A stretch of DNA of 64,000 bases from contig OX422202.1 of the NCBI GenBank assembly GCA_949130485.1, positions 6,588,413 through 6,652,412 on the forward strand, read 5' to 3'. Shown here piece by piece: positions 1-64,000 of this stretch. Every line of letters begins with the position of its first letter. The stretch's first letter is position 1. The notes under the pieces are model-generated. The model was not told where the DNA came from. It made no database searches and was given only the letters and a program-made list of their open reading frames with translations. The position numbers were made by a program, and so were the translations under genes. The DNA is from Agelas oroides. Lineage: Eukaryota > Porifera > Demospongiae > Agelasida > Agelasidae.

Positions 1-420
1 GCCCAAAGCAATCCCTGCAACAAACTTACAGTACTAGCTATAAAAATAGTAAAGTTCCCAGACTCCGCCCATCCTTACAACGTGTGTGCGTGCGTTGCTT
101 GCAGTATGGATTTGCACCTGCATGGGAACGAGGCTAGCATTGTTAAATTTTTGTCACAAATTTTTTTTTTCCAATTCCAATTAAGGGGCAAGCTTAAGCA
201 GGAAGAAAATGCCAGAAAACCAGGCAGGGAATCAGAACAAGGGAAATTACATCATCACTTGTAACCATGTAGCTACATGGTTTGGTAAAATGTGGCAGGA
301 AGGAAGAGGAGGATAGCAATACCAGTCTAGCATAGTGTCCATTCTGAGAGATTAAAAGCCCTCTGAACTTGCACCAAATGAAAGATTGGCCCAAAATCAT
401 TCCACCTCCAACAAGAAAAC
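1..420. other. Intergenic start of higher-order repeat unit 1
   Basis: No gene seen. The sequence is nearly identical to 34328-34746 and, for its first 160 bases, to 62569-62740. Position 1 therefore lies almost exactly at the start of a long duplicated unit containing two Kelch-ROCO genes. Short open frames here have no domain or splice context. Confidence 0.75.
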
Positions 421-1540
421 ACATACTCTCATGTCATCAACCAGTGCAGCCATGTGAAACATGTACTCTCATGTCATCAACCAGTGCAGCCATGTGAAAC
501 ACATACTCTCATGTCATCAACCAGTGCGGCCATGTGAAACACGTACTCTCATGTCATCAACCAGTGCAGCCATGTGAAACATGTACTCTCATGTCATCAA
601 CCAGTGCAGCCATGTGAAACACATACTCTCGTGTCATCAACCAGTGCAGCCATGTGAAACACGTACTCTCATGTCATCAACCAGTGCAGCCATGTGAAAC
701 ATGTACTCTCATGTCATCAACCAGTGCAGCCATGTGAAACATGTACTCTCATGTCATCAACCAGTGCAGCCATGTGAAACACATACTCTCATGTCATCAA
801 CCAGTGCGGCCATGTGAAACATGTACTCTCATGTCATCAACCAGTGCAGCCATGTGAAACATGTACTCTCATGTCATCAACCAGTGCGGCCATGTGAAAC
901 ACATACTCTCATGTCATCAACCAGTGCAGCCACGTGAAACATGTACTCTCATGTCATCAACCAGTGCGGCCACGTGAAACACATACTCTCATGTCATCAA
1001 CCAGTGCAGCCATGTGAAACATGTACTCTCATGTCATCAACCAGTGCAGCCACGTGAAACACATACTCTCATGTCATCAACCAGTGCAGCCATGTGAAAC
1101 ATGTACTCTCATGTCATCAACCAGTGCAGCCATGTGAAACATGTACTCTCATGTCATCAACCAGTGCGGCCACGTGAAACACATACTCTCATGTCATCAA
1201 CCAGTGCAGCCATGTGAAACATGTACTCTCATGTCATCAACCAGTGCAGCCACGTGAAACACATACTCTCATGTCATCAACCAGTGCAGCCATGTGAAAC
1301 ATGTACTCTCATGTCATCAACCAGTGCAGCCATGTGAAACATGTACTCTCATGTCATCAACCAGTGCGGCCACGTGAAACATGTACTCTCATGTCATCAA
1401 CCAGTGCAGCCATGTGAAACATGTACTCTCATGGCATCAACCAGTGCAGCCATGTGAAACATGTACTCTCATGTCATCAACCAGTGCAGCCATGTCAAAC
1501 ATGTACTCTCATGTCATCAACCAGTGCAGCCACGTGAAAC
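421..1540. repeat. 40-bp minisatellite, 28 copies
   Basis: Exactly 1120 bases made of 28 head-to-tail 40-bp units, each with the core CTCATGTCATCAACCAGTGC and ending in GTGAAAC. Units differ at a few positions (acatac/atgtac/acgtac starts, gcagcc/gcggcc, catgtg/cacgtg) and mixtures of variants recur in blocks. The matching position in unit 2 (about 34747-34786) has one copy, and unit 3 lacks the region. There are no unique spacers, so it is not a CRISPR array. Confidence 0.97.
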
Positions 1541-2360
1541 TAAAAAATGTCATGGCCACAGAGGCACGAGTCAAAAGGGACGTAATAATGAGCAACATAG
1601 GTCGTGAGTAAACTAGGCTAAGTTTAGAGGAAGCATTCAGAGCCATTGAGCGCAGGCCTATTCCTCCGGTGTGGCAATCCGGGTGTGAATTAGTCACTGG
1701 TAAGTACACCTGCCCACATTGTGTACAATCACTAATCACACAAACCATTCAGCTACGCAGTCAAGTGTGCTACAGTGTGTACAATCAGACTGTCTCGATC
1801 TACTGACCTATCCTGAAACGGGCAGTCCCTGTTCCTGTGGCAGCAGTGGAAGAGAGAGGAGAGAGGAGGGGAGACCTAGTGCCAGCACATGTATAGCACC
1901 TGTAGCTATGTAGTAAACAGACAACTGCTCACTGATTGGGAAGGGGAGGGGGCACATGTGTGTGCATGGATGCACTAATTTTCTCACCTTTTTCTCCTGT
2001 AACTTCTCTCTCTCTGTCCTCCACCCTCCCACTATTCTAACCATATAAGGAAATATCACATCTGAAAGATGTACAAATAATCAGTGAGCAGCTGTTTGTT
2101 TTACTACACAGAGACAAGTGCTGGCACTCCCACTCAGATCCTACCCATCAGAGGAAGTACAGGGTGAGGTACATCCTTGACTGGTTGCTAGGAATGAGGC
2201 TCCGCTGTCCACACACCATGCATGAGCTACACGGATGAATGTTGCTCTGCCCGAGGATTACAGAAGATTGTCACCTCCACCCAAGTTATGGTTGCAACAC
2301 ACTAACAAAGCTGTTGCCTCATTCCCAGGCTCTCCCCGCGCACATACTGCAAGCGACGGA
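1541..2360. other. Intergenic region with a possible decayed linker exon
   Basis: Near-identical to 34787-35607. On the minus strand, bases about 1890-1808 read, before a GTCAGT donor, as a Ser/Thr-rich peptide ending TGTARFRI+G. This resembles exon 4 of the gene A-C models (ending TESRTSHLRI+G) and has the same phase-1 exit. It may be a relic of a second linker/death module. Nothing else gene-like was seen. Confidence 0.4.
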
Positions 2361-2369
2361 AAGCTGGGT

Positions 2370-2560
2370 GGGGCCTGGAAACGAGGCTAACAAAGCTGGG
2401 CAGGGCCTGGGAACGAGGCTAACAAAGCTGGGTGGGGCCTGGGAACGAGGCTAACAAAGCTGGGCGGGGCCTGGAAACGAGGCTAACAAAGCTGGGCAGG
2501 GCCTGGGAACGAGGCTAACGAAGCTGGGCAGGGCCTGGGAACGAGGCTAACAAAGCTGTA
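2370..2560. repeat. About 32-bp tandem repeat containing a MITE end
   Basis: About six units of aacaaagctgggcagggc followed by ctgggaacgaggcta. The second half is the terminal sequence of a small inverted-repeat transposon family seen elsewhere in the window. The array recurs at about 35615-35800 and 63095-63250 with different unit variants. Confidence 0.85.
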
Positions 2561-2627
2561 TGGTTGCTGCACAGTAATGGTACAGCCCCTCACCTCAAGG
2601 ACTGACCTGTCCTGCTCCTGCGGGACG

Positions 2628-2938
2628 TCAGGAACATTTCACGGCTGCAATGTCATCAGCGAGGGTACCAAGGTCGACATCATGTAGCACTTCAATCAGT
2701 GTGTCCCAGGAGACGGGGAGTCTGCCTCTACCAGCGATCCATTCTTGAAGGACTTTTGTGTTGATCTGTTCAGGACTGTCTCTGCACTCATGAGTGATGG
2801 ACTGCATTCTGGCACCGTTTGTGTCTTCCAGAAGGAGTACCCCAAACTTTATAAAGTTGGCACCAATCTGCTGGGGGATGTTGATGCGTCTTTCTCTTCC
2901 CCGGAACCTGATCAGTTCTATCAATGTGGGCTGCTCTC
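2628..2938 (-). CDS. Gene A exon 5 (terminal): death domain
   Basis: Last coding exon of the gene A model (1198 aa over five exons). It follows a TTCCCAG acceptor, enters in phase 1 and stops at TGA. The 103 residues form a helical death-domain pattern: IPQQIGANFIKFGVLLL, then a Cys/Asp-rich turn, VLQEWIAGRG, VSWDTLIEVL and LADDIAAVKC. Death domains assemble homotypically to recruit signalling partners; here it would be the effector end of a Kelch-Roc-COR protein in the cytosol. Copies C (35875-36185) and E (63325-63635) differ by only a few residues. The domain call is by motif reading; confidence is good for the fold and moderate for the exon boundary. Confidence 0.82.
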
Positions 2939-3240
2939 CTGGGAATAGGAAGGGGTTAAAAGTACATATAAATACTGCCAATAAAATTAATATATTACTT
3001 GCTAGAAAGTTTCTTCCTCCAAAATTTTCATATTTGAGTTAGCAATTTGTTATTTAGCAGAAATGAACATCAGTCACCCTACGGAACATGTAGTACATTT
3101 TGTGCCAATTTTACTTCAACTCCAAACTGGCATGTCAAACTTTGGTCCAATGAGATCACAGCAATTGTGTACCACTCACAATAATATATTTGCTGCATCA
3201 GAAAACCAAATTCACGCTAGCTGTGGTTTACCATGAGAAG

Positions 3241-3372
3241 TTCACCTGTTGCTAGGTGTGGCTACAAATCAGGTGTGGCTACAAATCAGGTGTGGCTACA
3301 TAATCAGGTGTGGCTACAAATCAGGTGTGGCTACATAATCAGGTATGCTACATAATCAGGTATGCTACAAAG
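3241..3372. repeat. Short tandem repeat, 17-19 bp, intronic
   Basis: Repeats of aggtgtggctacaaatc alternating with aggtgtggctacataatc, decaying to aggtatgctac at the right end. It lies in the intron between exons 4 and 5 of gene A. Copy number differs in B (about 24531-24590) and C (about 36484-36585). Confidence 0.85.
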
Positions 3373-3402
3373 TGTGCAGTTGCAACTGATTTCTCCACCA
3401 AC

Positions 3403-3465
3403 CTATCCTGAGATGGGAAGTCCTTGATTCTGTAGCAGTGGCGGAGGAAGGTGGGGAGGAGACGC
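3403..3465 (-). CDS. Gene A exon 4: Ser/Thr/Pro linker exon
   Basis: A 63-nt exon with a long pyrimidine tract and TCATAG acceptor and a GTTGGT donor; it enters and leaves in phase 1. It encodes VSSPPSSATATESRTSHLRI, a flexible linker between COR and the death domain. It has the same length and boundaries in B (24627-24689) and C (36616-36678), and D has a longer proline-rich exon of the same phase. Because it is symmetric (1-1), any phase-1 terminal exon can follow it. Confidence 0.66.
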   Translation of the reverse strand, partial: ASPPHLPPPLLQNQGLPISG

Positions 3466-3514
3466 CTATGAGAGGTAGACAGAGAAAGAAGTGGTGAATA
3501 GCATTTCATGAGCT

Positions 3515-3515
<1 letters not shown>

Positions 3516-3553
<38 letters not shown>

Positions 3554-3700
3554 CACACACACACACACACACACACACATGCACACACACACACACACAC
3601 ACATGCACACACACACACGCACGCATGCACGTACGCATGCACATACACACACGCACGCATGCATGCACACACACACACACATACACACATACACAAAACA
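3516..3700. repeat. CA microsatellite, intronic
   Basis: Interrupted (CA)n with atgc and acgc interruptions in the gene A intron between exons 3 and 4. It creates long His/Thr or Cys/Val open frames in every frame, which are not genes. Confidence 0.95.
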
Positions 3701-3703
3701 CAC

Positions 3704-3758
3704 CATTTTCTCCTGAGGACTGTCTCTCTTGCCGCTGCCTTCCACTGCACTCACTCAC
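3704..3758 (-). CDS. Gene A exon 3: 55-nt micro-exon
   Basis: Acceptor ACATGTAG, donor GTGTGT; enters in phase 0 and leaves in phase 1, encoding [18 protein letters not shown]. This is what is needed to connect exon 2 (phase 0 end) to exon 4 (phase 1 start). The exon keeps its 55-nt length in all four copies, including the divergent D copy (EGECSGRWQQERLSPGEN). The retained length and phase are the main evidence that it is real. Function beyond linking is unknown. Confidence 0.62.
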
Positions 3759-3940
3759 CTACATGTAATGAAACACATCCAGTCACATTAGAACTAGTAA
3801 TATTAAACTGTCTGATAATTAGAGCAAGAAAGTAATATTAGACATCACATGACAGTATAGAGGAGCTTGTGTCACATGACATCTCAATACACTAAACACC
3901 TTCCAACTGACACAGTGATAACACAAACTCTACTACATAC

Positions 3941-6180
3941 CTCAGTGAACCACCTCTCGTATCCAGGGGGTAGTTCAAATGTTCCCCTTTCACCTAGTAC
4001 ACACTGGAGGGTGCATGGTTTGTTGTCATGGAAGTTGATCTCTGCTGGGTGGGGTTCCTTTGGGTCAGAACCTCGGTGGTTCCCAGGACAGTAGAATGCC
4101 AGATAGTGGGCAGCATCACTCGTGTAGTGCAGGGCTGAAGTCACCTCACGGATCCCTGTCTCGATGCAACATCGTACTTCACCACATGTTGTGGCCAGGG
4201 GAAAGCTGCGATTGCGGCTTGACTTGGACACTGCAGGAGTGCAGGTGATCTCGAAGAACTTTGGCTGCACTGTTATTGAAACTGTATCATAGGGGCGTAC
4301 CAGAAATGAGATCTGATCTTTGAAGATTTGGTCTCTCTGGAGAGTCCACTTGTGACCATGCGACCTTGCGTTAGCTAGGAGGTACACCACCAGGGCTGCG
4401 AAGAGACCCTTGGGACAGTAGCCACATCTGAAGCCAAGCAGAAGAGATGAGTTGTTGGGACTTTGCTCAGCTGATCGCTTAAATACAGCTGCGAATGCTC
4501 TAGAAATTCGCTCGAAACGTGAGGTAGAAGCTGGTTGGGCATGTGCCAGTATGCATGGCATAAAGTACCTCTTCTCCCCTTCCTCCCCCTCCTCCTCCTC
4601 CTCCTCCTCCTTCTCTAGTGGAGCAATGATGTGGAGGTGCTCCAGGAGCTTCACCAGTCGGGACGGAGTCAGGAGATGATCTGAGCTTGCACTAATCTTC
4701 TCAAAGGTGCTGAAGGGGAAGATACCTTTCTTCTTGAAATCCTCTCGAACTACTGGGTCAGCTTTATCAAAAGTGAATGTCTCCACCACTAGGTCGGTTA
4801 TCCGGTCGAAGAGCACCTGCGGGTCTTGGATCACAATCTTCTGAAGGTCTTCCAGCCCGTCTCCCTGGAAGTGACGAATCAGACCTACCTTTGTGTGAAG
4901 GAACCAAAGAGCCTCGTTCAGCTCCTCTCGTGATGTGATGCCACACTGCCTAGCTACCTTGAAGCACTGCTCATAGCTAAGAACACGATCCTTGTGTTGT
5001 CGAATGGTCAGGCTGAAGATCAGCCAGGAGGGAGGGGCAGTGACTTTGAAACTACCTCGACTCCCCAGTCGCTCCACGGCTGCTCGAACCTGCTGGATAC
5101 CGGAATTATCATCAGACAGGTTGTTCACTGCCAGCAGCATGCGGGACTCAGAGGCAAACTGGATCATGCCTTCACGATACAGACCTGTGGACGTCACCAT
5201 GTGACGAAGGCTGCGATCGATGCGATCAATCTTCGCTCGAGAAACTTTATCCATGTGTGTTCCCACAAAGAATACCTGAGGTCTCAGTGGGACTTGTTCC
5301 TTCCCGCACCCCATGTAGACATATGTCCCCATGGAGGCAATGCTGGCGAGGGTCTGGAGGAGGGCCTCCTTGACTGTGAAGTTGGACTGGTAGGGCTCTG
5401 ACATTGTCCCATTGGGGCGGACGTACACCACAGTGAATCGCTTGTTGAGGTCGTGGTCCAATCGGAACACAAGGAAGAACACTGATGGACCAGAGACTAA
5501 CAGAGGAAGGAGCTCCTGGAACTCAATTTGATCCCCTGTGTCTGTCAGGTAGACCATCCAGCCTTGCTCTTGTGAAGCTCTGTAAGGAGTTCTCCTGAGA
5601 GCACTTTTGCACATATCGACTGAGGGTTTCAGATCAGCTGTATTGGAGCAAGCAGAACTAGACCGAGAGGGAAGGTGGGGATGTTTACTAGCCACGGTTG
5701 GAGTGGGAGACTGGTGTGGCTGGTGTCGACTCCTGTGCTCTGATACACTGTCTGGTTGGGGCTGCTCTGATACTCTACCACCTGATGTCATACTGTTAGG
5801 CTCAGTCTGATGCACAACTGCTACAGCTACTGAAGCCTGTGAGTGTGTTTCACTGTCGGCTACCTCACCTGAGTGACTCTGAGCTGTGTCCATGACGACC
5901 GTGACAGCCTCGTCATCATGGCTGAGCTTGACCCATGTTGAGCCGGACACACTCGCAGCTGATGTTGAGGATCTCACAATTTCCACTTGCACCACTTTGT
6001 CGACTACCCCAGTGCTGGGGGAGGAGTGGGTGGGGCGTTCACCCACCATACGCTTCATCAGAGTGCTCTTACCAGAGCGGGGTACGCCGACAAAGACACA
6101 CTGCATGATGGTTTTGTCCAGCGAACCTTTCTGTCGGATGGCCAGCTCAAGGGCAGCCAGATGTCTCTCCTCAGCTGTAT
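3941..6180 (-). CDS. Gene A exon 2: Roc GTPase plus COR domain
   Basis: 2240-nt exon, acceptor ATATTCAG, donor GTATGT, entry phase 1 and exit phase 0 (about 747 residues). In order: a helical lead-in (EERHLAALELAIRQKG), P-loop GVPRSGKST, a Ser/Thr/Pro/His-rich insertion of about 100 residues, the G3 region, G4 GTHMD, and a VNN near the G5 position. COR-A follows (ALWFLHTKVGLIRHF, VIQDPQVLFDRI), then an acidic run, then COR-B (CGYCPKGLFAALVVYLLAN). ROCO proteins such as LRRK2 and DAPK1 use Roc as a GTP switch and COR for dimerisation. Unusually, G3 reads DTGDQ where B, C and D read DTGGQ. The segment after the acidic run also differs from the other copies, suggesting conversion from another paralogue. 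There are no frame breaks. Confidence 0.85.
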
Positions 6181-9100
6181 CTGAATATTAAAGAGTGAGT
6201 GTGTGTGTGTGTGTGTGGGGGGGGGGGGGGAGTAAGAATTTAATTTGGGGATGAGTAGGAAATGTAAATATGTACTGTATAGCTGCACATTTGTTGAGTT
6301 GCAACTATGTTACAGTAAACTATGAATGTTTAATAAAGTGCAAGAAATCTGTAGAATGTCATCAGACCCTCACCCTCTTGGGCAGGGTCTGGGATTTGAG
6401 ACTAGATTCGGAATAGACACGCTCCAATTAGAGCACCCCATGATACCTCATTGAAACATGTTATTGGTTGACCTCTAATTTGCACACTTCAGAGACAGAA
6501 TGCCATAAGCTCATGTTCTCATGTTCTGTCAATGTGGTTTAATTAAACTGCATGGTTAGGGAAACTCCCTCATTAGGTGGTTTACATTAACAGGTGGTTT
6601 ACACAAACAGGTGGTTAATTTACACAAACCAAATACATTCACAGATAAACAAGGTGAAATGGACTTCATCAAAACAGAAAATGAGCACAGGTTGGGGGAC
6701 GCCCTCACATGAGGTGGGAGATGAGATCACACTATCCATGTTGGGCTCTTCACACTTCAGATGATAAATATTGAACAAGTGAGAGTGGACAAAATGAGAA
6801 TTGATCGACATAGTGGGAGCAACTCTACTAAAATGTACATTTCCTGTTGTTCTATGCTAGTCACATAACTGACATGGTTCTCCATGTATCACGATTTCCC
6901 ATGTTCCTAACCTCCTCCCCAGGCTCTCCCTCATGAAAACTAAATGTAGGAACTGTTCTGTACTGTTCTCAGTACTTGCCACTAGTTGTCATGGGAACCA
7001 CTCGGAGACAGAATTCAAAACTTTTGATGACATGTTATCGCTCTTGTAACTGGATGTTGCACAACTCAGAAAACACAGAACTGAAGTAATTGAACGTACT
7101 GTATTGCTCTGAGTACTGGCAATTCCTGGTTGTAGGAACACCAACTACTGTATGTGCCCCAAATATGCATCACTCAAAAAATTACTATTTTTCTCGGTTG
7201 ACGCACAAATAGAAAATTGCTTGCAAAAAGTTTGCTTAATATTACGCAAGATTAAGTTCAGTTATTTCGGCTTTGATCACTCCGCCCATTTTCAGCAAAA
7301 AGAAGCTCTTTTTGGAGATCTCCCATGGCAAATGCTCCACAGCACAGCATGTGTCTTCTTCTAAGATAGCTACAGCATGGTGGTTGTAAGAATCCTCTCC
7401 TTCGTGAGACGCCATTGTTACTTCTTTCACTTTGTGATAACTGTGCGTTGTGAATGTGATCTGTTGTACCTGCCAGTAGACAGTACCTGCCTACAATGAC
7501 AGCTCATGGAACGTCATCGACGCAATATTAGAATGTATCCCTATTCATTTTTTGCCAATTTGAAAATGTACTTTCTATGTTGTTAATTTTGACGTGGAAT
7601 TAGAGCGACGCATATTCAGAGTGCCTACAGTATGCATGTATGTGGTGGCCCGGTAGTGTCAAAAACGACTTTCGCATGTCACATTGAATTCGGCTCCGCA
7701 ATCGCTATATTAGATATACGGCATAGCGTTATTCGTAAATATACGGTAGAGCGATCGGTCAGTGATCACCCTGTGCGGTCACCGATCGGAGTGGTGCGGT
7801 CTGTGATCTACCTGTGCGGTCACCGATCGAGGTTGTGCGGTCTGTGATCACCCTGTGCGGTCACCGATCGGAGTGGTGCGGTCTGTGATCTACCTGTGCG
7901 GTCACCGATCGGAGTGGTGCGGTCTGTGATCACCCCGTGCGGTCACCGATCGAGGTTGTGCGGTCTGTGATCACCCTGTGCGGTCACCGATCGGAGTGGT
8001 GCGGTCTGTGATCTACCTGTGCGGTCACCGATCGGAGTGGTGCGGTCTGTGATCTACCTGTGCGGTCACCGATCGGAGTGGTGCGGTCAATGATCACCCC
8101 GTGCGGTCACCGATCGAGGTTGTGCGGTCTGTGATCACCTTGTGCGGTCACCGATCGGAGTGGTGCGGTCTGTGATCACCCTGTGCGGTCACCGATCGGA
8201 GTGGTGCGGTCTGTGATCTACCTGTGCGGTCACCGATCGAGGTTGTGCGGTCTGTGATCACCTTGTGCGGTCACCGATCGGTGACCGCACAGGGTGATCA
8301 CAGACCGCACCACTCCGATCGGTGACCGCACGGGGTGATCACAGACCGCACAACCTCGATCGGTGACCGCACAGGTAGATCACAGACCGCACCACTCCGA
8401 TCGGTGACCGCACAGGTAGATCACAGACCGCACCACTCCGATCGGTGACCGCACAGGGTGATCACAGACCGCACAACCTCGATCGGTGACCGCACGGGGT
8501 GATCACAGACCGCACCACTCCGATCGGTGACCGCACAGGTAGATCACAGACCGCACCACTCCGATCGGTGACCGCACAGGGTGATCACAGACCGCACAAC
8601 CTCGATCGGTGACCGCACAGGTAGATCACAGACCGCACCACTCCGATCGGTGACCGCACAGGGTGATCACTGACCGATCGCTCTACCGTATATTTACGAA
8701 TAACGCTATGCCGTATATCTAATATAGCGATTGCGGAGCCGAATTCAATGTGACATGCGAAAGTCGTTTTTGACACTACCGGGCCACCACACATGTAAGC
8801 CAATTAGAGAACAGGAATTTAAAAGGATGGTTGTCACTCTTGTAATTGGATGTTGCAGAACTCAGGAAAACGAGGCACTGTTAAGTTACGTGAAAGCCGG
8901 GAGGTGGTCTAGAGAAGAGGCTAACAGACACTTGTAATCCGATCATGAAATTCACTTATTGAGTTACAATATACAAATGTACATATGCATGTATACATTA
9001 GTCTCGTACCCAAGCAAAGAATGTCTGGTGGTTTGATTTGAAATTCTTGTCACTAAAACCTTTCTCATTTAAAATGTGGAATGAGCAATGAAATTGTACA

Positions 9101-9916
9101 GTGCATAATTACACATTGTTACATCACCAAAGTGCAATGGCTGCCATCAATTACTTCAGTTTGTGATTTGGTGAGGAGGAGAGATCTATTGCATCAGTGC
9201 TCCGTTCTTTTCACAGTTAGGCTATAACAAATGAACTACTCGTGAGTTTGTGTGAGGGATGAATGTCGCCAGCTAATTTTAAGTTGCAGGTTGACCAATG
9301 AAATCATTTGCTACTCATTTACTAGTGACTGATGCTTCGGGAGTTAGGAAATATCATTAAATATCATTAAGGACTTGAAGCTACGGGAGTTAGGAACTGT
9401 CACTGACTGCCTGAAGGCAAGGTAACAAATAGAGAACTTCTCTAAATTGAATTCTTGACACAATAATTATACAAACGCTGGACACACCTTCATGACAAAA
9501 CATTCAGTCAAACTACCAGACGTTCTTCGCTGGAGTGCATAGATGGCTGGGCATGAGACTACAATATGGCCCCACACCAAATGGGAGGAGCTAAATTATA
9601 GTGGAAAGTACATCAACCCTAGCCTCTAAACCCATGGTCTAATGGACTAACCGACAGGGGAAGAGGGCGTGGGAGCAGTAGCTAAACATTCTACTCTGAG
9701 TGGAGTGAGAAACAACTTGAACAAGGAAACTCTCCTTCACCTTGGCAATACTGTGGCAATGAGAGACTATTGTCTGAGAGTTTCTTTGTTGTCATGTGAT
9801 TACCTAGTCTCACGAGCCAGACCCAACCAACCCCAGCATGGATCACTTTCAGTATCACATACAGGTTGGTTGGTTGGGTGTGGATTGTGAGACCAGTATA
9901 ATTACCATGCACCCAC
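6181..9916 (-). other. Gene A intron between kelch and Roc exons
   Basis: About 3.7 kb, mostly alignable by eye with the corresponding introns of B, C and D, and interrupted by the palindromic element at 7641-8791. It has a GT/G run just after the acceptor (6190-6230). A plus-strand open frame at 7152-7364 is conserved in B and C, but has no domain or splice context and is probably incidental. I see no other exon. The phase-1 exit of exon 1 matches the phase-1 entry of exon 2 directly. Confidence 0.65.
7641..8791. mobile_element. Palindromic fold-back DNA transposon (non-autonomous)
   Basis: 1151 bp beginning TGTGGTGGCCCGG and ending CCGGGCCACCACA, flanked by the direct repeat CATGTA (7635-7640 and 8792-8797). 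The empty site is intact in gene B (about 28955) and C (about 44100). The outer arms (about 130 bp) are identical in inverted orientation. The inner part is about 42-bp units (ggtcaccgatcggagtggtg type) that run one way to about 8280 and the opposite way after it. No transposase is encoded. The two equal open frames at its ends are mirror images of the arms. Confidence 0.93.
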
Positions 9917-10844
9917 CTGATAACTGCAGGTAGCCAACTTCAACTGATGATGTAATAGTGTAGTGTGAGATGAGGCCTCCAACAGCAATGATGCAGTCCC
10001 TCAGTCCCACCACCAGACACTTGGATCGAGCTGTAGACATGTGTCCCACAAGTGGCCATGAGTCAGAGTCTGCATTGTACATGTAAACATTAGCTGTGGG
10101 GGTGCCATGTGAGTCCCTCCCACCAACTGCCAGCACCCTCCCATTCAAGGTGGTGCAAGTAGACCACACCATTGGTACATCAGCAATACGCTGCCAGACA
10201 CCAGCTTCATTAGTGTGGGGTGGGGTCTGTGAGGGTGGGTGACACGAGTGAAGGAGGGAGTCCAGGGTGCAGGTGAAGACTGCACGGGTTGGGGTGTAGT
10301 TCTTGTCCAAGCCTCCCAGGAGGTAGAGACGCCCTCCACAGACAGTGGCTGACATGTCATAGACAGGTTCTGGTAGGCTTGCTGCAGTGTACCACTCTCG
10401 AGTGGCAATGTTCATCACCTCCACTGTGGACAAGGCTTCTGCTACTCCCCTTCCTCCTGCTGCTATGAGGTAGTTCTGTGCACTAATGACAGCAAGCCAG
10501 TGTCGTTTGGTGGGCATTGGAGGAAAGATTGTCACCCACTTACTACCATTGAAGCTAACAAGGCGGTTGGTATAAGAGAAGGGTCCACTTGGCTCACCTC
10601 CGACTGCAGTTAGGAGGTTGTTGATGACTGCCAGTCCAAAGTAATACCGAGGACACTCTGGCAGTTCACTCCAGTCATCCTTCTCTGAGTCATATGCAAA
10701 CACATCTTGACCACCACCCGGATTGAAGTAGCCCACACTGCCATGAGCTGCAGCTGCACCCCTCAACATCTCACATGGTGCATTTCTGCGTGTTTCCCAA
10801 GTCAATTTCAACTGCTGGACATCCCATACCTCTGCCATTGCCAC
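9917..10844 (-). CDS. Gene A exon 1: kelch beta-propeller
   Basis: 928-nt exon starting at MAMAEVWDVQQ (an in-frame TGA lies five codons upstream) and ending at donor GTGGGT in phase 1 after YLQLS. It encodes about 309 residues with five or six kelch repeats, shown by repeated diglycines (LLTAVGG, LIAAGG, LYLLGG, VLAVGG, IIAVGG) followed by Trp/Tyr-containing strands (DDWSELP, KWVTIFP, REWYTAASLP, VWQRIADVP, DSWPLVG). Kelch propellers bind protein ligands through loops. Compared with B-D, most residues are identical, but the loop sites (for example PRYYFGLAV, PTKRHWLAVIS, VPMVWSTCTT) vary. It is probably the ligand-sensing part. Confidence 0.86.
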
Positions 10845-11010
10845 TGCAGTAGTTCACCTCCTAATGAATGGGTCTACATGAAAACAAACCAACCATGTCA
10901 ACAGTCCAGTAACTATGGTAACAGTGAAGTGTGTCTGATATAACCCTCCTGATATAGACCCACTGCACTTCTCATCAGTTCTGTGTACATCTGTATACTA
11001 AACCTTGTGC

Positions 11011-11022
11011 TGCCATCTTAGG
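11011..11022 (-). promoter_or_regulatory. Conserved YY1-like motif upstream of gene A
   Basis: The minus strand reads TAAGATGGCAGC, resembling the AAGATGGC core of YY1 sites found near transcription starts. The same bases are kept upstream of B, C and D, about 170-190 bases before each kelch ATG. It could mark a promoter; its activity is inferred. Confidence 0.35.
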
Positions 11023-11035
11023 GGACAGTATTACA

Positions 11036-11068
11036 ATGGCAGTATATCAATACAGCCTGAACCATAAG
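11036..11068 (+). other. Conserved divergent mini-exon candidate
   Basis: Plus-strand ATG followed by ten codons (MAVYQYSLNHK) and then a GTAAGG donor. All four gene copies carry it at the same position (31154-31186, 46302-46334, 58017-58049); D has one substitution that keeps the residue and another changing a codon silently. No downstream exon could be recognised, so this may be the remnant of a divergently transcribed gene or a non-coding first exon. Confidence 0.3.
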
Positions 11069-11419
11069 GTAAGGTGGGTAACTTGGAATGAAACACTTTC
11101 TTCAGCTTTTTACTCTGAAACAAAGACTGTTAGACAAGCTGTGGGGAATGGTGTCGGAAGATTAGTTAGTGCACTTTCTTAACATAGGGTCCCACTCCAG
11201 TTTAACACGGCCTTTTGCAAGTATAATTTTTCAATATTGTCTTTTTCCTTCTGTTCATGTTTAAATTCAGCAGATGGTCCTCAAGCTCCAATAACAAAAT
11301 GAAGCTCGCATAAAAAACATTTTTCTTCCCGTCATAAGATTGTCACGCATGTAATGTATTCAGGAGCACATTATGTTCACCAAGACTTTGTAATATGTTA
11401 GTAGCATATGGAGCAACAC

Positions 11420-11512
11420 AGTCTCATTCCCAGGACCCCGCCCAGCTTGTCATTGCTTGCAATATGGTAGTGCAAGCAACCGAGAGCTTGGGGGGTGCAT
11501 GGGAATGAGACT
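11420..11512. mobile_element. Small inverted-repeat element (AGTCTCATTCCCAGG family)
   Basis: Begins AGTCTCATTCCCAGG and ends GGGAATGAGACT, with an AT-poor centre including ttgcttgcaatatggtagtgcaagcaa. Shortened copies with internal deletions are at about 31530-31622 and 58590-58677. Non-coding. Confidence 0.6.
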
Positions 11513-11705
11513 GGGGTCACCACGCCCAGTCAGGCCATACCAAATTGACCTTATGTTTCGTAAATCCAGCAGGTCTACTTTTCTTGAAGATTGAAACACT
11601 ATTTATATTCACACGATAATGCAGCAACAAAGTGGCAGTGTTTCCAGTCAAGCATGAGCTAGCTACAAAGAATAGAAACCACCTCAACAATAGGTAGTCA
11701 CGTTC

Positions 11706-12053
11706 CTAGACCCTCGAAAAACGGAAAAGAGGGTCTGGTAAATGGGCTGGGGTGGAAGTGTACACTGTGCCCGGTATGCAGACACACTTCGGATTGGCTT
11801 TTGATTAGCATCCTAATTTGTCTTTGTTAACCACACGAGAGCCGTCTTTGCAAGTGGCCGCATTTCTCTTCATTGTAGAAAGTTGTGAACACCAAGCGGA
11901 AAGCTTAGAACGTTTCCGCGAGAGTTCAGGCCCAGCAGAAGACTCCACTGGTGACAGAAAATTCAGCAATTATTAAAATTCCAAACATTCTGCAGTGCTC
12001 ACTTCCACCCCACTCTGTTTACCAGACCCTCTTTTTTGATTTTCGAGGGTCTG
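11706..12053. mobile_element. About 350-bp MITE with long terminal inverted repeats
   Basis: The left end (AGACCCTCGAAAA, AGAGGGTCTGGTAAA, GGGGTGGAAGTG) is repeated in inverted order at the right end. Divergent copies occupy the same place upstream of B (about 31813-32168) and D (about 58862-59220), so insertion predates those duplications. No transposase. Confidence 0.8.
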
Positions 12054-12447
12054 GTTCAAAGGTTCTAACAGCCACATTGAATCTCAGATTCATTCAGACC
12101 TGAGCAATCGAAACAGAATATCAGTTTGGCATGGTCTCACAAACGTTAATACAGCACTTAATGGGGGGATCACCATTGTCCAGTGCATCCCTTCAGGGGC
12201 AGTTTCACATCATGAGAAAGCATGTGCAACGAGGCAGATTTAGTATCTCTGAACAGTAAGGGAATTTGTGTGTACAGTTTCAAGTTAACCACCTACCAAA
12301 AACATTCCCTTGTCACTCCTTTTGTTAATCTACAAGGTGTGTGACAGTGAAGTCAAGAGAGAGCTCAACCTCCATGTGTAACGGTAAACCAAGTTAAACC
12401 GCTCTTTGAGCAGCTACTACACGTTAATAGCAATATAAAGTTCAAAC

Positions 12448-12530
12448 CTGATCTGTATCCAGCTTCACAGCCCGTCCCCTAGCCCTCAAATGTGCCCCAC
12501 CCTAAAGCCACTACTGCGCATGTGCAGAAT
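12448..12530 (-). promoter_or_regulatory. Candidate promoter and 5' leader exon of gene A
   Basis: The minus strand contains CTGCACATGCGCAGTAGTGG, close to the NRF-1 palindrome (TGCGCATGCGCA), followed within about 80 bases by GGATACAGATCAG and a GTTTGA donor. The same arrangement lies upstream of B (33121-33205), C (48881-49040) and D (60163-60262). Conservation across otherwise diverging upstream regions suggests a promoter and untranslated first exon. Splicing to the kelch exon is not shown. Confidence 0.4.
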
Positions 12531-13010
12531 AACTCATGCATATTCAAGATGGTTTTGCCATTGGGGCATGTCGGGAACCACATCTTGCATGCTGTCAGCA
12601 GTATAGTCTCGTGCTAAGACCCAACCATCTCAGAGTCTGGGCACAAGACTGCTACCTCATCAGTGGTGGGAGGAAGCAACTGGGAGTTGGTAGGAGAAAT
12701 GTCCCTGAGAAACAGATCTGCAAGATGATAGGGTATCACATGTAGCCAGCTAGAACATGTAAACTATTGCATACCCAGTATACAGTACGAGCTTATGTCA
12801 GATGTAGACGTTTCAGCAGCGGCTAGCCTGCTTAGATGTTTCGTCCCACCACGAACCTCCTCATACTCAACCTTCACGTCAGAGCTCTTTGCATGACACA
12901 TGTAGCCCTTACAATAGAACAACACTCAAGTCACAGAGCACATGATTTTAAGAGGTGAGGACAGAATCATCTTGGAATCGACCTGTTTATTGCTATCGGG
13001 GCATACATGG
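12531..13010. other. Intergenic, nothing recognised
   Basis: No domain, splice-consistent exon or repeat seen. The 69-codon frame at 12536-12745 has no recognisable content. Confidence 0.5.
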
Positions 13011-13304
13011 TTGGTTGCCATACTACCCTTGATGTGACGTGTGTCTTTGGTTGCCATACTACCCTTGATGTGACGTGTGTGTCTTTGGTTGCCATACTAC
13101 CCTTGATGTGATGTGTGTCTTTGGTTGCCATACTACCCTTGATGTGACGTGTGTCTTTGGTTGCCATACTACCCTTGATGTGACGTGTGTCTTTGGTTGC
13201 CATACTACCCTTGATGTGACATGTGTCTTTGGTTGCCATACTACCCTTGATGTGACGTGTGTCTTTGGTTGCCATACTACCCTTGATGTGACGTGTGTCT
13301 TTGC
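13011..13304. repeat. 36-bp minisatellite, 8 copies
   Basis: Eight units containing TTGGTTGCCATACTACCC and TGATGTGACGTGTGTC; one unit carries two extra bases. The 12-codon period keeps frames open on both strands, producing repetitive open frames that I do not regard as genes. Confidence 0.93.
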
Positions 13305-13418
13305 TGATGAAGAAGCAGTTTACAATGTGACATCATTTTTGTTGTCATTATGCACCCCTGCACATGGACATGTGAAGGTCAAGGTCACAAATAAGAATGT
13401 GTCTGATGGTGGTACTAT

Positions 13419-13481
13419 TAGCCTCGTTCCCAGTGCAAGCGATCAAAAACTGGAGCCGGGGAAGGCCTGGGAACGAGGCTA
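13419..13481. mobile_element. Tiny MITE, TAGCCTCG family
   Basis: 63 bp from TAGCCTCGTTCCCAG to CTGGGAACGAGGCTA, flanked by the direct repeat GGTACTAT on both sides. Non-coding palindromic element. Confidence 0.8.
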
Positions 13482-13537
13482 GGTACTATAGCTTAAGTTG
13501 CCAAGTTAGGTCATAGCTATCATAGCCTATGACAACC

Positions 13538-13583
13538 TAGCCTCGTTCCCAGGCTCTTGTGCATGGGCCTGGGAATGAGGCTA
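13538..13583. mobile_element. Tiny MITE, TAGCCTCG family
   Basis: 46 bp from TAGCCTCGTTCCCAGGC to GCCTGGGAATGAGGCTA, flanked by ATGACAACC and ATGATAACC (one mismatch), which looks like a 9-bp target duplication. Confidence 0.75.
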
Positions 13584-14059
13584 ATGATAACCATGTCTGT
13601 ATAAGTTACCACATTTGTATGAGCTGACTGGTCTGGAAGCTAGGAGGGAGGTCTGGAGAAAAACTAAAGTAGCTAGGCTGGATGTGTTTAACTGATTAAC
13701 TATAGCATGAATCGAGGACAATTAACAGCTCATATATGCTTCAAACGTGCATATGTAGGACTTTGTCAAAAGGATCTTCTCTGTGTGGATGTTTGCTTCA
13801 GTTATCATCATCAACATTGTCTGTTGCTACGTAGCTAGCTAGCTCTTTTTTTTTTGTCGTACAGGAACCATCTGAAAAGCTGCCTCTTTGATTTTATCTT
13901 TGTCAAGCATGCATGCTCACTTCAGGTTTGCATCTATATACATGAGATTGAGTAGTTCATCCGGCATGTCATCACACAGTATTTAATATACGTACCAGAT
14001 TGTATAAGCACCCATCTATACACACAAAAGCTGTTCTATTGTTTTGTTACAATTACTCT
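13584..14059. other. Intergenic, nothing recognised
   Basis: Contains a tagctagctagc run and a poly-T stretch near 13845. No exon or repeat element was identified. It includes the 3' flank of the VDE-like gene on the minus strand. Confidence 0.5.
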
Positions 14060-14959
14060 TCAATCAGGGCAGCTGGTAGAAGTTGTTGTGTTACAAAACT
14101 GCGATGTGTCAAGTCCAACTGCTTTTTGGTATGCAGAAGCAATGTTGGCATATGCTGCTTCATCAAGTGTTCGGTTACGAGCAAGTACCAATGCTCCTTC
14201 GTAGTACCACTGCAAGGTGTGGCCGCAATAATACATTAGTATGTAAGATCCATCATCTGCTTTATCTATCAGCCACCATGTCTCATAATGATATAGCCCC
14301 ACGTCATTGTAGACGAAAGAGATATTTTGCCCAGGAGGTGAAGGTGGAATTGCTGCACTCGTTGACACCAGATCCAAGCTACTATTGACAAGATAGACCT
14401 GATAAAAGGCGGTGTAATTCCAGAAGCTTTCATTGATGGGTGTATAATGGAGGTGCTGGCAAGGATAGCAATCATAGACAGGATTGTACCCCTTCACCAC
14501 CCACCAAACACCCTGCATGTCTTTGAGGGAGAGTTGCTTGAGCGGGTGCACATTTGGTGCGCGGCAAGTGCTGTTGATTGGCGGGAATGACATACACTTA
14601 TTCCCAGAGAGACAACCCATAAAGTTGACGTATGCAGCATCTTCGTATGTAAAGCTACATTTGTTAGAGCAATTTTGTACGTGGAATTTCTCAGGCGTTT
14701 TGTCTTCATCCCATTCCGCCATGCATTTCTGCGCACACGAGATTGCACTGCGGCAATTAGCATCCAGTAAGCAACCTGCAGACTGCTTGATACAGTGCTC
14801 GATCACACATTCAATGTTGATGGTGGGCGACACTTTGATGGACCTAGGAGCGGTAAAAAGTTTCTTGATTTCACTCAGCGTCGCTGCGTCGGTTTGCGCA
14901 CCGACTTGCACCGCAAGAACTGCACACAGGAACAACGCCAGGTAGTACCACCTTTCCAT
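14060..14959 (-). CDS. Violaxanthin de-epoxidase-like secreted lipocalin (intact)
   Basis: Single-exon gene of 299 residues starting at MERWYYL. Residues 1-21 form a signal peptide ending VGAQT, so it is secreted or luminal. Residues about 45-135 are Cys-rich, with the spacing of the plant VDE N-terminal domain (C-x3-C-x6-C-x5-C-x5-C-x3-C, then a CxxxC pair). Residues about 145-280 match the VDE lipocalin domain: GVWWVVKGYNPVYDCYPCQ against the plant GKWY..SGLNPTFDAFDCQ, then YHYETWWLI, YILMYYCG, W..EGALVLARN. In plants VDE uses ascorbate to convert violaxanthin to zeaxanthin. The first Asp of the FDAFD motif is kept and the second is Pro here, so catalysis is uncertain. It has N-glycosylation sequons. 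A VDE-family gene in an animal-like context is unexpected. Confidence 0.8.
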   Translation of the reverse strand: MERWYYLALFLCAVLAVQVGAQTDAATLSEIKKLFTAPRSIKVSPTINIECVIEHCIKQSAGCLLDANCRSAISCAQKCMAEWDEDKTPEKFHVQNCSNKCSFTYEDAAYVNFMGCLSGNKCMSFPPINSTCRAPNVHPLKQLSLKDMQGVWWVVKGYNPVYDCYPCQHLHYTPINESFWNYTAFYQVYLVNSSLDLVSTSAAIPPSPPGQNISFVYNDVGLYHYETWWLIDKADDGSYILMYYCGHTLQWYYEGALVLARNRTLDEAAYANIASAYQKAVGLDTSQFCNTTTSTSCPD

Positions 14960-15018
14960 GATACTATAGTGATCCGCACAAGAATCTACTCTTTGTCACT
15001 TTGAGGTAGCAGTAGCCT

Positions 15019-15047
15019 TAAGGTGACTAGCCTCGTTCCCAGGCTAA
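15019..15047. mobile_element. Solo end of TAGCCTCG-family element
   Basis: Contains CTAGCCTCGTTCCCAGGCTA, the fused or minimal palindrome of the tiny MITE family, with no internal sequence. It lies just upstream of the VDE-like gene. Confidence 0.5.
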
Positions 15048-15639
15048 TAGGTGACCTCACCTCGCCCATGTATCACTATACTGGAATCATAGCTGGAGTG
15101 AACTACTGCCATGAATGGACTAATAAACTGACCTTTTTGGCGTTATTATGCCCTCAACAACAGCTGTGGAATTGCATCCTGTGTTACATACTAAGCTTTC
15201 CAACATGACCTCCTGCAGCTTGCTTCTCTTGCTGTTTGCCTGTCTTCTTTTTTTTTTCCAAGTTATATGTAGTTATATATTTCTGCAGCAAGTGCGCATG
15301 CAATGCAGACTGAAGTGAGTTCAGAATTTGTAATGGACATGCATGTAGCCATAAAGCTGGCGAAGCTTCACTGAGTTGGGTTGATAGCTCAGCTCCTGCT
15401 TTAGAAGACTACTCGAGCTCACTGCTGGAAGGCATACCGATAGTCAAGTATGCTGAATGCAAGCTACCATGCAGACAGATTGGCTGCAGAGACTGTATCA
15501 CTGCAGTGCAATCTTTGATTCCTAGAACCAGAGCAGAGTTGTGCTACTACTAGCTCTACAATCCCTGCTATAACCTTCCCACAGGCTGCTTCCACAAGAA
15601 TTTGGTTAGGTTGACACACACGTTCTTGTGACACAGCTA
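15048..15639. other. Intergenic, nothing recognised
   Basis: Upstream flank of the first VDE-like gene. No exon with convincing splice sites, no repeat and no RNA gene was seen. Confidence 0.5.
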
Positions 15640-16486
15640 CTCAGGTGGGTTAAGGCGGGCTCCAAATGTATTGTTCGTGATACGGAAGTATGCGAAGGTA
15701 TCACTATAATTCGTAGACGTTTCATTACAATTTACGGAGACCGAATGGCTGCCGTGTGAAGGCTTCTTAGCTTTGCTAGCAGTGTTATGGCTGTTAGTCT
15801 GTACTGTATAGGTTTTTGCTATCGCTGATTGTGAACTAGACATGTCTAACTCGCAGCAGGGTTACGACTGGACGAAGAGTTTTGTGTTTCTGGAAGCAAG
15901 AAATGGGAAAAAGGCTCGTGCCCGTTCGTTTAGTAGCCGACCTCAGCAGCCAGACCCCCCGACGCGGTGCCGAATTTGAGAGAACTCGGTATGTAACACC
16001 GGTAAACAGGAACAGCTATCATGCATCCTTCATAATCCGACTGGAGAGACGGTCCCCGCTGCTTCTTAAGAGCAGGAGAGTTAGTAGAATTTATAATTAG
16101 CTGCTATTTTGTCGTATTCCAAGGCATTTTTGTCGATTTACTCGTGATGTGAACTTACCATACCCAATTTCCAGTTAGTTCTGAATTCTGCGTGTGAAGA
16201 GCATTCGAACGGTACCAACTTTGCCTAGTTATATGGAATATTCGGTACCGCGTAGGCTGAAATAGTGTTAAGGCAGTCTTAATTAGTGGACGTTGTTTAC
16301 GAGAGGGCGGGGCGTTTCCATGGAAACCAATTTGTTTGTTTACATCATCAACCACAATACAATAACAGGATACAAAACAAAAGCTACTAGTGTACTTCTT
16401 GTCCGCAAAATACACCATAAACTTTCTGTGGTCAGTAGTCTGAACAGTGCTTGTCTGCAATAAAAGCCTGCCTTAACCCACCTGAG
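15640..16486. mobile_element. 847-bp non-autonomous transposon with TA target duplication
   Basis: Ends are CTCAGGTGGGTTAAGGC and GCCTTAACCCACCTGAG (perfect for about 17 bases, continuing imperfectly), each flanked by TA. This fits Tc1/mariner-like or PIF-like non-autonomous elements. Short open frames inside (for example ATG at 15842) stop quickly. Confidence 0.7.
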
Positions 16487-17305
16487 TAGGGAGTATAGCA
16501 ATAATGCACTCTGGTGCACATAATCAGGTACTGGAATGCCTTTTTTGTATACTGTAAACTGATCCCTTCTTATGTTCATTAAAAAAAAAAATTCCCTTGA
16601 CTGTAGAACTACATCCTGCTTTGAGGAATGGTGTATACTTCTCAGACAAAGTGTTAAAATACCTCTATAGGAAAATTGCTCTTTTCATGCTGATAACCAA
16701 TGGCAATGCTGCATGATACATCGACATCGAACACATGCATGCAATGATTGCATGCTTATATAGGACTATCATGCACATTTGGTCTGTAGTTTTGACCTCT
16801 ATAAGCTGACAAATCATTGTCCTTAAGGTCAACCTGAGGCTATAGCTACCACAACCATGCACCACAAGCATGAAGGTACATGCACCTTACTGAAGGTTGA
16901 CATCGGCAACAATTTACACTTTATTAGCTAACTAGTCCACGAGAGAGGTCTGGAAAATTAGGTGGAAGTGACATGGCTGACTAGCTATAGCAAGCAGTAG
17001 TATTATATATCTTTGTGACCTTATACATCCACTGTCCAGCCGATCTGGTCAGTGACAGCCTGTATACTTTGTCTGGATTCCCCTAGCCAGCTACATGTTC
17101 ATGCATGCACTATAACATGAGTTGGCATTGAGCCTGCTTCAAAAGACTTACAATCAAAATAGTAACTCTACGTTTAGGGTCTCAGCGTGATTGCCACACA
17201 AAGTGCACAAGAAACTGCATGATGATCCTATTCTTTATTTGAGGTATACTCACAGCTACAACAACAGAAAATTGTTCTACTATCCATCGTGCATACAGGT
17301 TCTCG
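16487..17305. other. Intergenic, nothing recognised
   Basis: Has a poly-A run near 16580. No gene, repeat array or element boundaries seen between the transposon and the second VDE-like gene. Confidence 0.5.
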
Positions 17306-18204
17306 TCAATCAGGGCAGCTAGTGGAAGTGCTTGGGGTACAGAACTTCGATGTATCAAGTCCAACCGCCTGTTGGAATGCAGAATCAATGTTGGCATATG
17401 CTGCACTATCGAGGGCTCGGTTACGAGCAAGTACCAACGCTCCTTCGTAGTACCACTGCAGAGTGTGGCCACAGTAGTACATTAGTGCATAAGACCCGTC
17501 CTCAGCCTTATCTATCAGCCACCACGTCTCATGATGATACAGCCCAACATAGTTGTAGACAAAAGAAATATTTTGTCCTGGAGGTGAAGACGGAATTGGT
17601 ACACTTAGAGTCCAAAGCTCCAAGCTACCATTGATGAGATAAACCTGAAACAAAGCCGAATAGTTCCAGAAACTTCCATTGATAGGCGTAAGTTCAAAGC
17701 GTTGACAAGGATAACAATCATACACAGGGTGATGTCCCTTCAACACCCACCAATCCCCTGGTACATCTTTGAATGATAGTTGTTTGAGCGGATGCACGGC
17801 GCGGCAAGTGTTGTTGATTGGTGGGAATGCGATGCACTGATACCCGGATACACAACCCATAAAATGTTCGTATGCAGGATCCGCGTATGTAAAGCTGCAG
17901 TCGTTGAATTTTGCACGTGGAATTTCTCAGGCGTCTTGTCTTCGTCCCATTTGTCCATACATTTCTGTGCACACGAGATTGCCCTACGACAATTAGCATC
18001 CAGTAAGCAACCGGCAGACTGCTTGATACAGTGCTCAATCACACATTCAATGTTGATGGTAGGCGACACTTTGAGCAATCCAGGCGCTGTAAGGAGCTTC
18101 TTGATTTCACTCAGCGTCGCTGAGTCAGTTTGCGCACCGACTTGCGGTGCTTGAATTGTCTGTGACATGTACAGTAACAATGCCAGGTAGCACCACCTCT
18201 CCAT
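17306..18204 (-). pseudogene. Second VDE-like lipocalin, frameshifted
   Basis: Tandem paralogue of 14060-14959 in the same orientation. The 5' part (from MERWCYL; an upstream in-frame ATG lies at 18222) keeps the signal peptide and first Cys-rich segment to EKFHVQN. Near 17905 about four bases are missing relative to the first gene, deleting the CxxxC pair region and shifting the frame. The 3' part continues open in the other frame from FMGCVSGYQC-like sequence through the lipocalin domain (GDWWVLKGHHPVYDCYPCQ, YHHETWWLI, YALMYYCG) to SCPD. Otherwise it is well preserved, so the break is recent or a sequence error. No intron explains the shift. Confidence 0.75.
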
Positions 18205-18224
18205 GATAGCAGTGATCCGCACAA

Positions 18225-18792
<568 letters not shown>

Positions 18793-18904
18793 GTCTAAAG
18801 TGCAGAGTGGAAGAGGAGTGTAAGCCTAAACTGGAGGAAACTAACAAGCAGCTGCTGAGGGTTATTTCTTGTTCCCAAATCAACTGGTCCAGATATGCCT
18901 AGTT

Positions 18905-20005
18905 AGACGTCCAACTTGGGCTATGTACAGGATGAGTAGTGACCATGCCACTGTCATAGCCTCGTACCCTGTTGTACAGGATGAGTAGTGACCATGCCAC
19001 TGTCATAGCCTCGTACCCATTGTCACTTGGGCTATGTACAGGATGAGTAGTGACCATGCCACTGTCATAGCCTCGTACCCATTGTCACTTGGGCTATGTA
19101 CAGGATGAGTAGTGACCACGCCACTGTCATAGCCTCGTACCCATTGTCACTTGGGCTATGTACAGGATGAGTAGTGACCATGTACAGGATGAGTAGTGAC
19201 CACGCCACTGTCATAGCCTCGTACCCATTGTCACTTGGGCTATGTACAGGATGAGTAGTGACCACGCCACTGTCATAGCCTCGTACCCATTGTCACTTGG
19301 GCTATGTACAGGATGAGTAGTGACCACGCCACTGTCATAGCCTCGTACCCATTGTCACTTGGGCTATGTACAGGATGAGTAGTGACCATGTCACTGTCAT
19401 AGCCTCGTACCCATTGTCACTTGGGCTATGTACAGGATGAGTAGTGACCATGCCACTGTCATAGCCTCGTACCCATTGTCACTTGGGCTATGTACAGGAT
19501 GAGTAGTGACCATGCCACTGTCATAGCCTCGTACCCATTGTCACTTGGGCTATGTACAGGATGAGTAGTGACCATGCCACTGTCATAGCCTCGTACCCAT
19601 TGTCACTTGGGCTATGTACAGGATGAGTAGTGACCACGCCACTGTCATAGCCTCGTACCCATTGTCACTTGGGCTATGTACAGGATGAGTAGTGACCATG
19701 TACAGGATGAGTAGTGACCACGCCACTGTCATAGCCTCGTACCCATTGTCACTTGGGCTATGTACAGGATGAGTAGTGACCATGCCACTGTCATAGCCTC
19801 GTACCCATTGTCACTTGGGCTATGTACAGGATGAGTAGTGACCATGCCACTGTCATAGCCTCGTACCCATTGTCACTTGGGCTATGTACAGGATGAGTAG
19901 TGACCATGCCACTGTCATAGCCTCGTACCCATTGTCACTTGGGCTATGTACAGGATGAGTAGTGACCATGCCACTGTCATAGCCTCGTACCCATTGTCAC
20001 TGGGT
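18905..20005. repeat. 62-bp minisatellite, about 17 copies
   Basis: Units contain TATGTACAGGATGAGTAGTG and CATAGCCTCGTACCCATTG. A longer variant with an internal duplication (at about 19160-19225) recurs at about 19680-19745, so a multi-unit block was copied. The TAGCCTCGTACCCA segment matches the end of the tiny MITE family. Confidence 0.93.
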
Positions 20006-20202
20006 ATATATGTAGTGTTTGTGACAAATATTAGTTTTGTAATGGTATGAAGGAGGTGGAATTAATGAAAGAGGCAAGATACAGCTGCAGTTATGATAAT
20101 GAAAAACTGTCTGACTATACTGAAACTAAAATAGTAGACTTGTAAACTTGATAAAAACAACACACTAAAATAATACAAAAAGAGTTACAAACTTAAACGG
20201 TG

Positions 20203-20249
20203 TCAAGTTTTTTTCTGAAGCTTCTGGTAGTCAGGTGTCCGTATACCAC
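20203..20249 (-). pseudogene. Truncated CARD exon relic
   Basis: After a CTACAG acceptor the minus strand reads GIRTPDYQKLQ and then stops at TGA. This is the start of the gene B CARD exon (GPETPEYQKLQENF) with the same phase-1 entry. The remainder of the domain is absent. Confidence 0.6.
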
Positions 20250-20457
20250 CTGTAGAATGCCATTATTTTGTGTGCATACCCAACAACAAAATTAATTAAT
20301 TAAAAAAGGAAAGTCTTGGATATGCAATGTTCCCTAGCGTAAGTTGAGTACAGAATGAATTACGTAGTATTGCACCTGAATGTGGTCAGTGTATTGACAG
20401 TAATTCAGGCTTTTTATTACTTGTCCATATAGAAACCATGCATGGGTGTCCTTTCAG

Positions 20458-22328
20458 GGCTTTGCGGAAAGCTACAATGACACATTCTCACTGTCAAAAG
20501 AAGATGGTATGGCGTTCGTCTGCACCATGCAGGGCATGTTTGTTATACTAGTTGAAGCATAGTGATAGTAGGGAGTACATAATACCTTGCACACTTTCAA
20601 AGTGCTGTATAACAGTCATGGCTTTGCATGGTAATAGTATGCAAAAAATGTGTGGCATTAATTGGCTTCATGTAGGCATAACGTAATACTTTTTTTTCAA
20701 TAGAACTGAGGCCCCACATAGTTGGAGAAGCGTTCTACAATGGAGAGGTAGAAAGTGAGATTCGCCAGATGCTGCAGGAAACTCCTGGAACAACACTGCT
20801 GCAGTTCAAGTTCAAAGCGGATTCAGATAGGGAGGAAGTAATGAAGACAATTGAGACCATAAGGGCTACAAGCATATACCCTCATCCACCAGAAGACTGC
20901 ACACCAGAATGCAAGGAGAGGGGTGGGTTAATGCAGGAATGATAAATGATTTTTTGTATCTAATATTGTCAGTTTTCTCATTCTACAGGTTGCGGTACCC
21001 TCTGGGTGACTGACGGAATATGGAAACTGTCATTTCCACACTGCATGCACAGAGTGAAGGTTTGCTACCAGGTTATTTAACTGGAAGTAGACAAATCAGC
21101 ATTCACCTTTACTTGCAGTATCTTGTGAAGGAGATCCCTGCTCTCTCTATGCCTGATGTGTGCACTAATCAACCAGCCCCAGGAAAGGCCTTTTGCACTG
21201 AGCACTCACAACTATTAGAATCCCAATCACCCCCAATTCCCACAGAACTGAGAAGCTTCTTAAAGTACTGTGGAATTATTAAAGGTATGTCTATAGTGCA
21301 TTGAAGGATGACATCTTCAGATAAGTGATGATGCCATCCAATCATGCACACCTGCAGATGATGCACAACAAATTCCTGATGAGTGTAATAGCCACGATGA
21401 AGGAAACATGGACCATGTTCTCCAAGCCACGACTGCTGATGTAGGAGAGTCAGCTGCTACCTCACAAGGTATATATACACATTCCCAGCTTCTCTCCACC
21501 TCTTAAATATTGCATAGAATACAATTTTGCTTACAGGTACAGCAAAACTGCTGCATGAAAATCCCCAAATGCTGCTTGATGCAGTAGTCTCATCTGACGG
21601 CTCCATTCAGTGCAGCAAGAATACTGGGGAAACAAAGAGGCTGAGGAGATGGTCGAGAGGACACCAATTTGTGGTTAGAGCTGGAGGTCATATTGAGGCA
21701 TGGCAACCGCTCTACAAGTAAGAGAACCTGCTTTAATCATGAATGAAGCTAACTTTATGTCAGCTCTCCAGTACATGTACATCACATACTTAGATCATAC
21801 AATACACCACTAAGGTGAAACTACACCACTGTGTTTCTCCTTCAATATAGATCGGAGGGACCCAGTCAAGTCTTCTTCATTCTTGTGACATGGTTACTCG
21901 CTCTACTACAAGCTCACTCTGCTGACACAAAGAAATATTACTTAGCGTATGACAATATGTGCAACCTGTGCAATCTGCAGGTTGCACGGAAGCCTTTGCC
22001 TTTGCCTCCTCCATTTGATAAGGTGTGGCTAAACATGAATAAAATCATTGACTCATTTCATTTACGAAATCACAAAAACCCACTGTGTCATACCACCTAT
22101 TCTCCTCGACCACTTAAGGAAGCCCACCCTTCATTTAATACACAGGCTGGGGAACAAACATTCACATGGTTGGGACGATTTAAACACATTGTGTGTTCCA
22201 TGACAAAGACTCATCATCTCTTTTACTTGCATAGAATGGTTAGAAGACGTAATTTGTACACTGCCAAGTGTTATCGACATGGAAGAAAGCCAATACTTCC
22301 TAAATCCCGTCATCGTTCCTTCCAGTGA
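20458..22328 (+). CDS. KDZ-type transposase-like gene (multi-exon, 5' incomplete, one frame break)
   Basis: Phase-consistent exons: 20458-20506, 20704-20922, 20989-21284, 21358-21468, 21537-21717 and 21851-22328. Sequence features of Kyakuja-Dileera-Zisupton proteins are seen. A Cys-rich part has CGTLWVTDGIWKL and later VCTNQPAPGKAFCTEH. Then come FVVRAGGHIEAWQPLYKSEG, YDNMCNLCNL, DSFHLRNHKNPLC (Asp/His/Cys) and FNTQAGEQTFTWLGRF with the family Glu. KDZ transposases mobilise DNA elements; domesticated relatives exist. Exon 3 needs a one-base shift near 21055-21065 (after CMHRVK, before PGYLTGSRQ), so it may be a pseudogene. The 5' end is not found and may lie beyond the minisatellite. Upstream exon phase at 20458 is 0. 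Confidence 0.66.
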
Positions 22329-23040
22329 TACTTGTTTTTTTTTCTTTTCGTTTTGTACAGTCATGTAGTTAGTATTATGGCACTGTATATGAATCACTTT
22401 CAACGTCCATATAATAACTATAATACATCTGGGTACACAGCAAGTCTGCTGCATTATATTACTTCAAGATAGCAAAAATAAGTGATCTCGTGATATTTTA
22501 CAGTTAGAATGTAAACGCCTACACAACAGCAAGAAACTATACTCATCACTGAAGAACTTTTGACATATTAATGTCTCTTTTGGGGATTCAGCCAACCAGG
22601 CTACTGCTTTCATATATGTATGCATTTGCTTGGACTCAAATCAGCACCACATGCCCCTTTGGGAGAAGAAATGCAAATAACGTAAGTCATCATCGACTTG
22701 AGTAAGTATGCTAGCCCACAAGATGTATGAGCAGCTTTTGCGTCGGTAATTAAGCGTTGTTCAGGCATAGCTAAATTTAAATTATTATGACTATGGCAGA
22801 ATCGCATTTTCTGACACTAATCAATCACTATACTGATGTGTGTGCCACTTGAGCCGGTAGAAACGCTGCAAGGTGGAGTGAGGCCTGCGAGTGTGGTAGA
22901 GGGAAAAACCTCCGCCCACCGTCTCCGATAATGCTGAGAGGGCTAATTAGACATACAATTAAAAAAATCCTGACGTCATCCCTGACACAGTCGCACCGCT
23001 AGTACCAGGATATCGCAAATCGTAGATCATATGGATACAG
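22329..23040. other. Intergenic 3' of KDZ gene
   Basis: No gene recognised. It contains the KDZ gene 3' flank and AT-rich sequence. Confidence 0.5.
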
Positions 23041-23144
23041 GCCTCCCCCGTTTTTGTTCTTCGGTTTGCGTGTTTTCGCAGCTCTTCTGCTTCCGTGTAT
23101 TATACTGAACGCAAACCGAAGAGCAAAAACTGGGAACGAGGCTT
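23041..23144. mobile_element. About 104-bp inverted-repeat element
   Basis: The left arm includes GTTTTTGTTCTTCGGTTTGCG and the right arm CGCAAACCGAAGAGCAAAAAC; the outer ends resemble AGGCCTC and GAACGAGGCT of the TAGCCTCG family. A 30-base loop separates the arms. Confidence 0.7.
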
Positions 23145-23503
23145 GTACATATATACCCACTTCTTGTTCAGTGTTTGATGGTGGGTTTGGAGTAGTAAAG
23201 CACTGTTAACTCAAGCTGCAATCTTGGGAATGTTTGTGCATGAGTGATACATTATACTAGTATGTATACTCCTCCCCCCCACCCCATGCAGGATGTGATC
23301 TCTTTGGCATGCCAATATGATGTCATTATAATGTCAATGGGTAATATGTTCAAATGTACTGCACGTGACACACATTAACAGTATGAAGTGAATGGGAAGA
23401 AGGTGAAAGAGGTGAGATACAACTGCAGTGATGAGATCTGAGATGAAACCATGCACTAGTGTTAACATCATACAATCAACAAGAATTAATGCCAAGAGGA
23501 TAC

Positions 23504-23558
23504 TAGCCTCGTACCCAGGCCGTGCATTAAAACTACAAATGGTCTGGGTACGAGGCTA
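23504..23558. mobile_element. Tiny MITE, TAGCCTCG family, with perfect 9-bp TSD
   Basis: 55 bp from TAGCCTCGTACCCAGGCC to GGTCTGGGTACGAGGCTA, flanked on both sides by AGAGGATAC. This is the clearest member and defines element ends and target-site length. Confidence 0.88.
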
Positions 23559-23605
23559 AGAGGATACTTGACTATATAATAGAACTTACAAAAATGCAAA
23601 AGGAA

Positions 23606-23907
23606 TCACAACCTTAAAAGCCTAACCATATCTTCTGCTCCACTTATAGTGCTAAGAACTTGTACAAACTTGTGGTAATTTGCTGGTTCAATTTCAACCT
23701 GAGCAAGAACAGCTACGATGATAGTTCTCATCTTCTCGGTGTCAGTTTGGGGGGCTGAACAGGCCTTCTCTAGTGTCCCACTGGTGATCAGCTTCTTCGC
23801 AAAGAGATTATCAGCAAGTTCCTCTGCAACCCGGGCAGCACCAAGGTGGCGGATTACTGTCCCAAAGTTTTCTTGAAGCTTCTGGTATTCAGGAGTCTCA
23901 GGACCAC
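23606..23907 (-). CDS. Gene B exon 5 (terminal): CARD-like domain
   Basis: 302-nt exon after a TTCTGCAG acceptor, entry phase 1, ending RLLRL and TGA. It completes a 3630-nt gene B model (1209 aa). The about 100 residues read as a six-helix death-fold of CARD type: QENFGTVIRHL, ARVAEELADNLFAKKLIT, a TLEKAC turn, DTEKMRTIIVAVLAQV, NYHKFVQVLSTI. CARDs pair with CARDs to build signalling platforms. It replaces the death domain found in A and C. Decayed copies of this exon lie at 33667-33818 and 61908-62059 downstream of the death exons of C and E. CARD versus DED assignment is by eye. Confidence 0.74.
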
Positions 23908-23913
23908 CTGCAG

Positions 23914-24530
23914 AATGTCGAAATTACCGGTAATAGTGTCCATTCTGGGATGATTGAAAGCCCTCAGAACTTGCAAGGAAACGTTGGCCCAAAATCATTC
24001 CCTCTCCAACTGAAAAACACATCAATCCTCTCAACTTGCAAACCATGCAATACTAGAAAATGCACGTCATGGCCATAAATTATCAAAGGGAGAGTAAAAA
24101 TAAGGTACAGCTAAAGAGCAAAACAGGATGAGTTTAGAAGGAAGCTTTTTTTTTTACCAGATCCTCTGGCCTGGCAATCCATTCTTTTTCTTGAGGTTAG
24201 TCCACTGACAAGACAACAGTTACACTCACTCCACTATATCTGATAAAAATGTCTTGTTTGTTTGTTTAGCAAAGTCAACTGTGAGGTTACATGGGTATGC
24301 CACAATGCAGTGTAGTAGATAATTTGACCCAATGAGAAATGAACATCAGTCACCCTACGGAACTTGTAGTACATTTTGTGCCGATTTTACTTCAACTCCA
24401 AACTGGCATGTCAAACTTTGGTCCAATGAGATTACAGCAAGTGTGTACCACTCACAATAATATTTTTGCTGCATCAGAAAGCCAAATTCATGCTAGCTGT
24501 GGTTTACCATGAGAAGTTCACCTGTTGCTA
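23914..24530 (-). other. Gene B intron spanning a deletion junction
   Basis: 23933-24190 resembles sequence 320-420 and 1541-1640 (downstream of the gene A death exon), and from about 24333 the sequence resembles 3060 onward (upstream of that exon). The death exon and its flank are therefore missing from B. The join between about 24190 and 24333 contains poly-T and unrelated bases. Confidence 0.65.
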
Positions 24531-24626
24531 GGTGTGGCTACAAATCAGGTGTGGCTACAAATCAGGTGTGGCTACATAATCAGGTATGCTACAAAGTGTG
24601 CAGTTGCAACTGATTTCTCCACCAAC

Positions 24627-24689
24627 CTATCCTGAGATGGGAAGTCCTTGATTCTGTAGCAGTGGCGGAGGAAGGTGGGGAGGAGACGC
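24627..24689 (-). CDS. Gene B exon 4: linker exon
   Basis: Same 63-nt phase 1-1 exon as in gene A (acceptor TCATAG, donor GTTGGT). Its phase-1 exit fits the CARD exon entry as well as it fits the death exon in A and C. Confidence 0.64.
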   Translation of the reverse strand, partial: ASPPHLPPPLLQNQGLPISG

Positions 24690-24737
24690 CTATGAGAGGT
24701 AGACAGAGAAAGAAGTGGTGAATAGCATTTCATGAGC

Positions 24738-24893
24738 TAAACACACACACACACACACACACATACACACATGCACACACACACACACACACACATGCAC
24801 ACACACACACGCACGCATGCACGTACGCATGCACATACACACACGCACGCATGCATGCACACACACACTCACATACACACATACACAAAACAC
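24738..24893. repeat. CA microsatellite, intronic
   Basis: Same interrupted CA tract as in A, shorter, in the gene B intron between exons 3 and 4. Confidence 0.95.
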
Positions 24894-24895
24894 AC

Positions 24896-24950
24896 CATTT
24901 TCTCCTGAGGACTGTCTCTCTTGCCGCTGCCTTCCACTGCACTCACTCAC
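24896..24950 (-). CDS. Gene B exon 3: 55-nt micro-exon
   Basis: Identical reading to gene A exon 3 ([18 protein letters not shown]), phase 0 in, phase 1 out. Confidence 0.62.
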
Positions 24951-25132
24951 CTACATGTAATGAAACACATCCAGTCACATTAGAACTAGTAATATTAAAC
25001 TGTCTGATAATTAGAGCAAGAAAGTAATATTAGACATCACATGACAGTATAGAGGAGCTTGTGTCACATGACATCTCAATACACTACACACCTTCCAACT
25101 GACACAGTGATAACACAAACTCTATTACATAC

Positions 25133-27429
25133 CTCAGTGAACCACCTCTCATATCCAGGTTGTAGTTCAAATGTTCCCCTTTCACCTAGTACACACTGGA
25201 GGGTGCATGGTTTGTCATCATGGAAGTTGATCTCTGCTGGGTGGGGTTCCTTTGGCTCAGGACCTTGGTGGTTCCCAGGACAGTAGAATGCCAGATAGTG
25301 GGCAGCATCACTCGTGTAGTGCAGGGCTGAAGTCACCTCACGGATCCCTGTCTCGATGCAACATCGTACTTCACCACACGTTGTGGCCAGGGGAAAGTGG
25401 CGATTGTGACTCGACTTGGACACTGCAGGAGTGCAGGTGATCTCGAAGAACTTTGGCTGCACTGTTATCGAAACTGTATCGTAGGGACGTACCAGAAATG
25501 AGATCTGATCTTTGAAGATTTGGTCTCTCTGGAGAGTCCACTTGTGACCATGCGACCTTGCATTAGCTAGAAGGTACACCACCAGGGCCGCGAAGAGACC
25601 CTTGGGACAGTAGCCACATCTGAAGCCAACCAGGAGGGAGGAGTTGTTGTGACTTTGCTCAGCTGATCGCCAAAACATTGCTTTCAACCCTCCAGTAATC
25701 CACTCGAGCCACGAACTAGCTTCAGCTGGCTGGGCATGTGCCAGTATGCATGGCATAAAGTACCTCTTCTCTCCCTCCCCCTCCTCCCCCTCCTCCTCCC
25801 CCTCCTCCTCCCCCTCCTCCTCCCCCTCCTCCTCCCCCTCCTCCTCCCCCTCCTCTCCCTTCTCTAGTGGGGCAATGATGTTGAGGTGCTCCAGGAGCTT
25901 CACCAGTCGGGACGGAGTCAGAAGGTGATCTGAGCTTGCACTAATCTTCTCAAAGGTGCTGAAAGGGAAGATACCTTTCTTCTTGAAGTTCTCTCGAACT
26001 ACTGGGTCAGCTTTATCGAAAGTGAATGTCTCCACCACCAGGTCGGTTATCCGGTTAAAGAGCACCTGCGGGTCTTGGATCACAATCTTCTGAAGGTCTT
26101 CCAGCCCTTCTCCCTGGAAGTGACGAATCAGACCTACCTTCGTGTGAAGGAACCAAAGAGCCTCATTCAACTCCCCTCGTGATGTGATGCCACACTGCCT
26201 AGCTACCTCAAAGCACTGCTCGTAGCTAAGAACCCGATCCTTGTGTTGTCGAATGGTCAGGCTGAAGATCAGCCAGGAGGGAGGGGCAGTGACTTTGAAA
26301 CTACCTCGACTCCCCAGTCGCTCCACAGCTGCTCGGACCTGCTGGATGCCAGAGTCGTCATCAGACAGGTTGTTCACTGCCAGCAGCATGCGTGACTCAG
26401 AGGCAAACTGGATCATGCCTTCACGATACAGACCCGTGGACGTCACCATCTGACGAAGGCTGCGATCAATCCGATCAATTTTTGCCTGAGAAACTTTATC
26501 CATGTGTGTTCCCACAAAGAATACCTGGGGTCTCAGTGGGACCTGTCCCTTCCCACTCCACATGTAGACATATGTCCCCATGGAGGCAATGCTGGCGAGG
26601 GTCTGGAGGAGGGCCTCCTTCACTGTGAAGTTGGACTGGTAGGGCTCTGACATTGTCCCATTGGGACGGACGTACACCACGGTGAATCGCTTGTTGAGGT
26701 CGTGGTCCAATCGGAACACAAGGAAGAACACTGACGGACCTGATACTAACAGAGGAAGGAGCTCCTGGAACTCAATTTGACCCCCTGTGTCTGTCAGGTA
26801 GACCATCCAGCCTTGCTTTTGTGAAGCTCTGTATGGAGTTCTCCGGAGAGCACTTTTGCACATATCGACTGAGGGTTTCAGATCGGCTGTATTGGAGCCA
26901 GCAGTACTAGACTGAGAGGGAAGGTGGGGATGTGTGCTAGCCATGGTTGGAGTGGGAGACTGGTGTAGCTGGTGTCGACCTCTGTGCTCTGATACACCGT
27001 CTGGTTGGGGTTGCTCTGATACTCTACCAACTGATGTCATACTGTTAGGTTCAGTCTGACGCACAGCTGCTACAGCTACTGAAGCCTGTGAGTGTGTTTC
27101 ACTGTCAGCTACCTCACCTGAGTGACTCTGAGCTGTGTCCATGACGACTGTGACAGCCTCGTCATCATGGCTGAGCTTGACCCATGTTGAGCCAGACACA
27201 CTTGCAGCTGATGTTGAGGATCTCACGATTTCCACTTGTACCACTTTGTCGACCACCCCAGTACTGGGGGAGGAGTGAGTGGGGCGTTCACCCACCATAC
27301 GCTTCATCAGAGTGCTCTTACCAGAGCGGGGTACGCCGACAAAGACACACTGCATGATGGTTTTGTCCAGTGATCCTTTCTGTCGGATGGCCAGCTCAAG
27401 GGCAGCCAGATGTCTCTCCTCAGCTGTAT
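25133..27429 (-). CDS. Gene B exon 2: Roc GTPase plus COR domain
   Basis: 2297-nt exon with the same boundaries as in gene A. It retains GVPRSGKST, an intact DTGGQ G3, GTHMD and both COR parts. The acidic low-complexity segment inside COR is the longest of the four copies (repeats of GEEE encoded by CTCCTCCCC-type DNA at 25778-25862). After it comes EASSWLEWITGGLKAMFWRS, shared with C and D but not with A. As in other ROCO proteins it should act as a GTP-dependent switch and dimeriser. Frame fully open. Confidence 0.86.
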
Positions 27430-30049
27430 CTGAATATTAAAGTGTGTGTGTGTGTGTGTATGGGGGGGGGGGGGGGGGAGTAAGAATTTAATTTGGGGAT
27501 GAGTAAGAAATGTAAATATGTACTGTATAGCTGCACATTTGTTGAGTTGCAACTATGTTACAGTAAACAATACTTATACAAACGCTGAATGTTTAATAAA
27601 GTGCAAGAAATCTGTAGAATGTCATCAGACCCTCACCCTCTTGGGCAGGGTCTGGGATTTGAGACTAGATTCGAAATAGACATGCTCCGATTAGAGCACG
27701 TACCCCATGATACCTCATTGAAACATGTTTTTGGTTGACCTCTAATTTGCACACTTCAGAGACAAAATGCCATAAGCTCATGTTCACATGTTCTGTCAAT
27801 GTGGTTTACATATGGTTGGGGAAACTCCCTCATTAGGTGGTCTACACAAACCAAATACATTCACAGATAAACAAGGTGAAATGGACTTCATCAAAACAGA
27901 AAACGAGCACAGGTTGGGGGACGCCCTCACATGAGGTGGGAGATGAGATCACACTATCCATGTTGGGTTCTTCACACTTCAGATGATAAATATTGAACAA
28001 GTGAGAGTAGACAAAATGAGAGTTGATCGACATAGTGGGAGCAATTCTACTAACATGATTAAAATGTACATTTCCTGTTGTTCTATGTTTGTCACATAAC
28101 TGACATTGTTCTCCATGTATCAAGACTTCCCATGTTCCTAACCTCCTCCCCAGGCTCTCCCTCATGAAAACTAAATGCAGCAACTGTTCTGTACTGTTCT
28201 CAGTACTTGCCACTAGTTGTCATGTGAACCACTCAGAGACAGAATTCAAAACTTTTGATGACATGTTGTCGCTCTTGTAACTACATGTTGCACAACTCAG
28301 AAAACACAGAACTGAAGTAATTGAACGTACTGTATTGCTCTGAGTACTGGCAATTCCTGGTTGTAGGAACACCAACTACTGTATGTGCCCCAAATATGCA
28401 TCACTCAAAAAATTACTATTTTTCTCGGATGACGCACAAATAGAAAATTGCTTGCAAAAAGTTTGCTTAATATTACGCAAGATTAAGTTCAGTTATTTCG
28501 GCTTTGATCACTCCGCCCATTTTCAGCAAAAAGAAACTCTTTTTGGAGATCTCCCATGGCAAATGCTCCACAGTACAGCATGTGTCTTCTTCTAAGATAG
28601 CTACAGCATGGTGGTTGTAAGAACCCTCTCCTTCCCGCACAGCAATTGTGACTTCGGCCAGCTCGGGGTTCTAGATCTGTCAGTATACATTATACTTCGG
28701 TGTAACTCTCCACTGGAAGAGCTGCACTGTGAGATGCCATTGTTACTCCTTTCGCTTTGTGATAACTGTGCGTTGTGAGTGTGATCTGTTGTACCTGCCA
28801 GTAGACAGCTTACAATGACAGCTCGTGGAACGTCATCGACGTAATATTAGAATGTACCCCTATTAATTTTTTTTGCTAATTTGAAAATGTACTTTCTATG
28901 TTGTTAATTTTAACGTGGAATTAGAGCGACGCATATTCAGAGTGCCTACAGTATGCATGTAAGCCAATCAGAGAACAGGAATTTAAAAGGATGGTTGTCA
29001 CTCTTGTAATTGGATGTTGTAGAACCCAGGAAAAACGAGGCACTGCAAGTTACAGAAAGCCGGGAGGTGGTCTAGAGAAGAGGCTAACAGACACTTGTAA
29101 CCCGATCATGAAATTCACTTATTGAGTTACAATATACAAATGTACATATGCATGTATACATTAGTCTCGTACCCAAGCAAAGAATGTCGGGTGGTTTGAT
29201 TTGAAATTCTTGTCACTAAAATCTTTCTCATTTAAAATGTGGAATGACCAATGAAATTGTACAGTGCTTAATTACACATTGTTACATCACCAAAGTGCAA
29301 TGGCTGCCATCAATTACTTCAGTTTGTGATTTGGTGAGGAGGAGAGATCTATTGCATCAGTGTTTCGTTCTTTTCATAATTAGGCTATAACAAATGAACT
29401 ACTCATGAGTTTCAATTGTGTGAGGGATGAATGTTACCAGCTAATTTTAAGTTGACCAATGAAATCATTTGCTACTCATTTGCTAGTGACTGATGCTTCG
29501 GGAGTTAGGAAATGTCATTAACTACTTGAAGCTTCGGGAGTTAGGAAATGTCACTGACTGCCTGAAGGCAAGGCAACAAACTCTAAATTGAATTCTTGAC
29601 ACAATACTTATACAAACGCTGGACACACCTCCATGACAATCAAACTACCAGACGTTCTTTGCTGGAGTGCATAGATGGCTGGGCATGAGACTACAATATG
29701 GCCCCACACCAAATGGGAGGAGCTAAATTATAGTGGAAAACACATCACCCCTAGCCTCTAAACCCATGGTCTAATGGTCTAACCAACAGGGGAAGAGGGC
29801 GTGGGAGCAGTAGCTAAACATTCTACTCTAAGCAGAGTGAGAAATAACTTGACCAAGGAAACTCTCCTTTACCTTGGCAATACTGTGACAATGAGAGACT
29901 ATTGTCTGAGAGTTTCTTTGTTGTCATGTGATCACCTAGTCTCACGAGCCAGACCCAACCAACCCCCAGCATGGACCACTTTCAGTACCACACACAGGTT
30001 GGTTGGTTGGGTGTGGATTATGAGACTAGTATAATTACCATGCACCCAC
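27430..30049 (-). other. Gene B intron between kelch and Roc exons
   Basis: 2.6 kb, the shortest of the long A-C introns because it lacks the insertions found in A and C. It begins with a GT/G run. It preserves the empty target site of the palindromic element at about 28955. No other exon seen. Confidence 0.65.
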
Positions 30050-30962
30050 CTGATAATTGCAGGTAGCCAACTTCAACTGATGATGAGCCCCAGCCTCCAA
30101 CAGCAATGATACAGTCCCTCAGTCCCACCACTAGGCACTGGGATCGAGCTGTGGACATGTGTCCCACAAGTGGCCATGAGTCAGAGTCCGCATTGTACGT
30201 GTAAACATCAGCTGTGTTGGTGTCATGTGAGTCCATCCCACCAACTACCAGCACCCTCCCATTCAAGGTGGTGCAAGTAGACCGCTTCATTGGTACAGCA
30301 GCAATACGCTGCCAGACACCAGCTTCATTAGTGTGGGGTGGGGTCTGTGAGGGTTGGTGACACGAGTGAAGGAGGGAGTCCAGGGTGCAGGTGAAGACTG
30401 CACAGGTTGGGGTGATATTACCTCCCAGGAGGTAGAGACGCCCTCCACAGACAGTGGCTGACATGTGGTAGACAGGTTCTGGTAGGCTGGCTGCAGTGTA
30501 CCACTCTCGAGTGGCAATGTTCATCACCTCCACTGTGGACAGAACTGTATATCCCACTCCCCATCCTCCTGCTGCTATGAGGTAGTTCTGTGCACTAATG
30601 ACAGCAGGGCAGAGTCGTTTGGTGGGCATTGGAGGAAAGACTGTCACCCACTTACTACCATTGAAGCTAACAAGGCGGTTGGTAAAATCTCCTGAGTAGA
30701 ATCCACTTGACAAACCTCCAACTGCAGTTAGGAGGTTGTTGATGACTGCCAGTCCAAATTCTCTCTGAGGACACTCAGGCAGTTTGCTCCAGTCATCCTT
30801 CTCTGAGTCGTATGCAAACACATCATGACTACGATATGAACTGAAGTAGCCCACACTGCCATGAGCTGCAGCTGCACCCCTCTTCATCCCACATGGTGCA
30901 TTTCTGCGTGTTTCCCAAGTCAATTTCAACTGCTGGACATCCCATACCTCTGCCATTGCCAC
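30050..30962 (-). CDS. Gene B exon 1: kelch beta-propeller
   Basis: 913-nt exon from MAMAEVWDVQQ to donor GTGGGT, phase-1 exit. Same five or six kelch blades as gene A, with different residues at the loop sites: YFSSYRSHDVF, CPQREFGLAV, PTKRLCPAVIS, EPVYHMSATV, VPMKRSTCTT. Loop length also changes between blades (GGWGVGYTVLSTVEV; a shortened GGNITPT). No stop or frameshift. Likely the ligand-binding part of the CARD-ended family member. Confidence 0.86.
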
Positions 30963-31129
30963 AGCAGCAGTTCACCTCCTAATGAATGGATCTACATGAA
31001 AACAAACCAACCATGGCAACAGTACAGTAACTATGGTAACAGTGAAGTGTGTCTGATATAACCCTCCTGATATAGACACACTCCACTTCTCATCAGTTCT
31101 GTGTACATCTGTATACTAAACCTTGTGCT

Positions 31130-31186
31130 GCCATCTTAGGGGACAGTATTACAATGGCAGTATATCAATACAGCCTGAACCATAAG
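31130..31186. promoter_or_regulatory. Conserved upstream block of gene B (YY1-like motif, divergent mini-exon)
   Basis: Same GCCATCTTA block and plus-strand ATG...AAG before GTAA as at 11011-11068. Here the sequence after the donor GT is aattaagg rather than aaggtggg, a weaker splice signal. Confidence 0.3.
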
Positions 31187-31812
31187 GTAATTAAGGCGGG
31201 TAACTTGGAATGAGACACTTGCTTCAGCTCTTTACTCTGAAACAAAGACTGTCAGACAAGCTGTGGGGAATGGTGTCGGAAGATTAGTTAGTGCACTTTC
31301 TTAACATAGGGTCCCACTCCAGTTTAACACGGCCTTTTGCAAGTATAATTTTTCAATATTGTCTTTTGCCTTCTGTTCATGTTTAAATTCAGCAGATGGT
31401 CCTCAAGCTCCAATAACAAAATGAAGCTGACATAAAACATGTTTCTTCCCGTCATAAGATTGTCACGCATGTAATGTATTCTGGAGCACATTATGTTCAC
31501 CAAGACTTTGTAATATGTTAGTAGCATATGGAGCAACACAGTCTCATTCCCAGGACCCCGCCCAGCTTGTCATTACTAGCAATATGGTAGTGCAAGCAAC
31601 CGAGAGCAAGGTGGGGATGAGACTAGGGTCACCAAGCCCAGTCAGGCCATACCAAATTGACCTTATGTTTCGTGAATCCAGCAAGTCTAGAAGATTGAAA
31701 AATTATTTATGTTCACATGATGACACAGCAACAAAATGGCAGCGTTTCCAGTCAAGCGTGAGCCACAAAGATTGAATAGAAATCACCTCAACAATCCTGA
31801 TAGGTAGTCCCG

Positions 31813-32168
31813 TTCCCAGATCCTCTTGAAAAAGGAGGGTGAAGAGTCTGGTAAATGGGCTGGGGTGGAAGTGTACACTGCGCCTGGTATGCAGGCACAC
31901 TTGTGATTGGCTTTTGATTAGCATTCTGATGTGCGTTTATTAGAAATGCTAACCACACGAGAGCTGTCTTCGCAAGCGCCTGCATTTCGCTTTGTTGTAG
32001 AAGTTGTGAACACCAACCGGAAGCTTAGAATGCTTCTGTGAGAGTTCAGGTTCAACAGAAGACTCTACCGGTGAAGAAAAATTCTTAGAATTCCTAAACT
32101 TCCACAGCATACACTTCCACCCTAGCCGGTTTACCAGAACCTCCTTTTGATTTTACGAGGGTCTGGTT
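31813..32168. mobile_element. About 350-bp MITE, copy upstream of gene B
   Basis: Diverged copy of the element at 11706-12053 in the same relative place; the inverted ends contain GTCTGGTAAATGGGCTGGGG and the complementary CGGTTTACCAGA. Confidence 0.7.
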
Positions 32169-32227
32169 CCGAGACTACCTGATAGTGAACTTGGAGCATT
32201 TTAACAGCCAGCTTGAATCTCAGATTC

Positions 32228-32707
32228 CAGGGCCGTAGCCGCTGGTCCGGTTAGTCCAGTTTTAACTGAACCACTATTTTTCCTCACTGATGGTGGCTCA
32301 GCTCGGCCGACACCCACACGAGGTCCAGACGCATATAGTATATACGTTGGTAGGTGAAATGCCGCAATGTGTTGAAACTAGCGAGATGGCTGCGAACAGT
32401 ATAAAAGAGTCTCTTCCGAGTCTTCCTGATGAGCCCCATCCTCTCAACTACTTTCCATTCTTCAGGCGATCGATTGGGAAGCCGATCACGAAACTAGTGC
32501 TTGCTGTAAGGTGCAATGGGCAGGAAAGTAGATATTCATGTTGATGTGGACGTCTGTCATCTGGCCACCGTTTTAGTCTAAAAAATGGACTCAGAAGCGA
32601 TCTCAGAGCATCTAAATTTCAAAAATGTTCTAGGGAAGCACTCCCCTAGTTGTTGCATGCTCAGCACACACTTACTAGTAACCTGACCACTGATGAGTAC
32701 GGCCCTG
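32228..32707. mobile_element. 480-bp hAT-like MITE
   Basis: Ends CAGGGCCGTA and TACGGCCCTG with GATTC on both sides. The uninterrupted site is present upstream of gene A (ctcagattcattcag at about 12085). A second copy is at 59276-59752 in the D upstream region. CAGGG ends suggest hAT. Open frames inside (for example the one at 32290) are not conserved as protein: B has an early stop where D continues. Confidence 0.78.
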
Positions 32708-33120
32708 GATTCATATAACTTTCAGAGCTGAGCAATCAAAACAGAATATCAGTTTGGCATGGTCTCACAAACGTTAGTACAGCACTTATGAGAGTTGTCC
32801 AGTGCATGCCTTCAGGGGCAGTTTGACATCATAAGAAAGCATGTACAATATGAGGCAGATTTAGTATCTCTGAACAGTAAGGGAATTCGTGTTACAGTTT
32901 CAAGTTAACCCACCTACCAAAAACATTCCCTTGTCACTCTTTTTGCTAACCTACAAGATGTGTGACAGTGAAGGTCAAGAGAGAGCTCACGGAGCCTCCT
33001 GTACAAACATATCGTTCAGGACCTCCTCCATGTGTAACGGTAAACTAAGTTACACCGCATCTTGTGCAGCTACTGCACGTTAATAGTACACTACGTTTTG
33101 CTACAAAACAAAGTACAAAC

Positions 33121-33205
33121 CTGATCTGTGTCCAGCTTTCACAGCCCGCCCCCTAGCCCTGTACATGCATCAGGTAAACAGCTCCTCAAATGTGCCCCAC
33201 CCAAA
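33121..33205 (-). promoter_or_regulatory. Candidate promoter and 5' leader of gene B
   Basis: Minus strand has CATGCGCAGTAGTGGC, followed by GGACACAGATCAG and a GTTTGT donor, as for the other copies. Confidence 0.4.
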
Positions 33206-33509
33206 GCCACTACTGCGCATGTGTAAAATCACTCCAGCCAAATATGCATAATGCATATCTACTTGCCCAGCGGTGGCTTGCCTATTCAGCTAGTGCATGT
33301 GGAGAACCACATCTTGCATGCTTTCAGTAGTAACTAGATACCCCATGCACTTGGGATACTGAATGTATATGATGATGTTTGGCATGCTACTGTCACTGGG
33401 CCATGTTCAACTGAACTTACTGTGAAATAGAACTTTGTGTGTAGTAGCTATAGGAGGTGAATGATATATAATGAAAATACAAAAATGTCCAGCGAGAGTG
33501 TAAAACCAT

Positions 33510-33567
33510 CCAGCTACAAAAGTGTATTAGTGTGACATTTGTCGCACTAATACACTTTTGTAGCTGG
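33510..33567. repeat. Perfect 23-bp-arm hairpin
   Basis: CCAGCTACAAAAGTGTATTA... pairs exactly with ...TAATACACTTTTGTAGCTGG around a 12-base loop. The matching site in the D/E junction is missing because a retrotransposon replaced it. Possibly a minimal MITE. Confidence 0.85.
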
Positions 33568-33666
33568 AAGGATACTTTGGTATATAATAAACGAAACGAA
33601 AGAGTCACAGCCATAAAAGTCTAACTATATCTTCTGCAAGAACAGCACAAATGAGTGTTGGTTAGA

Positions 33667-33818
33667 CTGGGCAAACTAGTACGTCTTTCGCGATCAGCTT
33701 CTTTGCAAACAGTTTATCAGCAAGTCTCTCTGCAGACAGAACGGCACCAAAGGTGGTCAATAACTGTACGTGTCAAAGTTTTCCTGAAGCTCCTGGTATT
33801 CACGAGTCTCTATACCAC
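33667..33818 (-). pseudogene. Decayed CARD exon downstream of gene C
   Basis: CTACAG acceptor and phase-1 start kept (GIETREYQELQENF), then an insertion shifts the frame and TGA follows. In the shifted frame ERLADKLFAKKLI is recognisable, then TAA truncates the domain. It is a relic of the exon that is intact in gene B. Confidence 0.75.
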
Positions 33819-34046
33819 CTGTAGAATGTCAATAAAACCAGAATCTTACGTGAGTGAAAGCACCAATATTGTGTGCTCTGAGTAACAGGTTAGATACTTG
33901 TACATATGATGTTATGTAAGCAACAAGTCCACCAATCACAGGGAAGTAGCTATGTGTACAAAGGCTGCCTATGGTTTATTGCTGTCTAGCACCACTTTGC
34001 CACACTTGGTGGTGAACGTGAGTTTTTCATTCCTATGATGGGTGTC

Positions 34047-34099
34047 GTCTCACTGGCCACACCCTCTTCTGCAAAAGAATGGGGTGTGGCCAGTGAGAC
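34047..34099. repeat. Perfect 18-bp-arm hairpin
   Basis: GTCTCACTGGCCACACCC and GGGTGTGGCCAGTGAGAC around a 17-base loop. The same hairpin is at 62288-62340. Lies at the unit junction. Confidence 0.85.
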
Positions 34100-34327
34100 T
34101 GTGTTGGGTGCACCACGGCACTAACCTATATGTACTCATATTGGATGCCCACTGCTGTCTATGTAGGCCTGTGCCTAGGCCAGCAGTAATTAACCAGGTT
34201 GCGCAACCCACCATTTTTCCATCCCCATGGTATATTTTTGCAAGGTGCACTTTAAATAAGTTCATCAACCATCCTGCAAACATGTAAGTATGACATCACT
34301 CATCCATACGTCTGTACTCCTATCTAG

Positions 34328-35874
34328 GCCCAAAGCAATCCCTGCAACAAACTTACAGTACTAGCTATAAAAATAGCAAAGTTCCCAGACTCCGCCCATC
34401 CTTACAACGTGTGTGCGTGCGTTGCTTGCAGTATGGATTTGCACCTGCATGGGAACGAGGCTAGCATTGTTAAATTTTTGTCACAAATTTTTTTTTTCCA
34501 ATTCCAATTAAGGGGCAAGCTTAAGCAGGAAGAAAATGCCAGAAAACCAGGCAGGGAATCAGAACAAGGGAAATTACATCATCACTTGTAACCATGTAGC
34601 TACATGGTTTGGTAAAATGTGGCAGGAAGGAAGAGGAGGATAGCAATACTAGTCTAGCATAGTGTCCATTCTGAGAGATTAAAAGCCCTCTGAACTTGCA
34701 CCAAATGAAAGATTGGCCCAAAATCATTCCACCACCAACAAGAAAACACATACTCTCATGGCATCAACCAGTGTGGCCATGTGAAACTAAAAAATGTCAT
34801 GGCCACAGAGGCACGAGTCAAAAGGGACGTAATAATGAGCAACATAGGTCGTGAGTAAACTAGGCTAAGTTTAGAGGAAGCATTCAGAGCCATTGAGCGC
34901 AGGCCTATTCCTCCGGTGTGGCAATCCGGGTGTGAATTAGTCACTGGTAAGTACACCTGCCCACATTGTGTACAATCACTAATCACACAAACCATTCAGC
35001 TACGCAGTCAAGTGTGCTACAGTGTGTACAATCAGACTGTCTCGATCTACTGACCTATCCTGAAACGGGCAGTCCCTGTTCCTGTGGCAGCAGTGGAAGA
35101 GAGAGGAGAGAGTAGGGGAGACCTAGTGCCAGCACATGTATAGCACCTGTAGCTATGTAGTAAACAGACAACTGCTCACTGATTGGGAAGGGGAGGGGGC
35201 ACATGTGTGTGCATGGATGCACTAATTTTCTCACCTTTTTCTCCTGTAACTTCTCTCTCTCTGTCCTCCACCCTCCCACTATTCTAACCATATAAGGAAA
35301 TATCACATCTGAAAGATGTACAAATAATCAGTGAACAGCTGTTTGTTTTACTACACAGAGACAAGTGCTGGCACTCCCACTCAGATCCTACCCATCAGAG
35401 GAAGTACAGGGTGAGGTACATCCTTGACTGGTTGCTAGGAATGAGGCTCCGCTGTCCACACACCATGCATGAGCTACACGGATGAATGTTGCTCTGCCCG
35501 AGGATTACAGAAGATTGTCACCTCCACCCAAGTTATGGTTGCAACACACTAACAAAGCTGTTGCCTCATTCCCAGGCTCTCCCCGCGCACATACTGCAAG
35601 CGACGGAAAGCTGGGTGGGGCCTGGAAACGAGGCTAACAAAGCTGAGCAGGGCCTGGGAACGAGGCTAACAAAGCTGGGTGGGGCCTGGGAACGAGGCTA
35701 ACAAAGCTGGGCGGGGCCTGAAAACGAGGCTAAGAAAGCTGGGCAGGGCCTGGGAACGAGGCTAACGAAGCTGGGCAGGGCCTGGGAACGAGGCTAACAA
35801 AGCTGTATGGTTGCTGCACAGTAATGGTACAGCCCCTCACCTCAAGGACTGACCTGTCCTGCTCCTGCGGGACG
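34328..35874. other. Start of higher-order unit 2, intergenic
   Basis: Near-identical to 1-2627 except that the 40-bp minisatellite is a single unit (about 34747-34786). Contains the 32-bp repeats at about 35615-35800 and the relic linker at about 35055-35135. No intact gene. Confidence 0.75.
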
Positions 35875-36185
35875 TCAGGAACATTTCACGGCTGCAATGT
35901 CATCAGCGAGGGTACCAAGGTCGACATCATGTAGCACTTCAATCAGTGTGTCCCAGGAGACGGGGAGTCTGCCTCTACCAGTGATCCATTCTTGAAGGAC
36001 TTTTGTGTTGATCTGTTCAGGACTGTCTCTGCACTCATGAGTGATGGACTGTATTCTGGCACCGTTTGTGTCTTCCAGAAGGAGTACCCCAAACTTTATA
36101 AAGTTGGCACCAATCTGCTGGGGGATGTTGATGCGTCTTTCTCTTCCCCGGAACCTGATCAGTTCTATCAATGTGGGCTGCTCTC
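35875..36185 (-). CDS. Gene C exon 5 (terminal): death domain
   Basis: 311-nt phase-1 exon as in gene A, ending VKCS and TGA; completes a 3561-nt model (1186 aa). Differs from A at about two residues (RIQSI for RMQSI, ITGRG for IAGRG). Confidence 0.82.
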
Positions 36186-36615
36186 CTGGGAACAGGAAGG
36201 GGTTAAAAGTACATACAAATACTGCCAATAAATCTATTACTTGCCAGAAAGCTGCTTCCTCCAAAATTGAGTTAGTAATTTGTTATTTAGCAGAAATGAA
36301 CATCAGTCACCCTACGGAACTTGTAGTACATTTTGTGCCAATTTTACTTCAACTCCAAACTGGCATGTCAAACTTTGGTCCAATGAGATTACAGCAAGTG
36401 TGTACCACTCACAATAATATTTTTGCTGCATCAGAAAGCCAAATTCACGCTATGGTTTACCATGAGAAGTTCATCTGTTGCTAGGTGTGGCTACAAATCA
36501 GGTGTGGCTACATAATCAGGTGTGGCTACAAATCAGGTGTGGCTACAAATCAGGTGTGGCTACATAATCAGGTGTGGCTACAAAGTGTGCAGTTGCAACT
36601 GATTTCTCCACCAAC

Positions 36616-36678
36616 CTATCCTGAGATGGGAAGTCCTTGATTCTGTAGCAGTGGCGGAGGAAGGTGGGGAGGAGACGC
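36616..36678 (-). CDS. Gene C exon 4: linker exon
   Basis: 63-nt phase 1-1 exon, same reading and splice sites as in A and B. Confidence 0.64.
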   Translation of the reverse strand, partial: ASPPHLPPPLLQNQGLPISG

Positions 36679-36729
36679 CTATGAGAGGTAGACAGAGAAA
36701 GAAGTGGTGAATAGCATTTCATGAGCTAA

Positions 36730-36880
36730 ACACACACACACACACACACATGCATGCACACACACACACACACACACATGCACACACACACACGCACGCA
36801 TGCACGTACGCATGCACATACACACACGCACGCATGCATGCACACACACACACACATACACACATACACACATACACAAA
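36730..36880. repeat. CA microsatellite, intronic
   Basis: Interrupted CA tract in the gene C intron between exons 3 and 4, a length variant of those in A and B. Confidence 0.95.
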
Positions 36881-36886
36881 ACACAC

Positions 36887-36941
36887 CATTTTCTCCTGAG
36901 GACTGTCTCTCTTGCCGCTGCCTTCCACTGCACTCACTCAC
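36887..36941 (-). CDS. Gene C exon 3: 55-nt micro-exon
   Basis: Same 55-nt exon as in A and B, phase 0 in and phase 1 out. Confidence 0.62.
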
Positions 36942-37123
36942 CTACATGTAATGAAACACGTCCAGTCACATTAGAACTAGTAATATTAAACTGTCTGATA
37001 ATTAGAGCAAGAAAGTAATATTAGACATCACATGACAGTATAGAGGAGCTTGTGTCACATGACATCTCAATACACTACACACCTTCCAACTGACACAGTG
37101 ATAACACAAACTCTACTACATAC

Positions 37124-39336
37124 CTCAGTGAACCACCTCTCGTATCCAGGGGGTAGTTCAAATGTTCCCCTTTCACCTAGTACACACTGGAGGGTGCATG
37201 GTTTGTTGTCATGGAAGTTGATCTCTGCTGGGTGGGGTTCCTTTGGCTCAGGACCTTGGTGGTTCCCAGGACAGTAGAATGCCAGATAGTGGGCAGCATC
37301 ACTCGTGTAGTGCAGGGCTGAAGTCACCTCACGGATCCCTGTCTCGATGCAACATCGTACTTCACCACACGTTGTGGCCAGGGGAAAGTGGCGATTGTGA
37401 CTCGACTTGGACACTGCAGGAGTGCAGGTGATCTCGAAGAACTTTGGCTGCACTGTTATCGAAACTGTATCGTAGGGACGTACCAGAAATGAGATCTGAT
37501 CTTTGAAGATTTGGTCTCTCTGGAGAGTCCACTTGTGACCATGCGACCTTGCATTAGCTAGAAGGTACACCACCAGGGCCGCGAAGAGACCCTTGGGACA
37601 GTAGCCACATCTGAAGCCAACCAGGAGGGAGGAGTTGTTGTGACTTTGCTCAGCTGATCGCCAAAACATTGCTTTCAACCCTCCAGTAATCCACTCGAGC
37701 CACGAACTAGCTTCAGCTGGCTGGGCATGTGCCAGTATGTATGGCATAAAGTACCTCTTCTCTCCCTCCTCACCTTCCTCCTCTCCTTCCTCCCCTTCCT
37801 CCTTCTCTAGTGGGGCAATGATGTGGAGGTGCTCCAGGAGCTTCACCAGTCGGGACGGAGTCAGGAGATGATCTGAGCTTGCACTAATCTTCTCAAAGGT
37901 GCTGAAGGGGAAGATACCTTTCTTCTTGAAATCCTCTCGAACTACTGGGTCAGCTTTATCGAAAGTGAACGTCTCCACCACCAGGTCAGTTATCCGGTCA
38001 AAGAGCACCTGCGGGTCTTGGATCACAATCTTCTGAAGGTCTTCCAGCCCGTCTCCCTGGAAGTGACGAATCAGACCTACCTTTGTGTGAAGGAACCAAA
38101 GAGCCTCGTTCAGCTCCCCTCGTGATGTGATGCCACACTGCCTAGCTACCTCGAAGCACTGCTCATAGCTAAGAACACGATCCTTGTGTTGTCGAATGGT
38201 CAGGCTGAAGATCAGCCAGGAGGGAGGGGCAGTGACTTTGAAACTACCTCGACTCCCCAGTCGCTCCACGGCTGCTCGAACCTGCTGGATACCGGAATTA
38301 TCATCAGACAGGTTGTTGACTGCCAGCAGCATGCGGGACTCAGAGGCAAACTGGATCATGCCTTCACGATACAGACCTGTGGACGTCACCATGTGACGAA
38401 GGCTGCGATCAATGCGATCGATTTTCACTCGAGAAACGTTATCCATGTGTGTTCCCACAAAGAACACCTGGGTTTCAGTGGATGCCATGGAGGCAATGCC
38501 GGCGAGGGTCTGGAGGAGGGCCTCCTTCACTGTGAAGTTGGACTGGTAGGGCTCTGACATTGTCCCATTGGGGCGGACGTACACCACTGTGAATCGCTTG
38601 TTGAGGTCGTGGTCCAATCGGAACACAAGGAAGAACACTGACGGACCAGAGACTAACAGAGGAAGGAGCTCCTGGAACTCAATTTGACCCCCGGTGTCTG
38701 TCAGGTAGACCATCCAGCCTTGCTCTTGTGAAGCCCTGTATGGAGTTCTCCGGAGAGCACTTTTGCACATATCGACTGAGGGTTTCAGATCGGCTGTATT
38801 GAAGCCAGCAGTACTAGACTGAGAGGGAAGGTGGGGATGTGTGCTAGCCGTGGTTGGAGTGGGAGACTGGTGTGGCTGGTGTCGACCTCTGTGCTCTGAT
38901 ACACCGTCTGGTTGGGGCTGCTCTGATACTCTACCACCTGATGTCGTACTGTTAGGTTCAGTCTGACGCACAGCTGCTACAGCTACTGAAGCCTGTGAGT
39001 GTGTTTCACTGTCAGCTACCTCACCTGAGTGGCTCTGAGCTGTGTCCATGACGACTGTGACAGCCTCGTCATCATGGCTGAGCTTGACCCATGTTGAGCC
39101 AGACACACTCGCAGCTGATGTTGAGGATCTCACGATTTCCACTTGCACCACTTTGTCCACTACCCCAGTGCTGGGGGAGGAGTGGGTGGGGCGTTCACCT
39201 ACCATACGCTTCATCAGAGTGCTCTTACCAGAGCGGGGTACGCCGACAAAGACACACTGCATGATGGTTTTGTCCAGCGAACCTTTCTGTCGGATGGCCA
39301 ACTCAAGGGCAGCCAGATGTCTCTCCTCACCTTTAT
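37124..39336 (-). CDS. Gene C exon 2: Roc GTPase plus COR domain
   Basis: 2213-nt exon. P-loop GVPRSGKST, DTGGQ and COR-A/B are intact. Just before G4 the segment corresponding to GTYVYMGCGKEQVPLRP in A is replaced by ASTET, a net loss of 12 residues on the strand leading to G4, and G4 reads GTHMDNVS. The lead-in reads DKGEERHL instead of DTAEERHL. The acidic run is short. Otherwise like B and D. The loss is in frame, so the gene is intact, but nucleotide binding could be altered. Confidence 0.85.
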
Positions 39337-39604
39337 CTGAATATTAAAGAGGGTGTATGTGTGTGTGTGTGTGGGGGGGGGGGGGGGGTGAGTAAGAAAT
39401 GTAAGAATTTAATTTGGGGGTGAGTAAGAAATGTAAATACGTACTGTATATCTGGGACATTTGTTATGAGTTGCGACTATGCATACAGTCAACTATAAAT
39501 GTTTAATAAAGTGCAAGGAATCTGTAGAATGTCACCAGACCCTCACCTCACCCTCTCGGGTAGGGTCTGGGATATTAGATTTGAAATACACATGCTCCAA
39601 TTAG
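39337..39604 (-). other. Gene C intron, 3' part
   Basis: Intron between kelch and Roc exons; continues after the transposon at 42395-45191. GT and G runs near the acceptor. Confidence 0.6.
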
Positions 39605-40019
39605 CAGGTATGTCACGAGACCATTTTTGGTCTATTTGCACATACCCTTTTTCAACCAATATTGGTCTAAATGGTCAACTTGTGGTGCCAAATCTGGTTG
39701 ATTTGGCCTTGTTATAAGCTACTCAATTTGAACCTTTTGGACCAAATTTGGTTGATTTAGTTCATTTTTGTTCCTTATAGGCTACTCAATTTGAACCTTT
39801 TGGACCAAATTTGGTTGATTTAGTTCATTTTTGTTCCTTATAGGCTACTCAATTTGAACCTTTTGAACCAAATTTGGTTGATTTAGTTCATGCTATATGC
39901 TTATGAGTCAATCAGACCAGAATTGGTTGATTCGAATGGACCAGCAGTGGTAGAAACGTGATATGGATTTTCCGATTAGACCAGTTTTGGTTGAAACGTG
40001 ATATGGATTTTCCGATTAG

Positions 40020-41045
40020 ACCCCCGAGTTGGCTGATAGCTAGGTGGGGTTGGGCCTCGGGGGGGGGGGGGGGTAGTTGGCTGATAGCTAGGTGGGGTTG
40101 GGCCTCGGGGTGGGGGGGGGGGGGGGGGGGGGGGTAGGTGGCTGATAGCTAGGTGGGGTTGGGCCTCGGGGGTAGGTGGCTGATAGCTAGGTGGGGTTGG
40201 GCCTCGGGGGGGGGGGGGGGGTAGTTGGCTGATAGCTAGGTGGGGGTGGGCCTCGGGGGGTAGGTGGCTGATAGCTAGATGGAGGTGGGCCTTGAGATCG
40301 GGGAGTTGAAGTGTTCCTGGGCATTGGATCTTCATCATCATCAGAGAATCCTGGTGTCGTGGGATTCTGATTGAACAGCAAGCCTCGGTTCAATGAAGTG
40401 GTAGGTGGGGCTGGGCCTCGAGGTTGAGGGGTCGAGGTAGACAGCTGAAAGGTAGGTAGGGGTAGGCCTCGGGGGGTAGGTGGCTGATAGCTAGGTGGGG
40501 TTGGGCCTCGGGGGTAGGTGGCTGATAGCTAGGTGGGGTTGGGCCTCGGGGGGGGGGGGGGGGGTAGTTGGCTGATAGCTAGGTGGGGTTGGGCCTCAGG
40601 GGGGGGTGGGGGGGGTAGGTGGCTGATAGCTAGGTGGGGTTGGGCCTCGGGGGGGGGGGGGTAGTTGGCTGATAGCTAGGTGGGGTTGGGCCTCGGGGGG
40701 GGGGGGGGGGGGGGGGTAGTTGGCTGATAGCTAGGTGGGGGTGGGCCTCGGGGGGTAGGTGGCTGATAGCTAGATGGAGGTGGGCCTTGAGATCGGGGAG
40801 TTGAAGTGTTCCTGGGCATTGGATCTTCATCATCATCAGAGAATCCTGGTGTCGTGGGATTCTGATTGAACAGCAAGCCTCGGTTCAATGGAGTGGTAGG
40901 TGGGGCTGGGCCTCGAGGTTGAGGGGTCGAGGTAGACAGCTGAAAGGTAGGTAGGGGTAGGCCTCGGGGGGTAGGCGGCTGATAGCTAGATTGGGGTGGG
41001 CCTCGGGGAGTAGGTGGCTGATAGCTAGATGGAGGTGGATGTTGT
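40020..41045. repeat. G-rich minisatellite inside the transposon
   Basis: Units of GGTAGGTGGCTGATAGCTAG plus TGGGGTTGGGCCTCG and poly-G runs of up to about 22. A longer block (about 40210-40480) is duplicated at about 40690-40960. On the minus strand it encodes SSYQPPTPRGPP-type repeats, interrupted by frame changes at the poly-G runs. Confidence 0.9.
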
Positions 41046-41143
41046 GGTTGTGAAGGTGAAGATGGTGGTGTTCCTTCATGGTTGGAGACGCTATCATCCT
41101 CATCAACAACATAGTGGAGTGGGTCAAGCCCATAGTGTTTCAT
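40676..41143 (-). CDS. Proline-rich transposon ORF
   Basis: Open frame from MKHYGLDPLHYVVDEDDSV through tandem PPTPRGPP(P/S)SYQ repeats. It runs into poly-G-encoded proline tracts and then out of frame, so the 3' end is uncertain. It lies directly downstream of the exon at 41279-41520. A one-base frame difference separates the two at about 41140 (CLYE then HYGLDPLHY would be continuous). Probably a degenerate element protein; function unknown. Confidence 0.4.
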   Translation of the reverse strand: MKHYGLDPLHYVVDEDDSVSNHEGTPPSSPSQPQHPPPSSYQPPTPRGPPQSSYQPPTPRGLPLPTFQLSTSTPQPRGPAPPTTPLNRGLLFNQNPTTPGFSDDDEDPMPRNTSTPRSQGPPPSSYQPPTPRGPPPPSYQPTTPPPPPPPRPNPT

Positions 41144-41278
41144 ATAAACACTTTACAGCCCACCGGAGCATGCCATGCCATCTACCTGCATTGAGAAAAA
41201 CAGAAAGTTAAATCAACTACTAAAGAGTGATGCAAGATTTGTGCTTGTGTACAACAACTTTATAATACACCTACTGTT

Positions 41279-41520
41279 AACATTGTGTACATACCTCTGA
41301 TTATATCTGAAGGTGCTTTTCTAGGATGTCGAAATGGAACATCCTCAGGCCACCACTCAGGTTGGCAGTCTTCTTCCCATGGCAATCCCAAGTCCTTAAC
41401 CACCCCAACCAGAATGGCTTTCACCGTTGGGGCATTGATTCTCGACCATGGTTTTGGAAGTTTTGGAAGTGAGAGGGTGTAACATAACAAAGCATTTAAC
41501 CATATTAACATTTCTACCAA
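41279..41520 (-). CDS. Transposon-borne exon with WWPEDVPF motif
   Basis: Open from MVEMLIWL to a strong CAGAG/GTATGT donor (phase 1 exit); the next acceptor is probably TCAATGCAG near 41190. Contains RINAPTVKAILVGVVKDLGL, PEWWPEDVPFRHPRKAPSD. The W-P-x-x-V-P-F/W arrangement followed by an aromatic/basic helix is reminiscent of the NRF-1/EWG DNA-binding region, but this is a motif impression only. Confidence 0.35.
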
Positions 41521-41524
41521 AACT

Positions 41525-42110
41525 GGTCAAAGTGAAATAGCTTAAATCATTTCTCCCAAAACTGGTCTAATCGGAAAATCCATATCACGTTTCAACCAAA
41601 ACTGGTCTAATCGGAAAATCCATATCACGTTTCTACCAAAACTGGTCAAAGTGAAATAGCTTAAATCATTTCTCCCAAAACTGGTCTAATCGGAAAATCC
41701 ATATCACGTTTCAACCAAAACTGGTCTAATCGGAAAATCCATATCACGTTTCTACCAAAACTGGTCAAAGTGAAATAGCTTAAATCATTTCTCCCAAAAC
41801 TGGTCTAATCGGAAAATCCATATCACGTTTCAACCAAAACTGGTCTAATCGGAAAATCCATATCACGTTTCTACCAAAACTGGTCAAAGTGAAATAGCTT
41901 AAATCATTTCTCCCAAAACTGGTCTAATCGGAAAATCCATATCACGTTTCAACCAAAACTGGTCTAATCGGAAAATCCATATCACGTTTCTACCAAAACT
42001 GGTCAAAGTGAAATAGCTTAAATCATTTCTCCCAAAACTGGTCTAATCGGAAAATCCATATCACGTTTCAACCAAAACTGGTCTAATCGGAAAATCCATA
42101 TCACATTTCT
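41525..42110. repeat. About 120-bp tandem repeat in the right arm
   Basis: Five near-identical units containing GTCTAATCGGAAAATCCATA twice each and TCAAAGTGAAATAGCTTAAA. Only part of this unit is present in the left arm (39960-40020, inverted), so the right arm expanded after insertion. Confidence 0.93.
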
Positions 42111-42394
42111 ACCACTGCTGGTCCATTCGAATCAACCAATTCTGGCCTGATTGACTCATAAGCATATAGCATGAACTAAATCAACCAAATTTGGTTCAAA
42201 AGGTTCAAATTGAGTAGCCTATAAGGAACAAAAATGAACTAAATCAACCAAATTTGGTCCAAAAGGTTCAAATTGAGTAGCCTATAACAAGACCAAATCA
42301 ACCAGATTTGGCACCACAAGTTGACCATTTAGACCAATATTGGTTGAAAAAGGGTATGTGCAAATAGACCAAAAATGGTCTCGTAACATAGCTC

Positions 42395-45191
42395 CCAATT
42401 AGAGCACCCAACGATACCTCACTGAAACATGTTTTGGGTTGACCTCTAATTTGCATACTTCAGAGGCAAAATAAGCCCATGGTAATTAAATTTCTGGTTT
42501 CTCAGACCCGCCAACATGTAATTTTCGTTCGCAGTTAACTTTCTTTTTTTCAGAGGTAATGTCTACATTTTGTGGTACTTTCTGCAGTTACAATCGACAC
42601 GAAACAAGACGCCAAAGCCTCTCAACATACCTGCGTAAATAAAAATAGGCACTATAGCTGGTGGGTGGGGGTTCGATCGCCGATTGTTCAAGCTACAAGG
42701 ATTGTGGTGACTACGCCAAGAAACGTTTGTAATACTTTGTATGGCAAAAACTAGCACCGTTTTATTGAAGAACAGCCAAACGATACGATCGCCACTTGTG
42801 GTGTTTAATGATATTCATTGCAGATAATAAGAAAGCCGCTTGACCACATGGTTGAGAATCCCAAAATTGCCTGAGAAGCCAAAAATATTATTACCTCAGC
42901 CTAAGCTCATGTTCACATGTAACACCAAATCAGTGTACAGTGTGGTAATTAAACTGCATGGTTGGGGAAACCCCCTCATTAGGTGGTCTACACAAACCAC
43001 ATACATTCACAGATAAGGTGAAATGGACTTCATCAAAACAGAAAATGAGCACAGGTTGGGGGACGCCCTCACATGAGGTAGGAGATGAGACCACACTATC
43101 CATGTTGGGTTCTTCACACTTCAGATGATAAATATTGAACAAGTGAGAGTGGACAAAATGAGAGTTGACATAGTGGGAGCAATTCTACTAACAAGGTTAT
43201 AAAATGTACATTTCCTGTTGTTCTATGCTAGTCACATAACTGACATTGTTCTCCATGTATCACAATTTCCCATGTTCCTAACCTCCTCCCCAGGCTCTCC
43301 CTCATGAAAACTAAATGTAGGAACTGTTCTGTACTGTTCTCAGTACTTGCCACTAGTTGTCATGGGAACCACTCAGAGACAGAATTCAAAACTTTTGATG
43401 ACATGTTGTCGCTCTTGTAACTGGATGTTGCACAACTCAGAAAACACGTACAGAACTGAAGTAACTGAACGTACTGTATTGCTCTGAGTACTGGCAATTC
43501 CTGGTTGTAGGAACACCAACTACTGTATGTGCTCCAAATATGCATCACTCAAAAAATTACTATTTTTCTCGGATGACGCACAAATAGAAAATTGCTTGCA
43601 AAAAGTTTGCTTAATATTACGCAAGATTAAGTTCAGTTATTTCGGCTTTGATCACTCCGCCCATTTTCAGCAAAAAGAAGCTCTTTTTGGAGATCTCCCA
43701 TGGCAAATGCTCCACAGTACAGCATGTGTCTTCTTCTAAGATAGCTATAGCATGGTGGTTGTAAGAATCCTCTCCATCTAGCACAGCAATTGCGACTTCG
43801 GCCAGCTTGGGGTTCCAGATCTGTCAGTATACGTACATTGTACTTCGGTGTAACGTTCCACTGGAAGAGCTGCACTGTGAGACGCCATTGTTACTTCTTT
43901 CGCTTTGTGATAACTGTGCGTTGTGAGTGTGATCTGTTGTACCTGCCAGTAGACAGCTTACAATGACAGCTCGTGGAACGTCATTGACGCAATATTAGAA
44001 TGTAGCCCTGTTAATTTTTTTGCCAATTTGAAAATGTACTTTCTATGTTGTTAATTTTGACGTGGAATTAGAGCGACGCATATTCAGAGTGCCTACAGTA
44101 TGCATGTAAGCCAATCAGAGAACAGGAATTTAAAAGGATGGTTGTCACTCTTGTAATTGGATGTTGTAGAACTCAGGAAAAACGAGGCACTGCAAGTTAC
44201 AGAAAGTTGGGAGGTGGTCTAGAGAAGAGGCTACCAGACACTTGTAATCTGACCATGAAATTCACTTATTGAGATACAATATACAAATGTACATATGCAT
44301 GTATACATTAGTCTCGTACCCAAGCAAAGAATGTCGGGTGGTTTGATTTGAAATTCTTGTCACTAAAATCTTTCTCATTTAAACTGTGGAATGACCAATG
44401 AAATTGTACAGTGCATAATTACACACATCACCAAAGTGCAATGGCTGCCATCAATTACTTCAGTTTGTGATTTGGTGAGGAGGAGAGATCTATTGCATCA
44501 GTGCTCCATTCTTTTCATAATTAGGCTATAACAAATGAACTACTCGTGAGTTTCAATTGTGTGAGGGATGAATGTCGCCAGCTAATTTTAAGTTGCAGGT
44601 TGACCAATGAAATCATTTACTGCTTATTTGTGAGTGACTGGTGCTTCAGGAGTTAGGAAATGTGGTTAACTACTTGAAGCTATGGGAGTTAGGAACTGTC
44701 ACTGACTGCCTGAAGGCAAGGCAACAAACTCTAAATTGAATTCTTGACATACAAATGCTGGACACACCTCCATGACAATCAAACTACCAGACGTTCTTCA
44801 CTGGAGTGCATAGATGGCTGGGCATGAGACTACAATATGGCCCCACACCAAATGGGGAGGAGCTAAATTATAGTGGAAAGCACATCAACCCTAGCCTCTA
44901 AACCCATGGTCTAATGGTCTAACCAACAGGGGAAGAGGGCGTGGGAGCAGTAGCTAAACATCCTACTCTAAGTGGAGAGAGAAATAACTTGACCAAGGAA
45001 ACTCTCCTTTACCTTGGCAATACTGTGGCAATGAGAGACTATTGTCTGAGAGTTTCTTTGTTGTCATGTGATCACCTAGTCTCACGAGCCAGACACAACC
45101 AACCCCAGCGTGGATCACTTTCAGTATCACACACAGGTTGGTTGGTTGGTTGGGTGTGGATTGTGAGACCAGTAAATCACCATGTACACAC
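42395..45191 (-). other. Gene C intron, 5' part
   Basis: Similar to the A and B introns from about 42960 on. 42470-42900 is not present in A or B and holds no recognisable gene. Confidence 0.6.
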
Positions 45192-46110
45192 CTGATAACT
45201 GCAGGTAGCCAACTTCAACTGATGATGAGTCCCACCCTCCAACAGCAATGATACAGTCCCTCAGTCCCACCACCAGGCACAAGAATCGAGCTGTGGACAT
45301 GTATCCCACAAGTGGCCATGAGTCAGAGTCTGCATTGTACATGTAAACATCAGCTGAGTAACTCCTACCAACTGCCAGCACCCTCCCATTCAAGGTGGTG
45401 CAAGTAGAGTCCAACATTGGTACATCAGCAATACGCTGCCAGACACCAGCTTCATTAGTGTGGGGTGGGGTCTGTGAGGGTGGGTGACACGAGTGAAGGA
45501 GGGAGTCCAGGGTGCAGGTGAAGACTACTTGGGTTGGGTGCATATTCTTGTCCAAGCCTCCCAGGAGGTAGAGACGCCCTCCACAGACAGTGGCTGACAT
45601 GAGGTAGACACATTCTGGTAGGCTGGCTGCAGTGTACCACTCTCGAGTGGCACTGTTCATCACCTCCACTGTGGACAAGGCTTCTGCTACTTTCCTCCTT
45701 CCCACTCCCCGTCCTCCTGCTGCTATGAGGTAGTTCTGTGCACTAATGACAGCAGGGTAGTATCGTTTGGTGGGCATTGGAGGAAAGATTGTCACCCACT
45801 TACTACCATTGAAGCTAACAAGGCGGTTGGTAGAATCTCCTGAGAAGACTCCATTTGAAAAACCTCCAACTGCAGTTAGGAGGTTGTTGATGACTGCCAG
45901 TCCAAAGTTTCTCTGAGGACACTCAGGCAGTTTGCTCCAGTCATCCTTCTCTGAGTCGTATGCAAACACATCATGACTATACTCTGAACTGAAGTAGCCC
46001 ACACTACCATGAGCTACAGCTGCACCCCTCCACATCCCACATGGTGCATTTCTGCATGTTTCCCAAGTCAATTTCAACTGCTGGACATCCCATACCTCTG
46101 CCATTGCCAC
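45192..46110 (-). CDS. Gene C exon 1: kelch beta-propeller
   Basis: 919-nt exon from MAMAEVWDVQQ to donor GTGTGT, phase-1 exit. The blade framework equals A and B. Loop sites are distinct: YFSSEYSHDVF, CPQRNFGLAV, PTKRYYPAVIS, ECVYLMSATV, VPMLDSTCTT, TARFLCLVVG. One loop is longer (GRGVGRRKVAEALSTVEV) and one shorter (VGRSYSADVYMY). Frame open. Confidence 0.86.
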
Positions 46111-46269
46111 AGCAGCAGTTCACCTCCTAATGAATGGATCTACATGAAAACAGACCAACCATGTCAACAGTACAGTAACTATGGTAACAGTGAAGCGTGT
46201 CTGATATAACCCTCCTGATATAGACCCACTGCACTTCTCATCAGTTCTGTGTACATCTGTATACTAAAC

Positions 46270-46334
46270 CTTGTGCTGCCATCTTAGGGGACAGTATTAC
46301 AATGGCAGTATATCAATACAGCCTGAACCATAAG
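46270..46334. promoter_or_regulatory. Conserved upstream block of gene C
   Basis: Same GCCATCTTA block and plus-strand ATG...AAG/GTAAGG as at 11011-11068. Confidence 0.3.
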
Positions 46335-46439
46335 GTAAGGCGGGTAACTTGGAATGAAACACTTTCTTCAGCTCTTAACTCTGAAACAATTAAAGACTGT
46401 TAGACAAGCTTTGTGGAATGGTGTTGGAAGATTAGTTAG

Positions 46440-47810
46440 TGCATGCACATATTCAGGTCTCCCTCCAGTTTTACATGTCAGTAACCAATCTGCACTTCAG
46501 ACAATGCAATTTTGTGCACTTACTAGCTTAGGTAGTTCTTCTACACTTCCTGTAGGTGATTTGGTGTTTTGTCACTGGAATGTAAATTGGCCCCGCAATG
46601 TGTTTGGTCTGCATGCTAGCTGGACCAAACTATTTGACCAATTCAGGAAATGTGGTTCAATGGACAGAAAATCGGTCCAGGACGTGCCACAATAATTGGC
46701 AACAAAACTAGTTAGGTGGTTGCACTATAGCACGTCAATTCAGCTGTGCTATCATTCCAATTAAAGCACTGTCCATTATGACTTAGCAACTCTAGAAACT
46801 TATTTCACCTACCAAACTATTTCTCAGATTTTACAGACACTATGACACAAAATGTGTCATGAAATTGCTCAGATCAAAGTATTTGTGTGTTCAGATCATC
46901 ATTCCAAAGTTTTATGAGCATGCAATTTTCCAGGAACCGTTCGCTCCAGTCCCCACTAGTGCCACTTCCAGTAGTTTATACACCACAACTGGATGTGGAA
47001 AATATACTAGAGGCAGATTTTTATAAAACTAATGCAAGTATTTATCACTTCCAGTATTTCTTATACCACAAATATATAACTGTATGCTTCTAGGTGGTGC
47101 TTTAATTAAGGTGATGCATGCTGTCACCCCGTGGATGGTCTCCCCTCAAAAGGGTCTCCCCAGACCGTCCGTAGCAGAATATTTGGTCCCCTCAAACCAA
47201 ATATCACAGCCATATCTGGTCCCCTTGCTGCGGACGGTCCCACCCTTGGCATGGTGTTCAGCGAGATTGTTGATCGAGTCTGACGAGTGGACCAGGAAGG
47301 ATGAAGCTGTTCAGTCAGCCTTAGGCTGGGTTTTCAAGGCGAACTAAACAATGGCACTTAGTTCAAAGCTATGGACTCCAGTGGCCTTTAGCTACTCATG
47401 CAGTATCCCTTGGCAGGTAGTAGGGCAGAGTGGCACTGGTGGAGAGGGCATACTATTATCTCGCTGAAAAAGGTAGCTAACTATACACAAAGAACAACAA
47501 GTGCAGTATTTGATCGAGAAACTGTGCGGCATCTCTCGACTATTTTCGTAGGCCCACTGTGATGGTTTTGTGACATGGAGACTAAGTTCGAACTACTTGA
47601 GTAAGCTATATATCTCGCTCCATAGTTGACTGTGTAGTTCACTTAAATTGGAACAGTGAAGTAGAAGGGAGACCAAGGGGGGACTGTTTACAGTGCCAGA
47701 GATGGTCCTGGGGGGACTATCTACAGCTGGTGACATGGATGGTCCAGGGGGACCGGTTTTTTTTTAATTTTTAATTTTTTTGGGGGGGGGGGGGGGGCTG
47801 TCATGGCAAA
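46440..47810. other. Gene C upstream sequence unlike the other copies
   Basis: After about 46440 similarity to A, B and D stops. I see short open frames without domains, and an inverted pair (ACCGTCCGTAGCAG near 47165, CTGCGGACGGT near 47228) that may be a small element. No supported gene. Confidence 0.5.
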
Positions 47811-47811
47811 A

Positions 47812-48475
47812 ATGGACCCCCCAAAATTGGTTCCCACCCCCCGAACTAATTTTTCTATAAATAAGGACCCCCTGGAACTTATTTTACTGCAAAACATGGA
47901 CTCCCTCTGAAACATTTGGGCCACCTCCCAGAGATGAAATAATGTAGACCCTGGAACATATTTCACTTGCAAAATTTTGACCAGTGGCCTATTATTATTA
48001 TATATGACACACACCAATAAATAGGTGCAGTAAATTAAATTAGAGGAATACTATTGAAACGATAAATCTCTGAACTGATACATCCTAGTTGAGTCTGACC
48101 CAGACACTTTTACCTATGTAGAGGCGTTTCCAGGGTTTCTGGAAACAACTCAGACCCGTCAGTTCAGCAGCACACAATCTACTGTAGTCTCATTCCCGGC
48201 CGCACGCAACGCTCAGTTTCTGTGACATTGTGCGAAGTTTGCGACTAATGCACATTTCGAACGCTGCATGGGGCCACTGAGGGATACTCATAGAAACAGT
48301 CATTGATTCTTCTAGATATGCAACTGTGAACTCCACTAATGTCCTTAGTAGTCACTGGTTTGCCTTCGTGTGGCTGGCCTATAGACTAGTATAGTAGGAA
48401 CAAATTTTTCAGGGTGGGTCCAAATATTTCAGAAAAATTCGTTCTGGGGGGAACCAATTTTAGGGGGGTCCAAAT
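47812..48475. mobile_element. Probable 0.66-kb inverted-repeat element
   Basis: GGACCCCCCAAAATTGGTTCC and AACTAATTTTTCT at the left mirror AGAAAAATTCGTTCTGGGG and GGAACCAATTTTAGGGGGG at the right. Preceded by poly-T/poly-G. Target duplication not established. Confidence 0.5.
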
Positions 48476-48805
48476 TAAACTTACAGTATGACAAATAATA
48501 CTTACAGTCCAAATTAAACTTACAGTTATACATGTGTACTGTATTTGGTCACTTTGCTCACTGCATGGTAGCAGTATGTTGTCACTTCATATGCACTGTA
48601 CTTGCATCCACTGACTTTCCTTTGTCTACAGCCCGAGATACGAAATAGGGTCTTACTGCACCCAGTTAGACCTTAATCTCGCGTATATCGCCTGGCTACG
48701 CAAGACTAGTTGCTCCTGCTCCCGAACCTCCAGTTAATCAGCTACGCGGCTACCACAAGCCAAACTTTGTACAAATGTACCTGTTACAGCTATCTATTAA
48801 TATAC

Positions 48806-48858
48806 TAGTCTTGCGGAGCCAGACTCTCACACGAAAAGAGTCTGGCTCCGCGAGACTA
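48806..48858. mobile_element. Tiny palindromic element, TAGTCTTGCGGAGCC type
   Basis: TAGTCTTGCGGAGCCAGACTC and GAGTCTGGCTCCGCGAGACTA around a short loop. Architecture equals the TAGCCTCG family but the sequence is different. Confidence 0.75.
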
Positions 48859-48880
48859 CTATAATACATGCTTAGCTCAC

Positions 48881-49045
48881 CTGATCTGTGTCCAACGTTT
48901 ACAGCCTTCCACCACCCCTACGCATCTACCCGCGGCCGAAAAACTACTCTTGCCATGTCATCGTATCTCCACCTCCCACTATTCTTCTCCAGCAGGCTCA
49001 AGTGCCCCACCCAACTACTACATCTACTACGCATGCGCAAAGCGA
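48881..49045 (-). promoter_or_regulatory. Candidate promoter and 5' leader of gene C
   Basis: Minus strand has TTTGCGCATGCGTAGTAG, the best NRF-1-like palindrome of the four copies, then TTGGACACAGATCAG and a GTGAGC donor. It is conserved within otherwise different upstream DNA, which strengthens the regulatory reading. Confidence 0.45.
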
Positions 49046-49286
49046 TTCACCCGCATCTGCTGATACTCAACATCACAACTTACCACATCAAATTACTTCA
49101 CGTAAACCAATTTTCCAGACAGTACACAAACTGAGAACCAACAGTAACACAAGTCAGCTGGGGAAACAATTGTTTTTGATGGGCGACGAGAAAGTTCATT
49201 GCAATGTCCTCGCAGTTCATCCTCTCGTCCACCATCTCTCTTATCTTCTGAGGCATCCAGTAACTGTACAGATAGCTGTAGTACTG

Positions 49287-49388
49287 GAGGGAGGGAGGGA
49301 GGGAGGGAGGGAGGGAGGGAGGGAGGGAGGGAGGGAGGGAGGGAGGGAGGGAGGGAGGGAGGGAGGGAGGGAGGGAGGGAGGGAGGGA
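49287..49388. repeat. (GGGA)n microsatellite
   Basis: About 25 uninterrupted GGGA units. Gives GREG and LPPS open frames that are not genes. Confidence 0.97.
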
Positions 49389-49945
49389 GAAAACAACATG
49401 AGATTGAATGCCATAGCCACTGGTGATGCAGCTTGGGAATTGAAAGCTACTGATTGACTACCAAGCCCCACACCATCTGGTCATGAAATTTGTGGATCTT
49501 GAAATTAGTGGGTCTTTGGTCAGCTAACTTGAAATTATTGTCAGCATGCACTCTGGATGAAATGTTTTGAAGAAAAACACTTGTAGCTTGTTTAGCAGTC
49601 TAGCTGTCTCACATCCCATGCACCTACATGCATGCACACACACACACACACACAGACACACACACATGCACACACAGACACACACATGCACGCACACACG
49701 CATGCACATTCACACACACATTCTCACAAAGGAACATATAGGGTGATGGCGTAGAACCAAGCTGAGAGGTTCCGCTACTACCAACACAAGTACAGTCTGT
49801 TATGCTACTAGCAGAACAATGGGGACACACAGACACTTGTCTACCGGTGTTTGCTTAGCAACCATCCCATGTGATCAACACCATGCACACACTGGGGTGA
49901 CCACTGGAAGAGGTGGAGTGTACACATTCTCCCACTCTGATGTCT
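49389..49945. other. Intergenic between C and D
   Basis: Contains a CA-rich stretch (about 49630-49720). No gene recognised. Confidence 0.5.
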
Positions 49946-50074
49946 CCACTGACCTGGACACTATGGGAGCAGAGGAGGAGAGAAGGGGTTGCAGAGGAGC
50001 TGAACTTCATGAAGTTGGCACCAATCTGGTGGGGGATGTCGATGAATCTTTCCCTTCCCCAGGACCTGACGTGC
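49946..50074 (-). pseudogene. Relic of the A/C-type death exon downstream of gene D
   Basis: After a CTCTGCAG acceptor, one frame reads GRERFIDIPHQIGANFMKF, clearly related to GRERRINIPQQIGANFIKF of the A/C death exon. The similarity ends there, the helices beyond are lost, and the acceptor phase no longer suits (phase 2 instead of 1). Confidence 0.65.
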
Positions 50075-50572
50075 CTGCAGAGGAGGGGAAGAAGTGAGCA
50101 ACAGATTTAACCTACAGAAGTGGACACACATGCATCACCATGCCAGCACATATCAACTGTTGGAATGTAGTTCATCGGGTAGAACTCTCTCAGCTCTCTC
50201 TCTCGCTCACACAAAAGCAAACACACTGTAAAAGAGGTTGATTTAACCCAAGGAATGTCATCTCAGTTGCAGTCTGGATTCGTCCACATCCAGGTGGCAG
50301 CCTGCCTCCTTTTGCCATTGTTTAGGGTTACATCCCTTGTCTGGTCAAGGTTCCACCAAAACATGATTCAGATGAAAATCATTTTGTAATTTCATTTTGT
50401 TTGTGCCAAAAAAGGGGTGGAGCCCTGGCTATATTCATGTACTATAGGTTAACCTCAGGGCAATATTCATGTACATATTTTACACAAGTATTCATGCCTT
50501 ATTGGAACTTGGAGTACACAAAGATTGTAACTCTACACTGTGGTAAAAGTGGGAGGTGGTAAGGGCCAAGGT

Positions 50573-50689
50573 TAGCCTTGAACCCAGGCTTTCCGTTCCA
50601 GATTTTGTCTCGCAGCTTTGGAGAGAAATCCGATTTTTCTCCAAAGCTGCGAGACAAAATCTGGAACGGAAAGTCTGGGTTCGAGGCTA
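50573..50689. mobile_element. 117-bp palindromic element, TAGCC family, 9-bp TSD
   Basis: TAGCCTTGAACCCAGGCTTT...AAGTCTGGGTTCGAGGCTA, with arms of over 50 bases including CCGTTCCAGATTTTGTCTCG. Flanks GGCCAAGGT and GACCAAGGT are a 9-bp duplication with one mismatch. Confidence 0.82.
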
Positions 50690-50844
50690 GACCAAGGTCA
50701 TGCCTTATTGGAGCATGGAGTACACACTGTGTATCCCTACACTGTGGGTAAAAGTGGGAGGTGGTATGAACCAAGGTCCTGTAACTGAGGTGACCCATCT
50801 TAGGTTAAATCAACTTCCAGTTCTTCCAGTGCACACACACACAC

Positions 50845-51252
50845 TCAGCTATCACAAGTGTTGGCCCATGTTCCACACAGCCTGGCCAATGGAGATGGAG
50901 TTTGTATTTGGCTACACACAGACACACCAGGGTGTTCTGCTGCTACACACACACCAGGGTGTTCTGCTGCTACACACACACCAGGGTGTTCTGCTGCTAC
51001 ACACACACCAGGGTGTTCTGCTGCTACACACACACCAGGGTGTTCTGCTGCTACACACACACCAGGGTGTTCTGCTGCTACACACACACCAGGGTGTTCT
51101 GCTGCTACACACACACCAGGGTGTTCTGCTGCTACACACACACCAGGGTGTTCTGCTGCTATTGCCTGGGCCAGAGCATGGTTGTTGCCCCCTACATGGT
51201 CCTCCACAGCCTCCACCAACCTTCTCCACGTTGGCCTCCCAAACCTCTCCAC
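50845..51252 (-). CDS. Gene D exon 6 (terminal): second half of death domain plus nonapeptide repeats
   Basis: 408-nt exon after a TCTTCTCAG acceptor, phase 0, ending in TAG or TGA-type stop at 50845. It starts VERFGRPTWRRLVEAVEDHV and HALAQAIAAEH, the W-containing and last helices of a death domain begun in exon 5. It continues in frame into nine copies of a 9-residue repeat (AAEHPGVCV, 27-bp units), then a tail ending ANTCDS. The repeat seems to have grown from the last helix and the next residues. Completes the 1332-aa model of gene D. The repeats are Cys-containing and otherwise of unknown role. Confidence 0.68.
   Translation of the reverse strand: MERFGRPTWRRLVEAVEDHVGGNNHALAQAIAAEHPGVCVAAEHPGVCVAAEHPGVCVAAEHPGVCVAAEHPGVCVAAEHPGVCVAAEHPGVCVAAEHPGVCVAAEHPGVSVCSQIQTPSPLARLCGTWANTCDS
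50921..51163. repeat. 27-bp tandem repeat, 9 copies, coding in gene D
   Basis: Units of ACACACCAGGGTGTTCTGCTGCT plus four bases, virtually identical. Because 27 is a multiple of three, all six frames stay open across the array; only the minus frame that continues the death domain has splice and domain support. Confidence 0.92.
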
Positions 51253-51606
51253 CTGAGAAGAGGAGGAGGACAGACACACACACTACATTATGTACACCCT
51301 ACCATTTCCTGACATAAGGGCAGAACATTTTGTGCACATTTAAATGGATACTGTGCAAGCAACCAACAGCTTCCATTGATAAGGGGTCAAACCAGTTAAT
51401 GATTTGATGAACACTAATTTACACACAGTTTTTGCTTAAGAAGGACAAAAATACACCTAGGTGGATCTAACATAATGTATACTAAATTCTCCTAGCTGTA
51501 CTACTGCACATGTAGCCTCATACGCAGGCCTATACCACTATTGTTTAATACTGGGTTTATGGGATGCCTGGTGACTAAGGGGTTAATTTTGGAGAGGGGT
51601 ACATAC

Positions 51607-51788
51607 ATTGTAGCTCTGTCTCAGCCACAGTACGAGCATCTTTTTCAGGCAGCTGCTGGGAGAGTGGGCGCTGGCTGAGAGGATGGTATCCAGGTCACCC
51701 GGGCGCACACCCAAGGAGATACCAAGGTCCTCCCACCTCCCAGTGAGGTCTGCCACTGCTGACCTCACATCTCGAAGGTCATCCTCAC
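51607..51788 (-). CDS. Gene D exon 5: first half of death domain
   Basis: 182-nt exon, acceptor CTTGCAG, phase-1 entry, donor AAT/GTATGT, phase-0 exit. Encodes DLRDVRSAVADLTGRWEDLG, then ISLGVRPGDLDTILSAS and CLKKMLVLWLRQSYN, the first four helices of a canonical death domain. Exon 6 supplies the rest. This domain is only distantly similar to the A/C/E death domain, so D acquired or kept a different effector module. Confidence 0.74.
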
Positions 51789-52243
51789 CTGCAAGTAGGA
51801 ACACACGGTCATAGCAGACACTACTGACAACTGACGGCTCCCCCATCCTTGGTCACCACACTTGTACACACTACACTGACTGTGGCCAGCTAGACTTCCC
51901 AGCTAGCTACAGCTAATACTCAGTTGTTTCTCTCCAGTGGACTACTATGGCCAGCTAGACTTCCCAACTAGCTACAGCTAATGCTCAGTTGCTTCCCTTC
52001 AGTGGACTACTATGTCTAGTCTAGCTTACCAAGCACAGTGGTGCCATCTACACTCTCCAGAACTGCAGAGAAAAAACACAGTCTGCTAGAAGGTTACCAT
52101 TGTAACCACTTGTTTATTTTACTACACAGAGACAGGTGCTCACACATGTGCTGGCACTTATACTCTCTAGCTCCTAACCATATAAGGAAATGTCTCACCT
52201 CCATTGCACAATCCATCACACACATGAACACAACCTGACTGAC

Positions 52244-52408
52244 CTGTGACAATGGAGGGAATCACTGGAGGAGGTGACGAAGGGATTGCCGAAGGAGGTG
52301 GGGACAAGACTGCTGGAGGAGATGGGGACAAGATTGCCGGAGGAGATGGGGACAAGATTGCCGGAGGAGGTGGAGAGAAAGGGGAACAGAGAGAATGATG
52401 AATAGTAC
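52244..52408 (-). CDS. Gene D exon 4: proline-rich linker exon
   Basis: 165 nt, phase 1-1, from a TACTAG acceptor to GTCAGT donor (an alternative GTGAGA donor at 52199 is also phase-compatible). Encodes 8-residue repeats of the LSPSPPAI type from 24-bp units. It takes the place of the 63-nt Ser/Thr-rich exon 4 of A-C. The acceptor is weak, so the 5' boundary is uncertain. Confidence 0.5.
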
Positions 52409-52454
52409 CTAGTACAACTGACAGTCCATCACACACACACACACACACACACAC

Positions 52455-52509
52455 CATTTTCTCCTGGGGACAGTCTCTCTTGTTGCCACCTTCCACTGCA
52501 CTCACCCTC
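52455..52509 (-). CDS. Gene D exon 3: 55-nt micro-exon
   Basis: Encodes EGECSGRWQQERLSPGEN; length and phases (0 in, 1 out) unchanged although about a third of the residues differ from A-C. Acceptor ACATGTAG, donor GTGTGT. Confidence 0.62.
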
Positions 52510-52679
52510 CTACATGTAATGGAACACATCAGAACACGACAATGAAACTAGCAATATTAAACAGTGTCTGATAATTAGAGCAATTGGTAAGTACCATGAA
52601 GCATCACATGAACTACCACATGACAGTATCGAGGAGCTCTCAACACTCTACATATCTGAATTCCAACTAGTACAATTAC

Positions 52680-54940
52680 CTCAGTGAACCACTTCTCATG
52701 TCCAGAAGGTAGTTCAAATGTTCCCCTTTCACCTAGCTCACACTGGAGGGTGCATGGTTTGTCATCATGGAAGTTGATCTCTGCTGGGTGGGGTTCCTTT
52801 GGCTCAGGACCTCGGTGGTTCCCAGGACAGTAGAATGCCAGATAGTGGGCAGCGTCACTCGTGTAAGACAGGGCTGAAGTCACCTCACGGATCCCTGTCT
52901 CGACGCAATGTCGTACTTCACCACACGTTGTGGCCAGGGGAAAGTGGCGATTGTGACTCAACTTGGACACTGCAGGAGTGCAGGTGATCTCAAAGAACTT
53001 TGGCTGCACTGTTATCGAAACTGTATCGTAGGGACGTACCAGAAATGAGATCTGATCTTTGAAGATTTGGTCTCTCTGGAGAGTCCATTTATGACAGTGG
53101 GACCTTGCATTAGCTAGGAGGTACACCACCAGGGCCGCGAAGAGACCCTTGGGACAGTAGCCACATCTGAAGCCAACCAGGAGAGAGGAGTTGTTGGGAC
53201 TTTGCTCAGCTGATTGCCAAAACATTGCTTTCAACCCTCCAGTAATCCACTCGAGCCACAAACTAGCTTCAGCTGGCTGGGCATGTGCCAGTATGCATGG
53301 CATAAAGTACCTCTTCTCTCCCTCCCCCTCCTCCCCCTCCTCCACCCCCTCCTCCTCCCCCTCCTCTCCCTTCTCTAGTGGTGCAATGATGTGGAGGTGC
53401 TGCAGGAGCTTTACCAGTCGGGACGGAGTCAGGAGGTGATCTGAGCTCGCACTAATCTTCTCAAAGGTGCTGAAAGGGAAGATACCTTTCTTCTTGAAAT
53501 CCTCTCGAACTACTGGGTCAGCTTTATCGAAGGTGAATGTCTCCACCACCAGGTCGGTTATCCGGTCGAAGAGCACCTGCGGATCTTGGATCACAATCTT
53601 CTGAAGATCTTCCAGCCCGTCTCCCTGGAAGTGACGAATCAGACCTACCTTTGTGTGAAGGAACCAAAGAGCCTCATTCAGCTCCTCTCGTGATGTGATG
53701 CCACACTGCCTAGCTACCTCAAAGCACTGCTCGTAGCTAAGAACACGATCCTTGTGTTGTCGAATTGTCAGGCTGAAGATCAGCCAGGAGGGAGGGGCAG
53801 TGACTTTGAAACTACCTCGACTCCCCAGTCGCTCCACGGCTGCTCGGACCTGCTGGATACCGGAATCATCATCAGACAGGTTGTTCACTGCCAGTAGCAT
53901 CCGAGACTCAGAGGCAAACTGGATCATGCCTTCACGATACAGGCCTGTGGACATCACCATCTGACGAAGGCTGCGATCAATGCAATCGATCTTCGCTCGA
54001 GAAACTTTATCCATGTGTGTTCCCACAAAGAATACCTGAGGTCTCAGTGGGACCTGTTCCTTCCCACACCCCTTGTAGACATAGTTCCCCATGGAGGCAA
54101 TGCTGGCGAGGGTCTGGAGGAGGGCCTCCTTCACTGTGAAGTTGGACTGGTAGGGCTCTGACATTGTCCCATTGGGGCGGACGTACACCACTGTGAATCG
54201 CTTGTTGAGGTCGTGGTCCAATCGGAACACAAGGAAGAACACTGACGGACCAGAGACTAACAGAGGAAGGAGCTCCTGGAACTCAATTTGACCCCCTGTG
54301 TCTGTCAGGTAGACCATCCAGCCTTGCTCTTGTGAAGCCCTGTATGGAGTTCTTCTGAGAGCACTTTTGCACATGTCCACTGAGGGTTTCAGATCAGCTG
54401 TATTGGAGCTAGCAGAACTAGACTGAGAGGGAAGGTGGGGATGTGTACTAGCTGTGGTTGGAGTGGGAGACTGGTGTGGCTGGTGGCGACTCCTGTGCTC
54501 TGATACACCGTCTGGTTGGGGCTGCTCTGATACTCTACCACCTGATGTCATACTGTTAGGCTCAGTCTGACACACAGCTGCTACAGCTACTGAAGCTTGT
54601 GAGTGTGTTTCACTGTCGGCTACCTCACCTGAGTGACTCTGAGCTGTGTCCATGACGATGGCGACAGCCTCGTCATCATGGCTGAGCTTGACCCATGTTG
54701 AGCCGGACACACTCGCAGCTGCTGTTGAGGATCTCACAATTTCCACTTGTACCACTTTGTCGACCACCCCAGTGCTGGGGGAGGAGTGAGTGGGGCGTTC
54801 ACCAACCATACGCTTCATCAGGGTGCTCTTACCAGAGCGGGGTACGCCGACAAAGACACACTGCATGATGGTTTTGTCCAGCGATCCTTTCTGCCGGATG
54901 GCCAGTTCAAGGGCAGCCAGGTGTCTCTCCTCAGCTGTAT
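52680..54940 (-). CDS. Gene D exon 2: Roc GTPase plus COR domain
   Basis: 2261-nt exon with GVPRSGKST, DTGGQ, GTHMD, COR-A and COR-B. Donor is GTAATT instead of GTATGT. The acidic run is EKGEEGEEEGVEEGEEGEGEK. Small differences toward the 3' end (FELPSGHEKWFTE; CVETGIREVTSALSY) mark it as the most diverged of the four in this region, consistent with its different downstream exons. Confidence 0.86.
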
Positions 54941-56897
54941 CTGAATATTAAAGAGTGTGTGTGTGTGTTTGGGGAGGGGGACTATGCATGTGAGTTGCAA
55001 CTATGCATACAGTCAACTATAAATGTTTAATAAAGTGCAAGGAATCTGTAGAATGTCATCAGACCCTCACCCTCTTGGGCAGGGTCTGGGATTTGAGACT
55101 AGATTTGAAATAGACATGCTCCAATTAGAGCACCCAATGTTACCTCATTGAAACATGTTTTTGGTTGACCTCTAATTTGCATACCTTCAGAGGCAAAATG
55201 CCAAGCTCATGTTCAGTGTACAATGTGGACTGCATGGTTGGGGAAACCACCTCATTAGGTGATTTACACAAACCACATGCATTCACAGATAAACAAGGTG
55301 AAATGGACTTCATCAAAACAGAAAATGAGCATGTCTTTTTGTAATTAGCATATAACTTGGCATTGTTCTCCATGTATCAAGATTTCCCATGTTCCCAGGC
55401 CCCGCCCAGCTTTCCGTTGCTTGCAGTATATGTTCCTCCCCAGGCTCTCCCTCCTCCCCGGGCTCTCCCTGTTGTTCTATGCTAGTCACATAACTGGCAT
55501 GGTTTTCCATGTATCACGATTTCCCATGTTCCTAACCTCCTCCCCGGGCTCTCCCTCATGAAAACTAAATGTAGGAACTGTTCTGTACTGTTCTGAGTAC
55601 TTGCCACTAGTTGTCATGTGAACCACTCAGAGACAGAATTCAAAACTTTTGATGACATGTTGTCGCTCTTGTAACTGGATGTTGCACAACTCAGAAAATA
55701 CATTGTGACTGAACTGACAAAATGCAGTACTGAATGTACTGTACTGCTCTGAGTACTGGCAATTCCTGGTTGTAGGAACACCAACTTGCATGAAAGCCAA
55801 TCAGAGAACAGGAATTTAAAAAGGACGATTGTCACTCTTGTAATTGGATGCTACAGAACTCAGGAAAAACGAGGCACTGCAAGTTACAGAAAGCCGGGAG
55901 GTGGTCTAGAGAAGAGGCTACCAGACACTTGCAATCCAACCATGAAATTCACTTAATGAGTTACAATATACAAATGTACATATGCATGTATACATTAGTC
56001 TCGTACCCAAGCAAAGAATGTCGGGTGGTTTGATTTGAAATTCTTGTTACTAAAATCTTTCTCATTTAAACTGTGGGATGACTAATTGTACAGTGCATAA
56101 TTAAACGTTGCTACATCACGAAGTGCAATGGCTGCCATCAATTACTTTGAGGTTTGTGATTTGGTGAGGAGGAGAGATCTATTGTGTCAGTGCTCCGTTC
56201 TTTTCACAATTAGGCTATAACAAATGAACTACTCGTGAGTTTCAATTGTGTGAGGGATGAATGTTGCCAGCTAATTTTAAGTTGCAGGTTGACCAATGAA
56301 ATCATTTACTGCTTATTTGCTAGTGACTGATGCTTCAGGAGTTAGGAAATGTCATTAACTACTTGAAGCTATGGGAGTTAGGAAATGTCACTGACTGCCT
56401 GAAGGCAAGGCAACAAACTCTAAATTGAATTCTTGACACAATACTTATACAAACACTGGACACACCTCCATGACAAAGATTCATTCAAACTACCAGACGT
56501 TCTTTGCTGGAGTGCATAGATGGCTGGGCATGAGACTACAATATGGCCCCACACCAAATGGGAGGAGCTAAATTATAGTGGAAAGCACATCAACCCTAGC
56601 CTCTAAACCCATGGTCTAATGGTCTAACCAACAGGGGAAGAGGGCGTGGGAGCAGTAGCTAAACATTCTACTCTGAGTGGAGAGAGAAATAACTTGACCA
56701 AGGAAACTCTCCTTTACCTTGGCAATACTGTGACAATGAGAGACTATTGTCTGAGAGTTTCTTTGTTGTCATGTGATTACCTAGTCTCACGAGCCAGACA
56801 CAACCAACCCCAGCGTGGATCACTTTCAGTATCACACACAGGTTGGTTGGTTGGTTGGATGTGGATTGTGAGACTAGTATAATTACCATGCGCCCAC
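54941..56897 (-). other. Gene D intron between kelch and Roc exons
   Basis: About 2 kb, shorter than in A-C. The block with the conserved plus-strand open frame of A-C (7152-7364) is missing here. No other exon seen. Confidence 0.6.
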
Positions 56898-57825
56898 CTG
56901 ATAACTGCAGGTAGCAAACTTCAACTGATGATGTTTTAGTGTAGCCTGAGATGTAGCCTCCAACAGCAATGATGCAGTCCCTCAGTCCCACCACCAGGCA
57001 CTTGGATCGAGCTATGGACATGTGTCCTACAAGTGTCCATGAGTCAGAGTCTGCATTGTACATGTAAACATCAGCTGTGTGGGTGCCATGTGAGTAACTC
57101 CCACCAACTGCCAGCACCCTCCCATTCAAGGTGGTGCAAGTAGAGTACGTCATTGGTACATCAGCAATACGCTGCCAGACACCAGCTTCATTAGTGTGGG
57201 GTGGGGTCTGTGAGGGTGGGTGACACGAGTGAAGGAGGGAGTACAGGGTGCAGGTGAAGACTGCATGGGTTGAATTGAAGTTCTTGTCCACACCTCCCAG
57301 GAGGTATAGACACCCTCCACAGACAGTGGCTGACATGTCGTAGACAGATTCTGGTAGGCTGGCTGCAGTGTACCACTCTCGAGTGGCAATGTTCATCACC
57401 TCCACTGTGGACAGGAGTCTTCCCTCTCCCACTCCTCCTGCTGCTATGAGGTAGTTCTGTGTACTAATGACAGCAAGGTATCGTCGTTCGGTGGGCATTG
57501 GAGGAAAGACTGTCACCCACTTGCTACCATTGAAGCTAACAAGGCGGTTGGTATAAGAGAAGAGTCCACTTGTCTCACCTCCAACTGCAGTCAGGAAGTT
57601 GTTGATGACTGCCAGTCCAAATTCTCTCTGAGGACACTCTGGCAGTTTGCTCCAGTCATCCTTCTCTGAGTCGTATGCAAACACATTATAACTGTACTTA
57701 GAACTGAAGTAGCCCACACTGCCATGAGCTACAGCTGCACCCCTCCTCATCCAACATGGTACATCTGTGCGTGTTTCCGAAGTCAATTTCAACTGTTGGA
57801 CATCCCATACCTCTGCCATTGCCAC
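56898..57825 (-). CDS. Gene D exon 1: kelch beta-propeller
   Basis: 928-nt exon from MAMAEVWDVQQ to donor GTGGGC, phase-1 exit. Loop sites again differ: YFSSKYSYNVF, CPQREFGLAV, PTERRYLAVIS, ESVYDMSATV, VPMTYSTCTT. The N-terminal segment reads LTSETRTDVPCWMRRG where A has LTWETRRNAPCEMLRG. The frame continues past the donor into the intron, but the conserved donor and phase match to exon 2 support ending at YLQLS. Confidence 0.86.
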
Positions 57826-57979
57826 AGCAGCAGTTCACCTCCTAATGAATGGATCTACATGAAAACAAACCAACCATGTCAACAGTACAGTAACTATGGT
57901 AACAGTGAAGTGTGTCTGATATAACCCTCCTGATATAGACACACTGCACTTCTCATCAGTTCTCTGTACATCTGTATAC

Positions 57980-58049
57980 TAAACCTTGTGCTGCCATCTT
58001 AGGGGACAGTATTACAATGGCAGTATACCAGTACAGCCTGAACCATAAG
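57980..58049. promoter_or_regulatory. Conserved upstream block of gene D
   Basis: GCCATCTTA motif and plus-strand ATG...AAG/GTAAGG, with taccag for tatcaa in the mini-exon. Confidence 0.3.
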
Positions 58050-58861
58050 GTAAGGTGGGTAACTTGGAATGAAACACTTTCTTCAGCTTTTTACTCTGAA
58101 ACAAAGAATGTTGGACAAGCTTTGTGGACTGGTGGTGGAAGATTAGTTAGTGCACATTCTTAACATATCCAGTTTTATGGGGTCTTTTGCAAGTATAATT
58201 TTCCAATCAAATCCATCCTGCACTTCAGACGATGCCACTCTGTGTACTATACTAGCTCTTACTGAGGTCAGATAGTTCTTCTACACTTGCTCTGGTGATT
58301 AGTCTCATGTCCAGACCTTGTTCACAATGTTCCAAACAGGATCTGGACACGAGACTAGGGTGTGCTTTAATTAGGGTGGTACAGTATATTGTCACTTTCC
58401 TCACTGCAGTTTCACTTCTGGTCATGTTTAAATTGAGCAGGTGGTTCTTGAGCTCCAATAACAAAATGAAGCTCGCATAAAAACATGTTTCTTCCCGTCA
58501 TAAGATTGTCACGCATGTAATGTATTCAGGCCGGAGCACATTATGTTCACCAAGACTTTGTAATATGTTAGTAGCATATGGAGCAACACAGTCTCATTCC
58601 CAGGACCCCGCCCAGCTTGTCATTGCATGCTTGCAATATGGTAGTGCAAGCAACCGAGAGCAAGGTGGGGATGAGACTAGGGTCACCAAGCCCAGTCAGG
58701 CCATACCAAATTGACCTTATGTTTCGTGAATCCAGCAAGTCTAGAAGATTGAAAAATTATTTATGTTCACATGATGACACAGCAACAAAATGGCAGCGTT
58801 TCCAGTCAAGTGTGAGCCATTGAATAGGAATCACCTCAACAATCCTGATAGGTAGTCCCGT

Positions 58862-59220
58862 TCCCAGATCCTCTTGAAAAAGGAGGGTGAAGAGTCTGGT
58901 AAATGGGCTGGGGTGGAAGTGTACACTGCGCCTGGTATGCAGGCACACTTGTGATTGGCTTTTGATTAGCATTCTGATGTGCGTTTATTGGAAATGCTAA
59001 CCACACAAGAGCTGTCTTTGCAAGCGCCTGCATTTCACTTTGTTGTAGAAGTTGTGAACACCAACCGGAAGCTTAGAACGCTTCTGTGAGAGTTCAGGTT
59101 CAACAGAAGACTCTACCAGTGAAGAAAAATTCTTTGAATTCCTAACCTTCCACAGCATACACTTCCACCCTAGCCGGTTTACCAGAACCTCCTTTTGATT
59201 TTACGAGGGTCTGGTTCTGA
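58862..59220. mobile_element. About 350-bp MITE, copy upstream of gene D
   Basis: Nearly identical to the gene B copy (31813-32168), more distant from the gene A copy. Confidence 0.7.
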
Positions 59221-59275
59221 GACTACCTGATAGTGAACTTGGAGCATTTTAACAGCCAGCTTGAATCTCAGATTC

Positions 59276-59752
59276 CAGGGCCGTAGCCGCTGGTCCGGTT
59301 AGTCCGGTTTCAACTGAACCACTATTTTTCCTCACTGATGGTGGCTCAGCTCAGCGGACACCCACGCGAGGTCCACACGCATATAGTATACGTTGGTAGG
59401 TGAAATGCCGCAATGTGTTGAAACTAGCGAGATGGCTGCGAACAGTATAAAAGAGTCTCTTCCGAGTCTTCCTGATGAGCCCCATCCTCTCAACTACTTT
59501 CCATTCTTCAAGAGATTGATTGGGAAGCCGATCACGAAACTAGTCCCTGCTGTAAGGCGCAATGGGCAGGAAAGTAAATATTCATACCGATGTGGACGTC
59601 TGTCATCTGGCCACTGTTTTAGTCTAAAAATGGACTCAGAAGCGATCTCAGAGCATCTAAATTTCAAAAATGTTCTAGGGAAGCACTCCCCTAGTTGTTG
59701 CATGCTCAGCACACACTTACTAGTAACCTGACCACTGATGAGTACGGCCCTG
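59276..59752. mobile_element. hAT-like MITE, copy upstream of gene D
   Basis: CAGGGCCGTA...TACGGCCCTG with GATTC flanks, same insertion site as 32228-32707, so inserted before the B/D duplication. Confidence 0.78.
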
Positions 59753-60162
59753 GATTCATATAACTTTCAGACCTGAGCAATCAAAACAGAATATCAATTT
59801 GGCATGGTCTCACAAACGTTAGTACAGCACTTATGAGAGTTGTCCAGTGCATGCCTTCAGGGGCAGTTTGACATCACAAGAAAGCATGTACAATATGAGG
59901 CAGATTTAGTATCTCTGAACAGTAAGGGAATTCGTGTTACAGTTTCAAGTTAACCCACCTACCAAAAACATTCCCTTGTCACTCTTTTTGCTAACCTACA
60001 AGATGTGTGACAGTGAAGGTCAAGAGAGAGGTCACTGAGCCTCCTGTACAAACATATCGTTCAGGACCTCCATGTGTAACGGTAAACTAAGTTACACCGC
60101 ATCTTGTGCAGCTACTACACGTTAATAGCACACTACGTTTTGCTATAAAACAAAGTACAAAC

Positions 60163-60262
60163 CTGATCTGTGTCCAGCTTTCACAGCCCGCCCCCTAGCC
60201 CTGTACATGCATCAGGTAAACAGCTCCTCAAATGTGCCCCACCCAAAGCCACTACTGCGCAT
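60163..60262 (-). promoter_or_regulatory. Candidate promoter and 5' leader of gene D
   Basis: Same CATGCGCAGTAGTGGC and GGACACAGATCAG/GTTTGT arrangement as gene B. Confidence 0.4.
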
Positions 60263-60467
60263 GTGTAAAATCACTCCAGCCAAATATGCATAATGCATAT
60301 CTACTTGCCCAGCGGTGGCTTGCCTATTCAGCTGGTGCATGTGGGGAACCACATCTTGCATGCTTTCAGTCGTAACTAGATACCCCATGCACTTGGGATA
60401 CTGAATGTATATGATGATGTTTGGCATGCTACTGTCACTGGGCCATGTTCAACTGAACTTACTGTGA

Positions 60468-61853
60468 AATTTTTTTTTTTTGAGGTAATACAACAGGTAT
60501 ATATATATATATATATATATGTACTCTGTACAGATGGGTAAAAAGGAAAGTAGGAAAAACATTGAAACCAAATAGCATATAAAGAATTGTAAGAGTTCTA
60601 TTAATGTCCAATTGGCATGTTGAGATTGACTCTGGTGTTTAGGCCTGAAGATGGACCTCAGCATGGATGAGGTCCAGGGGGTGGTCTGTCAGGTTGAAGT
60701 CCCTGGCTGGAGCATGGAAGGCAGATCTGGGACCTCGGAGGCATGTGATGGCTGAGTCGATCAAGCTGAAAGCGATCTTACATCTGATGAAGCTGAGGGT
60801 GCTACTGTATGGTTGGTCGTGTTTCTCAGAAATGAGACCTGCAAGTCTCTTGAAAGCAACCGTGGCAGACGGACCCCAACCTCCACTTGTGGACAGGACC
60901 AGAGGAGTAAAGGTACCATGCTCCACTTCGAGGACACGCTGTTCATATGCTCTCCTCTTCTCGCGTTCATGTCTTCTGTAGCAAGCGTCGGTGGAGGAAG
61001 TACAATTCGCTGGTGCATGGGAGTTGAAGATTCTGACATCAAAGAAGGTTGATTTTTTGCTTTTGTCCCAGAACTTTTGGGCCTTGATGTCAAGTCTTGC
61101 GCCTTCCTCAGTATTGGTGCTTCTGAGGGGGAATCTCTCTCCAGTCAGCGGCTGGAGAATGGGTTCGACACAAACGTTTGGGCATACCTCCGTGAGAAGT
61201 TGTGCAGTGATGTCTCTGATAGCATTGTGTCGAATGGAAGGCATGGCACCCTTCGGGCAGCTGAACGCGTGGCTAACACTAAATGGTTGGCCACATGGGC
61301 AGTGTGTGGCTAGTCTTGCTGGTGTCCAGCCAAACCTAAGGCAGAGGGCATCTCTGAAGGCCTGTTTGTGAAGGTTGAAGCCGTGTTTGGACATGGGGAT
61401 GGCTGTGAGCCATGTAGAGGCACCTTTTTCGCTGGCCTGTTCCATTGCCCTTTGCCCAGCCCCTGATAGTTTTGGTTTCAATAACTCAGCCTCTTTTGTG
61501 GTTTCTCTTCGGTTCCTTGTGCGGAGTGCAAACTTCATCTGCCTCTGCTCTTGCTGCGAGGGCTTGGGATAATTGGGGTTCCGTTGGCGGATGAGCTTCA
61601 CGAGGGGAGCAGTCACTTCCGTGCAGGCTTTGAACTGGTTTTTCGCATTTCTAGTTGGAATCTGTACACCAAGGCCACCATGACGCGCTGGTAGGGCCAA
61701 TAATTCCCTCTCTATGTCAGTGATTCCTTGTCTCCCAGTCATTGCCGGTAGAAATTGGTGCCGGATTGCTTCCTCTAATGGTTGCAAGAGAGGTTCTATG
61801 CCAGGAGCAGTGCGCATGAGGAACGTCCACCTGCTCGTAAGGGCGTGGGTAAA
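60468..61853 (-). mobile_element. 5'-truncated non-LTR retrotransposon
   Basis: The minus-strand element ends in a poly-A tail (poly-T at 60468-60480) preceded by an (AT)n stretch (60500-60520). Its ORF is open from the truncated 5' edge (THALTSRWTFLMRTAPG) to a stop at 60639. Comparison with the B/C junction shows it replaced about 199 bp (33430-33628) of flanking DNA, including the 23-bp hairpin. Confidence 0.82.
60639..61817 (-). CDS. C-terminal part of a non-LTR reverse transcriptase polyprotein
   Basis: About 392 residues (open further upstream to about 61853). No RT catalytic motif is present; this is the region after RT. It contains LPARHGGLGVQIPTRNAK, a Cys-Cys-His-Cys zinc knuckle (CPCGQPFSVSHAFSCPKG), and RLDIKAQKFW...FFDVRIFN, which resembles a restriction-like endonuclease Asp motif as in R2/NeSL-type elements. 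The same C-terminal region is common in cnidarian and sponge retroelements. It cannot be autonomous because the 5' part is missing. Confidence 0.72.
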   Translation of the reverse strand: MRTAPGIEPLLQPLEEAIRHQFLPAMTGRQGITDIERELLALPARHGGLGVQIPTRNAKNQFKACTEVTAPLVKLIRQRNPNYPKPSQQEQRQMKFALRTRNRRETTKEAELLKPKLSGAGQRAMEQASEKGASTWLTAIPMSKHGFNLHKQAFRDALCLRFGWTPARLATHCPCGQPFSVSHAFSCPKGAMPSIRHNAIRDITAQLLTEVCPNVCVEPILQPLTGERFPLRSTNTEEGARLDIKAQKFWDKSKKSTFFDVRIFNSHAPANCTSSTDACYRRHEREKRRAYEQRVLEVEHGTFTPLVLSTSGGWGPSATVAFKRLAGLISEKHDQPYSSTLSFIRCKIAFSLIDSAITCLRGPRSAFHAPARDFNLTDHPLDLIHAEVHLQA

Positions 61854-61907
61854 GACAAAGTCTAACTATATCTTCTGCAAGAACAGCACAAATGAGTGTT
61901 GGTTAGA

Positions 61908-62059
61908 CTGGGCAAACTAGTACGTCTTTCGCGATCAGCTTCTTTGCAAACAGTTTATCAGCAAGTCTCTCTGCAGACAGAACGGCACCAAAGGTGGTCA
62001 ATAACTGTACGTGTCAAAGTTTTCCTGAAGCTCCTGGTATTCACGAGTCTCTATACCAC
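61908..62059 (-). pseudogene. Decayed CARD exon downstream of unit E
   Basis: Same frameshifted relic as 33667-33818, with identical lesions, so decay happened before the unit was duplicated. Confidence 0.75.
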
Positions 62060-62287
62060 CTGTAGAATGTCAATAAAACCAGAATCTTACGTGAGTGCAA
62101 GCACCAATATTGTGTGCTCTGAGTAACAGGTTAGATACTTGTACATATGATGTTATGTAAGCAACAAGTCCACCAATCACAGGGAAGTAGCTATGTGTAC
62201 AAAGGCTGCCTATGGTTTATTGCTGTCTAGCACCACTTTGCCACACTTGGTGGTGAACGTGAGTTTTTCATTCCTATGACGGGTGTC

Positions 62288-62340
62288 GTCTCACTGGCCA
62301 CACCCTCTTCTGCAAAAGAATGGGGTGTGGCCAGTGAGAC
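62288..62340. repeat. Perfect 18-bp-arm hairpin, second copy
   Basis: Same arms as 34047-34099, at the start of higher-order unit 3. Confidence 0.85.
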
Positions 62341-62568
62341 TGTGTTGGGTGCACCACGGCACTAACCTATATGTACTCATATTGGATGCCCACTGCTGTC
62401 TATGTAGGCCTGTGCCTAGGCCAGCAGTAATTAACCAGGTTGCGCAACCCACCATTTTTCCATCCCCATGGTATGTTTTTGCAAGGTGCACTTTAAATAA
62501 GTTCATCAACCATCCTGCAAACATGTAAGTATGACATCACTCAACCATACGTCTGTTCTCCTATCTAG

Positions 62569-63324
62569 GCCCAAAGTAATCCCTGCAACAAACTAACAGT
62601 ACTAGCTATAAAAATAGTAAAGTTCCCAGACTCCGCCCATCCTTACAACGTGTGTGCGTGCGTTGCTTGCAGTATGGATTTGCACCTGCATGGGAACGAG
62701 GCTAGCATTGTTAAATTTTTGTCACAAATTTTTTCTCTGTCCTCCACCCTCCCACTATTCTAACCATATAAGGAAATATCACATCTGAAAGATGTACAAA
62801 TAATCAGTGAGCAGCTGTTTGTTTTACTACACAGAGACAAGTGCTGGCACTCCCACTCAGATCCTACCCATCAGAGGAAGTACAGGGTGAGGTACATCCT
62901 TGACTGGTTGCTAGGAATGAGGCTCCGCTACACCTGTCCACAGACCATGCATGAGCTACACGGATGAACGTTGCTCTGCCCGAGGATTACAGAAGATCGT
63001 CACCTCCACCCAAGTTATGGTTGCAACAAACCAACAAAGCTGTTGCCTCATTCCCAGGCTCTCCCCGCACACATACTGCAAGCAACGGAAAGCTGGGTGG
63101 GGCCTGGAAACGAGGCTAACAAAGCTGGGCAGGGCCTGGAAACGAGGCTAACAAAGCTGGGCAGGGCCTGGGAACGAGGCTAACAAATCTGGGCAGGGCC
63201 TGGGAACGAGGCTAACAAAGCTGGGCAGGGCCTGGGAATGAGACTAACAAACCTGTATGGTTGCTGCACAGTACTGGTACAGTCCCTCACCTCCAGGACT
63301 GACCTGTCCTGCTCCCGCGGGATG
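62569..63324. other. Start of higher-order unit 3, intergenic, with an internal deletion
   Basis: Matches 1-160 and then jumps at about 62732 to sequence equivalent to about 2010, so the minisatellite and neighbouring 1.85 kb of unit 1 (0.8 kb of unit 2) are absent. Contains the 32-bp repeat array at about 63095-63250. Confidence 0.75.
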
Positions 63325-63635
63325 TCAGGAACATTTCACGGCTGCAATGTCATCAGCGAGGATACCAAGGTCGACATCGTGTAGCACTTCAATCAGTGTG
63401 TCCCAGGAGACGGGGAGTCTGCCTCTACCAGCGATCCATTCTTGAAGGACTTTTGTGTTGATCTGTTCAGGACTGTCCCTGCACTCATGAGTGATGGACT
63501 GCATTCTGGCACCGTTTGTGTCTTCCAGAAGGAGTACCCCAAACTTCATAAAGTTGGCACCAATCTGCTGGGGGATGTTGATGCGTCTTTCTCTTCCCCG
63601 GAACCTGATCAGTTCTATCAATGTGGGCTGCTCTC
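63325..63635 (-). CDS. Gene E terminal exon: death domain
   Basis: 311-nt phase-1 exon, acceptor TTCCCAG, ending VKCS and TGA. Differs from A by FMKF for FIKF and GILADD for GTLADD. Similarity to A and C upstream of the exon ends at about 63665, so either the rest of gene E lies beyond an unrelated insertion to the right, or this is an orphan exon. Confidence 0.75.
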
Positions 63636-63665
63636 CTGGGAACAGGAAGGGGTTAAAAGTACATA

Positions 63666-64000
63666 AAGTCACAAAAAAGTTTGCCAAACGCAAACAAGCA
63701 CATGTAGGGATGAAATCCTCAAAAACCAACCAAACAAGACGGGAACGACACCACAATACTTTTACACCATCCCTACATCTTGTGCCATTTTGCCAAAACT
63801 GTGTGTTTGTATTTGTTTTTTAGTTGTGTGTAGAAGAGGGTTGTCTTGTAGATGGAAGGGTGTGGCGTGGGTGTGTTGTGCATAGTGAGTATGTTGTGTT
63901 GTTGGTGGTTGCTACTGAGTGTAGCAGGTATGGTCCAAGTTGTGTGTAGAAGGTGTGGAGTGAGTGAGGAGTGGTGAGTGTGTGTGTTATGTTGGAATGT
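63666..64000. other. GT-rich sequence at window end
   Basis: From about 63820 the plus strand is strongly G/T-biased (gttgtgtgtagaag, gtggtgagtgtgtg) without a fixed repeat unit. Not a recognisable gene or telomere repeat. Confidence 0.5.

Follow-up and report, generated by a model that had tools for sequence, protein, structure and literature searches.

According to the available portion of the report, the selected residues of the HNWD/NWD proteins of Podospora anserina (het-d, het-e) are paired and lie in the d-a loop and the b-c turn at the top of the propeller, and the repeats are exchanged among genes (PMC1805685). For brown algae, LRR-ROC-COR proteins have been put forward as candidate immune receptors, in which the sensor is under diversifying selection on its probable ligand-binding side and varies by shuffling and splicing of LRR exons; the accessible parts of that paper describe no death-fold tail (PMC11378527). 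Among animal ROCO proteins, as far as the accessible texts go, in DAPK1 a C-terminal death domain comes after Roc-COR (PMC6320773, PMC6337361), novel actiniarian genes encode LRR-Roc-COR-TIR_2 and, with Roc/COR, kinase-death-TIR combinations (PMC5094078), and Trichoplax has ROCOs with CARD or death domains (PMC11378527). By term counts, kelch does not occur in the texts of PMC5094078 and PMC11378527, and the available portions report no propeller-face selection for actiniarian or Trichoplax ROCOs. Excerpts on other animal families describe sponge NLRC/NLRD, which unite Death/CARD, a nucleotide switch and ligand-binding repeats and have undergone lineage-specific expansion (PMC12909245), and greatly expanded DED-TRADD-N-WD40 proteins that join a death fold to a variable beta-propeller, which is of the WD40 type and for which the excerpt names no GTPase switch (PMC8195603).

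In the window analysed here, a stretch of 64,000 nucleotides, kelch, Roc-COR and death-fold exons appear to be joined into single genes. Their closest analogue, though not a relative, is the HNWD family, which likewise places a beta-propeller sensor, an NTPase switch and an effector in one protein, but which is fungal and uses WD40 repeats, NACHT and an N-terminal effector. With the brown algal proteins the genes share a ROCO switch behind a sensor under diversifying selection, and with those of Actiniaria and Trichoplax the fusion of an animal ROCO to immune signalling domains. Compared with animal NLRs, Roc-COR and kelch replace NACHT and LRR in reversed order; Pfam scans found no NACHT, the central domain being Roc-COR rather than a NACHT/STAND NTPase, and the predicted proteins nevertheless resemble NLRs in having a variable sensor, even if not an LRR, a death-fold domain and a history of expansion. 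As in DAPK1, the death domain lies C-terminal of Roc-COR. DAPK1 itself differs in carrying ankyrin repeats and an N-terminal kinase; it lacks kelch and is not known to form a variable array. The exons scanned here place the genes outside the DAPK group, with kelch where kinase and ankyrin repeats would be expected and a death domain present. The initial annotation knew of no described kelch-ROCO-CARD/death family, and we likewise found no description among the literature matches listed, which were mainly non-subscription: the accessible parts of two papers on sponge and placozoan immunity hold no kelch-ROCO gene (PMC6208332; PMC12909245, in which kelch is absent), and neither kelch nor roco is present in PMC6321704. 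A kelch-motif gene strongly down-regulated upon exposure to microbial molecules appears in the available text of PMC6208332, where its architecture is not stated.

Four minus-strand copies had been proposed, and all were reproduced as gene models at the proposed positions without internal stops. For copies 1 to 3, the ATG-to-stop lengths of 3591, 3624 and 3555 nt equal the proposed multiples of three (3597, 3630 and 3561 nt) minus 6 nt. All features that follow lie on the minus strand. Copy 1 consists of a kelch exon with six blades (9917..10838; Pfam Kelch_1 E 7e-25 and gene model), which had been annotated as 10844-9917 and whose ATG lies at 10838 instead of 10844, a Roc-COR exon (3941..6180; COR-A E 1.3e-7), linker exons 3 and 4 of 55 and 63 nt (3704..3758 and 3403..3465; gene model) and a terminal death-domain exon (2628..2938; 13-member profile and Pfam Death). 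Copy 2 has the kelch exon at 30050..30956 and the Roc-COR exon at 25133..27429 (both Pfam scan and gene model), linker exons at 24896..24950 and 24627..24689 (gene model) and a probable CARD exon at 23606..23907 (Pfam CARD E 0.0045 and family members). In copy 3, kelch (45192..46104) and Roc-COR (37124..39336) rest on Pfam scan and gene model, the linkers (36887..36941 and 36616..36678) on the gene model and the death-domain exon (35875..36185) on tblastn and gene model. Copy 4 comprises kelch (56898..57819) and Roc-COR (52680..54940) exons from Pfam scans and, by gene model, linker exon 3 (52455..52509), an optional proline-rich exon of 165 nt (52244..52408) whose omission leaves the frame intact, the first half of a Death domain (51607..51788; Pfam Death E 0.0013 for both halves taken together) and its second half with 27-bp (AEHPGVCVA) repeats up to the stop (50845..51252). 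The proposed 3999 nt hold for this copy as 3993 nt, again 6 nt fewer, with the optional exon, and the direct join gives 3828 nt. New compared with the earlier reading are four tblastn features: the death-domain exon that closes a fifth copy (63325..63635), whose kelch and Roc-COR lie outside the window at C20:6659047 and 6654150, decayed CARD remnants 3' of copy 3 (33608..33819, with gaps and a stop) and 3' of the fifth copy's tail (61873..62060), and a decayed death-domain remnant of the copy 1/3/5 type in the tail of copy 4 (50002..50070; E 1e-6).

Of the domains initially assigned, kelch was confirmed outright by HMM search (Kelch_1 E 1e-17 to 2e-26), whereas COR-A (E 2e-6 to 1e-7) and Roc (E 0.024 to 8e-4) were matched in the window copies below the Pfam cut-off. 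Two paralogues that are 36-40% identical (L076, L077) exceed the COR-A cut-off of 35.3 bits with 40.7 and 40.9 bits, and Roc in L077 reaches E 6e-6 and 26.9 bits against a cut-off of 27. P-loop, D(T/S)GGQ and THxD-like motifs are visible by eye on the alignments, and a search of the PDB with the Roc-COR profile matched no Roco structure. Roc is directly followed by COR, and on these sequence features we assign the genes to the ROCO family. In BTB-kelch (KLHL) E3 adaptors, BTB and BACK precede kelch; here the kelch exon starts with ATG, and a scan of this exon itself gave only kelch-type Pfam matches above cut-off. Copy 1 reads DTGDQ in the alignment at the position where the other copies read DTGGQ.

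The window is part of a larger array with 24 close kelch loci on contig C20 between 6.34 and 6.90 Mb, 23 of which are followed on the same strand by Roc-COR at a distance of 1.3-5.9 kb; one further pair (L014) lies on another contig, C9, and retains the order from kelch to Roc-COR and the junction at 73% identity in each exon. Roc-COR was not found within the 8-9 kb examined of the kelch exons at C20:6898756, C4:1960941 and C20:3634216, which means that kelch can occur without Roc-COR. Such kelch exons (L015, L016, L025) and the Roc-COR loci without kelch at 6425671 and 6510154 would fit the reading that both exons are separate neighbouring genes duplicated jointly. However, the open frames of the kelch exons extend beyond the donor site, and the kelch exon has a length of 1 mod 3 in 23 of 25 delimited exons, the two exceptions being frameshifted; 28 kelch exons were tried (four from the window and 24 fetched loci), and the end pattern itself includes the donor GT, the three unmatched exons being distant ones. 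In all four window copies the donor boundary of the kelch exon reads ...TATCAG|GT and the acceptor boundary of the Roc-COR exon ...CAG|AT, which keeps the divided codon (G|AT) in phase; L014 and L024 share this junction. With this donor phase, the matching junctions and 23 of 24 loci paired, we rejected the separate-gene reading as highly improbable. Some members seem to be broken: two kelch exons are frameshifted (one in the array, one at C20:4606199), one contains a stop, and Roc-COR is frameshifted or truncated at 6456500/6458295, 6525791 and 6510154. Pattern searches, which are a weak test, confirmed no relative in viral contigs and none among 80 candidate stretches obtained from prokaryote genomes with two short peptide patterns.

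The death-fold terminus proposed for all copies was matched by Pfam in copies 1 (Death, E 0.09-0.1), 2 (CARD, E 0.0045) and 4 (Death, E 0.0013, exons joined), in each case below the cut-off, and the longer open frame of the fifth copy gave no Pfam match at E up to 1. The death-domain assignment gains support from profiles and paralogues, which also make a CARD likely. A 13-member death-domain profile matched the death domain of PIDD (E 2.4e-4) and FAS (E 1.5e-3), 11 of the 13 members matched Pfam Death with an E of 1 or lower (2.7e-8 for the best), and the tails of copies 1, 3 and 5 are on this basis placed in the death-domain superfamily. Five of six members matched Pfam CARD with an E of 1 or lower (1.2e-5 for the best); the CARD profile matched no CARD in the PDB, and the tail of copy 2 is treated as a candidate CARD. 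The census of tails comprises 16 death-domain exons (14 at kelch-paired genes), two CARD, three split Death and two divergent death domains. As judged from their sequences, the tails are interchangeable, death-fold exons having been swapped behind phase-1 introns. No recognised tail was present in the searched sequence at two array loci, C20:6407758 and C20:6530606, the latter with a kelch exon interrupted by a stop, with about 1 kb beside each falling outside the search.

The propeller exons evolve in a manner that sets them apart from Roc-COR. Across 20 distinct intact genes, the site model M2a was preferred over M1a (2dlnL 618, omega2 13.8) with 26 positive kelch sites, all of which fall in the top-face loops, the d-a and b-c loops of six blades (57 of 286 codons), and none in the bottom-face loops (61 codons). 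The concentration corresponds to a hypergeometric P of 2e-21, a descriptive value since the loop limits were set after the variable sites had been seen. Loops and faces were assigned from the kelch register and alignment to solved kelch propellers, not from a structure. The two selected d-a positions occupy register places 1 and 3 in blade 1 and places 2 and 3 in the other five blades, all 20 genes differ in their 12-residue d-a signature, and 122 of 138 site-residue variants have a single codon (hand count over the 23 hot sites listed). pN/pS is 1.55 in top loops, 0.41 in bottom loops and 0.53 in the remainder; silent divergence is also raised in top loops (pS 0.17 vs 0.055), and the omega value is therefore approximate. 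In a matched control on five of these genes, all in the array, Roc-COR gave omega 0.245, 2dlnL 0.88 and no site, in contrast to kelch with omega 1.61, 2dlnL 155.7 and 24 sites, one of them (column 172) outside the top loops; enlarged to seven genes, the Roc-COR control gave 2dlnL 3.43 and again no site. The exons with stop or frameshift (g6449, g4606, g6530) had been excluded, two duplicates (identical to w1 and to g6695) dropped, and the distant L014, L015 and L016 were unmatched by the start pattern.

The kelch copies recombine: site incompatibility is lower between nearby sites (0.288 vs 0.430), a difference reached by none of 2000 permutations. Recombination can inflate site-model tests, and the model was our own script, in which branch lengths were free only in their overall scale; both could favour an artefact of recombination, relaxed constraint or alignment. 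The script used naive posteriors and a single starting point for each model. However, the signal persisted when each segment was given its own tree (2dlnL adding up to 361; 26 sites, of which 25 lie in top loops and column 276 outside), Roc-COR showed none in the genes of the control, conservation holds for the strands as well as the bottom loops, and the analysis used gap-free codons only. The top-loop pN of 0.26 (20 genes) is also more than five times the intron mismatch of the four window copies (0.035-0.049), an excess that becomes about two-fold when the silent divergence of Roc-COR (0.11-0.16) serves as neutral yardstick in place of introns. On the segment-wise signal, the Roc-COR control and the conserved strands and bottom loops we rejected this extremely improbable reading. 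Diversifying selection appears limited to loops that were placed on a single face of the propeller, with Roc-COR conserved in the same genes; a putative binding face changing under strong selection is as expected for non-self recognition receptors. Both features of the HNWD type, positive selection on the d-a/b-c top and exchange between copies, are found here, with loops placed by sequence register.

The initial annotation had read sensor, switch and effector in one protein within a recently duplicated cluster as the logic of NLR immune receptors, a reading strengthened by the 24 kelch loci, by top-loop selection alongside a conserved Roc-COR, by recombination and by the exchange of tail exons. 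We consider it probable that, taken as a whole, these genes form a tandem, germline-encoded, NLR-like family of non-self receptors with a ROCO switch. In the predicted and probably cytosolic protein, kelch propeller, Roc GTPase and COR dimerisation domain would be followed by a short linker and the death-fold tail. The top face would bind a ligand that changes fast and is most likely a non-self protein, and the non-self sensed could be that of pathogens or other microbes, symbionts or foreign conspecific cells. Binding would alter the nucleotide state of Roc-COR and the dimer geometry and cluster the tails, whose death domain, Death or CARD may engage death-fold adaptors or caspases and elicit cell death or an inflammatory-type response. 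Exchange of tail exons behind phase-1 introns would allow different copies to feed different adaptors, and duplication, recombination among copies and positive selection acting at the approximately 26 face residues would generate new specificities.

The same architecture could serve allorecognition, with a polymorphic self protein as ligand and rejection of foreign conspecific cells as for het-d/het-e. The Podospora family, with its propeller-top selection and exchange between copies, governs heterokaryon incompatibility in the available part of the report (PMC1805685). We consider this unlikely but worth keeping in view: one genome does not separate allorecognition from microbe recognition, and several tail types in a multi-gene array are also compatible with pathogen surveillance. 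Alternatively, the variable face could reflect specialisation of paralogues, as scaffolds or degradation adaptors, for diverse endogenous partners instead of conflict. KLHL propellers are adduced for such binding. Likewise, KEAP1 binds an endogenous partner and ligands via the same kind of face, as the accessible text has it (PMC6891428). An omega of approximately 14 at 26 sites in recent copies and 20 different signatures in 20 genes go beyond expected partner specialisation, and the death-fold tails also count against this reading, which we regard as improbable.

Returning to the non-self receptor family, we lean towards seeing in it a separate class of intracellular, germline-diversified animal recognition receptors, in which ROCO stands in for NACHT, kelch for LRR and the tail is an interchangeable exon cassette of death domain, Death or CARD, and which has converged with HNWD on the same loops. 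Should this hold, the host, which is probably an early-branching animal, would possess a recognition repertoire outside the usually counted TLR, NLR and SRCR families, with the GTPase module known from LRRK2 and DAPK1 at its core, and animal ROCO switches would gain a recognition role comparable to that of NLRs. It would also constitute a clear case of convergence with fungal non-self receptors, with identical propeller loops under selection. The array poses the testable question of whether microbial, symbiont or conspecific molecules select the propeller faces.

The initial annotation had proposed four tandem minus-strand genes (copies 1-4) with kelch, Roc and COR domains and a death-fold tail, and this arrangement was borne out by translation of the open frames and by Pfam scans, the kelch exons of all four copies being strongly confirmed. 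The coding lengths first reported held with regard to their intact frames, but joining the exons at GT-AG sites gave 3591 nt for copy 1, 3624 nt for copy 2 and 3555 nt for copy 3, all without internal stops and each 6 nt shorter than reported because translation begins at the ATG. For copy 4 the CDS comes to 3828 nt; inclusion of an optional proline-rich exon raises it to 3993 nt, and since the frame tolerates further optional exons as well, exon choice there is ambiguous. Profile searches for the proposed domains were strong for kelch and moderate for Roc-COR, since both Roc (E 0.024 to 8e-4) and COR-A (E 2e-6 to 1e-7) in the window Roc-COR exons fell below Pfam's cut-off. Two Roc-COR paralogues at other sites of this genome (36-40% identity) score above the COR-A cut-off, and the Roc match of one of them (E 6e-6) falls just short of its own; together they place the window exon in the ROCO family. 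In an alignment read by eye, a long low-complexity insert separates the P-loop of Roc from its DTGGQ motif and is plausibly the cause of the low Roc score. The Roc-COR exon of copy 1 (3941-6180) carries DTGDQ in place of the DTGGQ of six other aligned Roc domains, and its GTPase may therefore be altered. Repeats were observed at three further places: an inverted-repeat element in intron 1 of copy 1 (7641-8791; arms 98% complementary over 518 bases, 41-bp repeat units), a tandem array of 28 40-bp units downstream of that copy (417-1540), and nine 27-bp units encoding AEHPGVCVA behind the Death domain in the last exon of copy 4 (50845-51252).

The family cluster exceeds its earlier description, as the array extends beyond the window. 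Searching the 259 Mb assembly (141 contigs) gave at least 131 matches to the kelch exon, 91 to the Roc-COR exon, 150 to the death-domain exon and 21 to the CARD exon, all counted as matches and not as genes. The window occupies positions 6588413-6652412 of contig C20. The array itself, at 6.34-6.90 Mb of that contig, holds 24 kelch and 25 Roc-COR loci; 23 of the 24 kelch loci have a same-strand Roc-COR exon 1.3-5.9 kb downstream, and two Roc-COR loci stand without kelch. Delimiting was tried for 28 kelch exons and succeeded for 25, of which 23 have a length of 1 mod 3 before the GT donor and the other two are frameshifted. A gene on another contig (C9) keeps the order from kelch to Roc-COR, with both exons 73% identical and the same split codon, and a further pair at C20:4.60 Mb has a frameshifted kelch exon. 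Kelch exons match each other exactly in two pairs, so part of the array may have been duplicated very recently or be doubled in the assembly. The segments C20:6579-6605 kb and C20:6690-6717 kb share identical kelch exons and equal match scores for the violaxanthin de-epoxidase (VDE) domain, which suggests that one is a recent segmental copy of the other or an artefact of assembly.

A phase-1 intron precedes the first tail exon in all four window copies, so that death-domain, CARD and split-Death exons would be swappable without a change of frame. Sixteen array death-domain exons are 97-100% identical to that of copy 1, 14 following kelch-paired genes and two following Roc-COR loci without kelch. 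An intact CARD tail is present in two array genes. The split Death domain of copy 4 recurs in L032 and L035, and the death domains at L024 and L044 are of a divergent type; comparison of the fetched sequences revealed no recognised tail at two array loci. Decayed CARD remnants sit downstream of death-domain exons and the split-Death genes contain remnants of the death-domain exon, a pattern that would be expected from one tail replacing another. At E up to 1, Pfam Death was found in 11 of 13 death-domain members (best 2.7e-8; copy 1, 0.1) and Pfam CARD in five of six CARD members (best 1.2e-5). Against the PDB, the death-domain profile matched the death domains of PIDD (E 2.4e-4) and FAS (E 1.5e-3), while the CARD profile matched no CARD. 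A more divergent split-Death match, not assigned to any gene, was seen at L047, and L028 (contig C48) contains at positions 113-220 a stretch that shares 58% identity with the latter half of the copy 4 Death domain and adjoins a divergent kelch frame.

Between copies 1 and 2 lie two tandem minus-strand genes with a VDE lipocalin domain (14060-14995 and 17306-18228), one intact (Pfam E 1.9e-35) and the other frameshifted as judged by eye. Six such matches were found in the Agelas oroides genome and none in 14 control genomes; these genes are unexpected in a presumed animal. Two open frames resemble mobile-element remnants by eye, one on the plus strand (21819-22328) and one on the minus strand (60639-61865), the latter without a Pfam or NCBIfam match. 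By our own count, at least 102 further kelch matches of 36-50% identity lie outside the array. In about 10 of the 13 such loci read by eye a coiled-coil-like stretch precedes kelch, and at the one locus extended upstream, L009 with L078 (C3:18259300-18265000), the added sequence looks protein-kinase-like by eye. The genome may hold another kelch family, larger than the one in the array.

Compared in pairs, the four copies in the window have a dN/dS of 0.94-1.86 for kelch and 0.16-0.28 for Roc-COR, at an intron mismatch of 3.5-4.9%. Site models run on 286 gap-free kelch codons from 20 intact, mutually distinct genes favoured M2a over M1a (2dlnL 618), with an omega2 of 13.8 on 9.7% of sites and a posterior above 0.9 at 26 sites. 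All 26 are located in the d-a and b-c loops (top loops), by register one face of the propeller; the loops of the other face (a-b and c-d) contain none. Selection hits two d-a positions in every one of the six blades, and no two of the 20 genes share the same 12-residue signature. At 23 hot sites, a single codon writes 122 of 138 site-residue variants (own count), and one third base predominates at most of these sites. By register with solved kelch proteins, the selected d-a positions would coincide with ligand-contact positions of KEAP1. The KEAP1 residues were placed on this kelch domain by us through the repeat register and the KEAP1 sequence, not by superposition. Contact-type residues of KEAP1 are reported as Ser363, Gly364, Asn414, Arg415, Ile461, Gly462, Ser508, Gly509, Ser555, Ala556, Ser602 and Gly603 (PMC6891428).

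In the same five genes, Roc-COR had an omega of 0.245 and no selected site, versus 1.61 and 24 sites for kelch, 23 of them in top loops; Roc-COR of seven genes likewise yielded no positively selected site. The observed compatibility of neighbouring sites was reached in 0 of 2000 permutations, which shows mixing of the copies by recombination or conversion, and novel blade combinations would arise from it. With a separate tree for each propeller segment the signal nevertheless persists (summed 2dlnL 361; 25 of 26 sites in top loops). The omega value is best taken as approximate because the top loops show a higher pS as well (0.17 vs 0.055), which we attribute to multi-step codon differences in counting and to exchange between copies. 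Top-loop pN (0.26) exceeds the intron mismatch more than five-fold, but it is only about double the silent divergence of Roc-COR (0.11-0.16). The latter is itself 2-3 times the intron mismatch of copies 1-4 (0.035-0.049) and also 2-3 times the silent divergence of the kelch strands (0.054, 20 genes), an excess that might stem from unequal conversion along the gene.

The proposed reading of sensor, switch and effector in one protein is supported and strengthened by this loop-specific diversifying selection, and both the parts and the selection pattern match such a receptor. Death-fold tails act by clustering. Roc-COR units are described as forming dimers (PMC6337361). By analogy, the nearest functional counterpart is the HNWD family of Podospora, in which codon pairs in the WD40 d-a loop and b-c turn are positively selected, repeats are swapped between genes and members govern non-self recognition (PMC1805685). 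Closest in logic with the same switch are the LRR-ROCO genes of brown algae (PMC11378527). There are precedents among animals: sea anemones combine Roc-COR with TIR or death domains (PMC5094078), and Trichoplax combines it with CARD or death domains (PMC11378527). Kelch flanking Roc-COR has been noted for the ROCO group that comprises Dictyostelium and metazoan members (PMC6320773). A kelch-motif gene, the architecture of which is not given in the source, was strongly down-regulated in a sponge exposed to microbial molecules (PMC6208332). Among the literature matches listed in targeted searching, no description of the kelch-Roc-COR-death/CARD combination was found. The family is classed here as ROCO proteins with a receptor-like architecture not found in the literature searched.
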